Assembly (NCBI GenBank): GCA_024235615.1
Contig: JACKMB010000009.1
Span: forward strand, 1 to 64,000
Origin: Thauera sp.
GTDB taxonomy: Bacteria > Pseudomonadota > Gammaproteobacteria > Burkholderiales > Rhodocyclaceae
Reading direction: 5' to 3'
DNA: 64,000 nucleotides
Numbering within the stretch: the first letter of the stretch is position 1; each line of letters begins with the position of its first letter. This document shows positions 1 to 64,000 of this stretch, one piece after another. The position numbers and the translations under genes were made by a program. The notes below the pieces were generated by a model. The model was not told the DNA's origin, searched no databases, and saw only the letters and a list, made by a program, of their open reading frames with translations.

Positions 1-226
1 AGCACATTGCTGCCTGACTGCACGATCAAGCCACCGGCAGCTGAGGCCGACCAGTTGTCGTTGCAGCGACCGACCAGGGGGCGCCGAGTTCCGTATGTCA
101 TACGGGATGATCAGGGTCCCCGCTTAAGACCAGCGATCATAGAGTTGAGCACTGCGAGGGGTGGTCTCGTGGCCCCCCACGCTTACCTGCCCCTCGAGAA
201 AAGCTCGATCTTCGCTATCGATACCC
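1..226. other. Intergenic edge of the window, no convincing gene
   Basis: No reading frame here looks like protein. The one feature seen is a perfect palindrome at 91-105, CCGTATG-T-CATACGG. It shares the CCGTATG / CATACGG core with the operator-like palindrome in front of the XRE regulator at 8547-8560, so it could be a second binding site for that regulator. That link is inference from a short match. Confidence 0.4.
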
Positions 227-751
227 TTACCCCGGCAAGCCCTCCAAGCTCAACCCGATGCTGTCGAGATGAATTGGCTCGCTTCGGTCGACATCGGTGA
301 AGTGCCACTGTCGTGGCCCGCAGCGACGATACAACTCGCTGCGACCACGAGCAGGGTCGATCACCAGCAGCTCTTGCACGCTATCGATCTCTCGGTATGC
401 GTGGAGCTTGGCGCCCCTGTCGACCTTTTCCCGAAAGGGTGACAGAACCTCGATCACCAGGCCCGGGTAGGCGACGCGCTGCTCGTTGACTGGATCTCGA
501 CATAGGGTGGAGACCCAGAAATCGGGATAGAGCGTGGAGCGGTCCGTGCAGAGTGGTCTCCGATCGCGGGCAGTAAAGACCTGCTCGAGCGAGCACGCAA
601 GATGCTCGCGGAGGGCGTTCTCCAGCGCCTCGCAGATGGACTCATGGGCCTTGGACGGGCGTGGGATAGGTTGCATCAGGCCGTCGATGATCTCGTGAAC
701 GTCATCCGGCGGCTGTCGCCGGACGACGAACTCGGGGACGTTTGAAGTCAC
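227..751 (-). CDS. Uma2-family PD-(D/E)XK nuclease-like protein
   Basis: This is a Uma2 (DUF820) family protein, a restriction-nuclease-like fold often found in many copies in bacterial genomes; its physiological role is usually unknown. The family core is visible: HEIIDG near the start, the PD of YPDFWVS in the middle, then LVIEVLSP followed by a D...K pair and ELLVIDP. About 174 residues from the GTG at 751 fits the family length of roughly 180-200. No ribosome binding site is seen there, and the frame stays open upstream to a GTG at 895 that overlaps the tniQ stop, but that extension is Ser/Arg-rich and looks non-coding. It follows the transposition genes on the same strand and is probably cargo of the element. 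Confidence 0.7.
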   Translation of the reverse strand: MTSNVPEFVVRRQPPDDVHEIIDGLMQPIPRPSKAHESICEALENALREHLACSLEQVFTARDRRPLCTDRSTLYPDFWVSTLCRDPVNEQRVAYPGLVIEVLSPFREKVDRGAKLHAYREIDSVQELLVIDPARGRSELYRRCGPRQWHFTDVDRSEPIHLDSIGLSLEGLPG

Positions 752-891
752 TGACGCTGAGCATGACGAGATGCGCGTCCTTGAACTTGACCGGCTACAG
801 GGATTGCTTTCGCGACGGCGAGTGGGGCGGGTTGAGGGGATCATTGTCTTCAGACTCGAGAGTAATAGGAGGAGTGCTGCGGGTTCTGCAA

Positions 892-2739
892 TCACGTCGC
901 AACGTCTTCTGGAAGGGAAATGGTGCCTAGGATTGCCGGCCTAGCTTGCAGACATGCCCTCCTGAACAACGTCTGCCGACATCCGTCAACGTCAGGTCCG
1001 CTGATTGGCCGAATGCCTTCCTTGTCCAGGAGTGTGCGCAGGTGTTTGGGTGAGGTGCGGGCACCACGGGCAAGGTCTCGAAGCCAGACGTACGCGGTTT
1101 TGAACTCCTGAAGCTGCTGCATCGCCACGCGCTGGTTGCGACGGTGCGTCGCAGCGGTGGCTGTCTGCAGCAGGCCCTGGCGGACCAGGTGATATGCGAC
1201 CTCCTGCTTCACCGCCATTTGCTCGGCCACCTCCACGATCGAGAGGGTGTTCGACTGCTCGGTACGCCACTCATCACGCAGCTCGAGGTGGCGGTCGGCG
1301 TCGACGACAAGCGAGGGAATGACCGCAAGCCCCTTCAGTCTTCCGATGACGGGCAAGCGTCCATCAAGGATTGCGCTCAAGGTGAGGGCCAACTCTCCCT
1401 CGATGAGGCGCGTGCGACAGGCGGTGGCGAGGGAGATGACGTTCTCGGTAGCCTCAGTGGGCGAAGCGCTAGCTGCGTCGTCGAGTTGTCTCTTGAGCAC
1501 GTCGAGCCGATGGCGGTCGATTCGCCAAACGGCTTGTTCGGTTTGGTCCCGCCCCTCGAGCACGGGCAGAATGCCTGCGTGGCACAGCTCTCGAAAGCGG
1601 TCCCGGCTGAGACCGAATTCAAGCCGCACCTCGCGGGTGGTGAGGCTCGCCGTGCGCAATGACCGATATGCTTCAACCGCGTTGGGGGGGATCGAGGTGA
1701 AGCAACGCTTGCCTGCAGCGGCTACCCGGCCTGCAAGGCGTCCTGCCCGGATCAGTTTCTTGACGCTGCCTCGCGCCAAAGCAAGTTCGGCAGATGCCCG
1801 CGCGATGCCGACGCTCCTTTTGCGAAACGCAGTTGCATTCCGGTGCTTCAGGACCTGTGGGTGACACGGCGCCGTCCTTACTTCGCCCACATAGTGAGAG
1901 ATGGCTTCTCTGAGGGGGACGAACGCCGGGGCTGTGGGCAGCGCGTCCACCTTTGAGAGGAAGCGTCCAAGCGAGCGCCTCAGGGACGGTTCTCCCCTGT
2001 CGATGGTCTCCAGCGCTTTCATCAGCCCCGCCGGCCAGTCGGAGAGGATTCTGCCAGCGGTTTGCATGGCGAGCCGAACCTTGGCATGTGTGATGCATGC
2101 CATGGCTTCTGCTGATGGCGCCAAGTCTCCCAGCAAAGAGATCAGCTTGAGTCGCTGCCTATCGGACAGATCCAGCCAAACGGCCGGAAACGGTGGATTG
2201 CTGCTCTCAGTCCCCCCGAACGCATACCTCTCCGCTACGAGAAGGCTGCTGGAGGCGACCTCAGGTTCGATGGAGCAGAGCTCCATCCCACATTGGCAAC
2301 GTGTCAGGCCGCCGAGAGTCCAGCTCAGTGGTCGTGAGCACGAGGGGCAGGCGTCGATAAGTGTCGTCTGGTGGATGGCACAGGTGACGCGCCTCATGTC
2401 CTCCCAACTTGCCTCTGCGAAACCGTTCTCGGCCAGGCACCGTGGGCAGATCTGGCGAGGTGACAATCGCCAAAAGTCGGACGGCAATCGCCGTCCTCCG
2501 AGCACGCAGAGGTGCCGGGCATCGGTGTCACCCGGGATGATGCCTTCCAAGCCGGCAAGTTGAGAGGTCGACTTGCCAATGGCCGCGCTGATTGTGGCGA
2601 GCGTGCTTTGATGAAGCGCCTTTCCACTCAGGTGGCGCATCATCCAGTCCGGCCCGCTATAGCCGTTCATTAGTGCAACCCGACCGACGTAACCCCGGAG
2701 CGATTCATTTGGAATGGGATGCGGTCTTCTTGGCAGCAT
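892..2739 (-). CDS. tniQ: TniQ/TnsD-family target selection protein, long form
   Basis: TniQ/TnsD proteins choose the insertion site of Tn7-like elements by binding DNA and recruiting TnsC. The N-terminus (RRPHPIPNESLRGYVGR) is typical of the family. A zinc-binding block follows: CPRC at about 98-101, C120/H123, CPSC at 131-134 and CQC at 148-150. The remaining ~460 residues contain several helix-turn-helix-like segments (around 310-345, 366-395, 485-515 and 560-600), as expected of the TnsD type that reads a specific chromosomal site. The start lies 35 bases inside the preceding tniQ gene, which implies translational coupling. I infer that this is the protein that recognises the attachment site, possibly the end of gyrB. 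Plain TniQ is the alternative. Confidence 0.85.
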   Translation of the reverse strand: MLPRRPHPIPNESLRGYVGRVALMNGYSGPDWMMRHLSGKALHQSTLATISAAIGKSTSQLAGLEGIIPGDTDARHLCVLGGRRLPSDFWRLSPRQICPRCLAENGFAEASWEDMRRVTCAIHQTTLIDACPSCSRPLSWTLGGLTRCQCGMELCSIEPEVASSSLLVAERYAFGGTESSNPPFPAVWLDLSDRQRLKLISLLGDLAPSAEAMACITHAKVRLAMQTAGRILSDWPAGLMKALETIDRGEPSLRRSLGRFLSKVDALPTAPAFVPLREAISHYVGEVRTAPCHPQVLKHRNATAFRKRSVGIARASAELALARGSVKKLIRAGRLAGRVAAAGKRCFTSIPPNAVEAYRSLRTASLTTREVRLEFGLSRDRFRELCHAGILPVLEGRDQTEQAVWRIDRHRLDVLKRQLDDAASASPTEATENVISLATACRTRLIEGELALTLSAILDGRLPVIGRLKGLAVIPSLVVDADRHLELRDEWRTEQSNTLSIVEVAEQMAVKQEVAYHLVRQGLLQTATAATHRRNQRVAMQQLQEFKTAYVWLRDLARGARTSPKHLRTLLDKEGIRPISGPDVDGCRQTLFRRACLQARPAILGTISLPEDVAT

Positions 2740-4087
2740 GACGTAGACTCCGGTCGCGGAATGTGGCCCAAGGGTTTCTCAGTGCGGCTAGATCGTCGAG
2801 CGAGACGAGCATGCGCTGAAAAAGCGGGAGATTTGGGGGTGTGACAGCGCTTGCATACACAGGGCATTCGCCACTCAGGATTGATTCCATGACTCGCTTG
2901 AATCCGGAATAGCGATGCCGCCCGCAACCGGGCGACACCTCGGCGACGGGCACCAAATTTGCCCGGGGAGCCCAGGGCTGGATAGCCTGAGCGAGTTCGT
3001 GGATCAGTCTGGCCAAACTCTTCAGACTGGCAAACTGCATTCCTGTCCCGGGACGGTACTCGAGCAACTTGGCGTCCGCGAGCACTGTAAGTTGGCTGCG
3101 CGTGATCCCGAGGGCCTGGCACAACTGACTCACCGGGCGGTGCAGATACGCTTCAAAGTCGCCCAAGTGCGTTCGAAGGTGCGCCAACTCTTCAGCATCG
3201 CCGACGCCTGCCAGCCACTGCCAGAATGCGTCGCGCAACTGCGTCGGAGCCTCCATGCGCAACCATCGTGTTCCCATGCGAGTGAACTCGTCCATTTGCG
3301 TGAGCACCGACTCTGCGTCGAGCGTGTCGGAGCCACACGCCGAGTTCTGGAGTTCCTGCATGCAGGCCTGGAAACCTCGAGGCCAGTCTTCAAGGAAGCG
3401 ACCGACCTGTTGGGCATGAGACTGGTCGCGCTTGAGCCCAGCGGGTAAGTCCTGGCGGTAGTGATGCAGCATGAGGGCAATGCGCTCAAGGTCGGAGACC
3501 TGAAGCGCTGCGGGTACTCGCGGAGCTATTTGCGGGGTGTGGGCGATCCCGACTGCCGCCAGGATCACTTTTGACACGAGCACCTGTTGGGAGCTCGCGC
3601 ACGGTGCCTCCGCGCGCCTGTATTCAAGACCGCACCGACACTGCTCATGGTCGCGACGCCACGATAGGGGCTCGCGGCAAGCCGTGCATCGATCAATGAG
3701 TTGTAGCCCATGGTCTGGGCAGGCCGTGAACAGGCGTATAGACCAATACCATGGCGTGATGCCCTGCTCATCAAGGCATGCAGGGCAGACCTTGCGCCGC
3801 AATAGTGAGAAATGGCGGTGACCTAGCCGGTGAGCCTGGTAATGCCAACTGAACGCATCTCGGCGTACATCCTGGTTTGCTAGGCTCTGGCCGTCCTGTC
3901 CGGTGAGCTCGGCGAGTCTGCGAAGCGACACGCCGGGCAGATCCGTTCGTGCCGCGATTCCTGATGAAATGCGACGCTCCAGCAGAGTGCCGGGAATCCT
4001 GCGCAGACCATTCGCATTTGCCAGGCGGAGTGCGTAAGCGTGCGTGGTCTCGAGGGAGTGAATCTTGGGGCGCAGCGCCAGCATCAT
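2705..4087 (-). CDS. tniQ: TniQ-family transposition protein, short form
   Basis: This 460-residue protein belongs to the TniQ/TnsD family. It has a zinc-binding block with CPAC at 101-104, C123/H126 in TACPDHG, CTAC at 134-137 and CRC at 150-152. The region after the zinc block is shorter than in the neighbouring 615-residue paralogue. Two TniQ proteins in one Tn7-like element usually serve two target routes, for example a fixed chromosomal site and a second, mobile or RNA-guided route. No cas gene lies in the window to decide this. The start overlaps the end of tnsC by four bases and the stop overlaps the next tniQ, so the module is one transcription unit. Confidence 0.85.
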   Translation of the reverse strand: MMLALRPKIHSLETTHAYALRLANANGLRRIPGTLLERRISSGIAARTDLPGVSLRRLAELTGQDGQSLANQDVRRDAFSWHYQAHRLGHRHFSLLRRKVCPACLDEQGITPWYWSIRLFTACPDHGLQLIDRCTACREPLSWRRDHEQCRCGLEYRRAEAPCASSQQVLVSKVILAAVGIAHTPQIAPRVPAALQVSDLERIALMLHHYRQDLPAGLKRDQSHAQQVGRFLEDWPRGFQACMQELQNSACGSDTLDAESVLTQMDEFTRMGTRWLRMEAPTQLRDAFWQWLAGVGDAEELAHLRTHLGDFEAYLHRPVSQLCQALGITRSQLTVLADAKLLEYRPGTGMQFASLKSLARLIHELAQAIQPWAPRANLVPVAEVSPGCGRHRYSGFKRVMESILSGECPVYASAVTPPNLPLFQRMLVSLDDLAALRNPWATFRDRSLRHAAKKTASHSK

Positions 4088-5079
4088 GACTTCTTGGTCC
4101 TCTTGACGGGGTCCCTGCTCGTTCCTGCATACGGTTCGCTTGGCTTGTCCAGACGCCTGATCTTGAATCCAGAATTGAACGGATTCAAACTGCCGACCCC
4201 GCTCCGCCAGATAGCTCGCTGAAACGCTCGTTCAAATACGCTGCCTTCGATTACAGCTTGAGATTTGCGAACTGCAATCTTGAGAGCTGCAGAAAGCAGC
4301 TTCACCAAGGGGCCAATTCTCCCGTCGGACGCCACGAAAAGCTTCGTGGCAGTGTCACTGTCAAGAAGATTTGAATGGCTTAGCATTGGTATGTGGGAGC
4401 AGATCGCCTTGATGACCTTAGTGAATCGTGTCAGCGAGAGCTTATCGGTCGTCTGATCAAACAAGCTCAATTCCAAGGTGGTGCTGAATCGGCGCCGCAA
4501 TTGGACGTTACATTCGAGGATGGCTTCCGATCGGGGGAGACCGCACAAAACGAACGGGATCTCGCATTGATCGGAAAGTTCTTTGAACCAATCTGATATC
4601 TGAAGAAGGGAGTCGCCTCGCCTTCCATCGACGAAGTGGTTAGCCTCATCAAACAACAATGCTTGTGATTCACATCCCTTCGTCAAGCAGACAATTCTGC
4701 TGGTCAGCTCGACCGTTGTTTGACCGCCAACCCCCGCAAGCGGGTCGCCCAATGCGGCCAAGGTAGCCTGAGCAACCGACTTAATGGTCGGACGAGACGG
4801 AATCGATACGAGGGGACACGGTACGAGGGTGCGGTCATCCCGCTGCTGGGCCTCGGGGAAACGAGATTTAATAGCCTTGAGCAATGTTGTTTTACCAACA
4901 CCAGATTCACCGATGATCATCATTCCCACACCCTCGTTGGAATAAGGAGCGAAGGTGATGAGATCATTGAATTCATCGAGGATCTCCTGCCATCCTGTAT
5001 GTGCAACCCGAAGGTTGTGCAGCGTCTCAATCGTTTTATTGAGGCCGATTTCAGATTCGTTGGTCAGTACGCTTTCCAT
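4084..5079 (-). CDS. tnsC: TnsC-like AAA+ transposition regulator
   Basis: TnsC is the ATPase that links the target-site protein to the transposase. Counting from the ATG at 5079 (331 residues), a Walker A motif GESGVGKT lies at 57-64 and a Walker B motif LLFDEA at about 141-146, in a TniB/TnsC-type AAA+ domain; the C-terminus is basic. The frame stays open to 5130, which would overlap tnsB by 32 bases. I prefer 5079 because it lies just after the tnsB stop and an AGGAG motif precedes it, although at a longish distance of about 12 bases. It sits between tnsB and tniQ in the usual Tn7 order. Confidence 0.88.
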   Translation of the reverse strand: MESVLTNESEIGLNKTIETLHNLRVAHTGWQEILDEFNDLITFAPYSNEGVGMMIIGESGVGKTTLLKAIKSRFPEAQQRDDRTLVPCPLVSIPSRPTIKSVAQATLAALGDPLAGVGGQTTVELTSRIVCLTKGCESQALLFDEANHFVDGRRGDSLLQISDWFKELSDQCEIPFVLCGLPRSEAILECNVQLRRRFSTTLELSLFDQTTDKLSLTRFTKVIKAICSHIPMLSHSNLLDSDTATKLFVASDGRIGPLVKLLSAALKIAVRKSQAVIEGSVFERAFQRAIWRSGVGSLNPFNSGFKIRRLDKPSEPYAGTSRDPVKRTKKS

Positions 5080-5098
5080 TTTTTTAGCGCTCTCCTGA

Positions 5099-7045
5099 TT
5101 AAGCAAAGGCAGTCTCGAAGTCCATTTCATCCTCGAGCTCGTCTTCTAGGGCAAGATTCAGTGTCTTCTCGCTCCCTTGGGCCCCGTTCGTCTTGGTTTC
5201 CTTGTCCTTCATGCGCTCTCCCTTGGTGCGGTCGCGAAGTTTCTTGCTTTCGAACAACTCGCTTACCAAATTACGGAGTTCCGCCTTCGCCTCGGCAATT
5301 GACAATTCACGCTCCTCTGTGCGCGCCATCTTCTTCCGATAGGCGCGAATCCATTTGTATTGGCTTGCACTCATGCCGCGTACTGCGTCAGGGGAGACAT
5401 TCTCGACGTTGATGTACTCTTCAGACTCGGGGTCTTGAACGTGTATTTGGGTCATGTCAGCGTTATGAAATCGAACCTGAACCTCCAGATTCTCACCATA
5501 TCGGCGACGTAGATCCTGAAGCTCGCTGGATTGGTAGAGTTGATCACCATGCAGCTGGATCCCGTAATGCCAGACTCGTCGGTGTACAACCTGGCTGAGA
5601 TGGATATCCAGCTTGTCCACACAAGCGGGAAGTTCAGGAGCATGCATCTTTGACTCGCGCTGCCATCTCAAGGCGGGAGGTTCGCTAATCCCGCGGTGCA
5701 TTTGTTGGCTGTAAACGTCCAGGATCCAGCGATGGATAACCTCGTTAAGCTTTTCGAGTGTAATCAGGGCATGCTTTAGAGGGTCAAAGTCGAATCGTTG
5801 CCAATATTTTGCGAATGACGTCCCTGGTAACTTGTGGATCAGGTTGTAGTTCAGCGTTTTCAGGAAGCGCTCGATTGCGCCTTTATGAAATGGCTTTCTT
5901 TTGCCTCCAAATTCGATTCTGAATCCAAGCCCAAGCGCCGCAACCTCAAGGGCTTCAGCGTGAAACTCCAGTCCATTATCGACGACGAGCGTCTCTGGTA
6001 ATCCGTGCGCGAGCCAGGAGTTCTTGAGTGCTGGATATCGGGCTTTGAGATCGATTTTCGGAAGCACCGCATGCCGCAGGCAATGCATTACTGCCTCGAC
6101 GGAAGGCGGCGAGAAGGAGATATGAAAGCCGAGGACCATCCTGGTCCTCTTATCAATTGCGACTGTGATCCAGGGGCGCCCAAGGGGAAGATGAGCGTCT
6201 TCATCGACCACGAATATATCGAGGGGCGTGTGGTCGATTTCGACCCGTTCATTGGGGCGCGATGCTCGGATCCCTGCTTTGCTGTGGCGGAATCGACGGT
6301 TGGCTTCTTCTTCACCGTAGCGGGCTACGGCGCGCTCATACGCGTCCCGCCCGTTAATCATTCGGTATATTGTCGCCAGAGATGGGGCGACAAGCTGCTT
6401 GGTCGGCGGAAGTGAGAGGTTTTCGTTGGCGATGACTCGCAGAACCTCCAGTCGTGTTGCCTCGCCGGACTCCCTGCCTTCCAAGTAGATCTTGTCGATG
6501 CAGTGATTGACGATCTCGACGGTGCGCTCGGGCAGGCGGTGCTCGCGTCCCGTGTTGGTGCCCCAGGATTTGCGCCTTTGGCTAATAACGCCGCGCCCCG
6601 ATTCCGCGCTGCGCCGCGCCCAGCGGTACACCGAGATTGGATGAGGGGGGCAAGGGTCGCCAAGCTCTCGTGCAACCTCCACGATCAACAACCTGGTCAC
6701 CGACGAGGGGGAGCACGATTTGCAGCCGGCGTCCTGCAGTCCTTTGACATAGCCGTTGCGGCGGAGGGCCTCTCTGCGCTCTTTCTCGGGCAGATCGTCG
6801 ATGGTCGGTGCAAGCCGTTCCCGCTTCAACAAGTTGGGGTCGTAGCCCCCGGGCAGGCGAAATGAAAGCCGGCGCTCGATGTAGAGCACGGCGAGCTCGC
6901 CCTCGGAGAGCTCGACGGGGCTGAATTCCGTCGTTTCATCGGCCGCGATCAGGCACCACTTCCCTGCAGGGTTAGGTGGCACGAGCCGGAGATTCTTGTC
7001 ATCAAACTTGACCAGAGGGTTACGTAGCCAGGTGAAGCGATTCAT
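5099..7045 (-). CDS. tnsB: TnsB-like DDE transposase
   Basis: TnsB joins the 3' transposon ends to the target. The integrase-core catalytic triad is visible as D271 (VEIDHTPLD), D356 (LVVDNGLEF) and E392 (HKGAIERF), with a Mu-type C-terminal domain after it. N-terminal helix-turn-helix segments should bind the end repeats. At 648 residues it is close to Tn7 TnsB (about 700). The start overlaps the tnsA stop by four bases (ATGA), so the two subunits are probably coupled in translation. The highly charged C-terminal tail is where TnsC contacts TnsB in Tn7. Confidence 0.93.
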   Translation of the reverse strand: MNRFTWLRNPLVKFDDKNLRLVPPNPAGKWCLIAADETTEFSPVELSEGELAVLYIERRLSFRLPGGYDPNLLKRERLAPTIDDLPEKERREALRRNGYVKGLQDAGCKSCSPSSVTRLLIVEVARELGDPCPPHPISVYRWARRSAESGRGVISQRRKSWGTNTGREHRLPERTVEIVNHCIDKIYLEGRESGEATRLEVLRVIANENLSLPPTKQLVAPSLATIYRMINGRDAYERAVARYGEEEANRRFRHSKAGIRASRPNERVEIDHTPLDIFVVDEDAHLPLGRPWITVAIDKRTRMVLGFHISFSPPSVEAVMHCLRHAVLPKIDLKARYPALKNSWLAHGLPETLVVDNGLEFHAEALEVAALGLGFRIEFGGKRKPFHKGAIERFLKTLNYNLIHKLPGTSFAKYWQRFDFDPLKHALITLEKLNEVIHRWILDVYSQQMHRGISEPPALRWQRESKMHAPELPACVDKLDIHLSQVVHRRVWHYGIQLHGDQLYQSSELQDLRRRYGENLEVQVRFHNADMTQIHVQDPESEEYINVENVSPDAVRGMSASQYKWIRAYRKKMARTEERELSIAEAKAELRNLVSELFESKKLRDRTKGERMKDKETKTNGAQGSEKTLNLALEDELEDEMDFETAFA

Positions 7046-7770
7046 TTGGCAACCCCCCAGATCTCACTGCCCTCCGTGGTCCGCCATGGGAGCTCCCGTG
7101 CAATCCTGGTTGCGCGATGCGGCTCTTGCAGGACCATGGCACTACGGTCGATCGTGTGGGAAAGGAGATCGATATTGAGGTCTCCGTTCAAGACGTGCGC
7201 GGCTGCCCTCGACAAGCCGCCCAGGCGCTCCGCGACGACGTGGATCGGTAGTGGCAAGTCTGGCTCGACGGCTGATAGCTCTAATCGGTCAGGGCTTACA
7301 CGCGCGGCACCCCGCCATCTTTGGAGAATTCGGATGTTCTCCAGCAGGGGCTCGACGCGAATCCAGCGGTCGGTGATGACGTAATAGTCCAGACCCTGCG
7401 CGGCCGACCCGACTGCCCGCGCTTCGAGCACAGCAGCCATCGTCAGCGCTTGGTTGGTGTGCTTTATCTCCACATAGACATCCAGACCGTCGTCGAGCGT
7501 CAGCTTGAAGTCAGGTGTCGTTCTTCGCTGCTTGCCCTCGTGCATGTAGGTGATGCGAACAGGCTGAGCCGTGATTTTGGTGACCGATGGGCAGGCCTCG
7601 AACCGCGCGACGGCCTCCTCTTCCTGACTACTCTCGCAGCGGACGATGGCGCCTGACTTGAATGAAGGCGCCTTGCGGCGCGGCATGGGCTGCGAGCGCG
7701 TGATGGGCTGGCGCGCCATGGGCGCGCGGCGGCTAGAAGGGGCAGCAGGGGCCCCGGACGTGCAAGTCAT
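7042..7770 (-). CDS. tnsA: TnsA-like endonuclease
   Basis: TnsA cuts the 5' ends of the transposon so that it moves by cut-and-paste. The restriction-enzyme-like site can be traced: a glutamate in ESSQEEE (46-52), D87 in TPDF, and E101/K103 in VEIKHT. The C-terminal part has a winged-helix-like segment. The first ~35 residues are low-complexity and could be trimmed at M18 or M30, but a CTGGAG ribosome binding site seven bases before the 7770 ATG supports the long start. It is the first gene of the tnsA-tnsB-tnsC-tniQ-tniQ operon. The presence of TnsA separates this element from Tn5053-type elements, which lack it. Confidence 0.9.
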   Translation of the reverse strand: MTCTSGAPAAPSSRRAPMARQPITRSQPMPRRKAPSFKSGAIVRCESSQEEEAVARFEACPSVTKITAQPVRITYMHEGKQRRTTPDFKLTLDDGLDVYVEIKHTNQALTMAAVLEARAVGSAAQGLDYYVITDRWIRVEPLLENIRILQRWRGAARVSPDRLELSAVEPDLPLPIHVVAERLGGLSRAAAHVLNGDLNIDLLSHTIDRSAMVLQEPHRATRIARELPWRTTEGSEIWGVAK

Positions 7771-7794
7771 TTCAAAACTCCAGGTTGAGCGCCG

Positions 7795-7826
7795 CCCTTG
7801 AGCCGCCTATCGAGGCGGATCAAGGG
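7795..7826. promoter_or_regulatory. Long inverted repeat upstream of tnsA
   Basis: CCCTTGA (7795-7801) and CCGCCT (7803-7808) pair with AGGCGG (7813-7818) and TCAAGGG (7820-7826) around the loop ATCG, with one mismatch. The repeat is only 24 bases before the tnsA start codon. It may be an operator or an RNA hairpin in the tns leader. Confidence 0.45.
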
Positions 7827-7978
7827 GGCTGATATCGCAAGCCACAGGCGTAACAACGCCCGCGTTCAGACGTGTGCGCCGAACGTTGGTGATGGCAAGG
7901 GGAATCGGGAATTGACGGCGGGGCCCTGGAGGCGGAAACTCTTGGTGTCGAAGCAAGGGCTCTGCAAAGGGCCGATCG

Positions 7979-8010
7979 GGGCAGGCCGTCAGGTCTGCCC
8001 TTGTTTTTTA
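7979..8010 (+). terminator. Rho-independent terminator, plus strand, orphan
   Basis: GGGCAG (7979-7984) pairs with CTGCCC (7995-8000) around a ten-base loop and is followed at once by TTGTTTTTTA. The orientation fits plus-strand transcription, yet no plus-strand gene ends here. The transcript it ends would start within the tnsA-XRE gap, so a small RNA between about 7830 and 8000 is possible. Confidence 0.6.
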
Positions 8011-8069
8011 TGGCATGGGAATCTCCCTGTGTCGTGTGCGAGTGGGTGGGTTGTCCGCGAGTGCGGGGT

Positions 8070-8540
8070 TCAGTTCGTGGTCGGGAGTGCCGCCTTCTTG
8101 TTCCGCGCAGATGGGCTGGCGCTCTCCCCTGGCTCCAGTACTCGCCGCTTCAGTCTTGGAATCTCACGGTGCGGACGCTCGCGCAGATCACTTTTCAAAG
8201 CCAGCGTCGCTCGGATCAGCCCGACTTGGCTGGGATGCAGATTGTTGAGTTGCAGGCGCATCTCATTGAAGACGACGTAGATGTCTTCGGGCGCGTCTAC
8301 TTCCAATGTCATCCTCCGCTGCGAGAGTTCCAGCGCCTCTAGCAGGCAATCAGTATTTTTCTCGTCTAGATTGAGCGCGGCCTGGAGCCGTTGGACAAAC
8401 TCGGCTGCCGGCGGCCCCTTTGCGCCCACCTCCAGGGCCGAGAGATAGGTCTGCTCGTATCCGAGCAGCTCCGCCAGATCAATCTGTCGCAGGCCGTGGC
8501 GGCGTCGGGTCTCTGCAAGGAGGCGGCTGAAGGGGCTCAT
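8070..8540 (-). CDS. XRE-family transcriptional regulator
   Basis: This 156-residue protein has an N-terminal XRE/Cro helix-turn-helix (about residues 5-60: RRRHGLRQIDLAELLGYEQT...LSALEVGAKGPP). A helical region follows, and the tail is polar and probably disordered. Such regulators are frequent in mobile elements, where they repress themselves and neighbouring genes. A palindrome just before its start codon (8547-8560) is a likely autoregulatory operator. It lies between the divergent defence operon and the transposition module, on the tns strand, so it could control either one; which one is unknown. Confidence 0.82.
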   Translation of the reverse strand: MSPFSRLLAETRRRHGLRQIDLAELLGYEQTYLSALEVGAKGPPAAEFVQRLQAALNLDEKNTDCLLEALELSQRRMTLEVDAPEDIYVVFNEMRLQLNNLHPSQVGLIRATLALKSDLRERPHREIPRLKRRVLEPGESASPSARNKKAALPTTN

Positions 8541-8546
8541 TAACTC

Positions 8547-8560
8547 TACCCGTATGGGTA
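8547..8560. promoter_or_regulatory. Operator-like palindrome before the XRE gene
   Basis: TACCC (8547-8551) and GGGTA (8556-8560) form a perfect inverted repeat with a four-base spacer, starting six bases upstream of the XRE start codon. The size and place fit the operator of an autoregulated Cro/CI-type repressor. Confidence 0.6.
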
Positions 8561-9085
8561 CTTAGAACGAGCGAAGATTAATGGCAGGATGGGCGAGGCG
8601 CAAGCGACATCGTGCTATAAAGTGTTGAAAAGAAAAGAGAAGTGATTTTGTTCACTGACGGCGTGATTCTATAAATTCAATAATCGTGAATTGGAACAAG
8701 GGTCTGCGGACGGGAATCGGTAGAGACCTGCTGGAGGCTGGCAGCTGACTGCTCTTCACTCGTTTTTCGAGCGGCTTGAGCGTCTAAAAGGGCAAAAAAA
8801 TAAGCCCAGCCGAGGCTGGGCGAGCTCACTGCTACTGAAGTGTTTGCGTTGAAGGAATTCAGTCGGTCGTATAGGTTTTGACCAAGCCCCTAAGGAGTGC
8901 CGTTAGAGCTGCCGGGCCCCCTTGAAGCTGTCGCCTCGGTATCGAGCCAGGTATCCACGAGAATCGGTGGGGCAAAGCGGATCCACGCGCCTGACGCCTA
9001 CCGCCTCGTGATCGCGCCGAAACAACGTCAGCGCATGCAGCAACGCGTCCAGCCACGCTCCGCCATGGGGCATGCTTGCGATCGG
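8561..9085. other. Intergenic region between the XRE gene and the defence operon
   Basis: This stretch of about 520 bases carries no convincing gene. It is AT-richer than its surroundings between 8620 and 8700, which fits divergent promoters. It contains a minus-strand terminator at 8792-8821 and, at its right edge, the probable promoter of the defence operon. Minus-strand frames ending at 8859 and 8903 look like non-coding or decayed sequence. Confidence 0.5.
8792..8821 (-). terminator. Rho-independent terminator, minus strand, orphan
   Basis: GCCCAGCC (8804-8811) and GGCTGGGC (8814-8821) form a perfect eight-base-pair stem with a two-base spacer. Read on the minus strand it is followed by TTATTTTTTT. 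No intact minus-strand gene lies just upstream (to the right), so it may be the leftover end of a lost gene, or a boundary that stops transcription coming from the operon side. Confidence 0.7.
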
Positions 9086-9091
9086 TATAAT
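9086..9091 (+). promoter_or_regulatory. Probable -10 element of the defence operon
   Basis: A perfect TATAAT lies at 9086-9091, 43 bases before the helicase ATG at 9135. No clear -35 box is seen at the usual distance, so a regulator may be needed. It supports a start at 9135 rather than the upstream ATG at 9072, which lies before the -10 box. Confidence 0.55.
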
Positions 9092-9134
9092 CCCGAGTTC
9101 CGTCGCCGCACCCAACCACGCCCTCGCGCCCCCC

Positions 9135-12100
9135 ATGCTCAAGCTCGAACAGATCACCCCGAACACTGCGCTGGTTGGTATCGAGCTGGGCCAGATCGTC
9201 CGCGTGGTGGCCACCGAGCCGGTCGGCCCCGATGCGCTCACCGTGGTCTACAAGACGGCCGACGGCCGCTTCGGCGAGCGCATGGTGTTCCGCAGCGACG
9301 AGGCCAACCTGTCTGTCGCCGAAGAGGGCCGCCCATGGGCCTTCGACGCGCCCGGCGAAGCGTTCAAGCTCGCGGCGGAGGCGTGGCGAATCAACCTCGC
9401 GCATCTGTTCGACCCGATGATGGCGGTGCATACCTCCAATGTCGAACCGCTGCCGCACCAGATCACCGCGGTCTACGAGTCCATGCTGCCGCGCCAACCG
9501 CTGCGCTACGTGCTGGCGGACGACCCCGGTGCTGGCAAGACGATCATGGCGGGCCTGTTCATCCGCGAGCTCCTGATGCGCGCCGACGCCCGCCGTGTGC
9601 TCATCGTCGCCCCAGGCAGCTTGGTCGAGCAGTGGCAGGACGAGATGCGCGAGAAGTTCGGGCTGGAGTTCCGCATCTTCGGTCGCGACCTCATCGAGAA
9701 CAGTGCCAGTGGCAACCCGTTCGAGGACACCGATTTGCTGGTGGCACGGGTCGATCAGCTCTCGCGCAACGACGACCTGCTGCAGAAGCTCCAGCTCACG
9801 CGCTGGGATCTGGTGGTGGTCGATGAGGCGCACAAGCTCTCGGCCAACTACTTCGGAAACAAGATCAACAAGACCAAGCGCTTTCAGCTCGGCGAACTAC
9901 TCGGCAGTATCACCCGGCATTACCTGCTGATGACCGCGACGCCGCACAACGGCAAGGAAGAGGATTTCCAGCTCTTCCTGTCGCTGCTCGATTCCGATCG
10001 CTTCTACGGCAAGTTCCGCGACGGCGCGCACAAGGTGGATGTGTCCGACCTCATGCGCCGCATGGTCAAGGAAGAGATGTTGCGCTTCGACGGCACAAAG
10101 CTTTTTCCCGAGCGCCACGCCTACACGGTCAATTACCGCCTCTCGGATCTCGAAGCCGCGCTGTACGGCGCCGTCACCGACTACGTGAAGACGGAGATGA
10201 ACCGCGCCGACCAACTCGAAGACGGTGCCCGCCGCGGCACGGTCGGATTCGCGCTCACCGCGCTGCAGCGCCGGCTTGCCTCAAGCCCCGAGGCGATCTA
10301 CCAGTCGCTGCGTCGTCGCCGGACCAAGCTGCAACGCCGGGTCGAAGAAGAGAAGCTGCGCCAGCGCGGCGAAGTGCTCGCCAACAGCGTGTTCACCAAC
10401 GGCGCCGGCGAAGACATCTGGGATGCCCCCGAGAACCTCGCCCCGGAAGACTACGAGGAGTTCGAGGAATCGGTCGTCGATCAGGCCACCGCCGCCCGCA
10501 CCATCGTCGAACTGCAGGCCGAGATCGTTATCCTCGAAGGGCTGGAAGAGCAGGCCCGCCAAGTGGTGCATTCCGGGCAGGACCGCAAGTGGGACGAACT
10601 CTCGCGCCTGCTGCAGGACACGCCCGAGATGCGCGATGCCGACGGCCGTCAGCGCAAGCTCATCGTCTTTACCGAGCACCGCGACACCCTGAACTACCTC
10701 GCCGTGAAGATCCGCGGCGTGCTGGGTAGCGAAGAGGCGGTGGTGGTCATCCACGGTGGCGTCAAGCGCGAGGACAGGCGCAAGGTGCAGGAGCTCTTTC
10801 GCAACGACCCGGTGGTGCGCGTGCTCATCGCCACCGACGCGGCCGGTGAAGGCGTGAACCTGCAAAACGCCAACCTCATGGTCAATTACGACCTGCCCTG
10901 GAACCCCAACCGCATCGAGCAGCGCTTCGGCCGCATCCACCGTATCGGTCAGACCGAAATCTGCCACCTGTGGAACATGGTCGCCAACGAGACCCGCGAA
11001 GGCGACGTTTTCCAGCGCCTGTTTGACAAGCTGGAAGTCGAGCGCAAGGCCTTGGGCGGGCGGGTGTTCGACATCCTGGGCGAAGTGTTCGAGGAAAAGA
11101 GCCTCCGCGAGCTGCTCATCGATGCCATCAAGTACGGCGAAGACCCCGCGCGCAAGGCCGAGCTCTTCCGCAAGATCGAGGGCGCGCTCGACACCGACCG
11201 CCTGCAGACCATCATCCGTCGCAACGCGCTGTGCGAAGAGGTCATGGACCCGCAGCGACTCTACACGGTGAAGGAAGAGATGGAGAAGGCCGAGGCCCGC
11301 AAGCTGCAGCCCTATTTCATCCGCGCTTTCTTCAATCAGGCGTTCCAGTCGCTCGGAGGCGAACTGCGCCCCCGCGAAGCCGGTCGCGCCGAGATCACTC
11401 ATGTGCCGGCCATCATCCGCGAACGCGACCGCCAGATCGCTGGCCGCGACCGGCGCTACAACGAGCCGGTGCTGCGCCGTTACGAGCGCGTCTGCTTCGA
11501 GAAGGACCACGTCCGCGTGCCCGGCCGCGCCGAGGCCAAGATGGCGAGCCTCCTGCACCCCGGCCATCCGCTGATGCAGGCCGTGACCGACATCGTGCTG
11601 GAACAGCATCGCAACAAGCTCAAGCAGGGTGCGGTGCTGGTCGATCCAGCAGACTTGGGGCTCACGCCGCGGCTGATGTTCATCGTCGATCACGCCGTGA
11701 AGGAAGGGGCGGACCAAAACCGCATCGTCTCGCGCCGCATGCAGTTCGTGGAGATCGACCCTGCAGGCGAGGCCATCCATGCCGGATGGGCGCCGCACCT
11801 CGACCTTGAAGCCATCGCCGCCGACGACCTCGCCCGCATCGGCGACGTGCTCGATGCCCCTTGGGTCGCCACCGGCCAAGCTAACCACCTGGAGCAACGG
11901 GCGCTCGTTCACGCATCTACCCATCTGGTGCCCGAGCATTTCGAGGAAGTCCGCACCCGCCGCGTGCAGCAGGTCGACAAGACCCTCGCCGCGGTGCACG
12001 AACGGCTGGTGAAGGAGATCAACTACTGGCAGGACCGCTCGATCAAGCTCAAGGACGACGTCGCCGCCGGCAAGCAGCCGCGCCTCAACTACGACAATGC

Positions 12101-12668
12101 CCTGCGCACCCTGGACGAGCTCTCCGCCCGGCTGCAGACTCGCAGCGCCGAACTGCAGGCCATGCGCCACGTGATCTCCAGCACGCCCACGGTGGTCGGC
12201 GGCGCGCTGGTTATCCCGCAGGGGCTGCTGTTGCAACGTCGCGGCGAATCCGGCTGGAGCGCAGACGCCACCGCTCGCGCCCGCATCGAGGCCATCGCCA
12301 TGCGGGCCGTCATGGATGCCGAGCTCGCCCTCGGCCATGAGGTCATCGACGTGTCCGCGCAGAAGTGCGGCTGGGACGTCACCAGCCTGCCAGGGCCGAT
12401 CGAGGGCCGCCTACCGCCCGCTCGCCACATCGAGGTCAAGGGGCGCGCCAAGGGCGCCGCCACCATCACCGTCACCCGCAACGAGATCCTCTACGGGCTC
12501 AATCAGGCCGACAAGTTCATCCTGGCAGTCGTGCTGGCTGAAGGTGACAATGTAGAAGGCCCGTTCTACATTCGACGCCCCTTCACCCAGGAGCCGGATT
12601 GGGCCGTCACCAGCATCAATCTGGATCTCAATGAACTGCTTGGCAGGAGTACGGCCCCATGCGCTTGA
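9135..12668 (+). CDS. SNF2/DEAH-type helicase with C-terminal DUF3883
   Basis: This is a superfamily 2 helicase or translocase of about 1177 residues. It shows Walker A (DDPGAGKT) near 129-136, a DEAH box (VVDEAHK) near 230, and motifs V and VI in [12 protein letters not shown]...[10 protein letters not shown] near 566-605. The last ~105 residues are a DUF3883 domain with ARHIEVKGR, a PD-(D/E)XK-like signature seen in defence helicases. The start at 9135 ([10 protein letters not shown]) matches the usual N-terminus of such proteins and lies downstream of the -10 box. It is the first gene of the operon and probably moves along invading DNA. It resembles DISARM DrmD and the helicase of Hma-type systems; which is closer cannot be settled here. 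Confidence 0.92.
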
Positions 12669-14098
12669 GCAAGATCACGCTGAGCAATTTCCGATGCTTC
12701 GAAACGCTGGAATTGGATCTGCACCCACGCCTCACTGTGCTCGTTGGCGACAATGGTGCAGGCAAGACCGCTGTACTTGACGCGATTGCCGGTGCCCTAT
12801 CGCCCGTACTGACCTACTTGTCTTCAGCCAACCAGAGACTGAGTGGGCGTGGCATTCAGGACGGAGATTTCCGGGTCGTGCAGTGGCCGCAATTCGGTGG
12901 CAAGGCACGCTGGGGTATGGCGGACGTCACTCAACTAAAAGTGGAAACATTTGATGGTTTAGCTTGGGATGTCTGGCGCGCCTCGACAAAAGGCAAGAAG
13001 CCCGCGCACGCAATTGGTCAAACGGACCTGAAGCATTACCTACAGAGTGTGTCGGACAGTTATGCCGAAGAACTCCCCCGTCTGACGCCAGTCGTCGCCT
13101 ACTACGGAGCACGACGGGGTTATATCGACGTGCCTCAACGTCTGCGTGCAGCCAAGCAGAATTATGGCTATCCGGCCGCCGCGCTGATCGGCGCGCTGGA
13201 TTCCATGAGCGACTTCCGAGAAATGCTCGCATGGTTTGACCAGGAAGAGGCCGCAGAGCTCCGGGCGAACAAGGGAGTCGTTGATGAGGATTTTGTCGAA
13301 TCACCCACGATCGTTGCTGTGCGCACGGCCATCGAAGACCTGCTCGGAGGTGCCTACTCTAATCCGCACTTCAACAAGGACCACAAATTTGTTCTAGAGC
13401 GGAAACTGGACGGTGCTCACTTGATGGTGAGTCAGCTCAGTCAGGGCTATCAGAGCATGCTGGCGCTAGCGATGGATTTCGCTCGCAGGCTTGCTATTGG
13501 TAATCCGCATGCGGTTTATGAGACAGAAAGTGCTTGGCCGCAGATATTTGAGGCAATCACCAAGTTGGAGGCGCTGGACCGCACCTTTTCCAGTGGGATT
13601 GCCGACGATGTAACGACGGCGCTTCGGTCCGCACTATCCCTGAGTGCGCCAGCCATCATGTTGGTCGACGAAATAGACTTACACCTGCACCCAACTTGGC
13701 AGCAACGGGTCCTGGGCGACCTGATGAGGACATTCCCACTCACCCAGTTCATCGTCACCACGCACAGCCCCCAGATACTAACGACGGTCAGCCGCGAGAA
13801 CATTCGGATCCTTCAAACCGCGGAAAGCGGCATCGAGGCCAGAAGACCGGACTTCAGCCCCCTGGCGCACGAATCCGGTGATGCCCTAGCCAAGGTCATG
13901 GGCACGCAACGTGAGCCTGAGCTACCGCTGCAGGACGATATCCGCCGCTACGAGCAGCTGGTACGTACCGGGCAGGAAGGTAGTCCGGACGCGCAACAAT
14001 TGCGCGACACACTGGAAAACGCTGGCTACCAGTTCCACGAAAGCGACTTGGCAACGTGGCGTTTTCTCGCGGCGCGCAAGTTCGGCAAGGCGGGCTGA
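12659..14098 (+). CDS. RecF/SMC-like AAA ATPase, PtuA-like
   Basis: This 479-residue protein has the ABC-type ATPase layout of OLD/RecF-like proteins: Walker A GDNGAGKT near 29-36, a signature-like SQLSQGYQS near 257, Walker [13 protein letters not shown] near 335-345 and a switch histidine in TTHSPQ. No TOPRIM nuclease domain follows, and the next gene is an HNH nuclease. An ATPase-HNH pair of this kind is the Septu (PtuA-PtuB) arrangement, also found as the effector of some retrons. It overlaps the helicase gene by ten bases. Its sequence is visibly AT-richer than the helicase and methylase genes, which suggests a separate origin. Confidence 0.88.
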
Positions 14099-14100
14099 GG

Positions 14101-14691
14101 ATGGTTGAACTGCAACACCGCACCACGCCAACCCCGTCGCTGACTGATTTCGTCTCAACCTATCCCGCGCCGGTCGCTGCCGACTTCGACAGTCGAGCCT
14201 TCCAGCCGATCAAGTTAGCCGTCAAAGCCGATCTGAACAAGGATCAGGGCGGCCTGTGCGCCTATTGCGAAAAACCTCTGCAGCCGACCGAAGGCCAGAT
14301 CGACCACATCAAGCCCAAGGCTGGCGCCAATGCCAGACCGGACCTGTGCTTCGCTTACAGCAACTACGCCCACAGCTGCATCAACCCGAAAACCTGCGGT
14401 CAGAAGAAGCAAGACGGCCTGCTGGCCATCGAACCCGGCCCGGGCTGCAATGCCGAATGGGCGCTGTCCACCGACGGCACCATCGAACCTCTACCCGAAC
14501 TGACCCGGCAACGCCGGCACGCCGTCGTCCAGACGCGCGACATGCTGGGCCTGAACAAGGACTCCGATCTTGTGGATGAGCGCAGGCGCTGGCTCGCCAG
14601 CGCCATTGCAGTCCTTCAGGCGGCGCCCGCAGATTTTCCCGACTTTCTCCAAAGCGCGCCGTATCGGCACATCCTGGCGACCGCTTTCTGA
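14101..14691 (+). CDS. HNH endonuclease, PtuB / TIGR02646-like
   Basis: This 196-residue nuclease has CAYC near residue 51, the QIDHIKPK core of the HNH/McrA fold near 66-73, and a second metal-binding stretch [11 protein letters not shown]. It matches the TIGR02646 type that accompanies retrons and Septu ATPases. The frame is open from 14056, but the ATG at 14101 directly follows the ATPase stop and gives the expected N-terminus. The pair is nested between the helicase and methylase genes and may act as the DNA-cutting module, or as an independent system carried inside the operon. Confidence 0.88.
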
Positions 14692-14702
14692 CACCCCGAG
14701 AC

Positions 14703-17597
14703 ATGACCCCCATCAAAACCCCCAAGAAACTCATCGAAGTCGCCCTCCCGCTCGACGCCATCAACGTCGCCGCGGCGCGGGAGAAGTCGATCCGCCACGG
14801 CCATCCCAGCACGCTGCACCTGTGGTGGGCGCGCCGGCCGCTGGCCGCGGCGCGGGCGGTGATCTTTGCGCAGATGGTCAATGACCCCGGCTACGAGCGC
14901 CACCTGGGGCGCGGGGTGAACAAGGAGAAGGCGGCCGTCGAGCGCGAGCGCCTGTTCAAGATCATCGAGGACTTGGTGCAGTGGGAGAACACCAACAACG
15001 AGGACGTGCTCGCCCGCGCCCGCGAGGAGATCTGGAAGAGCTGGCGCGAGACCTGCGCGCTCAACCGCGGTTACGTGGCCTCCCACCCGCAGGCGGCCGA
15101 GCTCTTCAACCCGGACAAGCTGCCCGCCTTCCACGACCCCTTCGCGGGCGGCGGCGCGCTGCCGCTGGAGGCGCAGCGCCTGGGGCTGGAGAGCTACGCC
15201 AGCGACCTCAACCCGGTCGCGGTGACCATCAACAAGGCGATGATCGAGATTCCGCCACGCTTTGCCGGCCGTGCGCCGGTGGGGCCGCGCATCCCCGGCG
15301 ACAAGCAGGGCAAGCTGGCCGAAGACTGGTCCGGCGCCAAGGGTCTGGCCGAGGACGTGCGCCGCTACGGCGCCTGGATGCGGGGGGAAGCGGAAAAGCG
15401 CATCGGTCACCTGTACCCGAAGATCGAAGTCACCGCCGAGATGGTCGCCGAGCGACCGGACCTCAAGCCGCTGATGGGGCAATCGCTCACCGTGATCGCC
15501 TGGCTGTGGGCGCGCACCGTAAAAAGCCCCAACCCCGCCTTCAGCCATGCCGAAGTGCCGCTGGCCTCGACCTTCGTGCTGTCGAGCAAGGCGGGCAAGG
15601 AGGCGTATGTGGCGCCGGTGGTCGAGGGGGATGGCTATCGGTTCACGGTGAAGGTGGGGACGTCGCCGGAGAGTGCGAAGGACGGCACCAAGGCCGCCGG
15701 GCGCGGTGCGAATTTCCAGTGCGTGTTGTCGGGCGTGCCGATTGGTGGCGACTACATCAAGGCCGAGGGGCAGGCTGGACGCATGGGCGCACGATTGATG
15801 GCCGTTGTTGCCGAAGGCGTGCGCGGGCGTGTTTATCTCACCCCGACCGAAGAGCACGAAGTCGTCGCCCGACAGGCGGAGCCGTCATGGAAGCCATCGG
15901 GTGACGTACCGGCCCGACTCACCGGTGGCACTTGCGTGCCTTACGGTCTGAAAGAATGGGGCGACCTCTTCACCCCCCGCCAACTGGTGGCACTGACCAC
16001 CTTTTCTGATCTGGTCCAGGAGGCCATCGAAAAGTGCCGTCAGGACGCGTTGACTGCAGGATTGGCCGATGACGGCACCGGGCTGGATGCCGGCGGCAGC
16101 GGGGCGACAGCGTATGCGCAGGCGGTGGGGGTGTACCTGGGTATCGCCGTAGATAAGACAACGGATTACAACAGCTCCTTGGTTGCGTGGAGCCCAACTC
16201 GCGATCAAGCCAAGACCACCTTTGGCCGGCAGGCACTGCCGATGATCTGGGATTATGCAGAAATCAATACGTTAGCGGGCGCAGCTGGTGATCTTGATGT
16301 TTCGATCGCGGGAATTTGCCGCGCAATGCCTGCACTTGCATCAACTGAACACGGTTCTGCGAGACATGCCGATGCACAGTCGCAGAAAATCAGTGCTGGA
16401 AAGGTCGTCTCCACCGACCCCCCTTATTACGACAACATCGGCTATGCCGACCTATCCGATTTCTTCTACGTCTGGCTACGCAAGAGCCTGAAGCCGATCT
16501 TCCCCGGCTTGTACGCCACGCTGGCCGTACCCAAGGCCGAGGAACTGGTCGCCACGCCCTACCGTCACGGCACCAAGGAGAAGGCCGAAGCTTTCTTCCT
16601 CGACGGCATGACCCGCGCGATCCACAACCTCGCCGAGCAGGCGCATCCAGCCTTCCCGGTGACGATCTATTACGCCTTCAAGCAGGCGGAAACCAAGGGC
16701 GACGCGGGCACCTCGAGTACCGGCTGGGAAACCTTCCTCGATGCGGTGATTCGCGCCGGTTTCGCCCTCACCGGCACTTGGCCTATGCGCACGGAACGTG
16801 ATGCGCGCTCAATCGGAATCGGCGCCAACGCGCTCGCCTCCAGCATCGTTCTCGTCTGCCGCAAGCGCGACGCCGACGCCGCTATCGTCAGCCGCCGCGA
16901 GTTCATCCGCGAACTCAACGCCGTGCTGCCCGAGGCGCTGATGGACATGACCCGCGGCGGCATCAACAGCCCGGTGGCGCCGGTCGATCTGTCGCAGGCC
17001 ATCATCGGCCCCGGCATGGCGATCTTCAGCCAGTACGCGGCGGTGTTGGAGGCCGACGGCAAGCCGATGAGCGTGCGCACCGCGCTGCAACTCATCAACC
17101 GCTTCCTCGCCGAGGACGACTTCGACCACGACACCCAGTTTTGCCTGCACTGGTTCGAGGGCCAAGGCTGGGCCACCGGCAAGTATGGCGAGGCCGACGT
17201 GCTCGCCCGCGCCAAGGGCACCAGCGTGTCCGGCCTAACCGACGCCGGCGTGGTCGAATCCGGCAAGGGCGAGCTACGCCTGCTGAAATGGGCCGAGATG
17301 CCGCGCGACTGGAACCCGGAAACCGACACCCGCGTGCCGGTGTGGGAAGCCCTTCACCAGATGATCCGCGCCCTCAACCAGGACGGCGAAACCGCCGCCG
17401 GCGCGCTGCTCGCCCGCATGCCCGCCCGCGCCGAGCCTATCCGTGCGCTCGCCTACCGCCTCTACACCCTATGCGAGCGCAAAGGCTGGGCCGAAGACGC
17501 CCGCGCCTATAACGAGCTGATCACCGCCTGGAGCGGCGTGGAGCGCGGGGCGAGCGAGGCGGGGCATGTGGGGTCGCAGGGTAGTCTGGACATCTGA
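14703..17597 (+). CDS. DUF1156-family DNA methyltransferase
   Basis: This 964-residue DNA methyltransferase begins with the DUF1156 domain ([14 protein letters not shown], then [16 protein letters not shown]). A SAM-binding motif DPFAGGG lies near 144 and the catalytic [18 protein letters not shown] near 572. The DPPY tetrad indicates amino methylation (N6-adenine or N4-cytosine). It probably marks host DNA as self, while the helicase and nucleases attack unmarked DNA. DUF1156 methylases are known partners of DUF499 ATPases, and such a gene (24788) lies downstream. It starts 11 bases after the HNH gene. Confidence 0.92.
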
Positions 17598-17607
17598 GGA
17601 GCGAGAC

Positions 17608-18027
17608 ATGGTCAGCGTTCACCGAATTGGGATTTCCCTCGAAAGAAAGAGGAAGGAGCTGAGCGCACACACCATCGCCAGTTTTCTGGTCGCACAAGGC
17701 GTCGAGAATGTGCCCGCGCTACGCGCGAATAGGTTGATGAGCTATACGGCATTGCGCTTTATCAATGACCGTTCGGCCATCAACTACTGGCTTCGCATGA
17801 ATTTGCTGGACATTCCAGATCATGCACCGGACAAGCTGGTGCTCACCCAGGCTGGACTCCGCGAGTGTGTCGAAAGAGAGGCGGGCACGGCCACTGACAG
17901 TCTCGGGCGAAAGAAGAAGGAATGCGTAACTCCCGAGCTAGTTCGTGAAATGCGGAATGCGATTTTGTTTGGCGAGTACCACAACCCAGCAGTCTCGTTC
18001 GAAGCAAAGGATTTCAATCTTGGCTAG
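17608..18027 (+). CDS. Unknown small protein, paralogue of the 19145 gene
   Basis: I do not recognise this 139-residue protein. It is clearly related to the protein at 19145-19582: both share SFLVAQG near residue 27, a following hydrophobic core with LRF/LTF and a tryptophan-leucine segment, then LT..GL..V..REA and a final PELVR. The pattern looks like a winged-helix domain, so DNA binding is possible, but this is inference. The ATG at 17608 has a GAGGAG ribosome binding site six bases before it. The two copies flank the DUF1016 nuclease gene. Confidence 0.75.
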   Translation: MVSVHRIGISLERKRKELSAHTIASFLVAQGVENVPALRANRLMSYTALRFINDRSAINYWLRMNLLDIPDHAPDKLVLTQAGLRECVEREAGTATDSLGRKKKECVTPELVREMRNAILFGEYHNPAVSFEAKDFNLG

Positions 18028-18056
18028 GCCGACTGTGTGTGCGGCTTTTGCGCGCC

Positions 18057-19115
18057 ATGAGTGATCTGATCTCCAGAGAAGGCGAGCTGCTCTCGGCGCT
18101 GCGTGGCCTGATCGAGCAGGCCCGCCAGCACGTGGCGCAAACGGCCAACAGCACTGTGACGATGCTGTACTGGCATGTCGGCCTGCGCATCCGCAGCGAG
18201 GTGCTCAAGAACGAGCGCGCCGAGTATGGCGAGCAGATTGTGTCGACGCTGTCGACACAATTGGTCCGCGAGTACGGCCGCAGCTTTGGCGTGCGCAGCT
18301 TGCGCCGCATGGTGCAATTTGCCGAGGTGTTCCCGGACGAGGCGGTGGTGGCATCGCTATCGCCGCACCTGAGCTGGAGCCACTTCATCGAGATCCTGCC
18401 GCTGAAAAAGCCGCTGGAGCGCGAGTTCTACGCCGAGATGTGCCGCATCGAGCGCTGGAGCGTGCATACCCTGCGCGAGCGCATCAGCAGCCAGCTCTAC
18501 CTGCGCACGGCGCTGACAAAGCAGCCCGAGGCGCTGGTCGATGCCGAGCTCGTCAAGCTGCGCGCCGGCGGCCAGATGACGCCCGACATGGTGTTCCGCG
18601 ACCCCTACATGCTGGACTTTCTCGGCCTGCCCGACGGCTACAGCGAGCGCGACCTGGAGGCCGCCATCCTGCGCGACATGGAGCGCTTTCTGCTGGAGAT
18701 GGGCGCGGGCTTCACCTTCGTCGCCCGCCAGAAGCGCATCAGCGTGGGCGGTGACGACTTCTATCTCGACCTGCTGTTCTACCACCGGCTCTTGCGCCGG
18801 CTGGTGGCGGTGGAGCTGAAGCTGGAGAAGTTCCAGCCCGCCCACAAGGGCCAGATGGAGCTGTACCTGCGCTGGCTGGACAAGTACGACCGCGCCGCGG
18901 GCGAGGAGTCGCCCATCGGTTTGATCCTGTGCGCCCAGGCCGACACCGAGCAGGTCGAGCTGCTGGACCTGGGGAGGGCCAACATCCGGGTCGCCGAGTA
19001 CCTGGACAAGATTCCCGACATGAAACTGCTGCGCGAGCAGTTGCACCGTTCGGTGCAGCGGGCGCGCGAACAGGCTGCGTATGGCGCGTTGCCATCGGCT
19101 CCCGAGCACGATTGA
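18057..19115 (+). CDS. DUF1016 (YhcG-type) PD-(D/E)XK nuclease-like protein
   Basis: This 352-residue protein has the DUF1016 architecture: an N-terminal helical domain (IEQARQHVAQTAN...TMLYWHVG..IR) and a C-terminal PD-(D/E)XK-type fold with DFYLDLLFYHR and VAVELKL near 234-256, where D, E and K form the likely metal site. Family members occur in mobile elements and restriction islands. It is likely a third DNA-acting module of the operon. The two related small proteins on either side may be its specific partners or regulators. The ATG at 18057 was preferred to 18039 because it gives the usual N-terminus. Confidence 0.88.
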   Translation: MSDLISREGELLSALRGLIEQARQHVAQTANSTVTMLYWHVGLRIRSEVLKNERAEYGEQIVSTLSTQLVREYGRSFGVRSLRRMVQFAEVFPDEAVVASLSPHLSWSHFIEILPLKKPLEREFYAEMCRIERWSVHTLRERISSQLYLRTALTKQPEALVDAELVKLRAGGQMTPDMVFRDPYMLDFLGLPDGYSERDLEAAILRDMERFLLEMGAGFTFVARQKRISVGGDDFYLDLLFYHRLLRRLVAVELKLEKFQPAHKGQMELYLRWLDKYDRAAGEESPIGLILCAQADTEQVELLDLGRANIRVAEYLDKIPDMKLLREQLHRSVQRAREQAAYGALPSAPEHD

Positions 19116-19144
19116 AGGCGCCGACGCCTTTGGAGGATGAGGAC

Positions 19145-19582
19145 ATGGCAAGAATCACCGTATTCCGAGAGAACCAGCAGCTTCGTGGGAAAGCCTTGGC
19201 TGCAAACACGGTTGCGAGTTTTCTGGTGGCGCAAGGAAAGAGCTCGTTACCCGACCTGTCGGAGACTTGGGTGATGAACGCTGAGTTGCTGACCTTTTTG
19301 AACCGCCCGCGTGCGCTCGATCATTGGTGTGATCTGGGCAGATTGTTGCCCAGAGGTGGCGGGTACGTGCTGACAAGGCATGGGCTGGATACTGTGCTCA
19401 ACCGAGAGGCAAACGAGGCTCGTGGCGCTTCTGGAAAACGCAACGCATTCAACGTGTCACCGGAGCTTGTCAGGCTGGCCCGGCTATTCATTCTGACGGG
19501 TAGGACACAGGAACCTTCTGGTATCGAAGTGCTGAGCATGACTCTTGATGTGGATATCCCTGAAGGCGACTGGACCCCATAG
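19145..19582 (+). CDS. Unknown small protein, paralogue of the 17608 gene
   Basis: I do not recognise the family. The 145-residue protein aligns over most of its length with the product of 17608-18027 (ANTVASFLVAQGKSSLPDL against AHTIASFLVAQGVENVPAL, then a shared LTRHGL / LTQAGL and SPELVR / TPELVR), but the two have diverged well beyond a recent duplication. A winged-helix-like DNA-binding fold is possible. The ATG at 19145 has a GGATGAGG-like ribosome binding site before it. Confidence 0.75.
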   Translation: MARITVFRENQQLRGKALAANTVASFLVAQGKSSLPDLSETWVMNAELLTFLNRPRALDHWCDLGRLLPRGGGYVLTRHGLDTVLNREANEARGASGKRNAFNVSPELVRLARLFILTGRTQEPSGIEVLSMTLDVDIPEGDWTP

Positions 19583-19678
19583 TTTTCAAGCCACAGGGCT
19601 TTTCGCGCCAGATTCGGCGGTGAGTCGGGGAAGCAAGCATCGGATCTGAGTCGGCGATTGAGTGAGGAACAAAGAACA

Positions 19679-21394
19679 ATGCAGAACAAGAAACTCTCGA
19701 TCCGGAAGATCGTGAGCTATCTGAACGACGAAGAGGCCGAGGGTGGTGGGTTCTGGCTGCCGAACATCCAGCGGCCCTTCGTTTGGAGTGAGGAGCAAAT
19801 TGCGCGCCTGTTCGATTCGATCATGCGCGAGTACCCGATCAGCACGCTGCTGGTGTGGAAGACGAAGGAGGCGGTGAAGCACCGCAAGTTCATCGATATC
19901 TACCGGCGCGACATCAAGCTGACCGACTTCTACGTCCCGGACAACACGCGCTCGAAGATGATGGTGCTCGATGGGCAGCAGCGCCTTCAGAGCCTGTTCA
20001 TCGGCTTGCGCGGCAGCTACGAAGGGCGCGAACTGTACTTCGACGTGCTCAGCGGCGGCGTGGCGGCCGCGCCGGAGGACATTCGTTTTCGCTTCGCCTT
20101 CAAGACCGCGAATCCGGGCTGGCCCTGGGTGCGGTTCAAGGATCTCGTTTTCCAGAACAACAGACTTCCAGGTGAAATGGCGGATGCGCTCGCACAAAGT
20201 GCGCCTCAGGCGCTGTCACAAGATGCCTTCCGCACCGTTAGCCGGAACATCGAGCGGGTACGGCAGGAGTTCGTGACCGACGACAACATCACCTTCCAGG
20301 AGCTGGACGGCATCGACAATCCGGATGCCTACCGGGTGGATGACATCGTCGAGATCTTCATCCGCGCCAATTCCGGCGGTACCAAGCTCGGCAAGTCGGA
20401 TCTGCTGTTCTCGTTGCTGACTTCGAGTTGGGACGAGGCCGATGGCGAGATGGAAGCGTTGCTGGAGGACCTCAACCAGGGCAGCTTCGATTTCGATCGC
20501 GACTTCGTGCTGAAGTCCTGCCTGAGCATGCTGGGCAAAGGGGCGCGCTATGAGGTCGGCAAGTTCCGGGACGGCAAGACCAAGGAGGAGATCATCGCCA
20601 AATGGGATGAACTGGCCGAGGCGATCAGGGCGGTGCGGGATCTGCTGGTCTCCAAGACGTACATTCGATCTGATCGGGCGATGCCTTCCTATCTGGCGCT
20701 GATCCCGCTTATTTACTATCGCTTCCACCACCCGGCGAAGTTCGCTGCCAACCAAGACATGGCGGCCTATCTGCTACGGGTGCTGGTGACAGGGGTGTTT
20801 GGCGGCAGCCCGGACAACCTGATCGACAAGCTGGTTCGCAACATCCAGGAACAGCAGGATTTCGTACTCTCTGAGATCTACGGGGTGATCCGTGCAGAGG
20901 GTCGCAGCCTGGAGATCACGCCGGCGGTGATTTTCGATCAGTATTACGGATCAAGGACGATCCACCTCTTCTTCAACCTCTGGTACCGGGACTTCGACTA
21001 CTCGCCCGCGCTGGATGCCAACGGCCCGCAGGTGGATCATATCTTCCCGCAGAGCCTGTTGAAGACCGTTAAGGACATCAACCCCGAGAGCGGCAAACGC
21101 AACATCCTGCACTACCGCGCGGAGCACCGTGATCAGCTCGCCAATTGCATGCTGCTGACAGCCGAGGAAAACGGCTTCTCGGGCAAGTGCGATAAGCCGC
21201 CCGCAGAGTGGTTTGCGCGCTCGCGATTCTCGTCTGATGCAACGCATAAGCGCTATCTGCAAATACACCTGATTCCGGACGACCCAGAGTTGTGGAAGTT
21301 GGAGCGTTACGACGATTTCGTCGCCGCTCGCAAGGCACTGATCACGTCGAAGTTCGCCTATATGTTGCGCAAGGACGAGGAGGTGCTGGCGTGA
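19679..21394 (+). CDS. DUF262 / DUF1524 (HNH) nuclease, GmrSD-like
   Basis: This 571-residue protein begins with a DUF262 domain (IQRPFVWSEEQIARLFDSI, then MVLDGQQRLQS near 98-104) of the ParB-like NTPase/DNase type. It ends with a DUF1524 HNH domain (QVDHIFPQSLL near 452-461, NCMLLTAEEN). The combination is that of GmrSD and BrxU-type enzymes that cleave modified phage DNA. The ATG at 19679 is preferred over 19658 because of the GAGG upstream. It adds another nuclease to the operon and could cover phages that escape methylation-based recognition; this is inference. Confidence 0.9.
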   Translation: MQNKKLSIRKIVSYLNDEEAEGGGFWLPNIQRPFVWSEEQIARLFDSIMREYPISTLLVWKTKEAVKHRKFIDIYRRDIKLTDFYVPDNTRSKMMVLDGQQRLQSLFIGLRGSYEGRELYFDVLSGGVAAAPEDIRFRFAFKTANPGWPWVRFKDLVFQNNRLPGEMADALAQSAPQALSQDAFRTVSRNIERVRQEFVTDDNITFQELDGIDNPDAYRVDDIVEIFIRANSGGTKLGKSDLLFSLLTSSWDEADGEMEALLEDLNQGSFDFDRDFVLKSCLSMLGKGARYEVGKFRDGKTKEEIIAKWDELAEAIRAVRDLLVSKTYIRSDRAMPSYLALIPLIYYRFHHPAKFAANQDMAAYLLRVLVTGVFGGSPDNLIDKLVRNIQEQQDFVLSEIYGVIRAEGRSLEITPAVIFDQYYGSRTIHLFFNLWYRDFDYSPALDANGPQVDHIFPQSLLKTVKDINPESGKRNILHYRAEHRDQLANCMLLTAEENGFSGKCDKPPAEWFARSRFSSDATHKRYLQIHLIPDDPELWKLERYDDFVAARKALITSKFAYMLRKDEEVLA

Positions 21395-21452
21395 ACAGTG
21401 CAGCGCGAGGTGTTTCTGGTCGTCTGCAGTGGCTTACCGGGAGGATTGTGGG

Positions 21453-22922
21453 ATGACGCAAGCGGAAATGTCTGACGCGATCAGCGGTGAGCTTGCATTT
21501 GACGTCTTTGCGTCGGAAAGCCCGGTCGCGCATAAGCAGAAAGCCCTCAAGGCCTTGATGCGGGAGAAGCTGATACCCAAGCAGGCAGATGACGCGCGTT
21601 TCCAGGCTGGGCTGGCGAGCCTGACTCGTTTGGCAGCCGACCGTAGCGAGGAGCCCGAGTCCCGCCTGCTGGCGATTGCCTGCGTAGTCCACTCCGCGCA
21701 GGTGGTGAAGCGCCTGCAGCCCAGTTTGCGGCAGTGGCTCGCGCCCGCGATGGACGGGGACTTTCCAGCTCTGCAGCTGCTGAAGGAGGCCGACGATCGG
21801 CTGAACGCGGCGCGCGCGCTGAGCCTTGCCGACGGAGCTTGGTTGAATGCGTATCTGGCGGACGCGATCGCTTGCGAGGAAACCGGCGAGAAGGCGCGTG
21901 AGGAGATGATTTCCGCCCTGCTGGCCCGTAGCCCGACGCTGGCTGAACTGCTGGGTAGCATCGCGCGGGCCATGGCCAGCGTTAGGCCCGAAACGGAGAA
22001 GCCGGGCGACTCCGTCGCTCGCCGGCAGGCGCGGACGCTTTCTGCTTTACGCGGCCTGATTCCCACGTCCGAGCTGGAAGCTGGCGATGAGATCGGTAAG
22101 GCATTGCATGAACTGGTGAACCTGCCCCTGCGGGCAGTGGGTCGGCCGAAGGAAGAGAAGGTCCAGAATGAGTTGACCGAAGAGGTAATTCTGCTGACCC
22201 ACGAGATCGTTCGCACGCGCTTTTCTGTGGCGACCGATCCAGTGGTGTTCAGGGCGGTGGCCTACTGCAGGCAGATGCTGGGCAGTGGTAGTTGGCCGGA
22301 TGCACTTCAGGGCGCCTTATCTCTGCTGATCAAGGACGTCAGGGAGGCCCTGATCCTGCTGGGACGGCAAGGCGTCCGTGACCAAGGTCTCTTGGATCAG
22401 CTCGACATGCTCTGTAACTATCCACTTCGGGCGCGCGCGATTGCAAAGGAGATCGCGGAGCGGCACCCAGAGCTGGATGAGGACACCCGGCAGTGGCTCA
22501 TCCATGGCCGTGTCGTGGCTCGGCGCGAGGCCAGCAGCACCGCGTTGGAGGTGGGGGCGCGTGAGGCCGACGTGGCGATCGGGCTTGCGCTGAACGCGGC
22601 CAGGGAAGCCCGGCAGGCGGTTGCAGGAGTCAAGGAGCCTGTGATCTCCGTGCTCGACATCTACGAGCAGAGCCTAGTGAGTGTCGCCCAGGACTGCTTC
22701 CAGCGCTTCGAGGGCTTGCTGCTGCAGATGGACCAAGTTGCCCAGCAGCGCCGCCTCGCCCTTTATGGGGAGGTTGGGCAAGAGGTCGATTTCGCACCGA
22801 AGTATTTTCAGGCGGTGGGTGATTTGGCGCGTCAGAAGGTCATCGTCCGCCAGCCTGCGGTGGTGCGCATACGCACGGACGGAACGGCAGGCGACGTGGT
22901 GTTGAAGGGATTGGTCGAATAA
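21453..22922 (+). CDS. Unknown protein, possible GrpE-like C-terminus
   Basis: I do not recognise the family of this 489-residue, mostly helical protein. The N-terminal ~340 residues look like helical repeats. After a helical stretch near 370-440 the last ~50 residues (GQEVDFAPKYFQAVGD... VRIRTDGTAGDVVLKGLV) resemble the end of GrpE, the nucleotide exchange factor of Hsp70, in pattern: an acidic turn followed by a small beta domain. The next gene, 27 bases downstream, encodes an Hsp70-type ATPase, so a dedicated exchange factor or co-chaperone is an attractive guess. The resemblance is weak and by eye only. Confidence 0.7.
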   Translation: MTQAEMSDAISGELAFDVFASESPVAHKQKALKALMREKLIPKQADDARFQAGLASLTRLAADRSEEPESRLLAIACVVHSAQVVKRLQPSLRQWLAPAMDGDFPALQLLKEADDRLNAARALSLADGAWLNAYLADAIACEETGEKAREEMISALLARSPTLAELLGSIARAMASVRPETEKPGDSVARRQARTLSALRGLIPTSELEAGDEIGKALHELVNLPLRAVGRPKEEKVQNELTEEVILLTHEIVRTRFSVATDPVVFRAVAYCRQMLGSGSWPDALQGALSLLIKDVREALILLGRQGVRDQGLLDQLDMLCNYPLRARAIAKEIAERHPELDEDTRQWLIHGRVVARREASSTALEVGAREADVAIGLALNAAREARQAVAGVKEPVISVLDIYEQSLVSVAQDCFQRFEGLLLQMDQVAQQRRLALYGEVGQEVDFAPKYFQAVGDLARQKVIVRQPAVVRIRTDGTAGDVVLKGLVE

Positions 22923-22949
22923 CTCAGAACACGGTAGAGGAGGCGGTAG

Positions 22950-24707
22950 GTGAATCCAGAGATTGCCAAGTTTCTGCTTGAGAGTTTGATCGAGCGTATC
23001 GATCGCAATGCCATCGGGACTGTTTCGTCTGCAGAGCGTGAGGCGCTGGGTGTGGCCTTGGCCATACTGCGGGGCGGAACTGCGAGCCCGTCTGAGACCC
23101 CACTCGAAACACCTACGCCCCCGTCTGTGGCAGGCCGCGTAGCGGATGCCCCACCGACTACTGCGGAACAAGTCATCCCCGTGCCGCCACCCCAGGAGGA
23201 TGCGCCCCCTCCTGAGGTGCCGAAAACGGTCCAGCCGAAGGTCGTCTTGGTTACCGACGCACTGGACAGGAGCACGCCTGATGACCCCGATGTGCTGCTT
23301 TGCCTGGACTTCGGGACGGCCATGTCCAAGGCGTTTGCGCAGTCGGACGATGGTCAGCCGTTTGAGCTGGAGTTAGGCGCGCAAGCCGGCGGTGAAGGCT
23401 ATGCGGTGCCGTCATCAGTCTTCATCACCGATGACGGAAAGGTGCTGTTTGGCTTCGAAGCCGTGGATGCGAGCCAGGAGCTTTCAGACTCCAACCGGGC
23501 GCGCCTGGATTCGATCAAGAGCTGGCTGAGTCAGCGCTCGGACGGGAATCTTGATGCCTACCCTTTGCGGGCCGAAATGAATCCGACGCGGGTCAAGCTG
23601 ACCGAAGGCGATCTGATTCGGATTTACTTGGCCTATTTGACTGATCTGGCCGTTTCTCAGGTTCAGACTTGGTCGGCGGAAGACACGAAAGGTCCGCTCT
23701 GCCGCTATGTGAGGCGGCGATTTGCGCATCCGTGCTGGCCGTCTTCGGCGCAGAAGTCTTGGGCGGACCGGTTGATGCGCCACTGGATGGCCGAAGCGCA
23801 AATTCTTGCGGATACCTTTCACGATCGGTGGCAGGGCGGCCTGGATGTGGCAGAGGTTAAGGCGGCTGTCGATCTAGTGCGCGCCTTGGAGCGGCGCCCC
23901 GAGTATTTGATCGCCGACGGTGTCCCCGAGCCTGTGGCCGTGGCGGCTGGAGCGCTGGTCGACGGTGAAGACAAGCGTCTTCCTTTCATGGTGATCGATG
24001 TAGGAGCAGGCACGACCGACTTCGGCCTCTTCCTCCTCCGCGAGGATGAGCAGCGAGAGATCACACGGGTGTTTCAGGTGCCGGGCTCGATCAAGGCCCT
24101 AATGCAGGCCGGCGATCGGATCGACATGATGCTGAAGAAGTTCATCCTGGATGCCCAGGGTGTCGACCTGACCGAGCCGCACGGTCGGCTGGTTGCAGCC
24201 GATCTGAGCCGTCGCATACGTGGATTGAAGGAGCGTTTGTTTGCGGACACCAGGGTCCAGTACGTGCTTAGCGACGGTACGCTCGGAAAGATCGAACTGG
24301 GCGACTTCATGGCTTCGCGGCCGGTCAGGGAGTTTTCCGAGCGTGTCGAGCAGGGCTTCAGGGATGTGCTCGAAGGGCTACACGACACGTGGCTGAGCTA
24401 TCTCACCAAGACCGATCTCACGGTGATTCTGACGGGTGGCGGCGCAAGTCTGCCGATGATGCGCGCGCTGGCCGAGGGGTGGGTAGAAGTGCGCGGCAAG
24501 CGGATCGCACGCAAGCTCGTGAATCCGTTACCGAGCTGGATTTTGGGCGAGAGCCCGGAGTTGGAGCCTGTCTATCCGCAGCTGGCAGTGGCGATTGGCG
24601 GCGCGGCACATGAACTTCCGGAGACTGTGGATGGCCCCGAAGCCTTTGCCGGTGGTGGGGGCAGAACAGCGTATGCGGTAGGGAACCTGCAGGTGAGTGG
24701 GGCCTAG
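22950..24707 (+). CDS. Hsp70/actin-like ATPase of the defence operon
   Basis: This 585-residue protein has the actin/Hsp70 ATPase fold: phosphate 1 motif [11 protein letters not shown] near 117-127, phosphate 2 motif [12 protein letters not shown] near 348-359 and adenosine motif [12 protein letters not shown] near 491-502. An N-terminal region of about 110 residues, Pro-rich near its end, precedes it, and no normal substrate-binding domain follows, so it is not a DnaK. The GTG start at 22950 has an AGGAGG about eight bases before it. Proteins of this kind in defence islands may remodel complexes in an ATP-dependent way; the target here is unknown. The upstream gene may encode its exchange factor. 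Confidence 0.85.
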
Positions 24708-24787
24708 ACCAAGTTGAGTCAAGAATATTGGCGGTATCGAAGTTGCCGACGCGACGTGCTGCTGCAGCTTCATGGGAGATGATGGGG

Positions 24788-27613
24788 ATGAGTTTGAAGC
24801 CGTGGCGCGAAATCGCCGTTCCACACGAGGACGTGCTCAAGGGCACCTTCCAGCAGGCCGAGTTCGCGGCCGACCTGTCGCGTGTGCATCTGGGCACGGC
24901 GACCGCCGAGTACCAGGACCCGTCGCTGTTCTTCCAGCGCACCTTCATCACCGAAGGCATGCGCCTGCTGCTGGATTCGGTGGTGCATCGCCTGACCGGG
25001 CGCGGTGGCGATCCGGTGATCCAGTTGCAGACCGCCTTCGGTGGCGGCAAGACGCACACGATGCTGGCTGTGTATCACTTGGCCAAAGGCGAGGTGTCGG
25101 CTTCCGACATGCCTGGCATTCCGTCGATCCTGAACGCGGCCGGCGTGGTGGAGATGCCGCGGGCGCGCATCGCGGTGCTCGACGGCATCCGCCTGTCGCC
25201 CAACCAGCCGATGAAGCGCGATGGGCTGGCGGTGAACACGCTCTGGGGCGAGCTGGCTTGGCAACTCGGTGGTGCCGAGGGCTACGCCATGGTGCGCGAG
25301 GCGGACGAGTCCGGCACCTCGCCCGGCAAGGGCGTGCTGGCGGATCTACTTGGCCGCTACGCACCCTGCGTGATCCTGATCGACGAGCTGGTGGCCTATA
25401 TCCGCCAGTTCGAGGAAGGCAAGACGCTGTCGGGCGGCTCCTTCGACTCGAACCTGAGCTTCTTGCAGGCGCTGACCGAGGCGCTCAAGGCGGTGCCGAC
25501 GGCGGTGTTGCTGGCCTCGCTGCCCGAGTCCGACAAGGAAGCCGGCAGCCAGCGCGGCGTGAAGGCGTTGGCTGCCCTGTCGCACTACTTCGGGCGGGTC
25601 CAGGCGCTGTGGAAGCCGGTGTCGTCCGAAGAAGCCTTCGAGATCGTGCGTCGTCGGCTTTTCTCGAGCATCGGCGACAAGCTGGGCGCCGAGACGGTAT
25701 GCCGGGCCTTTGCCGACTACTACATCGCCAACGCTGCCGACCTGCCGCACGAGACCCAGGAGGCGCGTTACTTCGAGCGCCTGATGCACGCCTACCCGAT
25801 CCATCCTGAGGTGTTCGTGCGCCTGTACGAGGACTGGTCCTCGCTCGACAACTTCCAGCGCACCCGCGGCGTGCTGAAGCTGATGGCGAAGATCATCCAC
25901 CGGCTGTGGAAGGACAACAATTCCGATCTGCTGATCATGCCGGGCAGCCTGCCGCTGTACGACGCCGACACCCGCAACGAATCGATCTACTACCTGCCGC
26001 AGGGCTGGGACCCGGTGCTGGAAAGCGACGTCGACGGCGAGCGCGCGGAGACGACCGAGCTGGAGAGCGTGGATACCCGCCTGGGCAGCGTCCAGGCGTG
26101 CCGGCGCACAGCGCGGACGATCTTCCTGGGTAGTGCGCCAACGACATCCAGCCAGATGGTGCGCGGCATCGAGCTCGAGCGGGTATTGCTGGGGTGCGTG
26201 CAGCCGGGGCAGCAGATCGGCGTGTTCAAGGACGCGCTGCGCCGCCTGAACGACCGCCTGCACTATCTGAACTCGGGCAACAACCGCTTCTGGTTCGACA
26301 CCCGGCCCAACCTGCGCCGCGAGATGGAAGACCGCAAGCGGCGCTTCCATGACAAGGACGACGTGATCCCTGCCGTCCGCGACCGCGTGCAGCGCACCCT
26401 GGCGCCGGGGGTGTTCGGCGGCGTGCATGTGTTCACCGCCAGCGCCGACATTCCCGACGACTGGGCGCTGCGCCTGATCGTGCTGCCGCCGACGGCCGGC
26501 TACAGCCGCAGCGGCGATCAATCGGCGATTCGTTACGCCACGGAGATCCTCAAGCACCGCGGCGAGCAGCCGCGCTTCAAGCAGAACCGCCTCATCTTCC
26601 TGGCCCCCGATGCCGATAGCGTGAGCCGCCTGAAGGATCAGGTGCGCTCGGTGCTGGCTTGGCAGTCGATCGTCGCCGACATCAAGGACCTCAAGCTCAA
26701 CCTCGACCAGTACCAAGCCCGGCAGGCCAGCCGCAGCCTGGACGACGCTAACGAGGCTCTGCGCGGAATGGTGAAGGAGAGCTACCGCTGGATGCTGGCA
26801 CCGGCCCAGTTCGCTGAGCGCGGCAAGGGGCTCTCGGAACTGCAGTGGGAAGCCTTCCAGATCAACTCCGGCGCGCAGAACCTGACGCAGGAGATCGAGC
26901 GCGTGCTGCGCGAGAACGAGCTGCTGATCACGGAGTGGGCGCCGATCCACCTGCACAACGTGCTGAAGACGTGGTTCTGGAAGGACGGTACTGGCGAGGC
27001 CAATGCGCTCAACGTCTGGCAGCAGACCTGCCACCAGCTGTACCTGCCGCGCCTGAAGGACGACGCTGTGTTCCACCACACGCTTGCTGCGGGTGCCGAG
27101 AGCCGGGATTTCTTTGGTTTCGCGCAAGGCAAGGAGGACGGTCGCTACCTGGGCTTCAGCTTCGCGAAGCGGACAACGCCCATTCTGGACACCGCGCTGA
27201 TCCTGATCGAACCATCACTTGCACACGCCGAGGCCGAGCGCATCGCGGCCGAACGCGCGCAGGAGGCGGCGGGCGCTGCAGCGGTGACCTATCCGCTTGG
27301 CACACCGCCCAGTGCGCAACAGGCCGCCGACTCCGGCGCCACCACGCGCGTTGTCGCTACTCCAGTCGCGGCAACCACTGCGCCACGGACACACTTCTTC
27401 GGGACAATCGACCTCGATCCCGTCATGGCGAAGCGGCAGTTCGCCGACATCATCGACGAGGTGGTGCTGAACTTCACCGCGAAGCCGGGCGTGAAAGTGC
27501 GGATCTCGATCGAGATCGACGCCGAGAGCGAAGCGGGCTTCGAGGATGGGCTGCAGCGCGCCGTAAGGGAGAACTGCAACGTGTTGAGGTTCAAGAACGC
27601 GGAATTCGATTGA
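24788..27613 (+). CDS. DUF499-family ATPase
   Basis: This 941-residue P-loop ATPase of the DUF499 family begins with the typical [12 protein letters not shown]. It has Walker A FGGGKTHT near 84-91 and Walker [11 protein letters not shown] near 195. DUF499 proteins are large ATPases associated with DUF1156 methylases and helicases in anti-phage loci, comparable in role to PglY/BrxC. The start was placed at the third clustered ATG (24788), which has GGGAG nine bases upstream; 24779 and 24782 are alternatives. With the helicase and methylase it completes what looks like an Hma-type core. Confidence 0.92.
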
Positions 27614-27745
27614 GCCCGATCCCTGAACCGATCGACGCCCGGGAGCGCGCTGTCGAGCTCAGTTCGGCGACAGCTGCGTCCTGCTCCGGTTCGCACCGGG
27701 ACGAACGTCAGCGTCGCGGCACTGACTTCATAACGAGACAAGAAA

Positions 27746-28849
27746 ATGCTTTCTGAACTTGGTTTGAGCGTGGCCCGTTCCATCCCCGTCGAGCAGGTGA
27801 TTGGTTTGGCGACGGGCAACCTGAGCCTTCACGGTGGGGTGATCCGGGACGCTGCAGGTCGAATCGTCTCCCACTTGGCAATGCCGGCTTCTGCTGGCCT
27901 GCTTGGTGCGGTTCCAGGCTTGGGCGCGATCGGGTCGGTCGTGACCGGAATCCAGATGCAAGCCTTGAGCGCGAACGTGGCTGCAGTGAAGGCGGCGACC
28001 GATCAGATCCTGAACTACTCGATCGCGACCACCGCGCTGTCGGGCTTGGGTATCGTCACCTCGGTAACTGGCTTCGCCTATCTTGCTTCTCGCCTGAACC
28101 GCATCGACAAGCGGCTGAGCACTCTTGAGAAGCAGACGAAAGCCATCAAGCAGTTCCTGCAGTCTTCGCAGCATGCCCAGCTCATGACCGCGGTCGATCA
28201 CCTGCGTCTGTCTCAGCAGGCCACGGATGGCGAGACGCGGCGACACTTGCTCCTTCAGAGCAAGCAGCTGTTCACGACCCTGGCCCATCACTACAAGGTC
28301 CAGCTCGGGGAGATCGACGACATCACCGAACTGAATGCGACGGAGGACTGCTACGTCCTCGCCTGCCTCGGCAGCGTGATGGCGATGAGCGACCTTGGCA
28401 TGGGTGAGGCCGCCCGGGATGAAATGCTTCGCCACTACGCCGACTGGCGTGTGATCGCTCGCAAGCACTGCGGCAAGCTGCTGCTCAAGGATGACCCTGC
28501 ACGCCTGTTTGACGCCCGGTACGTGCAGTCGGTGCCGGCCGCAAACCTGATTCGCTTCCTCGACTTCACGAACGACAGCAACCGCGGCGTGCAGTGGTTT
28601 GACGAGTTACGGCGAACTCTCGACAAGGCCACACTGGTCCGCAGCGCGATGTCAGTCGTCGAGCCCGCCTGCATCGAGTACGCGAACAAACTGCTGGTCA
28701 AGAACGAGGTGCTGCAGGGCTTCAACGCCCATATGGGGTTCCTGGCCGAGAAGAAGCTATCGCTCTCGTACTTTGCCCAGAGGGTCGAGGAGATCCGGGA
28801 ACGAGAGGGCGCGAAGTTCCTGGTGCTGCAGAACACCGCGCCTGCGTAG
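27746..28849 (+). CDS. Unknown protein with hydrophobic hairpin and coiled coil
   Basis: I do not recognise this 367-residue protein. Two Gly/Ala-rich hydrophobic stretches lie at about 44-70 (GLLGAVPGLGAIGSVVTG) and 92-117 (ALSGLGIVTSVTGFAYL). A charged helix with heptad character follows near 115-145 (RIDKRLSTLEKQTKAI), then a helical C-terminal domain. The paired hydrophobic segments recall the membrane hairpin of pore-forming proteins, so a membrane-acting effector is possible; an anchored scaffold is an equal alternative. It is the last gene of the operon, 132 bases after the DUF499 gene, with a weak ribosome binding site. Confidence 0.75.
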   Translation: MLSELGLSVARSIPVEQVIGLATGNLSLHGGVIRDAAGRIVSHLAMPASAGLLGAVPGLGAIGSVVTGIQMQALSANVAAVKAATDQILNYSIATTALSGLGIVTSVTGFAYLASRLNRIDKRLSTLEKQTKAIKQFLQSSQHAQLMTAVDHLRLSQQATDGETRRHLLLQSKQLFTTLAHHYKVQLGEIDDITELNATEDCYVLACLGSVMAMSDLGMGEAARDEMLRHYADWRVIARKHCGKLLLKDDPARLFDARYVQSVPAANLIRFLDFTNDSNRGVQWFDELRRTLDKATLVRSAMSVVEPACIEYANKLLVKNEVLQGFNAHMGFLAEKKLSLSYFAQRVEEIREREGAKFLVLQNTAPA

Positions 28850-28923
28850 CTGCTCGGTCGGCCTGCCACTTGGCCTCACAGAGGAGGTCCCTCTGAAAAG
28901 GCTGCCTCTGCGGTGAAAGAACA

Positions 28924-28951
28924 AGGGCGCCTACGTTTCCGCCGGCGCCCT
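28924..28951 (+). terminator. Hairpin after the defence operon
   Basis: AGGGCGCC (28924-28931) pairs with GGCGCCCT (28944-28951) around a 12-base loop, 75 bases after the last gene of the operon. There is no T-run, so it may act as a weak terminator or an RNA-stabilising hairpin. Confidence 0.45.
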
Positions 28952-28976
28952 CTGGCTCTCGTGTGGCAGTAGGTCA

Positions 28977-29053
28977 ATTTCACCGTTCTTGAGAAATCTA
29001 TTTCACCGATGTGAGAAAAATTTCAGAACGAGTGAGAACCTACAGCCGCTACA
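28977..29053. mobile_element. Probable end of the Tn7-like transposon beside gyrB
   Basis: Read on the minus strand, the sequence starts TGTAGCGGCTGTAGG at 29053. Three tandem repeats follow at 29039-29020, 29018-29000 and 28996-28977; the two inner ones match TTTCTCA-(N4-5)-CGGTGAAAT and the outer one is diverged (TTCTCACTCGTTCTGAAAT). A TGT terminus followed by several ~20-bp repeats is the layout of Tn7-type ends, where the repeats bind TnsB. The block is AT-rich against its surroundings. It lies four bases from the gyrB stop codon, as expected if the 3' end of gyrB is the attachment site. The matching end must lie left of the window. Confidence 0.7.
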
Positions 29054-29057
29054 AAAA

Positions 29058-31704
<2,647 letters not shown>

Positions 31705-31710
31705 AGGGGG

Positions 31711-32832
31711 TCAGATGCGCATCGGCATCACGACGTACTTGAACTTCTCGTTGCCCGGCAGGGTGATCAGGGCGCTGGAGTTGCCGTCGTTGAAGCGCCA
31801 GTCGACCGTCTCGGAACTGAGGTTGTTGAGCACGTCGAGCAGGTAGGTGACGTTGAAGCCGATGTCGAGCTTGTCGCCCTGGTAGTCGATCTCGAGCTCG
31901 TCCATGGCCTCTTCCTGCTCGGCGTTGGTCGACACGATGCGCAGGACGCCGTCTTCGAGCACCATGCGCACGCCGCGGAACTTCTCGTTGGTGAGGATGG
32001 CGGCGCGCTGCAGGGCGGCCAGCAGCGGCTGGCGGGCGAAGCTGACCAGCTTGGGATGCGCGGTCGGGATCACGCGCTCGTAGTCGGGGAACTTGCCGTC
32101 GATGAGCTTGGTGACGAGCTCGATCGGGCCGAAGCGGAACACGGCCTGGTTGCCGGCGAGCAGGATCTCGAGCGGGTCGTCGCTGTCGGCGAGCTGGCGG
32201 GCGAGCTCGAGCACCGTCTTGCGCGGCAGGATGGCCTCGGTGCGCTGTGCGTGCTGGGCGTCGAGCGGCGCGTCGAGGTCGGAGGCGGCGTAGGCGAGGC
32301 GGTGGCCGTCGGTGGCGACCATGCGCAGCTCGCTGCCTTCGGCGATCAGCAGCAGGCCGTTGAGGTAGTAGCGGATGTCCTGCTGCGCCATCGCGTAGGC
32401 CACCTGGGCGAGCTGGCGCTTGAAGGCGCGCTGGCCGATGGTGAGCCGGGCGCCAGCGTCCTCGGGCGGGTTCAGGCGCGGGTAGTCGGCGGCGGGCAGG
32501 GTCTGGAGCTGGAAGCGGCTGCGCCCGGCCTTGACGGTGAGGCGCTTGTCGTCGAGCGTCAGCGAGATCTCGGCGGAGTCGGGCAGGGCGCGCAGGATGT
32601 CCTGCAGCTTGCGCGCGCCGACGGTGATCGAGGCGTCCTCGCCACCGATGTGGCCGCCGGTGGTGGTGCGGATCTGGATCTCGATGTCGGTGGCGAGCAT
32701 CGTGAGCTGGTCGGCGTGCTTCTCGATCAGCACGTTCGACAGGATGGGCAGGGTGTGGCGCTTCTCGACGATGCCGGCGACCGACTGCAGCGGGGCCAGG
32801 AGCGCATCGCGGGTGGTGGTGAGCAGGAGCAT
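31711..32832 (-). CDS. dnaN: DNA polymerase III subunit beta (sliding clamp)
   Basis: The beta clamp encircles DNA and tethers polymerase III. At 373 residues, with the typical N-terminus (MLLLTTTRDALLAPLQSVAGI, then RHTLPILSNVLI) and C-terminus (LPGNEKFKYVVMPMRI), it is a complete DnaN. The segments DIEIQIRT and FRGVRMVLEDG are conserved. It follows dnaA after 60 bases and precedes gyrB, in the usual dnaA-dnaN-gyrB order; recF, often between dnaN and gyrB in other groups, is absent here. Confidence 0.98.
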   Translation of the reverse strand: MLLLTTTRDALLAPLQSVAGIVEKRHTLPILSNVLIEKHADQLTMLATDIEIQIRTTTGGHIGGEDASITVGARKLQDILRALPDSAEISLTLDDKRLTVKAGRSRFQLQTLPAADYPRLNPPEDAGARLTIGQRAFKRQLAQVAYAMAQQDIRYYLNGLLLIAEGSELRMVATDGHRLAYAASDLDAPLDAQHAQRTEAILPRKTVLELARQLADSDDPLEILLAGNQAVFRFGPIELVTKLIDGKFPDYERVIPTAHPKLVSFARQPLLAALQRAAILTNEKFRGVRMVLEDGVLRIVSTNAEQEEAMDELEIDYQGDKLDIGFNVTYLLDVLNNLSSETVDWRFNDGNSSALITLPGNEKFKYVVMPMRI

Positions 32833-32892
32833 GGCGTCAGATCGGGTCGATGGGTTGATCGGAAGTGTTCGGTGGATTGGCGTTCAGGCGGC

Positions 32893-34410
32893 TCAGCCGC
32901 GCAGGACCTGGGTGAGCACGTGGACGTCGTGGTTGAGCTGGGCGTCGCCGAGGCGCAGTTCGGTGATGGTGCGGCAGGCGTGCAGTACGGTGGTGTGGTC
33001 GCGGCCGCCGAAGGCCTCGCCGATCGCGGGCAGCGACATCGGCGTGAGCTCCTTGGCCAGCCACATCGCCACCTGGCGCGGGCGCGCGATGACGCGCGTG
33101 CGCTTCTTGGAGTGCATGTCGGCGATCTTGATCTTGTAGTAGTCGGCGACGGTCTTCTGGATGTGCTCGATGGAGAGCTGGCGGTTGTGCGCGTGCAGCA
33201 GGTCCTTGAGCGCTTCCTTGGCGACCTCGAGGCCGATCTGGCGGCCGTGGAAGCGCGCGTAGGCGACGACCTTGTTGAGCGCGCCCTCGAGCTCGCGTAC
33301 GTTCGAGCGCAGGTTCTTTGCGATCAGGAAGGCGACGTCGTCGTCGACCAGCACGCGCAGGGCCTCGGCCTTTTTCTTGAGGATGGCGACGCGCATCTCG
33401 AGCTCGGGCGGCTCGATCTGCACGGTGAGGCCCCAGTCGAAGCGCGAGATGAGGCGGTCTTCCAGGCCCTGGATGTCCTTGGGGTAGGTGTCGCAGGTGA
33501 TGACGATCTGCTTGCGCGCCTCGGTGAGCGCGTTGAAGGCGTGGAAGAACTCTTCCTGCGTGCGGTTCTTGTTATTGAAGAACTGGATGTCGTCGATGAT
33601 CAGCATGTCGAGCGAGCGGTAGTAGCGCTTGAAGGCGTCGAAGCTCTTCTGCTGATAGGCGCGCACCACGTCGGCGTAGTAGTCCTCGACGTGCACGTAG
33701 CGGATGACCGCGCGCGGGTTGTGGCGGAACACCGCGTTGCCGATCGCGTGCACCAGGTGGGTCTTGCCGAGGCCGACGCCGCCATAGACGAACAGCGGGT
33801 TGTAGGACGTGCCCGGGTTCTGCGCCACCTGCATGGCGGCGGCGCGGGCGAGGTCGTTGGCGCGGCCGGTGACCAGGGTGTCGAAGGTGAAGTCGGGGTT
33901 GAGCCGGGTCTTCTCGTAGGCGAGCTCGAGGCCGGTGGCGGGCTCGGCGCGGCTGCTGGAGGGCGGGCTACGGCGCGCGCGCGCGGGCTCCTGCGGTGCT
34001 TCGGCCACGGGCTCGGCCTCGACCGTGGTGGTCTCGGCGTCGGCGCTGACGGCGCCGGGCGGTGCGGTCTCGCGTGCAGCTTCGGCTGCGATGCTGCGGG
34101 CGGGTGCGGCAGCGGGGCGGGGCTGCGCAGCTGCGGCGGGGGCCGCGGCGCGCGCCGGGCGGGCGGCGCCGGCGGGCGGAAGCTGCAGCTCGATGGCGAG
34201 CGGGGCGCCGGTGAATTCCTCGCCGAGTTCCTCGACACGGCGCAGGTAGCGCTCGCGCACCCACTGCAGCACGAAGCGGTTGGGCGCGACGAGCGCCCAG
34301 CCGCCTTCGCCGGGTTCGGCCCGCAGGGTCTTGATCCAGGTGTTGAACTGCTGCTGGGGCAGCTCCTGCTCAAGGCGCGACAGGCAGAAGGACCAGAAAT
34401 CTTGAGTCAC
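32893..34410 (-). CDS. dnaA: Chromosomal replication initiator protein DnaA
   Basis: DnaA binds the origin and opens it. Domain I is at 1-79 (DFWSFCLSRLEQELPQQQFN). A long Pro/Ala-rich domain II spans about 80-155. The AAA+ domain has Walker A GGVGLGKTHL near 200 and Walker B LIIDDIQFF. The DNA-binding domain IV carries RPRQVAMWLAKEL and GGRDHTTVLHACRTI. The GTG at 34410 (VTQDFWSF) gives 505 residues and the expected N-terminus; the longer open frame upstream is the non-coding leader. No strong ribosome binding site is seen. It is divergent from rpmH across a 328-base gap. Confidence 0.97.
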   Translation of the reverse strand: MTQDFWSFCLSRLEQELPQQQFNTWIKTLRAEPGEGGWALVAPNRFVLQWVRERYLRRVEELGEEFTGAPLAIELQLPPAGAARPARAAAPAAAAQPRPAAAPARSIAAEAARETAPPGAVSADAETTTVEAEPVAEAPQEPARARRSPPSSSRAEPATGLELAYEKTRLNPDFTFDTLVTGRANDLARAAAMQVAQNPGTSYNPLFVYGGVGLGKTHLVHAIGNAVFRHNPRAVIRYVHVEDYYADVVRAYQQKSFDAFKRYYRSLDMLIIDDIQFFNNKNRTQEEFFHAFNALTEARKQIVITCDTYPKDIQGLEDRLISRFDWGLTVQIEPPELEMRVAILKKKAEALRVLVDDDVAFLIAKNLRSNVRELEGALNKVVAYARFHGRQIGLEVAKEALKDLLHAHNRQLSIEHIQKTVADYYKIKIADMHSKKRTRVIARPRQVAMWLAKELTPMSLPAIGEAFGGRDHTTVLHACRTITELRLGDAQLNHDVHVLTQVLRG

Positions 34411-34738
34411 GGCGTGGGCTTGGGATCGTGGAGTGGCGTGCGGCAGGATGGCGGGCAAACGTGTGGTGGTTCGGTCTGCGGCAATGTTCAGGGTGCCCGG
34501 CGCCCGCAGGCGCGCGCCGGGATGCGATACGAGTTGGGGAGGTGTGCCGGCGGTGCGCTCGAGCGGCGCACTGTGCGCGTCTCGTCCGGGGCATGGGCAC
34601 CTGGAGAGCGTGGCACGAAAAGACAGCATTCTAAACCGCCACGGGAGACTTATCCACAGGCGTGGTCAAAAATTCCTATTGACAAACATGGGATTATCCA
34701 TTTAACTCTCGCGTTTGACCTAACACTGGCAGTCCAAC
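34411..34738. other. dnaA-rpmH intergenic region, candidate origin
   Basis: This divergent gap contains one perfect DnaA box TTATCCACA (34650-34658) and a related TTATCCATT (34694-34702) in a short AT-richer stretch (34660-34710). The left 230 bases are GC-rich without recognisable sites. Gene orientation diverges here, as expected at oriC, but two boxes are few for an origin. An alternative candidate lies at 50544-50742. Confidence 0.5.
34650..34702 (+). promoter_or_regulatory. DnaA boxes and probable rpmH promoter
   Basis: The box TTATCCACA (34650) and the variant TTATCCATT (34694) flank a TTGACA (34679-34684). A weak -10 TTTAAC follows at 34701-34706 (spacer 16). The second box overlaps the promoter, so DnaA may control rpmH-rnpA expression. 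Confidence 0.55.
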
Positions 34739-34873
34739 ATGAAACGCACTTATCAGCCCTCCGTTGTCCGCCGCAAGCGCACCCATGGTTTCCTGGTCCG
34801 CATGAAGACCCGTGGCGGCCGTGCGGTCATCCGCGCACGCCGTGCCAAGGGTCGTCACCGCCTCGCCGTCTGA
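34739..34873 (+). CDS. rpmH: 50S ribosomal protein L34
   Basis: This 44-residue, very basic protein has the full L34 sequence pattern ([20 protein letters not shown], ending [11 protein letters not shown]). It is a structural protein of the large ribosomal subunit. It is the first gene of the rpmH-rnpA-yidD-yidC-mnmE run and directly precedes rnpA, the almost universal arrangement in bacteria. Confidence 0.98.
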
Positions 34874-34874
34874 G

Positions 34875-35237
34875 GTGGTTTCGCCCACGGGCGCTGACCA
34901 GGGTTTCCGCAGCGCTCACAGATTGCACAAAACGGATGAGTATTCATCCGTTTTTGCTTTTCGGCGCGCGCTGCGCGGGCGGTTCTACATGGTGCATTAC
35001 CGGCCCAACGGTCTCGACACCGCCCGCCTCGGCGTTGTGGTGGCGAAGAAGCTTGCCAAGCGCGCCAACGTGCGCAACCTGGTCAAGCGGATCGCGCGCG
35101 AGATCTTCCGCCGTCAGCGCATCGCGATCCCCGCGATGGACTTGGTCGTGCGCCTGAACGCGCCGGTGGCCAAGGCCACGCGCGCCGAGCTCAACCTCGA
35201 CCTGCTCTCCCTTCTGCAAAGGCTGCCCCGGCAATGA
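34875..35237 (+). CDS. rnpA: Ribonuclease P protein component
   Basis: RnpA is the protein subunit of RNase P, which matures tRNA 5' ends with the RNA subunit. The conserved centre is [25 protein letters not shown], matching the family RNR motif, preceded by [12 protein letters not shown]. The GTG at 34875, two bases after the rpmH stop, gives 120 residues; the open frame further upstream lies inside rpmH. Its stop overlaps the yidD start by four bases, so the genes are translationally coupled. Confidence 0.93.
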
Positions 35238-35443
35238 AGACGGTGTTGATCGCCCTGCTGCGTTTCTACCGCTACGCGATCAGCCCGATGCTTGGCCGCA
35301 ATTGCCGCTTCCACCCTACCTGTTCCGAGTACGCGATCGAGGCCGTGCAGCGCCACGGCGCGCTGCGTGGCGGCTGGATGGCCGCGAAACGGGTGGGGCG
35401 CTGTCATCCCTTCAATCCGGGCGGGTATGATCCCGTTCCCTGA
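35234..35443 (+). CDS. yidD: Membrane protein insertion efficiency factor YidD
   Basis: YidD is a small membrane-associated protein that assists YidC-dependent insertion. The 69 residues show an N-terminal amphipathic or membrane helix ([16 protein letters not shown]) and the family signature [14 protein letters not shown], then [15 protein letters not shown]. It overlaps rnpA by four bases and precedes yidC by 20 bases, the standard order. Confidence 0.97.
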
Positions 35444-35463
35444 CCTGAGACAGAACGATTCCG

Positions 35464-37122
35464 ATGGATCAACGCCGCCTCATCCTCTTTCTGATTTTCT
35501 CCTTCTCGCTGGTCATGCTGTGGGATGGCTGGATCAAGCATAACCAGCCGCCAGCCGCCCAGCAGCAGGCCGCAGCGGGCAACGCGGCGCCGGCCGACGG
35601 CGCGGTGCCCACGCCCACGCTGAGCGCGACGCCCGGCCAGCCGGTCGTTCCGGGTGAGCAGGCTTCGCAAGCTGCGGCCGCGCCGCGCACGGTGGTCGAG
35701 ACCGATCTGCTGCGCGCCGAGGTCTCGGCGCAGGGCGGCGACATCGTTCGCCTCGAGCTCAAGCAGCACAAGGCGAGCGGCGAGGCGGGCGGCAACTTCG
35801 TGCTGCTCGACGACGGCACCACGCGTCACCAGTACGCCGCGCAATCGGGCTTGATCGGCGAGGGGCTGCCCACGCACAAGACGCTGTTCCAGTTGCCCGC
35901 GGGCGAGCTGCGCCTGAAGGACGGCGAGAACGGCGTGGAGCTGCGCCTGCAGGCGCCCGAGCAGAACGGGGTGCAGGTCACCAAGGTGATGCGCTTCGCG
36001 CGCGGCAGCTACCTGATCGACGTGGCCTACGAGATCCGCAACGGTTCCGGCCAGGCGCTGGCGCCGCATGCCTATTTCCAGCTCACCCGCGACGGCAATC
36101 CGGCCGAGCAGGTCGAGGCCTTCGGTGTGCGGACCTTCACGGGCCCGGCCTTCTACACCGATGCCGCCAAGTTCCAGAAGGTCACCTTCGAGCACATCAC
36201 CGACGGCAGCGCCAAGTTCGCGAAGACGGCCAGCGACGGCTGGGTGGCGATGGTGCAGCACTACTTCGTCGGCGCCTGGCTGCCGGAGCAGGGCCTGCAG
36301 CGCGAGTATTTCACGCGTGCGCTGGGCAACAACCTGTTCTCGGCGGGCGTGATCCTGCCGGTGACCGCGATCGCCCCGGGTGCCGAGGGTACGGTGTCCA
36401 ACCGCCTGTATGCCGGCCCGCAAGAGCAGGACAAGCTCGAAGGCATCGCCCCGGGCCTCGATCTGGTGGTCGACTACGGCTGGCTGACCGTGATCGCGGC
36501 GCCGCTGTTCTGGGTGCTGTCCTGGTTCCATAACCTCACCGGCAACTGGGGCTGGGCGATCATCCTGGTCACGGTGGCGATCAAGGCGATCTTCTTCCCG
36601 CTGTCGGCGGCGAGCTACAAGTCGATGGCCAAGATGCGCGTGCTCGGCCCGCGCCTGCAGCGCATGAAGGAGATGTACGGCAACGACAAGGCCAAGATGC
36701 AGCAGGAGATGATGAATCTCTACCGCACCGAGAAGATCAACCCGCTCGGCGGCTGCCTGCCCATCCTGGTGCAGATCCCGGTGTTCATCGCGCTGTACTG
36801 GGTGCTGCTCGGCAGCGTCGAGATGCGTCACGCGCCGTGGCTGGGCTGGATCCAGGACCTCTCGGCCAAGGACCCGTACTTCATCCTGCCGATCATCATG
36901 GGCGTGTCCATGCTGATCCAGATGAAGCTCAACCCGACGCCGCCGGATCCGATCCAGGCCAAGGTCATGATGGCGATGCCGATTATCTTCACCTTCATGT
37001 TCCTGTGGTTCCCGTCCGGCCTGGTGCTGTACTGGGTGGTCAACAACTGCCTGTCGATCGCCCAGCAGTGGCAGATCACGCGGATGATCGAACGTGGAAA
37101 GTCGGCCGGCAAGCCCGCCTGA
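35464..37122 (+). CDS. yidC: Membrane protein insertase YidC
   Basis: YidC inserts and folds inner-membrane proteins, alone or with SecYEG. The 552 residues comprise an N-terminal membrane helix ([19 protein letters not shown]), an Ala/Pro-rich linker, a large periplasmic beta domain and five C-terminal membrane helices (from [17 protein letters not shown] on), with the conserved [23 protein letters not shown] loop region. The length fits the Gram-negative form. The C-terminus overlaps the mnmE start by 29 bases. Confidence 0.98.
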
Positions 37123-38440
37123 CACGATCGCCGCGATCGCGACGGCACCGGGCCGCGGCGGCATCGGTGTCGTCCGCGTCTCGGGCGCCGGCCTCGGCGC
37201 CTTCGCCCTCGCCTTGTGCGGCCGCGCCCCGCGGCCGCGCACCGCGCACTTCACCCGCTTCCTCGACGAGCATGAGCGGCCGATCGATGAGGGCGTCCTC
37301 CTCTACTTCGCCGCGCCGGCCTCCTTCACCGGCGAGGACGTGATCGAGCTGCAGGGTCATGGCGGACCGGTCGTCATGCAGATGCTGCTCGAGCGTTGCC
37401 TGCAGCTCGGCGCCCGCCTGGCCGAGCCGGGCGAATTCACCCGCCGTGCCTTCCTCAACGGCAAGCTCGACCTCGCGCAGGCCGAGGGCGTGGCCGATCT
37501 GATCGAGGCCTCCACCGCGGCGGCGGCACGCTCGGCAGTGCGCTCGCTGTCCGGCCAGTTCTCCGAGGAGGTCCATCGCATCACCGATGCGCTGATCGAC
37601 CTGCGCATGCTGGTCGAGGCGACGCTGGATTTTCCCGAGGAAGAGATCGACTTCCTCGAGCGCGCACGCGCGATGCCGCGCCTCGAAGGCATCCGCGAGG
37701 CGCTCGAGGGCGTGCTCGACCGCGCGCGCCAGGGTGCGTTGCTGCGCAGCGGGCTCAACGTCGTGCTGGTGGGGGCACCCAACGTCGGCAAGTCGAGCCT
37801 GCTCAACCAGCTTGCCGGCGAGGAGCGGGCGATCGTCACCGACGTCGCGGGCACCACCCGCGACGCCCTGCGCGAGACGATCCAGATCGAGGGCATTCCG
37901 CTGCACATCATCGACACCGCCGGCCTGCGCGACACAGAGGACCGGGTCGAGCGCATCGGCATCGAGCGCACTTGGCGCGAGATCGCGCGCGCCGACGTGA
38001 TCCTGCATCTCGTTGAGGCGGGGGTGGCGACCGAGGTGGATCTGGACGAGAGCCTGCCGCAAGGGGTCGAGCGCATCGTGGTGGCGAACAAGATCGACCT
38101 CGTCGGCTTACCCCCAGGGCGCGTCGAGGCGGGCGGACGGGTCCGCCTGCAGGTTTCCGCGCGCAGCGGGGAGGGCGTCGAGCTGGTGCGCCAGGAGCTG
38201 CTGCGGATCGCCGGCTGGCATGCGCATGGCGAGGACGTGATCCTCGCGCGCGAGCGTCACCTGCTCGCGCTGCGCGAGGCGCTCCGGCATGTGGAAGCGG
38301 CAGGCACCCAGCTCGGCGCACTCGAACTCTTCGCCGAGGAGCTGCGCCTGGCGCAGGAGGAACTCGGGACGATCACCGGCGAATTCAGCGCAGACGATCT
38401 GCTCGGGGTCATCTTCTCGCGCTTCTGCATCGGCAAGTAG
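37094..38440 (+). CDS. mnmE: tRNA uridine-5-carboxymethylaminomethyl modification GTPase MnmE
   Basis: MnmE, with MnmG, modifies the wobble uridine of certain tRNAs. The N-terminal folate-binding domain begins [22 protein letters not shown]. The G domain shows G1 GAPNVGKSS, the TDVAGTTRD switch, [13 protein letters not shown] and NKIDL. The protein ends with the essential cysteine motif CIGK. The length of 448 residues is normal. It starts with GTG inside the end of yidC. MnmG (gidA) is not in the window. Confidence 0.97.
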
Positions 38441-38547
38441 TCGCCGAACCCCTGCGGCGCAGTGGTTTCCTGCAGGAGCTCCGGCAGGTACAGATGCTGC
38501 GCTGGGGGAGGCGGCTACGGTGATTGCGGCGGGGCTGCGGGGCCGCG

Positions 38548-38570
38548 TTCGCGCCTGCCGGCGCTCCTAC
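38548..38570. repeat. REP-like palindromic element
   Basis: A 23-base unit beginning TTCGCGCCTGCCGGCGCTCC and ending in TAC, with a GCCGGC core. It is identical to the units at 53082 and 53332. It lies in the 210-base gap after mnmE. Confidence 0.75.
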
Positions 38571-38626
38571 ACGAACCAACGCGCGCTTCGCCGCCATGCC
38601 TCGAGCGTGCTGCGGCGCGCCCTTTT

Positions 38627-38642
38627 TGTTCCACGTGAAACA
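38627..38642. promoter_or_regulatory. parS-like centromere site
   Basis: TGTTCCACGTGAAACA matches the chromosomal parS consensus TGTTTCACGTGAAACA at 15 of 16 positions. ParB nucleates on such sites near the origin. It lies nine bases before the TSUP gene start. Confidence 0.8.
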
Positions 38643-38650
38643 CTCCACCC

Positions 38651-39421
38651 ATGGACACCGAATTCCTCTTTCTCGCGCTCGGACTCGCCGCCCTGTTTGC
38701 CGGCTTCGTCGATTCCATCGTCGGTGGGGGAGGCCTGATCCAGTTGCCAGCGCTCTTTGCGGCCTTCCCGAGTACCGCGCCCGCCACGCTGTTCGGCACG
38801 AACAAGCTGGCGAGCATCGTAGGCACGACCAGCGCGGCGATCCAGTACAGCCGTCGGGTGGAGATTCCCTGGAGGGTCGCGGGGCCTGGAGCGCTCGCTG
38901 CCCTCGTCGGGTCCTGGTATGGGGCCAAGGCTGTGGCCTATCTGGATCCGGCGATCCTGCGCCCGTTGATCCTTGCTCTGCTCGTCCTCGTTGCGGTGTA
39001 CACCTTCCTGCGCAAGGATCTGGGGTCGGTCTCGAAGGAGCCGGAGCATGGCGGACGTTCGGTGGCGATCGCGCTGGGCGTGGGCGGTGCGATCGGCTTC
39101 TATGATGGTTTCTTCGGCCCCGGCACGGGCAGCTTCCTGATCTTCCTGTTCATCCGCCTGCTCGGCATGGATTTCCTGCGCGCATCGGTGTCGGCCAAGA
39201 TCCTCAACGTCGCGACCAATCTCGCGGCGATCGGTTTTTTTGCCGGGAACGTGGAGCTGATGTGGAAGCTTGCGGCGGTCATGGCAGCGTGCAACCTGAC
39301 CGGTTCGATCCTCGGCTCGCGCATGGCGCTGAAGCATGGCACCGGATTCGTGCGCAGGATGTTCCTTGCCGTGGTGACCGTGCTGATCCTCCGCCTGGCC
39401 TACGATACCTTCCTGCGCTGA
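38651..39421 (+). CDS. TSUP (TauE/SafE) family membrane permease
   Basis: This 256-residue membrane protein has about eight hydrophobic helices and the family repeats: SIVGGGGLIQLPAL with GTNKLASIVGTTSA in the first half and GFYDGFFGPGTGSFLIF with AKILNVATNLAA in the second. TSUP proteins export or import small anions such as sulfite, sulfonates or organic acids; the substrate cannot be read from the sequence. It stands alone between two parS-like sites. Confidence 0.92.
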   Translation: MDTEFLFLALGLAALFAGFVDSIVGGGGLIQLPALFAAFPSTAPATLFGTNKLASIVGTTSAAIQYSRRVEIPWRVAGPGALAALVGSWYGAKAVAYLDPAILRPLILALLVLVAVYTFLRKDLGSVSKEPEHGGRSVAIALGVGGAIGFYDGFFGPGTGSFLIFLFIRLLGMDFLRASVSAKILNVATNLAAIGFFAGNVELMWKLAAVMAACNLTGSILGSRMALKHGTGFVRRMFLAVVTVLILRLAYDTFLR

Positions 39422-39426
39422 GGGTA

Positions 39427-39442
39427 TGTTTCACGTGGAACA
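39427..39442. promoter_or_regulatory. parS-like centromere site
   Basis: TGTTTCACGTGGAACA matches the parS consensus at 15 of 16 positions. It lies just after the TSUP gene, 800 bases from the first site. Confidence 0.8.
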
Positions 39443-39509
39443 GAAGGCGCTCGGGTCGCGCGGCGCGGACGTACGCATTGTCTTTGCAGGAATGTTGCTC
39501 GGGGTGGTG

Positions 39510-39518
39510 TGGTAAAAT
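39510..39518 (+). promoter_or_regulatory. Extended -10 promoter element of speD
   Basis: TGGTAAAAT at 39510-39518 fits an extended -10 box (TGn plus TAAAAT), 33 bases before the speD start. No good -35 box is seen at the usual distance. Confidence 0.5.
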
Positions 39519-39551
39519 AGCAACGTCGAACAGCCTTGGGAAACTGGGGAT

Positions 39552-39938
39552 ATGAACGGACTGCATCTGATTGGCGACATCTATCGATGTCGCGGCGCGC
39601 ACGACACCCTGACCCGCCGCTCCGCCCTCGAGGAACTTTGCGTGGGCGAATGTCGCGACGCCGGGCTGACCCCGCTCGGGGCCTACTTCTACCAGTTCGA
39701 GAACGCCGACGGTGAGGCGGCGGGCGTCACCGGGACGGTGGTGCTGGCCGAATCGCATCTCGCGATCCACACCTGGCCCGAGACCGGCGATGCGACGCTG
39801 GATGTGTACGTGTGCAACTTCTCGCGCGACAACAGCGCCCGTGCGCGGCAGGTTTTTCGCCGCGTGATCGAGGTGCTCGCGCCGGCGGAGATCGTGGCGC
39901 ACGAGGTCGTTCGAGGCCGGCTGCCGGTGGGGGTCTGA
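39552..39938 (+). CDS. speD: S-adenosylmethionine decarboxylase proenzyme (class 1B)
   Basis: The enzyme makes decarboxylated S-adenosylmethionine, the aminopropyl donor for spermidine. It is the short bacterial SpeH-type form of 128 residues. The self-cleavage site E67-S68 lies in [12 protein letters not shown]; the new N-terminal serine becomes the pyruvoyl group. H73 and C88 are the other catalytic residues. The gene is directly followed by spermidine synthase, so the two enzymes act in succession. Confidence 0.95.
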
Positions 39939-39941
39939 GCG

Positions 39942-40826
39942 ATGTCCGAGCCCCTGCCCGATCTGCCCGAAGGGGTGCTCGCGGAGCTCGTCAGCGAGGA
40001 TGCGGGCTATTTCCTGCGTGGTGCGCGGCTGCTCGAGGGTGGACATTCCGAGTGGCAGACCTACGAGGTCTGGGATACGCCACGCTTCGGCAAGCTTTTC
40101 CGCCTCGATGGCTGCTTCATGACCTCGGAGCGTGACGAGTTCTACTACCACGAGAACCTCATCCACGTCCCCGGTGTGGCGCACCCCGGCCTGCGTCGGG
40201 CGCTGATCATCGGCGGAGGGGATGGAGGCTCTGCGGACGAGCTGCTCAAGTACCCCGGCGTCGAGCGCATCGTGATCGCCGAGCTCGACGCGAAGGTGGT
40301 CGAGCTCTCGCGGCGCCATCTCCGCGCGGTGCATCACGGCGCCCTGGATGAACCGCGCGTGGAGGTCCGCATCTGCGACGGCATGAAGTATGTGCATGAG
40401 GACGGCCCCGCGGCCGGCGAGCGCTACGACCTCATCGTGCTCGACCTCACTGATCCGGTGGGACCGGCGGAGGCGCTCTACGCTGCCGATTTCTTCGCGG
40501 CCTGCAAGACCCTGCTCGCCGAGGGCGGGGCGCTGACCCTGCACATCGGCACGCCGGTTTACCAGCCCGAGCGCGTGCGCGAACTGGTCGCCCGCCTGCG
40601 CCGGGTGTTCGCGAAGGTGCGGCCTTACTTCCTCTATATCCCGCTCTACGGCAGCCTGTGGGGCATGGCCTGCGCTTCCGACACGCTCGACCCGGCCGTG
40701 CTCGACGCCGGCGAGGTTGACCGCCGGCTGGCCACGCGAGCGATCCGCGAGCTTCAGCACTTCAATGGTGCGGTACACTGTGCGCAGTTCGCCTTGCCCA
40801 ATCATCTGCGCGTCTTGCTCGCCTGA
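39942..40826 (+). CDS. speE: Polyamine aminopropyltransferase (spermidine synthase)
   Basis: SpeE transfers the aminopropyl group made by SpeD to putrescine to form spermidine. The 294-residue protein has the donor-binding motif LIIGGGDGGSADELLKYP, the ELDAKVVELSRRHL segment, and the catalytic aspartate region VLDLTDPVGPAEALY. It starts three bases after the speD stop, so the two form an operon. Confidence 0.96.
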   Translation: MSEPLPDLPEGVLAELVSEDAGYFLRGARLLEGGHSEWQTYEVWDTPRFGKLFRLDGCFMTSERDEFYYHENLIHVPGVAHPGLRRALIIGGGDGGSADELLKYPGVERIVIAELDAKVVELSRRHLRAVHHGALDEPRVEVRICDGMKYVHEDGPAAGERYDLIVLDLTDPVGPAEALYAADFFAACKTLLAEGGALTLHIGTPVYQPERVRELVARLRRVFAKVRPYFLYIPLYGSLWGMACASDTLDPAVLDAGEVDRRLATRAIRELQHFNGAVHCAQFALPNHLRVLLA

Positions 40827-40859
40827 GCAGGCGCCGCCTCTACCGCAGCACTCCCGATC

Positions 40860-42242
40860 TTGACACCAGTTTCCCCAAAAGACCGACGGCCCGCTGCGCG
40901 GCCCGGCGGCTCGCCGCGTCCGCGCGCGCCCGGGGTGCGTTCTGCGCCACGTCGTGTCCCGGAACAGCCCATCGACAGCCTCGGCTATGCCCTCGCACGG
41001 GCTGCCGGATTGGTTGCGGGTGTGATCGCTGGCGCCAACCTGACCGACGCCTTCGAGCGCCTGCTGGCCGAGCACCCCGAATGGCCCGAAGCCACGCGCG
41101 GCGCGGTGCGCGATCTGGCCTGGTCCACCTTGCGCGACTACGGGCGCGGTGACGCGATCCTCGCCCGGTTGCTGCACAGTCCGCCGCCGGTCGAGATTCG
41201 GGCGCTTCTGCTGGTCGCCCTGCAGCGCCTGACGCAGCGCCCGGAACAGGCGCACACCGTGGTCGACCAGGCCGTCGGTGCCGCGGCGGTGGCGATGCCG
41301 GGCCTGCGCAACCTGGTCAATGGCGTGCTGCGTAATGCGCTGCGCCGACAGCCGGAGTGGCAGGGCTGGATCGAGGCCGCGCCGGATGCGCGCCACGCCT
41401 TTCCGGCCTGGTGGGTGGCGCGTGTGCACCGCTCCTATCCGCAGGTCTGGCAGGAGGTCCTCGCGGCAGGCAATACCCGCCCGCCCATGGCCCTGCGGGT
41501 CAATTCGCGCCGGGCCACGCTGCCCGCGGTCGAGGCCGAGCTTGCCGAGGCGGGGCTGGAATTCCGCCGCCTCGATAACGACGCGCTGCTGCTCGGCCGC
41601 CCGCTGGCGGTTGCCCGGCTAGTTGGCCATGCCGAAGGCCGACTCTCGGTGCAGGACGCTGGCGCGCAGTGGGCGGCTCACCTGCTCGGCGCACAGGACG
41701 GCGAGCGCGTGCTCGACGCCTGCTCCGCTCCCGGTGGAAAGACCGCACACATCCTGGAGCGCGCTGCAGCGGAGCTGCTTGCGCTGGAACTGGACCCCGT
41801 GCGGGCCGGGCGCGTGGAGCGCAACCTCGCCCGCCTCGGCCTGCGTGCCGAACTGAAGGTCGCCGACTGCCGGCGCCTCGCCTCCTGGTGGGATGGCCGG
41901 CCCTTCGACCGCATCCTCGCCGACGTGCCGTGCTCGGCCTCCGGCGTGGTGCGCCGCCATCCCGACATCAAGTGGCTGCGTCGTGACACCGATATTGCCA
42001 ACTTCGCCGCACAGCAGGCCGAAATACTGGAGGTCCTTTGGCGCACGCTCGCCCCGGGTGGCACAATGCTCTACGTCACCTGCTCGGTGTTCGACGAGGA
42101 GAACGCCGGCCAGATCGCGCGCTTCTGCCTTCGCCATGCGGATGCCGAGCGTCTCCCGATTCGTGGAAATCCAGACCTGCAGCTGCTGCCTTGTGCCGAC
42201 CATGACGGCTTCTATTACGCGCTCCTCCGCAAGCGGCCCTGA
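40860..42242 (+). CDS. rsmB: 16S rRNA (cytosine-967-C5)-methyltransferase
   Basis: RsmB methylates C967 of 16S rRNA. An N-terminal NusB-like RNA-binding domain (about residues 45-170) precedes the SAM-dependent domain with DACSAPGGKTAHILE, the ADVPCSASGVVRRHPDIKW motif and the catalytic YVTCSVFDEENA. The first 40 residues are Arg/Pro-rich. The only suitable start is the TTG at 40860, so the N-terminus is uncertain. The end overlaps the next gene by 41 bases. Confidence 0.94.
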   Translation: MTPVSPKDRRPAARPGGSPRPRAPGVRSAPRRVPEQPIDSLGYALARAAGLVAGVIAGANLTDAFERLLAEHPEWPEATRGAVRDLAWSTLRDYGRGDAILARLLHSPPPVEIRALLLVALQRLTQRPEQAHTVVDQAVGAAAVAMPGLRNLVNGVLRNALRRQPEWQGWIEAAPDARHAFPAWWVARVHRSYPQVWQEVLAAGNTRPPMALRVNSRRATLPAVEAELAEAGLEFRRLDNDALLLGRPLAVARLVGHAEGRLSVQDAGAQWAAHLLGAQDGERVLDACSAPGGKTAHILERAAAELLALELDPVRAGRVERNLARLGLRAELKVADCRRLASWWDGRPFDRILADVPCSASGVVRRHPDIKWLRRDTDIANFAAQQAEILEVLWRTLAPGGTMLYVTCSVFDEENAGQIARFCLRHADAERLPIRGNPDLQLLPCADHDGFYYALLRKRP

Positions 42243-42801
42243 GCGCGCCGTCCGCTTCGTCGTCGGCGTGCTGTTCGCGCTGTTCGCGTTGCTCGCGCAC
42301 GCCGAAAGCGTCATCCGCAGCGCCGAGATCGTGCCCGGGGACGGCGGCTACGTGCTCAACGCCGACATCGAGATCGATCTCAATCCGCGCCTGATCGACG
42401 CGGTCACGCGCGGGGTCTCGCTGTACTTCACCACCGAGGTGGTGATCGAGCGTCCGCGCTGGTACTGGCTCAACGAGACGGTGGCGCGCCGCAGCCTCGA
42501 CTATCGCCTCTACTACCACGCCATCACACGCAGCTACCGGCTCTCGGTCGGCAACCTGCATCAGAATTTCGACGAGCTCGACGCGGCGCTGCGCACCATG
42601 CAGCGCGTGCGCAACTGGCTGGTGGCGGAGACCGACGTGCTGCAGGCCGGCGTCTCGCACGAGGTCTCGCTGCGCTTCCGGCTCGACACCAGCCAGTTGC
42701 CCAAGCCCTTCCAGGTCACTGCGATCGGCAGCAGCGACTGGAACGTCGAGACCGACTGGGTGCGCTGGACCTTCCTTCCGGGCGCGCCGGGGTTCCGATG
42801 A
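42202..42801 (+). CDS. DUF4390 domain protein, exported
   Basis: This 199-residue protein begins with a signal peptide (AVRFVVGVLFALFALLAHA, cleavage likely after AHA), followed by a DUF4390 domain with VLNADIEIDLNPRLIDAV and RWYWLNETVARRSLDYRLYYHAITRSYRL. DUF4390 genes in betaproteobacteria lie next to NtrY-type kinases, as here, and an accessory or sensory periplasmic role is likely. The ATG at 42202 lies inside rsmB; the end overlaps the kinase start by four bases. Confidence 0.88.
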   Translation: MTASITRSSASGPERAVRFVVGVLFALFALLAHAESVIRSAEIVPGDGGYVLNADIEIDLNPRLIDAVTRGVSLYFTTEVVIERPRWYWLNETVARRSLDYRLYYHAITRSYRLSVGNLHQNFDELDAALRTMQRVRNWLVAETDVLQAGVSHEVSLRFRLDTSQLPKPFQVTAIGSSDWNVETDWVRWTFLPGAPGFR

Positions 42802-44915
42802 AGCGCGTCCTGCTCGTCGTCGCAGCTGCGTTGGCGGGGATCTCGCTGTTCCTGCTCACCTCCGCGAGCTCCAACACCACCCTGTTCGCGACCAGCTATC
42901 CCTGGCTGCTCGCCCTCAACGGCGGCATGGCGGTGGTGCTCGCAGCCCTGGTCGGCATGCAGCTGCACCGTCTGGTGCGCGAGCACCGCGAGGGCCAGTT
43001 CGGCTCTCGGCTGAAGATGCGCCTGGTGCTGATGTTCGCGCTCATGGGGGTGGTGCCTGGGTTGGTGATCTACGGCGTGTCCCTGCAGTTCGTGGTGCGC
43101 AGCATCGAGTCCTGGTTCGACGTGCGGGTGGATTCGGCGCTCGAGGGCGGCATCGCGCTCGGACAGAACGCGCTCGACTACCTGGTGAGCCAGGTACGCG
43201 ACAAGTCCGACGACATGGTGCTCGAACTCGAGGGGGCAGGGCAGGGAGCGGGCACCCGGCTGAACCGCCTGCGCGAGCAGGCCGGCATCTCCAGCGCTAC
43301 CATCCTCGCGCCGGGCGGACAAGTCCTGGCCACCGCCGCGGAGTCCGGGCGTACGTTGCTTCCCGATCTGCCGGGCACGGCGGAGCTCCGCCAGGCCCGC
43401 CAGAGTCGCCACTTCCATTCCGTGATCGCCGAGCCCGACGGTCGGCTGGTGATCCGCGTGCTCACCCCGATTCCGTTGCGCACGCTGGCTGGAGAAGCCA
43501 ACCTGCTGATGCTCCAGCAGCCGGTTCCGGAGTCCTTTGGCCGCAATGCCGAGGCCGTGCAGGAGGCGTACCGCGAGTACCAGCAGCTGACGCTCGGCCG
43601 CAGCGGGCTCAAGCGCATCTACACCGTCACGCTGAGCCTGACCCTGTTGCTCGCGCTGCTGGGCGCGCTTGCGGTCGCCGTGCTGATCGCGCGCCGGCTG
43701 GCGCAGCCGCTGCTGATCCTGGCCGAGGGTACCCAGGCGGTCGCGCAGGGTGACTTCAGCCCGCGCCAGGCCTTGCCCGCAAACGACGAGCTCGGCGTGT
43801 TGACCCAGTCCTTCAACCGCATGACCCGCCAGCTCCAGGAGGCGCGCGGCGCCGCCGACCGCAATCGCGCCGAGGTCGAGGCCGCGCGCGCCTACCTCGA
43901 ATCGGTCCTGGCCAACCTGTCGACCGGCGTGCTCGCCTTCTCGGCCGACGGCCATCTGCGTGCGGCCAACCATGGCGCGCTGCAGATCCTCGAGGACGAC
44001 CTTGCCGGATTCGAGGACATCCCGCTCGAGGCCTGGCCGCGGCAAGCGGAGCTCGGGCAGGCCTTGCGAGAAGGCTTCACCGCCAACGAGGGTGACTGGC
44101 AGAAGCAGATGGAGCTTCCGCTCAAGGACCGCCCGCCGCGTACCCTGCTGATCCACGGCTCTCGCCTGCCGGCGAGCACCGGTGGCGGCCTGGTGGTGGT
44201 GTTCGACGACATCTCCAGCCTGATCGCGGCGCAGCGCACCGCGGCCTGGGGCGAGGTCGCGCGTCGGCTCGCCCACGAGATCAAGAACCCGCTCACCCCG
44301 ATCCAGCTCTCGGCCGAGCGCCTGGCCTTCAAGCTCGCCGACCGCCTGGACGACAGCGGGCGCGAGATGCTGGAGCGTGCGACCGGCACGATCGTGAACC
44401 AGGTCGAGGCGATGAAGAACCTGGTGAATGCCTTCCGCGACTACGCTCGACTGCCTGCGCCCCAGCTCGCGCCGCTCGACCTCAATGGCCTGATCCGTGA
44501 GGTGCTGCATCTGTACGAGAGCGCTGCGGTGCAGATCCGCACCGAGTTGGGCAGCACGCTGCCTCCGGTCCAGGGTGACGCGACGCAGATCCGGCAGGTG
44601 ATCCACAACATGCTGCAAAATGCGCAGGACGCGCTCGCCGCGCAGGAAGAAGGGGAGATCGCGGTGATCACCCGTCGCGACGGCGAGAGCGCGCTGCTGC
44701 TGTTCCGCGACAACGGCCCGGGCTTCCCCACCGAGGTCCTGTCGCGCGCCTTCGAGCCCTATTTCACCACCAAGTCTCGTGGTACAGGCCTGGGCCTGGC
44801 GATGGTGAAGAAGATCGTGGACGAGCACGGCGGCGAGGTCCGCCTGAGCAACCGCGAGGGTGGTGGCGCCGAGGTGCGCATCCGCCTGCGGCTGGCCGAA
44901 AACAAGGAAGCATGA
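42798..44915 (+). CDS. ntrY: NtrY-like sensor histidine kinase
   Basis: This 705-residue membrane kinase has three or more N-terminal membrane helices, an extracytoplasmic sensing region (about residues 100-265), another membrane helix (TLLLALLGALAVAVLIARRL), a HAMP domain and a PAS domain. A HisKA domain follows with the phospho-accepting histidine in RRLAHEIKNPLTPIQ near 492, and the ATPase domain carries the N box (MLQNAQDA) and G boxes. It is the partner of the following response regulator. NtrYX pairs sense nitrogen, redox or envelope cues in different species. Confidence 0.92.
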   Translation: MKRVLLVVAAALAGISLFLLTSASSNTTLFATSYPWLLALNGGMAVVLAALVGMQLHRLVREHREGQFGSRLKMRLVLMFALMGVVPGLVIYGVSLQFVVRSIESWFDVRVDSALEGGIALGQNALDYLVSQVRDKSDDMVLELEGAGQGAGTRLNRLREQAGISSATILAPGGQVLATAAESGRTLLPDLPGTAELRQARQSRHFHSVIAEPDGRLVIRVLTPIPLRTLAGEANLLMLQQPVPESFGRNAEAVQEAYREYQQLTLGRSGLKRIYTVTLSLTLLLALLGALAVAVLIARRLAQPLLILAEGTQAVAQGDFSPRQALPANDELGVLTQSFNRMTRQLQEARGAADRNRAEVEAARAYLESVLANLSTGVLAFSADGHLRAANHGALQILEDDLAGFEDIPLEAWPRQAELGQALREGFTANEGDWQKQMELPLKDRPPRTLLIHGSRLPASTGGGLVVVFDDISSLIAAQRTAAWGEVARRLAHEIKNPLTPIQLSAERLAFKLADRLDDSGREMLERATGTIVNQVEAMKNLVNAFRDYARLPAPQLAPLDLNGLIREVLHLYESAAVQIRTELGSTLPPVQGDATQIRQVIHNMLQNAQDALAAQEEGEIAVITRRDGESALLLFRDNGPGFPTEVLSRAFEPYFTTKSRGTGLGLAMVKKIVDEHGGEVRLSNREGGGAEVRIRLRLAENKEA

Positions 44916-44924
44916 CGAAGAAAA

Positions 44925-46172
44925 ATGGCAAAGATTCTGATCGTTGACGACGAAATCGGCATCCGCGAACTGCTCTCGGAGATCCTCCGCGATGAGGGCC
45001 ACGACATCCTGCTCGCCGAGAACGCGACCGCCGCCCGCGCCGCACGCAACGCCGTGCGTCCCGACATGGTGCTGCTCGACATCTGGATGCCCGACACCGA
45101 CGGCATCACCCTGCTCAAGGAGTGGGCGGCCAACGGCCAGCTCAACATGCCGGTGGTGATGATGTCGGGACACGGCACGATCGACACCGCGGTCGAGGCC
45201 ACCCGCATCGGCGCGATCGACTATCTGGAAAAGCCGATCGCGCTGCAGAAGCTGCTCGCCGCGGTCAAGCGCGGGCTGCAACGCCCGCAGGCGCCCGGCG
45301 TGCAGTCGGCGCCCACGCTCGCCGCTTTCCATCGCTCGGTGCCCTTGCGCGAGTTGCGTCGCCGGCTCGAGCAGATCGTCGGCAGCTCGCGCGTGCTGTT
45401 GCTGCGCGTCGGCGCGGGCTCGCTCGCCGAGCTCGTCGCGCGCAGCGTGCAGCCGGCCAACGCGCCCTGGCTCGATCTCGCCGCCGTCACCGCGCCGCTC
45501 GACATCACCCAGCTGCAGGCTACCCAGGGCGGCGTGCTCTTCGTCGGCGAGCTCGCCCGCCTTTCGCGCGCGCAGCAGAAGAACCTCGCCTTCGCGCTCG
45601 ACCGCCTCGAGCGCTACGACCTGCGCCTGGTGGTCGCCACCGAGCGCAGCCTGGAGGCGCTGGTGGGCGAGGGCTGGGAGGAGGGCCTGCTCGCCCGCCT
45701 GTTCGAGGTGAGCCTCGCGCCGCCGTCGATCGCCGACGTGCGCGAGGATCTGCCCGAGCTCGCCAGCCAGATGCTGCTGCACCTGGTGGAGGCCGGCGAG
45801 GTGCCGCTGCGGCGCTTCTCCACCGCGGCGCTCAACCAGCTGCGCAACCTGCCGTGGCCGGGCGGCTATCCCGAGCTGCGCGCCGCGGTGAAGTCGCTCG
45901 CGCTCGGCACGCTGGAGGAGGAGATCGGTGCCGGCGAGGTGCGTCGCCTGCTGCCGCCGGATCTCGGCGCCGGCGCCTGCGGGGTGTCGCTCGACCAGCC
46001 GCTGCGCGAGGCGCGCGAGGCCTTCGAGCGCATGTACTTCGAGCACCACCTCCGCCTCGAGGGCGGCAACATGACGCGCCTGGCGGAGAAGACCGGCCTT
46101 GAGCGCACCCACCTGTACCGCAAGCTCAAGCAGCTGGGCCTGCAGGCCGGGCGGCGGCACGAGGAGTCCTGA
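44925..46172 (+). CDS. ntrX: NtrX-like response regulator with degenerate AAA+ domain
   Basis: The receiver domain (1-120) is intact with D52 as phosphorylation site, the DDE acidic pocket and K103 (LEKP). The C-terminus has a Fis-type helix-turn-helix (EGGNMTRLAEKTGLERTHLYRKLKQLG). The central domain is not a working sigma-54 ATPase: where GETGxGKE should stand the protein reads VGSSRVLLLRVGAGS, and the GAFTGA loop is missing. It is shorter (415 residues) than usual NtrX. It probably acts by DNA binding alone. It lies nine bases after the kinase gene. Confidence 0.9.
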   Translation: MAKILIVDDEIGIRELLSEILRDEGHDILLAENATAARAARNAVRPDMVLLDIWMPDTDGITLLKEWAANGQLNMPVVMMSGHGTIDTAVEATRIGAIDYLEKPIALQKLLAAVKRGLQRPQAPGVQSAPTLAAFHRSVPLRELRRRLEQIVGSSRVLLLRVGAGSLAELVARSVQPANAPWLDLAAVTAPLDITQLQATQGGVLFVGELARLSRAQQKNLAFALDRLERYDLRLVVATERSLEALVGEGWEEGLLARLFEVSLAPPSIADVREDLPELASQMLLHLVEAGEVPLRRFSTAALNQLRNLPWPGGYPELRAAVKSLALGTLEEEIGAGEVRRLLPPDLGAGACGVSLDQPLREAREAFERMYFEHHLRLEGGNMTRLAEKTGLERTHLYRKLKQLGLQAGRRHEES

Positions 46173-46189
46173 GCGCGCCGGGGCCTCCC

Positions 46190-46215
46190 GCACCCGCGCA
46201 GCAGGTCGCGGGTGC
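46190..46215 (+). terminator. GC-rich hairpin after ntrX
   Basis: GCACCCGCG (46190-46198) and CGCGGGTGC (46207-46215) form a perfect nine-base-pair stem with an eight-base loop, 18 bases after the ntrX stop. The lack of a T-run makes it only a probable terminator. Confidence 0.5.
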
Positions 46216-46354
46216 AGGCTGCCGCCACGCGGCTCGCTTCTGTCCGACTGCGGCCCTCCGTGCTCCGATCGGCGTGAGCGCATCGCGCCTGGGTGGCCCG
46301 ACCGGCTGAGTCCGGGCCCTGGCATCCGGGGGTTGCTGCGGCGCAACGTCAGCG

Positions 46355-46383
46355 TTTGCCGGGCCGGGTGGGGGGCGTAGAAT
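46355..46383 (+). promoter_or_regulatory. Probable trkA promoter
   Basis: TTGCCG and, after 16 bases, TAGAAT (46378-46383) fit a sigma-70 promoter about 30 bases before the trkA start codon. This indicates that trkA-trkH are transcribed separately from ntrYX. Confidence 0.5.
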
Positions 46384-46412
46384 CGGCGGCTTGGACACTT
46401 CCGGATACAGCG

Positions 46413-47816
46413 TTGAAGATCATCATTCTGGGTGCAGGCCAGGTCGGCGCCTCGGTGGCCGAGAACCTCGTCTCCGAAGCGAACGACATCACCCTGGTCG
46501 ACACCAGCGAGGAGTATCTCGGCGCGCTGCGCGAACGCCTCGAGATCCGCACCGTATGCGGCAACGGCGCCTCGCCGCGGGTGCTGCGCGAGGCCGGCGC
46601 TGACGATGCCGACCTGCTCATCGCGGTGACCCAGTCCGACCAGACGAACCTGTGCGCCTGTCGCATCGCCAAGGCGCTGTTCAACCTGCCGACGCGGATC
46701 GCGCGCCTGCGCTCGACCGACTACGTCGACCATCCCGAGTTGCTCGACGACGACAACTTCGCGGTCGATTTCTCCATCTGTCCCGAGCAGGTCGTCACCG
46801 ACTACATCAAGCGCCTGATCGCCTTCCCCGAGGCGCTGCAGGTACTGGAGTTCGCCGACGGCGTGGTGAGCCTGATCTGCGTGCGCGCCTTCGAGGGCGG
46901 ACCGCTGGTCGGCCATCCGCTCAAGGCGCTGCGCTTCCACCTGCCCAACGTCGAGGTGCGCATCGCGGCGATCTATCGCAACGGCGAGCCGATCATGCCC
47001 GAGGGCGACACCATCATCCTGCCGGGTGACGAGGTGTTCTGCCTCGCCGCCACGGTGCACATCCGCCAGGTCATGCGCGAGCTGCGGCGTTCCGACCGGC
47101 CGATGCGGCGGATCATGATCGCCGGGGGCGGCAACATCGGTTTCCGCCTGGCGCAGTCGATCGAGGAGAACCACCACGTCAAGATCCTCGAGCTCAACCG
47201 CACGCGCGCCGAGATGCTCGCCTCCCAGCTCTCGCACGCCCTCGTTCTGCGCGGCGACTCGACCGACGAGAAGCTGCTCGAGACCGAGGGCATCGACGAG
47301 ACCGACCTCTTCGTCGCGCTGACCAACGACGAGGAGGACAACATCATGTCCGCCTCGCTCGCCAAGCGCATGGGCGCACGCCGCACGCTCGCACTCATCA
47401 ACCGCAAGAGCTACGTCGACCTGGTCCAGGGCGGCCCGATCGACATCGCGATCTCGCCCGCGCACACCTCGATCGGAACGCTGCTGGCCCACGTGCGGCG
47501 CGGCGACGTGGTCGCGGTGCATAGCCTGCGCCGTGGCGCCGCCGAGGCGCTGGAGATCATCGCCCACGGCAGCAGCAAGGACTCCAAGGTGGTCGGACGC
47601 CCGATCGAGCATATCCCGCTGCCGCGCGGTGCGAGCATCGGCGCGGTGGTGCGTGACGAGCGCAACGAGGAGGGCAGGGTGATCCGGCGCGAGGTGATCA
47701 TCCCGCACCACGACACCGTGATCCGCGAGGATGACCACGTGATCGTGTTCTGTACCAACAAGAAGCTGGTGCAGAAGGTCGAGAAGCTGTTCCAGGTCGG
47801 GTTCCACTTCCTCTGA
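46413..47816 (+). CDS. trkA: Trk potassium uptake system regulatory protein TrkA
   Basis: TrkA is the cytosolic NAD-binding gating subunit of the Trk potassium channel. The protein has two RCK/TrkA-N domains, the first starting LKIIILGAGQVGASVAENL and the second RRIMIAGGGNIGFRLAQS, each followed by a TrkA-C domain. The TTG at 46413 gives 467 residues, the family length, and is placed just after the promoter; the longer frame to 46293 is leader. It is followed by trkH after one base. Confidence 0.96.
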   Translation: MKIIILGAGQVGASVAENLVSEANDITLVDTSEEYLGALRERLEIRTVCGNGASPRVLREAGADDADLLIAVTQSDQTNLCACRIAKALFNLPTRIARLRSTDYVDHPELLDDDNFAVDFSICPEQVVTDYIKRLIAFPEALQVLEFADGVVSLICVRAFEGGPLVGHPLKALRFHLPNVEVRIAAIYRNGEPIMPEGDTIILPGDEVFCLAATVHIRQVMRELRRSDRPMRRIMIAGGGNIGFRLAQSIEENHHVKILELNRTRAEMLASQLSHALVLRGDSTDEKLLETEGIDETDLFVALTNDEEDNIMSASLAKRMGARRTLALINRKSYVDLVQGGPIDIAISPAHTSIGTLLAHVRRGDVVAVHSLRRGAAEALEIIAHGSSKDSKVVGRPIEHIPLPRGASIGAVVRDERNEEGRVIRREVIIPHHDTVIREDDHVIVFCTNKKLVQKVEKLFQVGFHFL

Positions 47817-47817
47817 C

Positions 47818-49293
47818 ATGTCGTCCGACGCCCGCACCCGCGCGTACTACCCTGCGCTCAACGCCCTCGGCCTGATCATCATGATCTTCGGCCTGCTGAT
47901 GAGCTTTCCGCTCATCGTGTCGGCCGTGCTGGGCGACGGTGCGACCCTGGCCTACGACCAGGGCCTGTTCGTGACCTTCGTCGCCGGCCTGCTGCTGTGG
48001 GCGGCGACGCGCAGCAAGCGGCGCGACCTGCGGGTGCATGACGGCTTCCTGCTGGTGGCGGCGACCTGGGTGGTGCTGCCGCTGTTCGGCGCGCTGCCGC
48101 TGTTGGCCTATATCCCCGAGCTCGGCTTCACCGACGCCTACTTCGAGGCGGTGTCCGGCCTGACCGCGACCGGCGCCACCGTGCTGACGGGGCTCGAGCA
48201 CCTGCCGATCTCGATCAACCTGTGGCGCACCTTCATGCACTGGGTCGGCGGCATGGGGGTGATCGTGCTGGTGGTCGCCATCCTGCCGCTGCTGGGCATC
48301 GGCGGCCGCCAGCTCTACAAGGCCGAGGTGCCGACGCCGATGAAGGACTCCAGCCTCACCCCTCGCATCGCGGAGACGGCGAAGGGGCTGTGGCTGACCT
48401 ACGTGCTGCTGACGGTGTCCTGCGGCTTCAGCCTGTGGTGGGTCGGGCTGGAACCGTGGGATGCGGTGATCCACGCGTTCTCCGTCGCCGGCCTGGGCGG
48501 CTTCTCCAACCGCGACGCCTCGCTCGGTCATTTCGACAGTGTGGGCGTCGAGCTGGTCACGATCGGTTTCGCGCTGCTGGCCGGGCTCAACTACGCCACG
48601 CACTATCTCGCGCTGGTGAGGCGATCCTCGGCGCCTTATCGGCGCGACCCCGAGATCCCCTTCTACTTCGGTGTGCTCGCGCTGTCGACGGGCATGCTCA
48701 CCGTGTACCTGCTCGCCCAGGGCGTGTTCTCCGATGTCGGCGAGGCCCTGCGCTACGTGGCTTTCCACGTCGTGTCGATCTCGACCTCGCTCGGGCTTGC
48801 CACCCACGACTACACGCTGTGGCCGATGTTCGCGCAGATCTGGATCCTCTTCCTCGGCAGCTTCGTCGCCTGTTCGGGTTCCACCGGCGGCGGCATCAAG
48901 ATGATGCGCGCGATGATCCTCTACAAGCAGGTGTTCCGCGAGATCGTGCGCTCGCTGCACCCGAACGCGGTGAGGCCGGTGCGCATGGGCAGGAACCCGG
49001 TGCCCGAGAACATCCTGCACGCGGTACTCGGTTTCAGCTTCATGTACATGGTCAGCATCGTCAGCCTGACCCTCGTGCTGTCGGCCGCCGGCCTGGAACT
49101 GGTGACGGCCTTTTCGGCGGTCGTGGCCTGCCTCAACAACACCGGCCCGGGGCTGGGTCTGGTCGGCCCGGCGTCGAACTATCAGGCGCTCGGCGACTTC
49201 CACAAGTGGGTGCTGTGCTTCGCGATGATCCTCGGCCGCCTGGAGATCTTCACCTTCCTGGTCGTGCTCACCCCCACGTTCTGGCGGCGCTGA
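47818..49293 (+). CDS. trkH: Trk system potassium uptake protein TrkH
   Basis: TrkH is the membrane pore subunit for potassium uptake. The 491-residue protein has about ten membrane helices in four pore repeats, with selectivity-filter segments such as SGLTATGATVL, SVAGLGGFSNRD and SCSGSTGGGIKMMR-like (FVACSGSTGGGIKMM). It directly follows trkA, with which it forms the complex. Confidence 0.97.
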   Translation: MSSDARTRAYYPALNALGLIIMIFGLLMSFPLIVSAVLGDGATLAYDQGLFVTFVAGLLLWAATRSKRRDLRVHDGFLLVAATWVVLPLFGALPLLAYIPELGFTDAYFEAVSGLTATGATVLTGLEHLPISINLWRTFMHWVGGMGVIVLVVAILPLLGIGGRQLYKAEVPTPMKDSSLTPRIAETAKGLWLTYVLLTVSCGFSLWWVGLEPWDAVIHAFSVAGLGGFSNRDASLGHFDSVGVELVTIGFALLAGLNYATHYLALVRRSSAPYRRDPEIPFYFGVLALSTGMLTVYLLAQGVFSDVGEALRYVAFHVVSISTSLGLATHDYTLWPMFAQIWILFLGSFVACSGSTGGGIKMMRAMILYKQVFREIVRSLHPNAVRPVRMGRNPVPENILHAVLGFSFMYMVSIVSLTLVLSAAGLELVTAFSAVVACLNNTGPGLGLVGPASNYQALGDFHKWVLCFAMILGRLEIFTFLVVLTPTFWRR

Positions 49294-49393
49294 GCGGGCT
49301 TGCCGCCGCTGCTTGACCGACGACAAGCCCGTTCGGGGCCCGGACAGGCGATAATCCCGCCTTGTGCATGAACGCCCCGATAGAGGACTCGAC

Positions 49394-50464
<1,071 letters not shown>

Positions 50465-50471
50465 GGCTTAC

Positions 50472-50507
50472 CGGGGGCGGGCGGTGCAGGACAGGCTTCC
50501 GCCCCCG
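50472..50507 (+). terminator. Hairpin after hemE
   Basis: CGGGGGCGG (50472-50480) pairs with CCGCCCCCG (50499-50507) around an 18-base loop, eight bases after the hemE stop. A TGTTTTT run occurs only about 20 bases later, so termination is possible but not certain. Confidence 0.4.
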
Positions 50508-50543
50508 CCTGTCAAGCGCGAAATCGTGTTTTTCGGGCTTGAC

Positions 50544-50742
50544 TTATGCACATTCTGCGGTTCCTGCCCGCGGATTTGGCCCGAAATGGGGCTCTATCCC
50601 GAGATTTCTTTAAGCCGTTGAAAATAAAAGGGAAAAAATTCGCGCAATGTTAAGGCATTGTGACGAAAACCCTTACGCGGCGCAGGTTTGAGCCCGATTC
50701 ACCCAGCTTTCCCACAAACTTATCCACAGGTTTTGTGGACAA
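50544..50742. promoter_or_regulatory. AT-rich region with three DnaA boxes before priA
   Basis: The 392-base gap between hemE and priA contains TTATGCACA (50544-50552), TTATCCACA (50720-50728) and, inverted, TTGTCCACA (50734-50742 on the minus strand). The last two face each other five bases apart and could also fold as a nine-pair hairpin. Between them lies an AT-rich stretch (about 50604-50675) with poly-A/T runs that stands out in this GC-rich genome, plus a CAATG/CATTG inverted repeat (50645-50660). It could be an origin-like region or a DnaA-controlled priA promoter. Confidence 0.6.
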
Positions 50743-50856
50743 GCCGAAAGCCCCATTTGCGGCCAGCCACTTGCCCGGCGTTTCCTCGGCCCGTTCTCAT
50801 CGAAATCGCACAAGCTACTGAGCTTGAAGCGGTTTTTATTCAGCCTGCGCTGCCCC

Positions 50857-53031
<2,175 letters not shown>

Positions 53032-53081
53032 GGGCTGCACGGTGTGTCTGGAGGCCGGCAGACGATGGTTCCGGCGTCGGA

Positions 53082-53409
53082 TTCGCGCCTGCCGGCGCTC
53101 CTACAGAGAACCGCCACGGTTGCCGCCCCATGTAGGAGCGGCGGCAGCCGCGAATGGGGCGTCGGCAGCCGCGAACGGGTTGGGGGGACGGCCTGAGGCG
53201 GGGGCACATCTCGCCGGCTGCCTTCGTGCCTGCCGGCGCTCCTACAGGAGACCGCGGCGTTTTCGCGCGGAGGTGTATGTAGGAGCGGCGACACAGCGAT
53301 CAGAGCGGATGAGACGAGGGCCGACACTCCCTTCGCGCCTGCCGGCGCTCCTACAGGAGACCGCGGCGTTTTCGCGCGGAGATGTATGCAGGAGCGGCGG
53401 CAGCCGCGA
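53082..53409. repeat. Cluster of REP-like palindromic elements
   Basis: The priA-ROK kinase gap is filled with REP-like units in both orientations. Units starting TTCGCGCCTGCCGGCGCTCC stand at 53082, 53223 (one base differs) and 53332; the opposite-facing units, GTAGGAGCGGCGGCAGCCGC and variants, stand at 53132, 53279 and 53388, with a partial one at 53161. The blocks 53223-53293 and 53332-53402 are nearly identical tandem copies 109 bases apart. Each pair of facing units could fold into a large stem. Confidence 0.85.
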
Positions 53410-53452
53410 GCATGCGCTCGAGCGCGCTCGAGCGCATTCCCTGCTGCCACGC

Positions 53453-54358
53453 TCACTCCGCCGGCCACAGCCAGGCGGCCCCGCGCACGCCCGAGGCGTC
53501 GCCGTGCCGTGCCGGCAGCAGGCGGGTGGAGACGGTGTCGGAGAACACGTGCGCAGGCCATAGCCGGGGCACATTCTCGTACAGGCGCGCGACCTGCGAC
53601 AGGCCGCCACCGAGCACGATCACCTCGGGGTCGAGCAGGTTGATCACGCCCGCGAGCGCGCGCGCGAGCCGCGCCTCGTAGCGTTCGAGGCTGGCCTGGC
53701 TGGCGCGCTCGCCGGCGTCGGCGCGGCAGGCGATGCTCGCGGCGTCGACAGGCTCGCCGCCGTGGCGCAGGTGATCGGCGGCCAGGCCCGGGCCGGAGAG
53801 GTAGGTCTCGATGCAGCCGGCGCGTCCGCAATAGCAGACGGGCAGGGGGAGGTCGCCGGAGTCGGGCAGCGGCAGCGGGTTGTGGCCCCATTCGCCTGCG
53901 ACCGCGTTGGCCCCGACCAGCAGCCTGCCGTCGACGACGATGCCGCCGCCCACCCCGGTGCCGAGGATGGCCGCGAACACGGTGCCCGCGCCCGCGCCGG
54001 CACCGTCCGCGGCCTCGGACATGGCCAGGCAGTTGGCGTCGTTGGCGAGGCGGAGCGGCCGGCGCAGCAGGGCTTCGAGGTCGTGCTGCAGTGGCTGGCC
54101 GTTCAGGCAGGTGGAGTTGGCGTTGCGGATGCGGCCGTCGCGGGGCGAGGGCGAGCCGGGCGTGCCGATGCCGACGCGGGCGCCCGCGCCGGTGACATGC
54201 TCGGCTTCTTCCACCAGCGCGGCGATCGCGCGCAGGGTGCCGGCGTAGTCGCCCTGCGGGGTCGGCACCCGGCGGCGCCAGCGCTCGTGGCCGCCGGCAT
54301 CCAGCACCACCAGCTCGATCTTGGTGCCGCCGAGGTCGATGCCGATGCGCGTCCCCAT
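53453..54358 (-). CDS. ROK-family sugar kinase (fructokinase-like)
   Basis: This 301-residue kinase has the ROK ATP motif IGIDLGGTKIEL at the start, the substrate-binding NDANCLA and GEWGHNPLP segments, and the zinc-binding CYCGRAGCIETYLSGPGL signature. The GEWGHNPL and LSGP variants are those of fructokinase/mannokinase (Mak), so fructose is the likely substrate; N-acetylglucosamine is the alternative. It stands between the REP cluster and the carbonic anhydrase gene on the same strand. Confidence 0.9.
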   Translation of the reverse strand: MGTRIGIDLGGTKIELVVLDAGGHERWRRRVPTPQGDYAGTLRAIAALVEEAEHVTGAGARVGIGTPGSPSPRDGRIRNANSTCLNGQPLQHDLEALLRRPLRLANDANCLAMSEAADGAGAGAGTVFAAILGTGVGGGIVVDGRLLVGANAVAGEWGHNPLPLPDSGDLPLPVCYCGRAGCIETYLSGPGLAADHLRHGGEPVDAASIACRADAGERASQASLERYEARLARALAGVINLLDPEVIVLGGGLSQVARLYENVPRLWPAHVFSDTVSTRLLPARHGDASGVRGAAWLWPAE

Positions 54359-54374
54359 GGTGTGACGACCGGCT

Positions 54375-55022
54375 TCAGCCGATGCGCTCGACCGCGTCGC
54401 GGTAGCGCTCCACCGCCTCCTCGCGGGTGCGCGAGCTGACGCCGAGGTCGCGCACCAGGCCGTCCTGCAGGCTGTAGCACCAGCCGTGCACGGTGACGCC
54501 CTGGCCGCGCTGCCAGGCCTCGCGCAGCACCGAGGTCTGGCAAACGTTCACCACCTGGTGCATGGCGTTGAGCTCGCACAGGCGGTCGGCGCGCTCGGAC
54601 GGATCGGTGAAGCGCTCCAGGCGGTCGATGTGGCGGTCGCGCACGTCCTGGATGTGGCGCAGCCAGTTGTCGGTGAGGCCGGTCTTGTTGTCGTTCATCG
54701 CCGCCTTCACGCCGCCGCAGCCGTAGTGGCCGACGATGAGGATGTGCTTCACGCGCAGGATCTCGACCGCGTAGTGGATGACGGAGAGCGCGTTGAGGTC
54801 GGTATGCACGACCACGTTGGCGATGTTGCGATGCACGAAGACCTCGCCCGGCGCGAGCCCGATCACCTGGTTCGCCGGGACCCGGCTGTCCGAGCAGCCG
54901 ATCCAGAGGTATTCCGGCGACTGCTGGTTGACCAGGCGGGTGAAGAACTCGGGGTCCTCCGAGTGCATGCGCTCGGACCAGTTCTTGTTGTTGGCGAAGA
55001 GGTGTTCGATGGACTGGGACAT
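54375..55022 (-). CDS. can: Beta-class carbonic anhydrase
   Basis: The enzyme interconverts CO2 and bicarbonate. The 215-residue protein shows the zinc ligands C43 and D45 (GCSDSRVPA) and H99/C102 (GHYGCGG), with EVFVHRNIANVV between them. The sequence is closest to E. coli Can in pattern. The start at 55022 (MSQSIEHLF) is the family start; the open frame continuing to 55577 is non-coding. It lies 16 bases upstream of the ROK kinase gene and may be cotranscribed with it. Confidence 0.95.
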   Translation of the reverse strand: MSQSIEHLFANNKNWSERMHSEDPEFFTRLVNQQSPEYLWIGCSDSRVPANQVIGLAPGEVFVHRNIANVVVHTDLNALSVIHYAVEILRVKHILIVGHYGCGGVKAAMNDNKTGLTDNWLRHIQDVRDRHIDRLERFTDPSERADRLCELNAMHQVVNVCQTSVLREAWQRGQGVTVHGWCYSLQDGLVRDLGVSSRTREEAVERYRDAVERIG

Positions 55023-55220
55023 GGTGTGTGCGGACCTGGGATGCGGTAATGCGTAATTATGTCCGCGCCGGCCGGTGGCGGCCAGCCTCCGACACCTCGG
55101 GCACGCGCTACCGGGGATCGTCCGCCGGCTGCGCCGGTCGAATCGTAAAAGCGTGTCAGCCGCGCTTGAAGCTCCACCGTCCATCCTCAAACTGCAAGCT
55201 TTCCTCTGCGGAGTCGCCCA

Positions 55221-56198
55221 ATGAACTTGAACCCCCAGCAAGCCCGTTCCCTCGTCGCCATCTGCCTGCACGCGGCCTTCGCCGACGGCCACCAGGGTGC
55301 GGAGGAGCGCGACCAGGTGCGCAAGGTCGCCGAATCGCTCGGCCGCGAGGCGGAGATCGATTTCATCGCCCTCTATCAGGACGTGCTGCTCGGCCGGCTC
55401 GAGCTGGAGGCGGCGGTGGCCGGACTGGACGAGGCGAACCTGCGCCAGCTCGCCTTCGAGCTGGCGGTCGGCGTGTGCGAGGCCGATGGCGGGCTGGATG
55501 ACCGCGAGAAGGGCTTCCTCGAACGCCTGACCGGCTTGCTGGCGCTCTCGCGGCCGGCTGCGGAGTCCTTCGTGCACGAGGCGGAGGCCATCGGCCAGGC
55601 GCCGGCCGAACGGCCGCTCGCGGGGCTGCCGGGCCTGGGCGAGGACGAGCCGGCGGCTGCGCCGTCCACTGCCGCGGCTGCGCCGGATACGGCCGAACTC
55701 GACCGGACCATCCTGAATGCGTCGATCCTCAACGGCGCGCTCGAGCTGTTGCCGCAGTCGATGGCCTCGATGGCGATCATTCCCTTGCAGCTACGCCTGG
55801 TGTATCGCATCGGCCAGGCGCACGGCTACGAGCTCGACCGCGGCCACATCAAGGACTTCCTCGCCGCAGCGGGCGTGGGCATGACCGGCCAGTACGTCGA
55901 GCAGTTCGGCCGCCGGCTGATCGGCGGCCTGCTCGGCAAGGTGCTGGGCGGGGCGGGGCGGGCGGTCGGCAGCCAGGCGACCGGCTCTGCCTTCTCCTTC
56001 GCCACCACCTGGGCGATCGGCAAGGTCGCGGTGCAATACTACGGGGGCGGCCGCAAGCTTGACACCGATGCGCTGCGCCAGGCCTTTGCCGGCCTGTTCG
56101 AGCAGGCCAAGGCGATGCAGGAGCGCTACGCGCCCGAGATCGCGCAGCGCGCCCGCACGCTCGACCTGAAGCGCCTGACGGATGAACTGCGGCGCTGA
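55221..56198 (+). CDS. TerB-like and DUF697-like two-domain protein
   Basis: The N-terminal ~125 residues form a TerB-like helical domain (ARSLVAICLHAAFADG and VGVCEADGGLDDREKGFLERL show the acidic pairs of the fold). A Pro/Ala linker near 130-160 is followed by a DUF697-like region (LLPQSMASMAIIPLQLRLVYRIG, then GRRLIGGLLGKVLGGAGRAVG) that may contact the membrane. TerB domains occur in metal and envelope stress proteins; the function of this one is unknown. It stands alone. Confidence 0.75.
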   Translation: MNLNPQQARSLVAICLHAAFADGHQGAEERDQVRKVAESLGREAEIDFIALYQDVLLGRLELEAAVAGLDEANLRQLAFELAVGVCEADGGLDDREKGFLERLTGLLALSRPAAESFVHEAEAIGQAPAERPLAGLPGLGEDEPAAAPSTAAAAPDTAELDRTILNASILNGALELLPQSMASMAIIPLQLRLVYRIGQAHGYELDRGHIKDFLAAAGVGMTGQYVEQFGRRLIGGLLGKVLGGAGRAVGSQATGSAFSFATTWAIGKVAVQYYGGGRKLDTDALRQAFAGLFEQAKAMQERYAPEIAQRARTLDLKRLTDELRR

Positions 56199-56220
56199 GC
56201 GGGGACGCGTGTCGTGGGGT

Positions 56221-56236
56221 GGTTTCACGTGGAACC
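56221..56236. promoter_or_regulatory. Weaker parS-like palindrome
   Basis: GGTTTCACGTGGAACC matches the parS consensus at 13 of 16 positions, with the core GTTTCACGTGGAAC differing at one base. It lies in the gap after the TerB-like gene, 22 kb from dnaA. Confidence 0.6.
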
Positions 56237-56442
56237 GCCCCTGGAAATGATCTCGGGAGGGAGGATCGCGTGTGGCGGAGGTTACCGCCGGATGGCCCGT
56301 GTCGGTGCCACGGCCGGGCTTCCCTCCCCCCGAGGCGGCGCGATGTCCTGTGGATCGATGCCGAAGAGACCTCCCAGAGTGCTTACACAAGACTCCGGAA
56401 TGTGGAATCCTGTAGCCCCCAACCCCCTTTCTCGAGATTTCC

Positions 56443-57276
56443 ATGAAGATCACGCCTGCTCCCCTGCTCACCTTGTCCAACGGTGTCGAGATGCCGCGGC
56501 TCGGCCTCGGTACCTGGCCGATGAACGATGCCGAGGCCGCCGAGACGGTCGCGCTCGCGCTCGACATGGGCTATCGCCTGATCGACACCGCGGAGAACTA
56601 CGAGAACGAGCGCGGCGTCGGCGAAGGCATCCGTCGCTCCGGCGTCGCGCGCGGCGAGCTCTTCGTCACCACCAAGTTCAACCGCAAATGGCACAGCGTC
56701 GAGGGCGCGCGCCAGGCCTGCGAGGCCAGCCTGGAGCGTCTCGGCCTGGACTACATCGACCTTTTCCTGGTGCATTGGCCCAACCCCGACCAGGGCCGCT
56801 ACGTGGAGGCCTTCGAGGGCCTGGTGAAGCTGCAGGAGGCCGGCCTCGTGCGTGCGATCGGCACCTCGAACTTCAAGCCCGCCCATCTGCAGCAGCTGTT
56901 CGACCGCGGTCTGTGCCCGCAGGTGAACCAGATCCACCTCGACCCCTGGCATGCGCGCAGCGACCATATCGATGTGCACAAGGCGCGCGGCATCGTCACC
57001 GAGTCGTGGAGCCCGCTCGGGCGCGCCAACGCGATGCTCGGTGACCCGGCGATCCTCGACGTGGCGCGGCGCCATGGCCGCACGCCGGCACAGGTGATCC
57101 TGCGCTGGCACACCCAGCTCGGCTACGTGCCGATCCCGAAGTCGTCCAACCCGCAGCGCCTCGCCGAGAACCTCGACGTGTTCGGTTTCGAGCTCTCCGC
57201 CGAGGAACTCGCCGCGATCAGCGCGCTCGACCGCCCGGATCCGGAGATGCTGGATTCGGACGTGTTCGGGCACTGA
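56443..57276 (+). CDS. Aldo/keto reductase
   Basis: This 277-residue NADPH-dependent reductase has the family tetrad D48 (LIDTAENYENE), Y53, K78 (TTKFN) and H111 (LVHWPNP), and the cofactor-binding end VPIPKSSNPQRLAENLDVF. It is of the 2,5-diketo-gluconate reductase / AKR5 type. The physiological substrate cannot be told; members detoxify aldehydes such as methylglyoxal. It stands alone in a 244-base gap from its left neighbour. Confidence 0.93.
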   Translation: MKITPAPLLTLSNGVEMPRLGLGTWPMNDAEAAETVALALDMGYRLIDTAENYENERGVGEGIRRSGVARGELFVTTKFNRKWHSVEGARQACEASLERLGLDYIDLFLVHWPNPDQGRYVEAFEGLVKLQEAGLVRAIGTSNFKPAHLQQLFDRGLCPQVNQIHLDPWHARSDHIDVHKARGIVTESWSPLGRANAMLGDPAILDVARRHGRTPAQVILRWHTQLGYVPIPKSSNPQRLAENLDVFGFELSAEELAAISALDRPDPEMLDSDVFGH

Positions 57277-57298
57277 GCCTGCGGCTGCCGTAGAAAAG

Positions 57299-57349
57299 TT
57301 CGCGGCTGCTGCTGCTCCTACATAAAGCGGGAGCGGCGCAAGCCGCGAA
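57299..57349. repeat. REP-like palindromic pair
   Basis: A diverged unit TTCGCGGCTGCTGCTGCTCC (57299 on) faces a second unit GGGAGCGGCGCAAGCCGCGAA ending at 57349. The pair can form a long hairpin between two convergent genes and may serve as a bidirectional terminator. Confidence 0.7.
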
Positions 57350-57382
57350 CCACGGCCATCGACCGATCGGCGACAGCGCTGG

Positions 57383-58105
57383 CTAGCTAGGCCAGATCCC
57401 CAGTTCCGTCAGCTGCTTCGTCGCCGCCTCGGCCCAGCCGCGGTTGGCGGCGGGGCTGGCGGGGCTGGGGTGCAGCACGCGGCCGAACTTCAGCCCGGGC
57501 AGTCCGGCGAGTGCCTCGCTGGAACGCTTCTCCGCCCAGTTGCCGATGCCGATCACCCATTCGGGCTGCAGCGCCCCGACCACGGTGCGCAAGTGCGCGT
57601 CGCAGGCGGCCAGCAGCGGGCGCTGCTCGGCCATCGGCAGCTTGTCGGGGGTGAGGTTGCGGCCGCCCTCGAAGAACACCAGCGGGCAGTAGTTGGCGAC
57701 GAAGTGTTCGGCGAAGAAGGCCTCGGGCGCACCGTAGCGGGCGCGGAACAGGCCCCACAGGCGCTGGCCGCTCACCTCGGAGCGCGAGCAGGCAAAACCT
57801 TCCACCGGCCGCTTCGGGTTGACGACGCGCGGCTGCCCGACCGGACCCTCCAGCCCCAGCCAGTCGCGCGCGCTGGCGATCTCGCCGAAGGGCACGCCGA
57901 TCTGCGCCATGCCGAAGGGGCCCGGGTTCATGCCGACGAAGACCACGCGGCGGCGGCCGTCGCCATAGCGCTCGAGGTAGCTTCGATGCACCTCCCAGGC
58001 GTAGTCGAGCGGGTTGTAGACATGGGTGACGGGGGGCGCGAAGGGCAGTGCGTCCACCGCGGCGGACAGTTCGCGGGCGGCGTCGATCAGGATGCGGGCG
58101 GTCAT
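57383..58105 (-). CDS. SMUG-type uracil-DNA glycosylase family protein
   Basis: This 240-residue protein has the SMUG1-like active-site motif VVFVGMNPGPFGMAQIGVPF and, near the end, RVLHPSPASP in place of the usual HPSP intercalation loop. These enzymes remove uracil or oxidised pyrimidines from DNA. The start at 58105 overlaps the azlD stop (ATGA), so it is coupled to that gene. A metabolic link with azlCD is not obvious. Confidence 0.88.
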   Translation of the reverse strand: MTARILIDAARELSAAVDALPFAPPVTHVYNPLDYAWEVHRSYLERYGDGRRRVVFVGMNPGPFGMAQIGVPFGEIASARDWLGLEGPVGQPRVVNPKRPVEGFACSRSEVSGQRLWGLFRARYGAPEAFFAEHFVANYCPLVFFEGGRNLTPDKLPMAEQRPLLAACDAHLRTVVGALQPEWVIGIGNWAEKRSSEALAGLPGLKFGRVLHPSPASPAANRGWAEAATKQLTELGIWPS

Positions 58106-58431
58106 GTCGGGAAGAGCAGCTTGAGCAGGTAGAGGGCGGCCATGCCGGCGCCGATGGTGGCGAGCACGTTGCGCGTGCGCCAGGCCACCAGCACCGCGAC
58201 CAGCGCCGCCCACGGGCGTGGGGTGTCGAAGGCGAACACGACCTCGCCGCCGGCGACGAAGAGCGCGCTCGCGGTCAGCGCGGCGAAGCTCGCCGGCGCG
58301 ATGTGGCGGCACAGGGCATGCAGCCAGGCGGGCAGGCTGCGGCTGGCGAAGAGGCCGATCATCGCGTAGCGGTACAGGTAGGTCAGCCCGCCGACCAGCG
58401 CCAGCAGCAGGAGCAGGGTCGTCGTGCTCAT
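58102..58431 (-). CDS. azlD: AzlD-family branched-chain amino acid exporter subunit
   Basis: This 109-residue membrane protein has about four hydrophobic helices (TLLLLLALVGGLTYLYRYAM; GLF...; AALVAVLVAWRT; LATIGAGMAALYLLKLL). AzlD works with AzlC to export branched-chain amino acids. It overlaps azlC and the downstream glycosylase gene by four bases each. Confidence 0.9.
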   Translation of the reverse strand: MSTTTLLLLLALVGGLTYLYRYAMIGLFASRSLPAWLHALCRHIAPASFAALTASALFVAGGEVVFAFDTPRPWAALVAVLVAWRTRNVLATIGAGMAALYLLKLLFPT

Positions 58432-59198
58432 CGGGCATGCTCCAGCCGGCGTACGGTCCATGCCCCGGCGGTGAGCCCGAGCACGATCGCCGCCACCAGG
58501 CCGAGCTTGTAGGGCAGGGCGGCGAAGGCGAGCGCGCCGAGCGCGGCGACCAGTGCCGCGGCCTGGCCGGCGCGCTCGCGCAGCAGCAGGGTGAGCAGGG
58601 CGATGAAGGTGAGCGGCACCGCGAAGTCGAGCTCCCACTCGGGCGGGATGGTGGTGCCGAACAGCAGCCCGGCAGCGGTGGACAGCTGCCAGCCCGCCCA
58701 CAGCGTGAAGCCGGCGCCGAGGAAGTACCAGTGGCGCAGGTCGGCGACCTGGTCCATCCCCCCGGCCTGCGTGCCGGAGTCCGCCTGTTCAGCCTGGTCC
58801 GCCTCGCCCGCATGGCGCTGCTGGTAGCGCAGCACCGCCACCGCGTAGGCCTCGTCGGTGAGCACGTAGGCCAGCAGCAGGCGCCAGCGCCGCGGCAGGT
58901 GGTGCACGTAATCGGCCATCGACGCGCTGTAGAGCACGTGGCGCAGGTTGAGCAGGCCGGAGGTGAGCGCGATGGGAACGAAGCCCGCGCCCGCGGCCAG
59001 CATCTGCACGATGACGAGCTGGGCGGCGCCGGCGAAGACGATGGCCGAGGCGAGCTGGGCCAGCCACGCGGGAACGCCCGCGGCGAGCGCGGCGATGCCG
59101 TAGATCATGCCGAAGGGCGCCACGCCGAGCAGCAGCGGCGCCTCGTCGCGGCAGCCGGCGAGGAACTCGCGGCGTGCGCTCGTGCCTGTGTGCGCCAT
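58428..59198 (-). CDS. azlC: AzlC-family branched-chain amino acid permease
   Basis: This 256-residue permease has the family features GVAPFGMIYGIAAL, ASAIVFAGAAQLVIVQ and LLNLRHVLYSASM, and six to seven membrane helices. With AzlD it forms the exporter. A charged insertion of about 27 residues rich in E, A and Q (GEADQAEQADSGTQAGG) interrupts the region after VLTDEAYAV. Its start overlaps the stop of the AmpG-like gene by one base. Confidence 0.92.
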   Translation of the reverse strand: MAHTGTSARREFLAGCRDEAPLLLGVAPFGMIYGIAALAAGVPAWLAQLASAIVFAGAAQLVIVQMLAAGAGFVPIALTSGLLNLRHVLYSASMADYVHHLPRRWRLLLAYVLTDEAYAVAVLRYQQRHAGEADQAEQADSGTQAGGMDQVADLRHWYFLGAGFTLWAGWQLSTAAGLLFGTTIPPEWELDFAVPLTFIALLTLLLRERAGQAAALVAALGALAFAALPYKLGLVAAIVLGLTAGAWTVRRLEHAR

Positions 59199-60760
59199 CA
59201 GTCGTCCACCGCGCCGTCGGTCTGCGGGCGGCCGAGGCGGGCGAGGGCGTCGCGCAGCCACCACACCATCACCACCCCGGGAACGGCGACGACGATCGAG
59301 AAGATGAAGAAGGCCGGCCAGCCGATCGACTGCGACAGCACGCCCGACAGCGGGCTGACGTAGATCCGGCCCACCGCGGCGAAGGCCGACAGCATGGCGT
59401 AGTGGGTGGCGGTGAAGCGCTGGTTGCACAGCCCCATCAGCAGCGCGACGAAGGCCACCGTGCCCATGCCGCCGCTGATGTTCTCGCCGGCGATCACCGT
59501 CAGCAGCAGCCCGTCGAGCGCGGCAGGCGCATCCAGCGCGACGAAGCCCCAGTCGAAGGCCGGCACCATCACGGCGCCCCAGGCACCCTTGCCGAGCTCG
59601 GCGAGCAGGTAGAAACCGAAGTTCGACACCAGCTGCAGCACGCCGAACAGCAGCAGCGAGCGGTACAAGGCCAGCCGCGTCATGATCAGCCCGCCGATGA
59701 AGGCGCCGAGGATGGTCAGCCAGATGCCGATCACCTTGTTGGCGATACCGACTTCTTCCTGCGAAAACCCCATGCCCTTGATCAGGAAGGGCGTGGTCAG
59801 GCTGCCGGCGAAGGCGTCGCCGAGCTTGTAGAGGATGATCAGCGCCAGGAAGGCCGCCGCGCCCTGCTGCGCGAAGTAGCTCGACAGCGAGCGGTTGAGC
59901 GTCTCGAAGCCGGCGCGACGCGCCGCCCAGCCCGCCAGCGGCAGCGCCAGCGCGATCTCCGCCATCACGAACAGGAGCTGGATCCAGCGGTTGGCGTCGT
60001 TGGGGTCGAGGCCGATCAGGATCAGCGCCTGGCGGGCGATCCAGTAGCCGGCGGCGACCCCGGCGAGCATCGCGGCGAAGCCGAGCAGCTCGCGCCTGGG
60101 GTCGGAGGCTAGCGGCTTCAGCGCCGCCGACACGCGCGGCAGCGCCAGCAGCGACACCCCGCCGCAGACCGCCATGATCAGCGCCATGGTCTCGTACACC
60201 CGCGGCCACGACGCCCACTGCCCGGCCCAGATCAGCGCGATGCCGCCGGACAGGATCATCGCCAGGCGGTAGGCGAAGACGTGCACCGAGGCGCCCAGCC
60301 CGCGCTCCGCCTCGGGCAGCAGGTCGGTGCGGTAGGCGTCGACGACCACGTCCTGCGAGGCGGACAGGAAGGCGATCGCCACCGCGGCGGCGGCGAACAG
60401 GCCGGGCGTGGCCGTCGGCGACAGGCTCGCCATCCACCACAGCAGCGCCGCCAGGGCGAGCTGGGTGAGCGCCAGCCAGCCGCGCCGCCGGCCCAGCCAG
60501 GGCGGTTCGAAGCGGTCCATCAGCGGCGCCCACAGGAACTTGAAGGTGTAGGGCACGCCGACCAGGCCGAAGAAGCCGATGGTGGCGAGGTCGACGCCAT
60601 CGACCGTCAGCCACGCCTGCATGGCCTGGCCGGTCAGCGCCAGCGGCAGGCCGGAGGCGAAGCCGAGCACCAGGATGGCGGACAGGCGCCAGGCACGGGC
60701 GAGGGCGGGTCGGGGAGGAACGGACAAGAGATGGCGGGCGGGCATTGCAGGGCCGCGCAT
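59198..60760 (-). CDS. ampG: AmpG-like muropeptide permease (MFS)
   Basis: This 520-residue MFS transporter has about 12-14 membrane helices and AmpG-type motifs (LGFASGLPLALTGQAMQAWL, GVPYTFKFLWAPLMDR, ASQDVVVDAYRTDLL). AmpG imports anhydromuropeptides from wall recycling into the cytoplasm. A second ATG at 60745 (MPARHLL) is an equally possible start. It is the first gene of a minus-strand operon with azlC, azlD and the glycosylase gene. Confidence 0.9.
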   Translation of the reverse strand: MRGPAMPARHLLSVPPRPALARAWRLSAILVLGFASGLPLALTGQAMQAWLTVDGVDLATIGFFGLVGVPYTFKFLWAPLMDRFEPPWLGRRRGWLALTQLALAALLWWMASLSPTATPGLFAAAAVAIAFLSASQDVVVDAYRTDLLPEAERGLGASVHVFAYRLAMILSGGIALIWAGQWASWPRVYETMALIMAVCGGVSLLALPRVSAALKPLASDPRRELLGFAAMLAGVAAGYWIARQALILIGLDPNDANRWIQLLFVMAEIALALPLAGWAARRAGFETLNRSLSSYFAQQGAAAFLALIILYKLGDAFAGSLTTPFLIKGMGFSQEEVGIANKVIGIWLTILGAFIGGLIMTRLALYRSLLLFGVLQLVSNFGFYLLAELGKGAWGAVMVPAFDWGFVALDAPAALDGLLLTVIAGENISGGMGTVAFVALLMGLCNQRFTATHYAMLSAFAAVGRIYVSPLSGVLSQSIGWPAFFIFSIVVAVPGVVMVWWLRDALARLGRPQTDGAVDD

Positions 60761-60880
60761 TATCGCAGATCATCCGCGGCCCCCCGGTTTACACAATTCG
60801 ATACTTTGCTTGCGTCTGACACGTTCTGACTCAACAATGCCGGGAAAGCCAAATTCCCCGATTCGTGGAGGTCGTTTTTC

Positions 60881-61198
60881 ATGTCCCACACCGTGACCGT
60901 GGTCTTCGGAGGCGAGCGCGAGTACGAGTTCCCGCTGCGCGATGCCGATGTCGCCTCGACCACCAAGGAGCAGGCCCGCAGCTGGCTCGCCAGGGAATTC
61001 GAGGATCTCGAGTGCACCCCGTCCAACCCGATGGGCAAGGTGCTCGTCCTCGACATGGTGCTCAACGTCGCCAAGTACGGCGGCGAAGGCCGCTTCGAGC
61101 AGGCTGGCGAATGGGCGCGCAAGTATGCGCTCCATACCGCGGTCGCGCTCGACCGTCCTGCGGTGCGGGTGGACGTCTCGTCCTTCGTGGTCGGCTGA
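60881..61198 (+). CDS. Small conserved-looking protein of unknown function
   Basis: I do not recognise this 105-residue soluble protein. It is acidic with mixed alpha/beta character (TVTVVFGGEREYEFPL, then VLVLDMVLNVAKYGGEGRF and a C-terminal VRVDVSSFVVG). Third-position GC preference and the lone plus-strand position between two divergent genes support it as a real gene. Confidence 0.7.
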   Translation: MSHTVTVVFGGEREYEFPLRDADVASTTKEQARSWLAREFEDLECTPSNPMGKVLVLDMVLNVAKYGGEGRFEQAGEWARKYALHTAVALDRPAVRVDVSSFVVG

Positions 61199-61211
61199 TC
61201 CCTCTTTCCGC

Positions 61212-62900
61212 TCAGGCCGCCGCTGCGCGCGGCGGTGCTTCCAGCAAGGCTTCGACCAGGCGCGCGGCGGTATCGTCCCCGCGCTCCTCCACCATGCGCA
61301 GCAACGGGTGCGGGTTGTCGCGGTTGGGGGAGCCTGCTCGGCTCGACTGCCATAGCGCGGCCAGCGTCCTCTCCAGAAAGCCCCTGTCGGTGTCGCGCCC
61401 CACCAGCACCACCACGCGCTCCAGGGCGACGTGGTCGAGCAGCTGCTGCAGCTCATAGCGGCAGCCCTCGTTCTGCGGCGAGAAGCCGCGCAGGTCCATC
61501 AGCACCGCATCCGCGGCGCGCGCCAGGCACAGCATGGTCGGGCGCCAGGTGTCGTCGTGGCAGAAGAACTCGTTGACGCGGTGGCGGCCGTCCGGATCCG
61601 GCCCCAGCGCGCGCGCGGGATGGCGCCGGGCGAGGTCGGCCTCGTCGCGCACGAAGGCGCGCGACAGCCGTCCGCCGACGAAGTCGAGGAACTCGTGGGG
61701 CTCGACCGCCGTGGTGGCGAGGTCGGGGCCGGCGATCATGTCGATGTGGCCGATGCGCAGCCAGCGCTTGCCGAAGGCGTCGAAGAGGCGCTCGCTGCGC
61801 GCGCCGAGCGCGAACACGCGCAGCAGCAGCAGTCCCGGCGCCGGTCCTTGCGCGCGCTCGAGCCCGGCGAGCCGGAACCCGGCCACGGTCGTCAGCTTCC
61901 AGGCGAGGAAGGCGAGCGGGCCGGCCGCGAGCCAGGCGAGCCCCTCGAAGGCGAAGCCCACCGACTGCACCACCGCGAACAGCAGCCACATCGCCTCCAG
62001 GGTCAGGATCTGGTCGCTGCTGCGCCGCGCGACGTGCCGCCTGCCCAGCCACTTCAGCACCAGCCGCCCGAGCAGCGCAGCGACGGCGGCCCCCGCGAGC
62101 AGGAGTGCCCAGAAGGTCTGCGTGCCGTCGAGGCCGAGCGCGCCGCCGGCGCCGACCGCGAGGCGCATCGTGGCCTCGCTCTGCCCCGCCAGCCGGACCG
62201 CCGCCTCGGCGCCGATCACCGCGACCAGCATGAAAGCGAGCACCAGCGGCCCCACCGCGCGGATGCGCCGGTGCAGGAAGGCGAGCAGCAGTACGGTCGG
62301 CGGCAGGTTGATGCTCGCCCACAGGCGCGCGAGCTCGAGCGCGGGCAGCGCCGGGTTGCGCGCCAGCGCCCAGGCCGCGAGGGCGAGAACGATCAGCAGA
62401 TAGGCCAGCCCCAGCGTCAGGCGCTGCCGCCTCGTCCCTGCCGTCACCAGCCCGACGGCGAGCACGGCCGGCCAGGCGTGGCAGGCGAACACGAGGAGAA
62501 AGCGCGTGGGCACGAAGCCGCCGTCTTCCCAGGTGAACTGCATCCACGCGGTGGTGAGCACGAGGGCATAGGCGAGACCGGCGAGCAGGTGGACGAGGCC
62601 GGCCGCGCGCAGCGATCGCCGCATCCTCGCCAGCGCGGGGCGGGCGCTCGCCGCGCCACTCTCGCGAGGCTCCAGGCGCAGCATGGCGGTCGGTGGTGTC
62701 GCGGGTGTGGAGGGGGTTTCCTGCGGGTGCGAGGCGGCGCTCCCCGCCGCCGGACTGGCGAGCGCCATCGAGCGCAGCACCGCCCGCCGATACAGCGCCA
62801 GCAGCGCCAGGCACACCGGCAGGGTCAGCGCAGCGGCGATCAGGATCAGCGCCGGCAGCGCGCCGGTGGCGACGAGGACGGCCTCGCTGTTCTCCTGCAT
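61212..62900 (-). CDS. Multi-pass membrane protein with soluble C-terminal domain
   Basis: I do not recognise the family. The 562-residue protein has one membrane helix near 8-37, a linker, and about eight more hydrophobic helices between 95 and 345. A soluble domain of about 200 residues follows (VNEFFCHDDTWRPTMLCLARAADAVLMDLRGFSPQNEG). The pattern hydrophobic strand-DLRGF-helix-VVVLVGRDTDR recalls TIR-like or SLOG-like nucleotide folds. The role is unknown; a membrane-tethered sensor or effector is possible. Confidence 0.8.
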   Translation of the reverse strand: MQENSEAVLVATGALPALILIAAALTLPVCLALLALYRRAVLRSMALASPAAGSAASHPQETPSTPATPPTAMLRLEPRESGAASARPALARMRRSLRAAGLVHLLAGLAYALVLTTAWMQFTWEDGGFVPTRFLLVFACHAWPAVLAVGLVTAGTRRQRLTLGLAYLLIVLALAAWALARNPALPALELARLWASINLPPTVLLLAFLHRRIRAVGPLVLAFMLVAVIGAEAAVRLAGQSEATMRLAVGAGGALGLDGTQTFWALLLAGAAVAALLGRLVLKWLGRRHVARRSSDQILTLEAMWLLFAVVQSVGFAFEGLAWLAAGPLAFLAWKLTTVAGFRLAGLERAQGPAPGLLLLRVFALGARSERLFDAFGKRWLRIGHIDMIAGPDLATTAVEPHEFLDFVGGRLSRAFVRDEADLARRHPARALGPDPDGRHRVNEFFCHDDTWRPTMLCLARAADAVLMDLRGFSPQNEGCRYELQQLLDHVALERVVVLVGRDTDRGFLERTLAALWQSSRAGSPNRDNPHPLLRMVEERGDDTAARLVEALLEAPPRAAAA

Positions 62901-62972
62901 CGCTGCGCGTCTCCTGTGCCCGGGACCGCGGCGCGGTCACGGTTCAGTATAGGAGGCCGGCGCCAGCGCGCC

Positions 62973-63563
62973 TCAGCCGTTGCGTCCCAGCCTGTACACC
63001 GCCACGCTGGCGAGGAAGTTCGGCTCGTCGAGCACCAGCTTGCCCTCGTCGAAGGCCAGGCGCTCGCGCACCGCGATGCCGTTCAGCTCGCACAGCGCGT
63101 CGAAGTCGGCGATGGTGAAGAAGCGCACGTTGGGCGTGTTGAACCACTGGTGCGGCAGGCTCTCCGACACCGGCATGCGGCCGTTGAGGATGCTCTGGCG
63201 GTGGCGCCAGTAGCCGAAGTTGGGGAAGCTCACCACGGCCTCGCGGCCCACGCGCAGCATCTCGGCGAGGATGCCCTGGGTGTTGTGCATGGCCTGCAGC
63301 GACAGGCTCATGATGACGTGGTCGAAGAAGCCGTCCTCCAGCCCCACCAAGCCCTTCTCCAGGTCCATCTGGATCACGTTGACGCCGTTGTTGACGCTGC
63401 CGAGCAGCTTGTCCGGGTCGTTCTCGACGCCGTAGCCCTGCACCTGGCGCACATCCATCAGGTGGCGGAGCAGTTCGCCGTCGCCGCAGCCGAGGTCGAG
63501 CACCTTCTCGCCGGGCTCGATCCACTGGGTGATCACTTCATAGTCGTAGCGGTAGGCAGTCAT
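62973..63563 (-). CDS. metW: Methionine biosynthesis protein MetW
   Basis: MetW is a SAM-methyltransferase-like partner of the homoserine acyltransferase MetX. The 196-residue protein has motif I VLDLGCGDGELLRHL, the GVENDPDKL acidic loop and the conserved VIMSLSLQAMHN and VSFPNFGYWRHR segments. It lies 80 bases downstream of metX on the same strand, the usual metXW order in proteobacteria. Confidence 0.96.
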   Translation of the reverse strand: MTAYRYDYEVITQWIEPGEKVLDLGCGDGELLRHLMDVRQVQGYGVENDPDKLLGSVNNGVNVIQMDLEKGLVGLEDGFFDHVIMSLSLQAMHNTQGILAEMLRVGREAVVSFPNFGYWRHRQSILNGRMPVSESLPHQWFNTPNVRFFTIADFDALCELNGIAVRERLAFDEGKLVLDEPNFLASVAVYRLGRNG

Positions 63564-63643
63564 ATCAGTATGCGCAGAGCCGTCTCAAGCGTACTGACGC
63601 CCCCTCGGGGGCAGCGAACGCAGAGAGCGTGGGGGTTGTCAAT

Positions 63644-64000
63644 TCACACCTCGATGCGGTCGAACCAGGCCGACAGCAGCTTGTGGTAGCGCGGCTCGTC
63701 GAGCAGGAAGGAGTCGTGGCCGGCCGGGCAGTCGATCTCGGCGTAGCTGACGTTGCGGCGGTTGTGCAGCAGCGCGTAGACGATCTCGCGCGAGCGCTCG
63801 GGCGAGAAGCGCCAGTCGGTGGTGAAGGACACCACCAGGAAGTCGGCGGTGGCGCGGGCGAGCGCGGCGGGCAGGTGGCCGCCGTACTCGAAGGCGGGGT
63901 CGAAGTAGTCGAGCGCCTTGGTCGTCAGCAGGTAGGTGTTGGCGTCGAAGAAGCCGGCGAACTTGTCGCCCTGGTAGCGCAGGTAGGACTCGATCTCGAA
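63644..64000 (-). CDS. metX: Homoserine O-acyltransferase MetX, C-terminal part
   Basis: MetX activates homoserine for methionine synthesis by O-acylation. Only the last ~118 residues lie in the window; the start is beyond its right edge. The visible part shows [20 protein letters not shown], the catalytic aspartate in [11 protein letters not shown] and the catalytic histidine in [11 protein letters not shown]. The alpha/beta-hydrolase end is complete. Acetyl or succinyl donor specificity cannot be judged from this part. Confidence 0.95.

Follow-up and report, generated by a model that had tools for sequence, protein, structure and literature searches.

In this DNA of a Thauera-like bacterium, the twelve consecutive plus-strand genes between positions 9135 and 28849 raise the question of whether this region holds one hitherto undescribed composite defence system or a known system that has gathered further modules. 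An earlier note on the window (the whole stretch of 64,000 nucleotides analysed) had favoured the first answer, proposing a self/non-self core extended with additional genes. The ORF coordinates confirm the run and also the short gaps and overlaps reported within it, neighbouring genes lying −43 to +132 bp apart once the start of gene 7 is revised. Against the curated models of PADLOC, strong matches were obtained for nine of the twelve genes and a weak one for g12, which argues against a run of chance ORFs. Within the run, 14 terminator-like sites were found on both strands, against 14.1 in the shuffled expectation, and this lack of excess is compatible with a single transcript, though it does not prove one. 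The start of the first gene is most likely the ATG at 9135, as originally read, rather than 9072, since in the longer ORF opening at 9072 the alignment to the PADLOC HmaA model starts only from residue 22. On the other hand, the extent of gene 7 (18929-19582, taken from the first start codon) had to be corrected, the more probable start being the ATG at 19145, which has the Shine-Dalgarno-like GGAGGATGAGGA upstream. Divergent from the run, an HTH protein (8070-8540, minus strand; Pfam HTH_31 and HTH_3) may act as its regulator.

The core genes were identified by full-length PADLOC matches. hmaA (9135-12668) encodes an SNF2/DEAH helicase (HmaA, 2107.7 bits, aligned to residues 22-1196 of the ORF from 9072; Pfam SNF2-rel_dom and Helicase_C) ending in a nuclease-like NOV_C (DUF3883) domain; a D...E-V-K pattern read by eye in the protein may belong to a PD-(D/E)xK nuclease. 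hmaB (14703-17597) encodes a DUF1156 DNA methylase (HmaB, 1793.8 bits; Pfam E 3.1e-31), and hmaC (24728-27613) a DUF499 AAA+ ATPase (HmaC, 1561.7 bits; Pfam E 1.4e-28). A script search of the core proteins recovered the motifs DEAH, DPPY and VILIDE, while GGGKT was read by eye in HmaC. The domain reading of the earlier note was thus right by Pfam and its self/non-self core is borne out, with an Hma-type core now identified: by these matches the locus is an Hma system (HmaA, HmaB, HmaC), also called Type-1 BREX-related. It is extremely unlikely that we are dealing with a DISARM or BREX system instead. The DrmD and BrxH helicase models do match HmaA, as does DrmA by cross-match, but such helicase matches are far weaker than that of HmaA itself (395 versus 2108 bits), and the defining partners of both systems were not seen, since DrmB, DrmC, PglZ, BrxL and BrxC are missing from the twelve genes among the matches listed. 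Hence the absence of DISARM genes noted before holds for drmB and drmC, and PglZ, which with BrxC/BrxX makes up the BREX core, likewise had no Pfam match. A stand-alone DUF3780 gene, the mark of Type-2 BREX-related systems, had no Pfam match in the twelve genes.

As for the base modified by HmaB, the DPPY motif lies at residue 572, and its meaning, which we take to point to an amino-methylase, favours that activity. The literature is divided on this point, HmaB being termed an m5C methylase in PMC8565338 and an N6 methylase in PMC12839542. Hma was named in 2021 (Payne et al., PMC8565338), where its frequent co-occurrence with Septu type I was already noted, and Hma-embedded candidates or nucleases have been described since (PMC12988326, PMC12255303, PMC12839542), in one case through ‘guilt-by-embedding’ (PMC12988326); the Hma-embedded candidates (HEC) and phage/putative defence candidates (PDC) are attributed in PMC12988326 and PMC12255303 to a 2024 preprint by Payne et al. 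Consequently, the claim of an undescribed composite system does not stand. As far as the consulted sections go, the present locus shares with Hma of PMC8565338 the helicase, methylase and ATPase genes in the arrangement hmaA-hmaB-hmaC, but differs in carrying four embedded modules together with g5 and g7, and a rare type of HmaB segment. It resembles the Type-1 DUF499-centred BREX-related systems of PMC12839542, in the extracts considered, in its tripartite core and helicase with a putative C-terminal nuclease, in embedded HNH/OLD-ABC, PD-(D/E)xK and GmrSD nucleases, and in a putative methylase target-recognition insert and a hypervariable HmaC C-terminal domain; the size of the stack, the g5/g7 pair and the uncoupling of the variable segments were not found in those extracts.

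The embedded genes occupy the two slots that separate the core genes. The hmaA-hmaB slot contains ptuA (12659-14098; PtuA ATPase, 645.8 bits, Walker A GDNGAGKT) and ptuB (14056-14691; PtuB HNH nuclease, 356.9 bits), overlapping genes whose order, ATPase then HNH, is that of Septu type I. In the hmaB-hmaC slot lie yhcG (18039-19115), a DUF1016_N plus YhcG PD-(D/E)xK nuclease (PDC-S02, 415.6 bits; Pfam YhcG_C and DUF1016_N), a GmrSD-type nuclease (19658-21394; HEC-05, 332.5 bits; Pfam GmrSD_N, with GmrSD_C slightly under the Pfam cut-off), and the pair PDC-M61A (21429-22922; 544 bits) and PDC-M61B (22950-24707; 517.6 bits). PDC-M61B weakly matches GRP78-homologue chains (E 0.0011), and FtsA/MreB below cut-offs, from which we infer an Hsp70/actin-like ATPase fold. 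The three nuclease modules announced previously were recovered as PtuB, YhcG and GmrSD, to which HmaA adds its NOV_C domain. HEC-05, PDC-S02 and PDC-M61 carry PADLOC candidate names, whereas g5 and g7 fit no PADLOC model and g12 fits JukB only, weakly.

The last gene, g12 (27746-28849; 367 aa), may be a neighbour rather than a member of the operon. It follows hmaC after a 132-bp gap, which leaves space for a promoter of its own, and a homologue occurs in genome G561, where no Hma match was found in the 16.6 kb read. Its match to the pore protein JukB (45.5 bits) is confined to the N-terminal residues 11-146; JukA, the sensor that pairs with the effector JukB in Juk, was not seen among the PADLOC matches listed for the genes scanned, and a Juk system was discarded. 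No g12 homologues were found in viral contigs.

Two small proteins of the hmaB-hmaC slot, g5 (17608-18027; 139 aa) and g7 (19145-19582 with the revised start; 145 aa), are by sequence comparison almost orphan paralogues placed on either side of yhcG, with 38% identity over 113 aa (E 8e-20). Neither had a family match, and g5 had none in Pfam, PADLOC, NCBIfam or PDB sequences. As a general Hma component the pair was rejected, with no match at E 1e-5 in 80 HmaB loci and two chance-level matches alone (E 0.48 and 0.77). Across 369 genomes of the class they were found in their own genome only, and among 199 of the family in their own genome and, partially, in G559 (E 8.8e-6), with marginal matches in G419 (E 0.005) and G557 (E 0.009). 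No match appeared in plasmids searched with g7, in phages searched with g5, or for either in viral contigs. For both g5 and g12, the AlphaFold model, built on an alignment of two sequences, was too poor for use (mean pLDDT 47.7 and 42.8).

Whether these genes form one machine can be judged from their relatives. We compared the best 80 of 323 loci by HmaB similarity, with flanks of up to 10 kb and mechanically called ORFs, a sampling in which a larger locus could have escaped notice. Complete core genes in the order A-B-C were present in 55 of the 80, while the slot counts leave out the remaining 25, in which at least one core gene was absent, on the opposite strand or at a coverage of 85% or less. 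More than 400 bp separated hmaA from hmaB in 43 of the 55 complete loci and hmaB from hmaC in 35, and one slot or the other was so filled in 48. The hmaB-hmaC slot of the present locus (7.1 kb) exceeds that of all 55 complete relatives measured, though with both slots summed L064 is larger (9960 versus 9164 bp). Across the 80 relatives the extra genes come one or a few per locus, in varied combinations with the same core; some are homologous to the present Septu, YhcG, GmrSD and M61 genes, while others are assigned by PADLOC to HEC-01, HEC-02, HEC-08, HEC-09, PDC-M07, AbiL-like and PsyrT/PsyrA. Within the fetched DNA, none of the 80 loci contains all twelve genes. Three relatives with close cores, mostly 84-95% identical to ours in nucleotides (76% at the hmaC 3' end in L007), share different parts of it: among them, Septu and g12 align to L007 only, yhcG to L004 only, and GmrSD and M61AB to L005 only; L004 comes from Thauera sp. 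2A1. On these alignments the locus is a mosaic, each of the three relatives having a different cargo set in common with it.

These comparisons bear directly on the idea that the twelve genes constitute one integrated, co-dependent composite, with the extra nucleases as effectors wired to the Hma sensor. Tight spacing on a single strand, the lack of an excess of internal terminator-like sites and the many relatives with cargo embedded in the same slots would all fit such a system. Septu, however, is known to work alone, the whole set recurs in none of the 80 loci as fetched while module combinations change around the same core, and the g12 homologue in G561 has no Hma match in the 16.6 kb read, so that we hold the integrated composite to be quite improbable. 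The extra genes resemble embedded modules that can replace one another more than components of a single twelve-gene machine, and the proposal of one twelve-gene system is not sustained.

The surroundings of the locus suggest how the stack may have arrived. Upstream, on the minus strand, stands a Tn7-like gene set consisting of tnsA (7042-7770; Pfam TnsA-like N), tnsB (5099-7045; Pfam Mu-transpos_C, PADLOC TnsB), tnsC (4084-5130; Pfam TniB/AAA, PADLOC TnsC), tniQ1 (2705-4087; Pfam TniQ, probably a TnsD-like target selector) and tniQ2 (892-2739; Pfam TniQ, with HTH_17). The right end of the transposon (28975-29044, minus strand) shows a TGTAGG terminus and repeats of about 22 bp resembling a TnsB-site array, and is followed at 29045-29049 by the 5-bp target-site duplication GCGGC (minus-strand reading). 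Tn7 makes target duplications of 5 bp. The element is inserted 13 bp beyond the stop codon of the host gene gyrB (29058-31559, minus strand; Pfam), which adjoins it at its 3' end and is succeeded by dnaN and dnaA. The left end was searched for inside the window and not found there; it was located on contig C4, next to a second copy of the duplication. Although the starts of contigs C4 and C9 do not overlap, the two presumably belong to one element. The same right end lies beside gyrB in G375 and G380, with target duplications CGGCG and GCTGC, respectively, and TGT..ACA ends with repeats, the two ends in G380 being on separate contigs (C76 and C84). An empty site was seen in G371, comparing printed sequence by eye. 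The reading downstream of gyrB covered 12 of 15 same-genus relatives; contigs end early there in G381 (2.7 kb), G380 (6.9 kb) and G378 (14.4 kb). The Hma locus hence appears to be carried by a Tn7-like transposon next to gyrB and to occupy its right end. The finding in the earlier note is silent on the Tn7-like genes and on this insertion site. This element resembles those with defence cargo described in the consulted part of PMC8649781 in having tnsABC plus tniQ, end arrays of transposase sites and defence cargo, but differs in its own insertion beside the gyrB 3' end; ‘gyrB’ and ‘gyrase’ are absent from the main text of PMC8649781 and PMC10293859. No Tn7-like element beside gyrB emerged by title or abstract start among the literature matches listed, which leaves its being unpublished unproven.

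Such a setting invites another explanation, a passive defence island in which unrelated defence genes became adjacent on a transposon and their embedding in Hma serves no function. Defence cargo is frequent on Tn7-like elements (PMC8649781, in the portion consulted), and the same slot of the sister elements at the gyrB site contains a HEPN-fused Hma in G375 and the Druantia gene DruE in G380. Nevertheless, 48 of the 55 complete relatives have cargo in the hmaA-hmaB or hmaB-hmaC slot, and the exact 12-base transposon terminus occurs in none of the 80 relatives' fetched DNA. Both facts together suggest that embedding itself is selected, for instance for co-expression, and we consider the passive island unlikely.

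The core itself is variable at two places. In HmaB, residues 481-560 (about 16143-16382) form a putative target-recognition segment with only 28-52% identity to L004, L005 and L007 but 82-98% to L003, the locus of Zoogloea oleivorans Buc, in 40-residue blocks. Among 219 HmaB pairs with at least 85% identity in the flank (561-680), the segment fell below 40% in 158 and exceeded 80% in 6. At a threshold of 70%, 76 proteins (75 loci plus the window, 5 of the 80 loci having been dropped) fell into 54 segment types, and the present type was found in only L003 and L025 of the other 75. For HmaC, whose hypervariable stretch comprises residues 841-900, 18 of the 80 loci were dropped, L005 among them; in either protein the reason was a short matched stretch or a stop-interrupted translation. 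In the resulting 62 sequences (61 loci plus the window), the HmaB segment hardly correlated with its own backbone (r 0.11) or with HmaC 841-900 (r 0.06), against r 0.78 between control segments and r 0.93 between the backbones of both proteins. HmaC 841-900 followed the HmaC backbone (r 0.63), which indicates fast divergence but no clear exchange. No pair among 1891 shared both variable segments at 0.7, a count that says little because merely 0.19 such pairs were expected by chance. On this evidence the putative target-recognition segment of HmaB is swapped between backbones, uncoupled from the hypervariable segment of HmaC in the 62 sequences.

Overall, we think it likely that the locus is a restriction-modification-like Hma system which has accumulated independent back-up modules in its two usual slots, an unusually large load, and is carried by a Tn7-like transposon past gyrB as cargo at its right end. 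In the division of labour that we infer, HmaB would methylate host DNA at a motif fixed by its exchangeable segment, the AAA+ ATPase HmaC would build a scanning complex and might sense a separate cue via its own hypervariable segment, and the helicase-nuclease HmaA would destroy unmodified DNA. Septu, YhcG, GmrSD and PDC-M61 could provide parallel or back-up layers against phages with modified DNA or inhibitors of the core, and g12 may be a last-resort effector acting at the membrane. Going further, we tentatively raise the rather doubtful possibility that Hma is a two-key system, in which the HmaB segment sets the methylation motif, the HmaC segment reads another phage-side feature and both change independently, that Hma operons are platforms for plug-in back-ups, and that g5-YhcG-g7 is a new three-gene module, with g5 and g7 possibly winged-helix paralogues.

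Hma as a kind of system and the embedding of defence modules in it were already known; new here are the size of the hmaB-hmaC slot, the mosaic, the g5/g7 pair, the uncoupled HmaB and HmaC segments and the gyrB-linked transposon. The locus offers a natural case of stacked immunity, a restriction-modification-like core with four separate defence modules on apparently one mobile element, and portions of this stack can be traced in three relatives, each having one of them. As HmaB segments are exchanged freely and uncoupled from the variable segment of HmaC, it becomes possible to test directly what is recognized by each of these proteins in a widespread family, and the transposon beside gyrB, whose defence cargo is exchangeable, illustrates a way in which stacks of this kind may spread.

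The twelve genes at 9135-28849 form an uninterrupted run on the plus strand, in which curated models identified hmaA, ptuA, ptuB, hmaB, yhcG (PDC-S02), HEC-05 (GmrSD), PDC-M61A, PDC-M61B and hmaC. The fifth and seventh genes (g5 and g7) were without match to any model in the Pfam, PADLOC and NCBIfam scans, but their products are paralogous (38% over 113 aa, E 8e-20). The N-terminus of the last product, g12, gave a weak match (45.5 bits) to the model of JukB, a pore protein according to PMC13282480. Third-position G+C is 0.83-0.87 in the core, 0.65 in ptuA, 0.64 and 0.61 in g5 and g7, and 0.90 in yhcG.

A search of genome contigs with HmaB returned 323 relatives, and 55 of the best 80, which were kept, contain the complete core in the order hmaA-hmaB-hmaC (A-B-C). 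At least one of the two spaces between core genes exceeds 400 bp in 48 of these 55 loci, and both do in 30. The B-C slot of the window (7130 bp) is larger than that of all 55 (maximum 5054 bp); when both slots are summed, the window (9164 bp) comes second after locus L064 (9960 bp), and is thus not the largest overall. Cargo of the relatives was sampled by scanning ten representative proteins, which yielded matches to HEC-01, HEC-02 (two proteins), HEC-08, HEC-09, PDC-M07, AbiL-like, PsyrT and PsyrA models, and in one protein a weak match to pAgo-associated models only.

Core pieces of the loci from Thauera sp. 2A1 (L004), Azoarcus taiwanensis (L005) and Cognatazoarcus halotolerans (L007) are mostly 84-95% identical to the window at the nucleotide level, with one piece at the hmaC 3′ end at 76% to L007. 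Among these three, the Septu genes and g12 align to L007 only, yhcG to L004 only, and GmrSD with M61AB to L005 only. More distant copies occur in L003 (M61AB and a distant PtuA) and elsewhere, for example GmrSD in L015 (76%), YhcG in L029 (76%) and PtuA in L012 (70%). Third-position G+C differs as well, and the window locus thus combines modules found separately in relatives; the direction of gene movement between loci is one that we infer.

Residues 481-560 of HmaB, directly preceding DPPY (residue 572), show 28-52% identity to L004, L005 and L007 in 40-residue blocks and 82-98% to L003. Residues 1-320 and 561 onward are mostly 88-100% identical to the same three proteins, with lower values at 121-160 and 681-720, and residues 321-480 are likewise partly variable (62-100%). 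Among 76 HmaB proteins, which comprise 54 segment types at 70% identity, pairs with flanks at least 85% identical had segment identity below 40% in 158 of 219 cases and above 80% in 6 of 219. HmaC is hypervariable at residues 841-900, where mean identity to the window is 0.19. Across 62 sequences, the two segments correlated at 0.06 (permutation p 0.11), and at 0.00 once the backbone was allowed for, the segment limits having been picked after the identity profiles were known and the pairs being non-independent. As controls, the HmaB and HmaC backbones track each other (r 0.93), as do two control segments of these proteins (r 0.78), and HmaC 841-900 tracks its own backbone (r 0.63); the HmaB segment tracks nothing tested (r 0.06-0.11). 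Of 1891 pairs, 27 are alike in the HmaB segment at 0.7 identity, 13 in that of HmaC and none in both; this zero is weak evidence because the chance expectation is just 0.19. Our reading of these sequences is that the HmaB segment is freely exchanged and that the variable segment of HmaC does not track it. PMC12839542 (section 29) had already reported an insert for target recognition as well as hypervariability of the C-terminal domain of HmaC. The loci L006, L008, L010 and L026 have a near-identical HmaC hypervariable segment (0.86-0.97), and all four hold HEC-09-cluster genes in the A-B slot.

On its left side the operon is flanked by an HTH gene, by tnsA, tnsB and tnsC, by a pair of tniQ genes and by one gene of the Uma2 family. 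On its right side, 13 bp beyond the gyrB stop codon, is the right end of a Tn7-like transposon, with TGTAGG and ~22-bp repeats. This right end is also present at the same place in the genomes G375 and G380, and the left end was located on contig C4 of the window's own genome. Target duplications are GCGGC in the own genome, CGGCG in G375 and GCTGC in G380. At the uninterrupted site of G371, the bases following gyrB equal, as compared by eye, those outside the left end of the window's element. We infer that C4 and the window's contig (C9) are linked through one element; an overlap between their contig starts was looked for and none was found. The first ~50 bases of the window's contig (window 1-52) are repeated at four places on C4 (88-100% identity), and this repeat possibly broke the assembly. 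Contig C4, which ends in the left transposon end, encodes at 409-16556 a 3453-aa cadherin-like adhesin together with HlyD, OEP and M50-peptidase genes, perhaps additional cargo of the element. The transposon end is present in 2 of 12 same-genus gyrB regions and in 2 of 199 family genomes (the own genome and G561), and its exact 12-base terminus is absent from the fetched DNA of all 80 Hma loci. The region after gyrB varies among the 12 same-genus genomes (L110-L121) and looks like an insertion hotspot; four of them (L112, L114, L115 and L118) have another motif in common there, about GACCATAAACTGGCAAATGGCTAG.

The G375 element spans ~56.7 kb and its tnsB is 92% identical to that of the window. 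Its Hma proteins differ from those of the window (HmaA 52%, HmaB 61%, HmaC 40%), and its HmaC carries a HEPN domain at the N-terminus. The slots of this HEPN-fused Hma (L117, L123, L124) hold a 1423-aa sacsin/TmtA-like protein and a kinase-like protein. In G380 (L120), a DruE of 2077 aa, belonging to Druantia type III, comes after the right end at gyrB. Because gyrB has identical coordinates on the equally numbered contig in both, G375 was taken to be the genome of L004, and therefore Thauera sp. 2A1 would carry two different Hma systems; the window's genome has the same genus listing.

The earlier note had seen here the window's best candidate for an undescribed composite system; this kind of system is already known. 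In the parts of the literature examined, no account was found of this loaded member, of g5 and g7, of the test on the variable segments or of the transposon beside gyrB, some of which may already be in a 2024 preprint on embedded defences. Our working model follows the proposal for Type-1 DUF499-centred BREX-related systems, another name for Hma (PMC12839542, section 29), and the Hma naming of PMC8565338. According to this model, the core most likely restricts DNA without its own methyl mark, and the embedded modules would supply independent defence layers.
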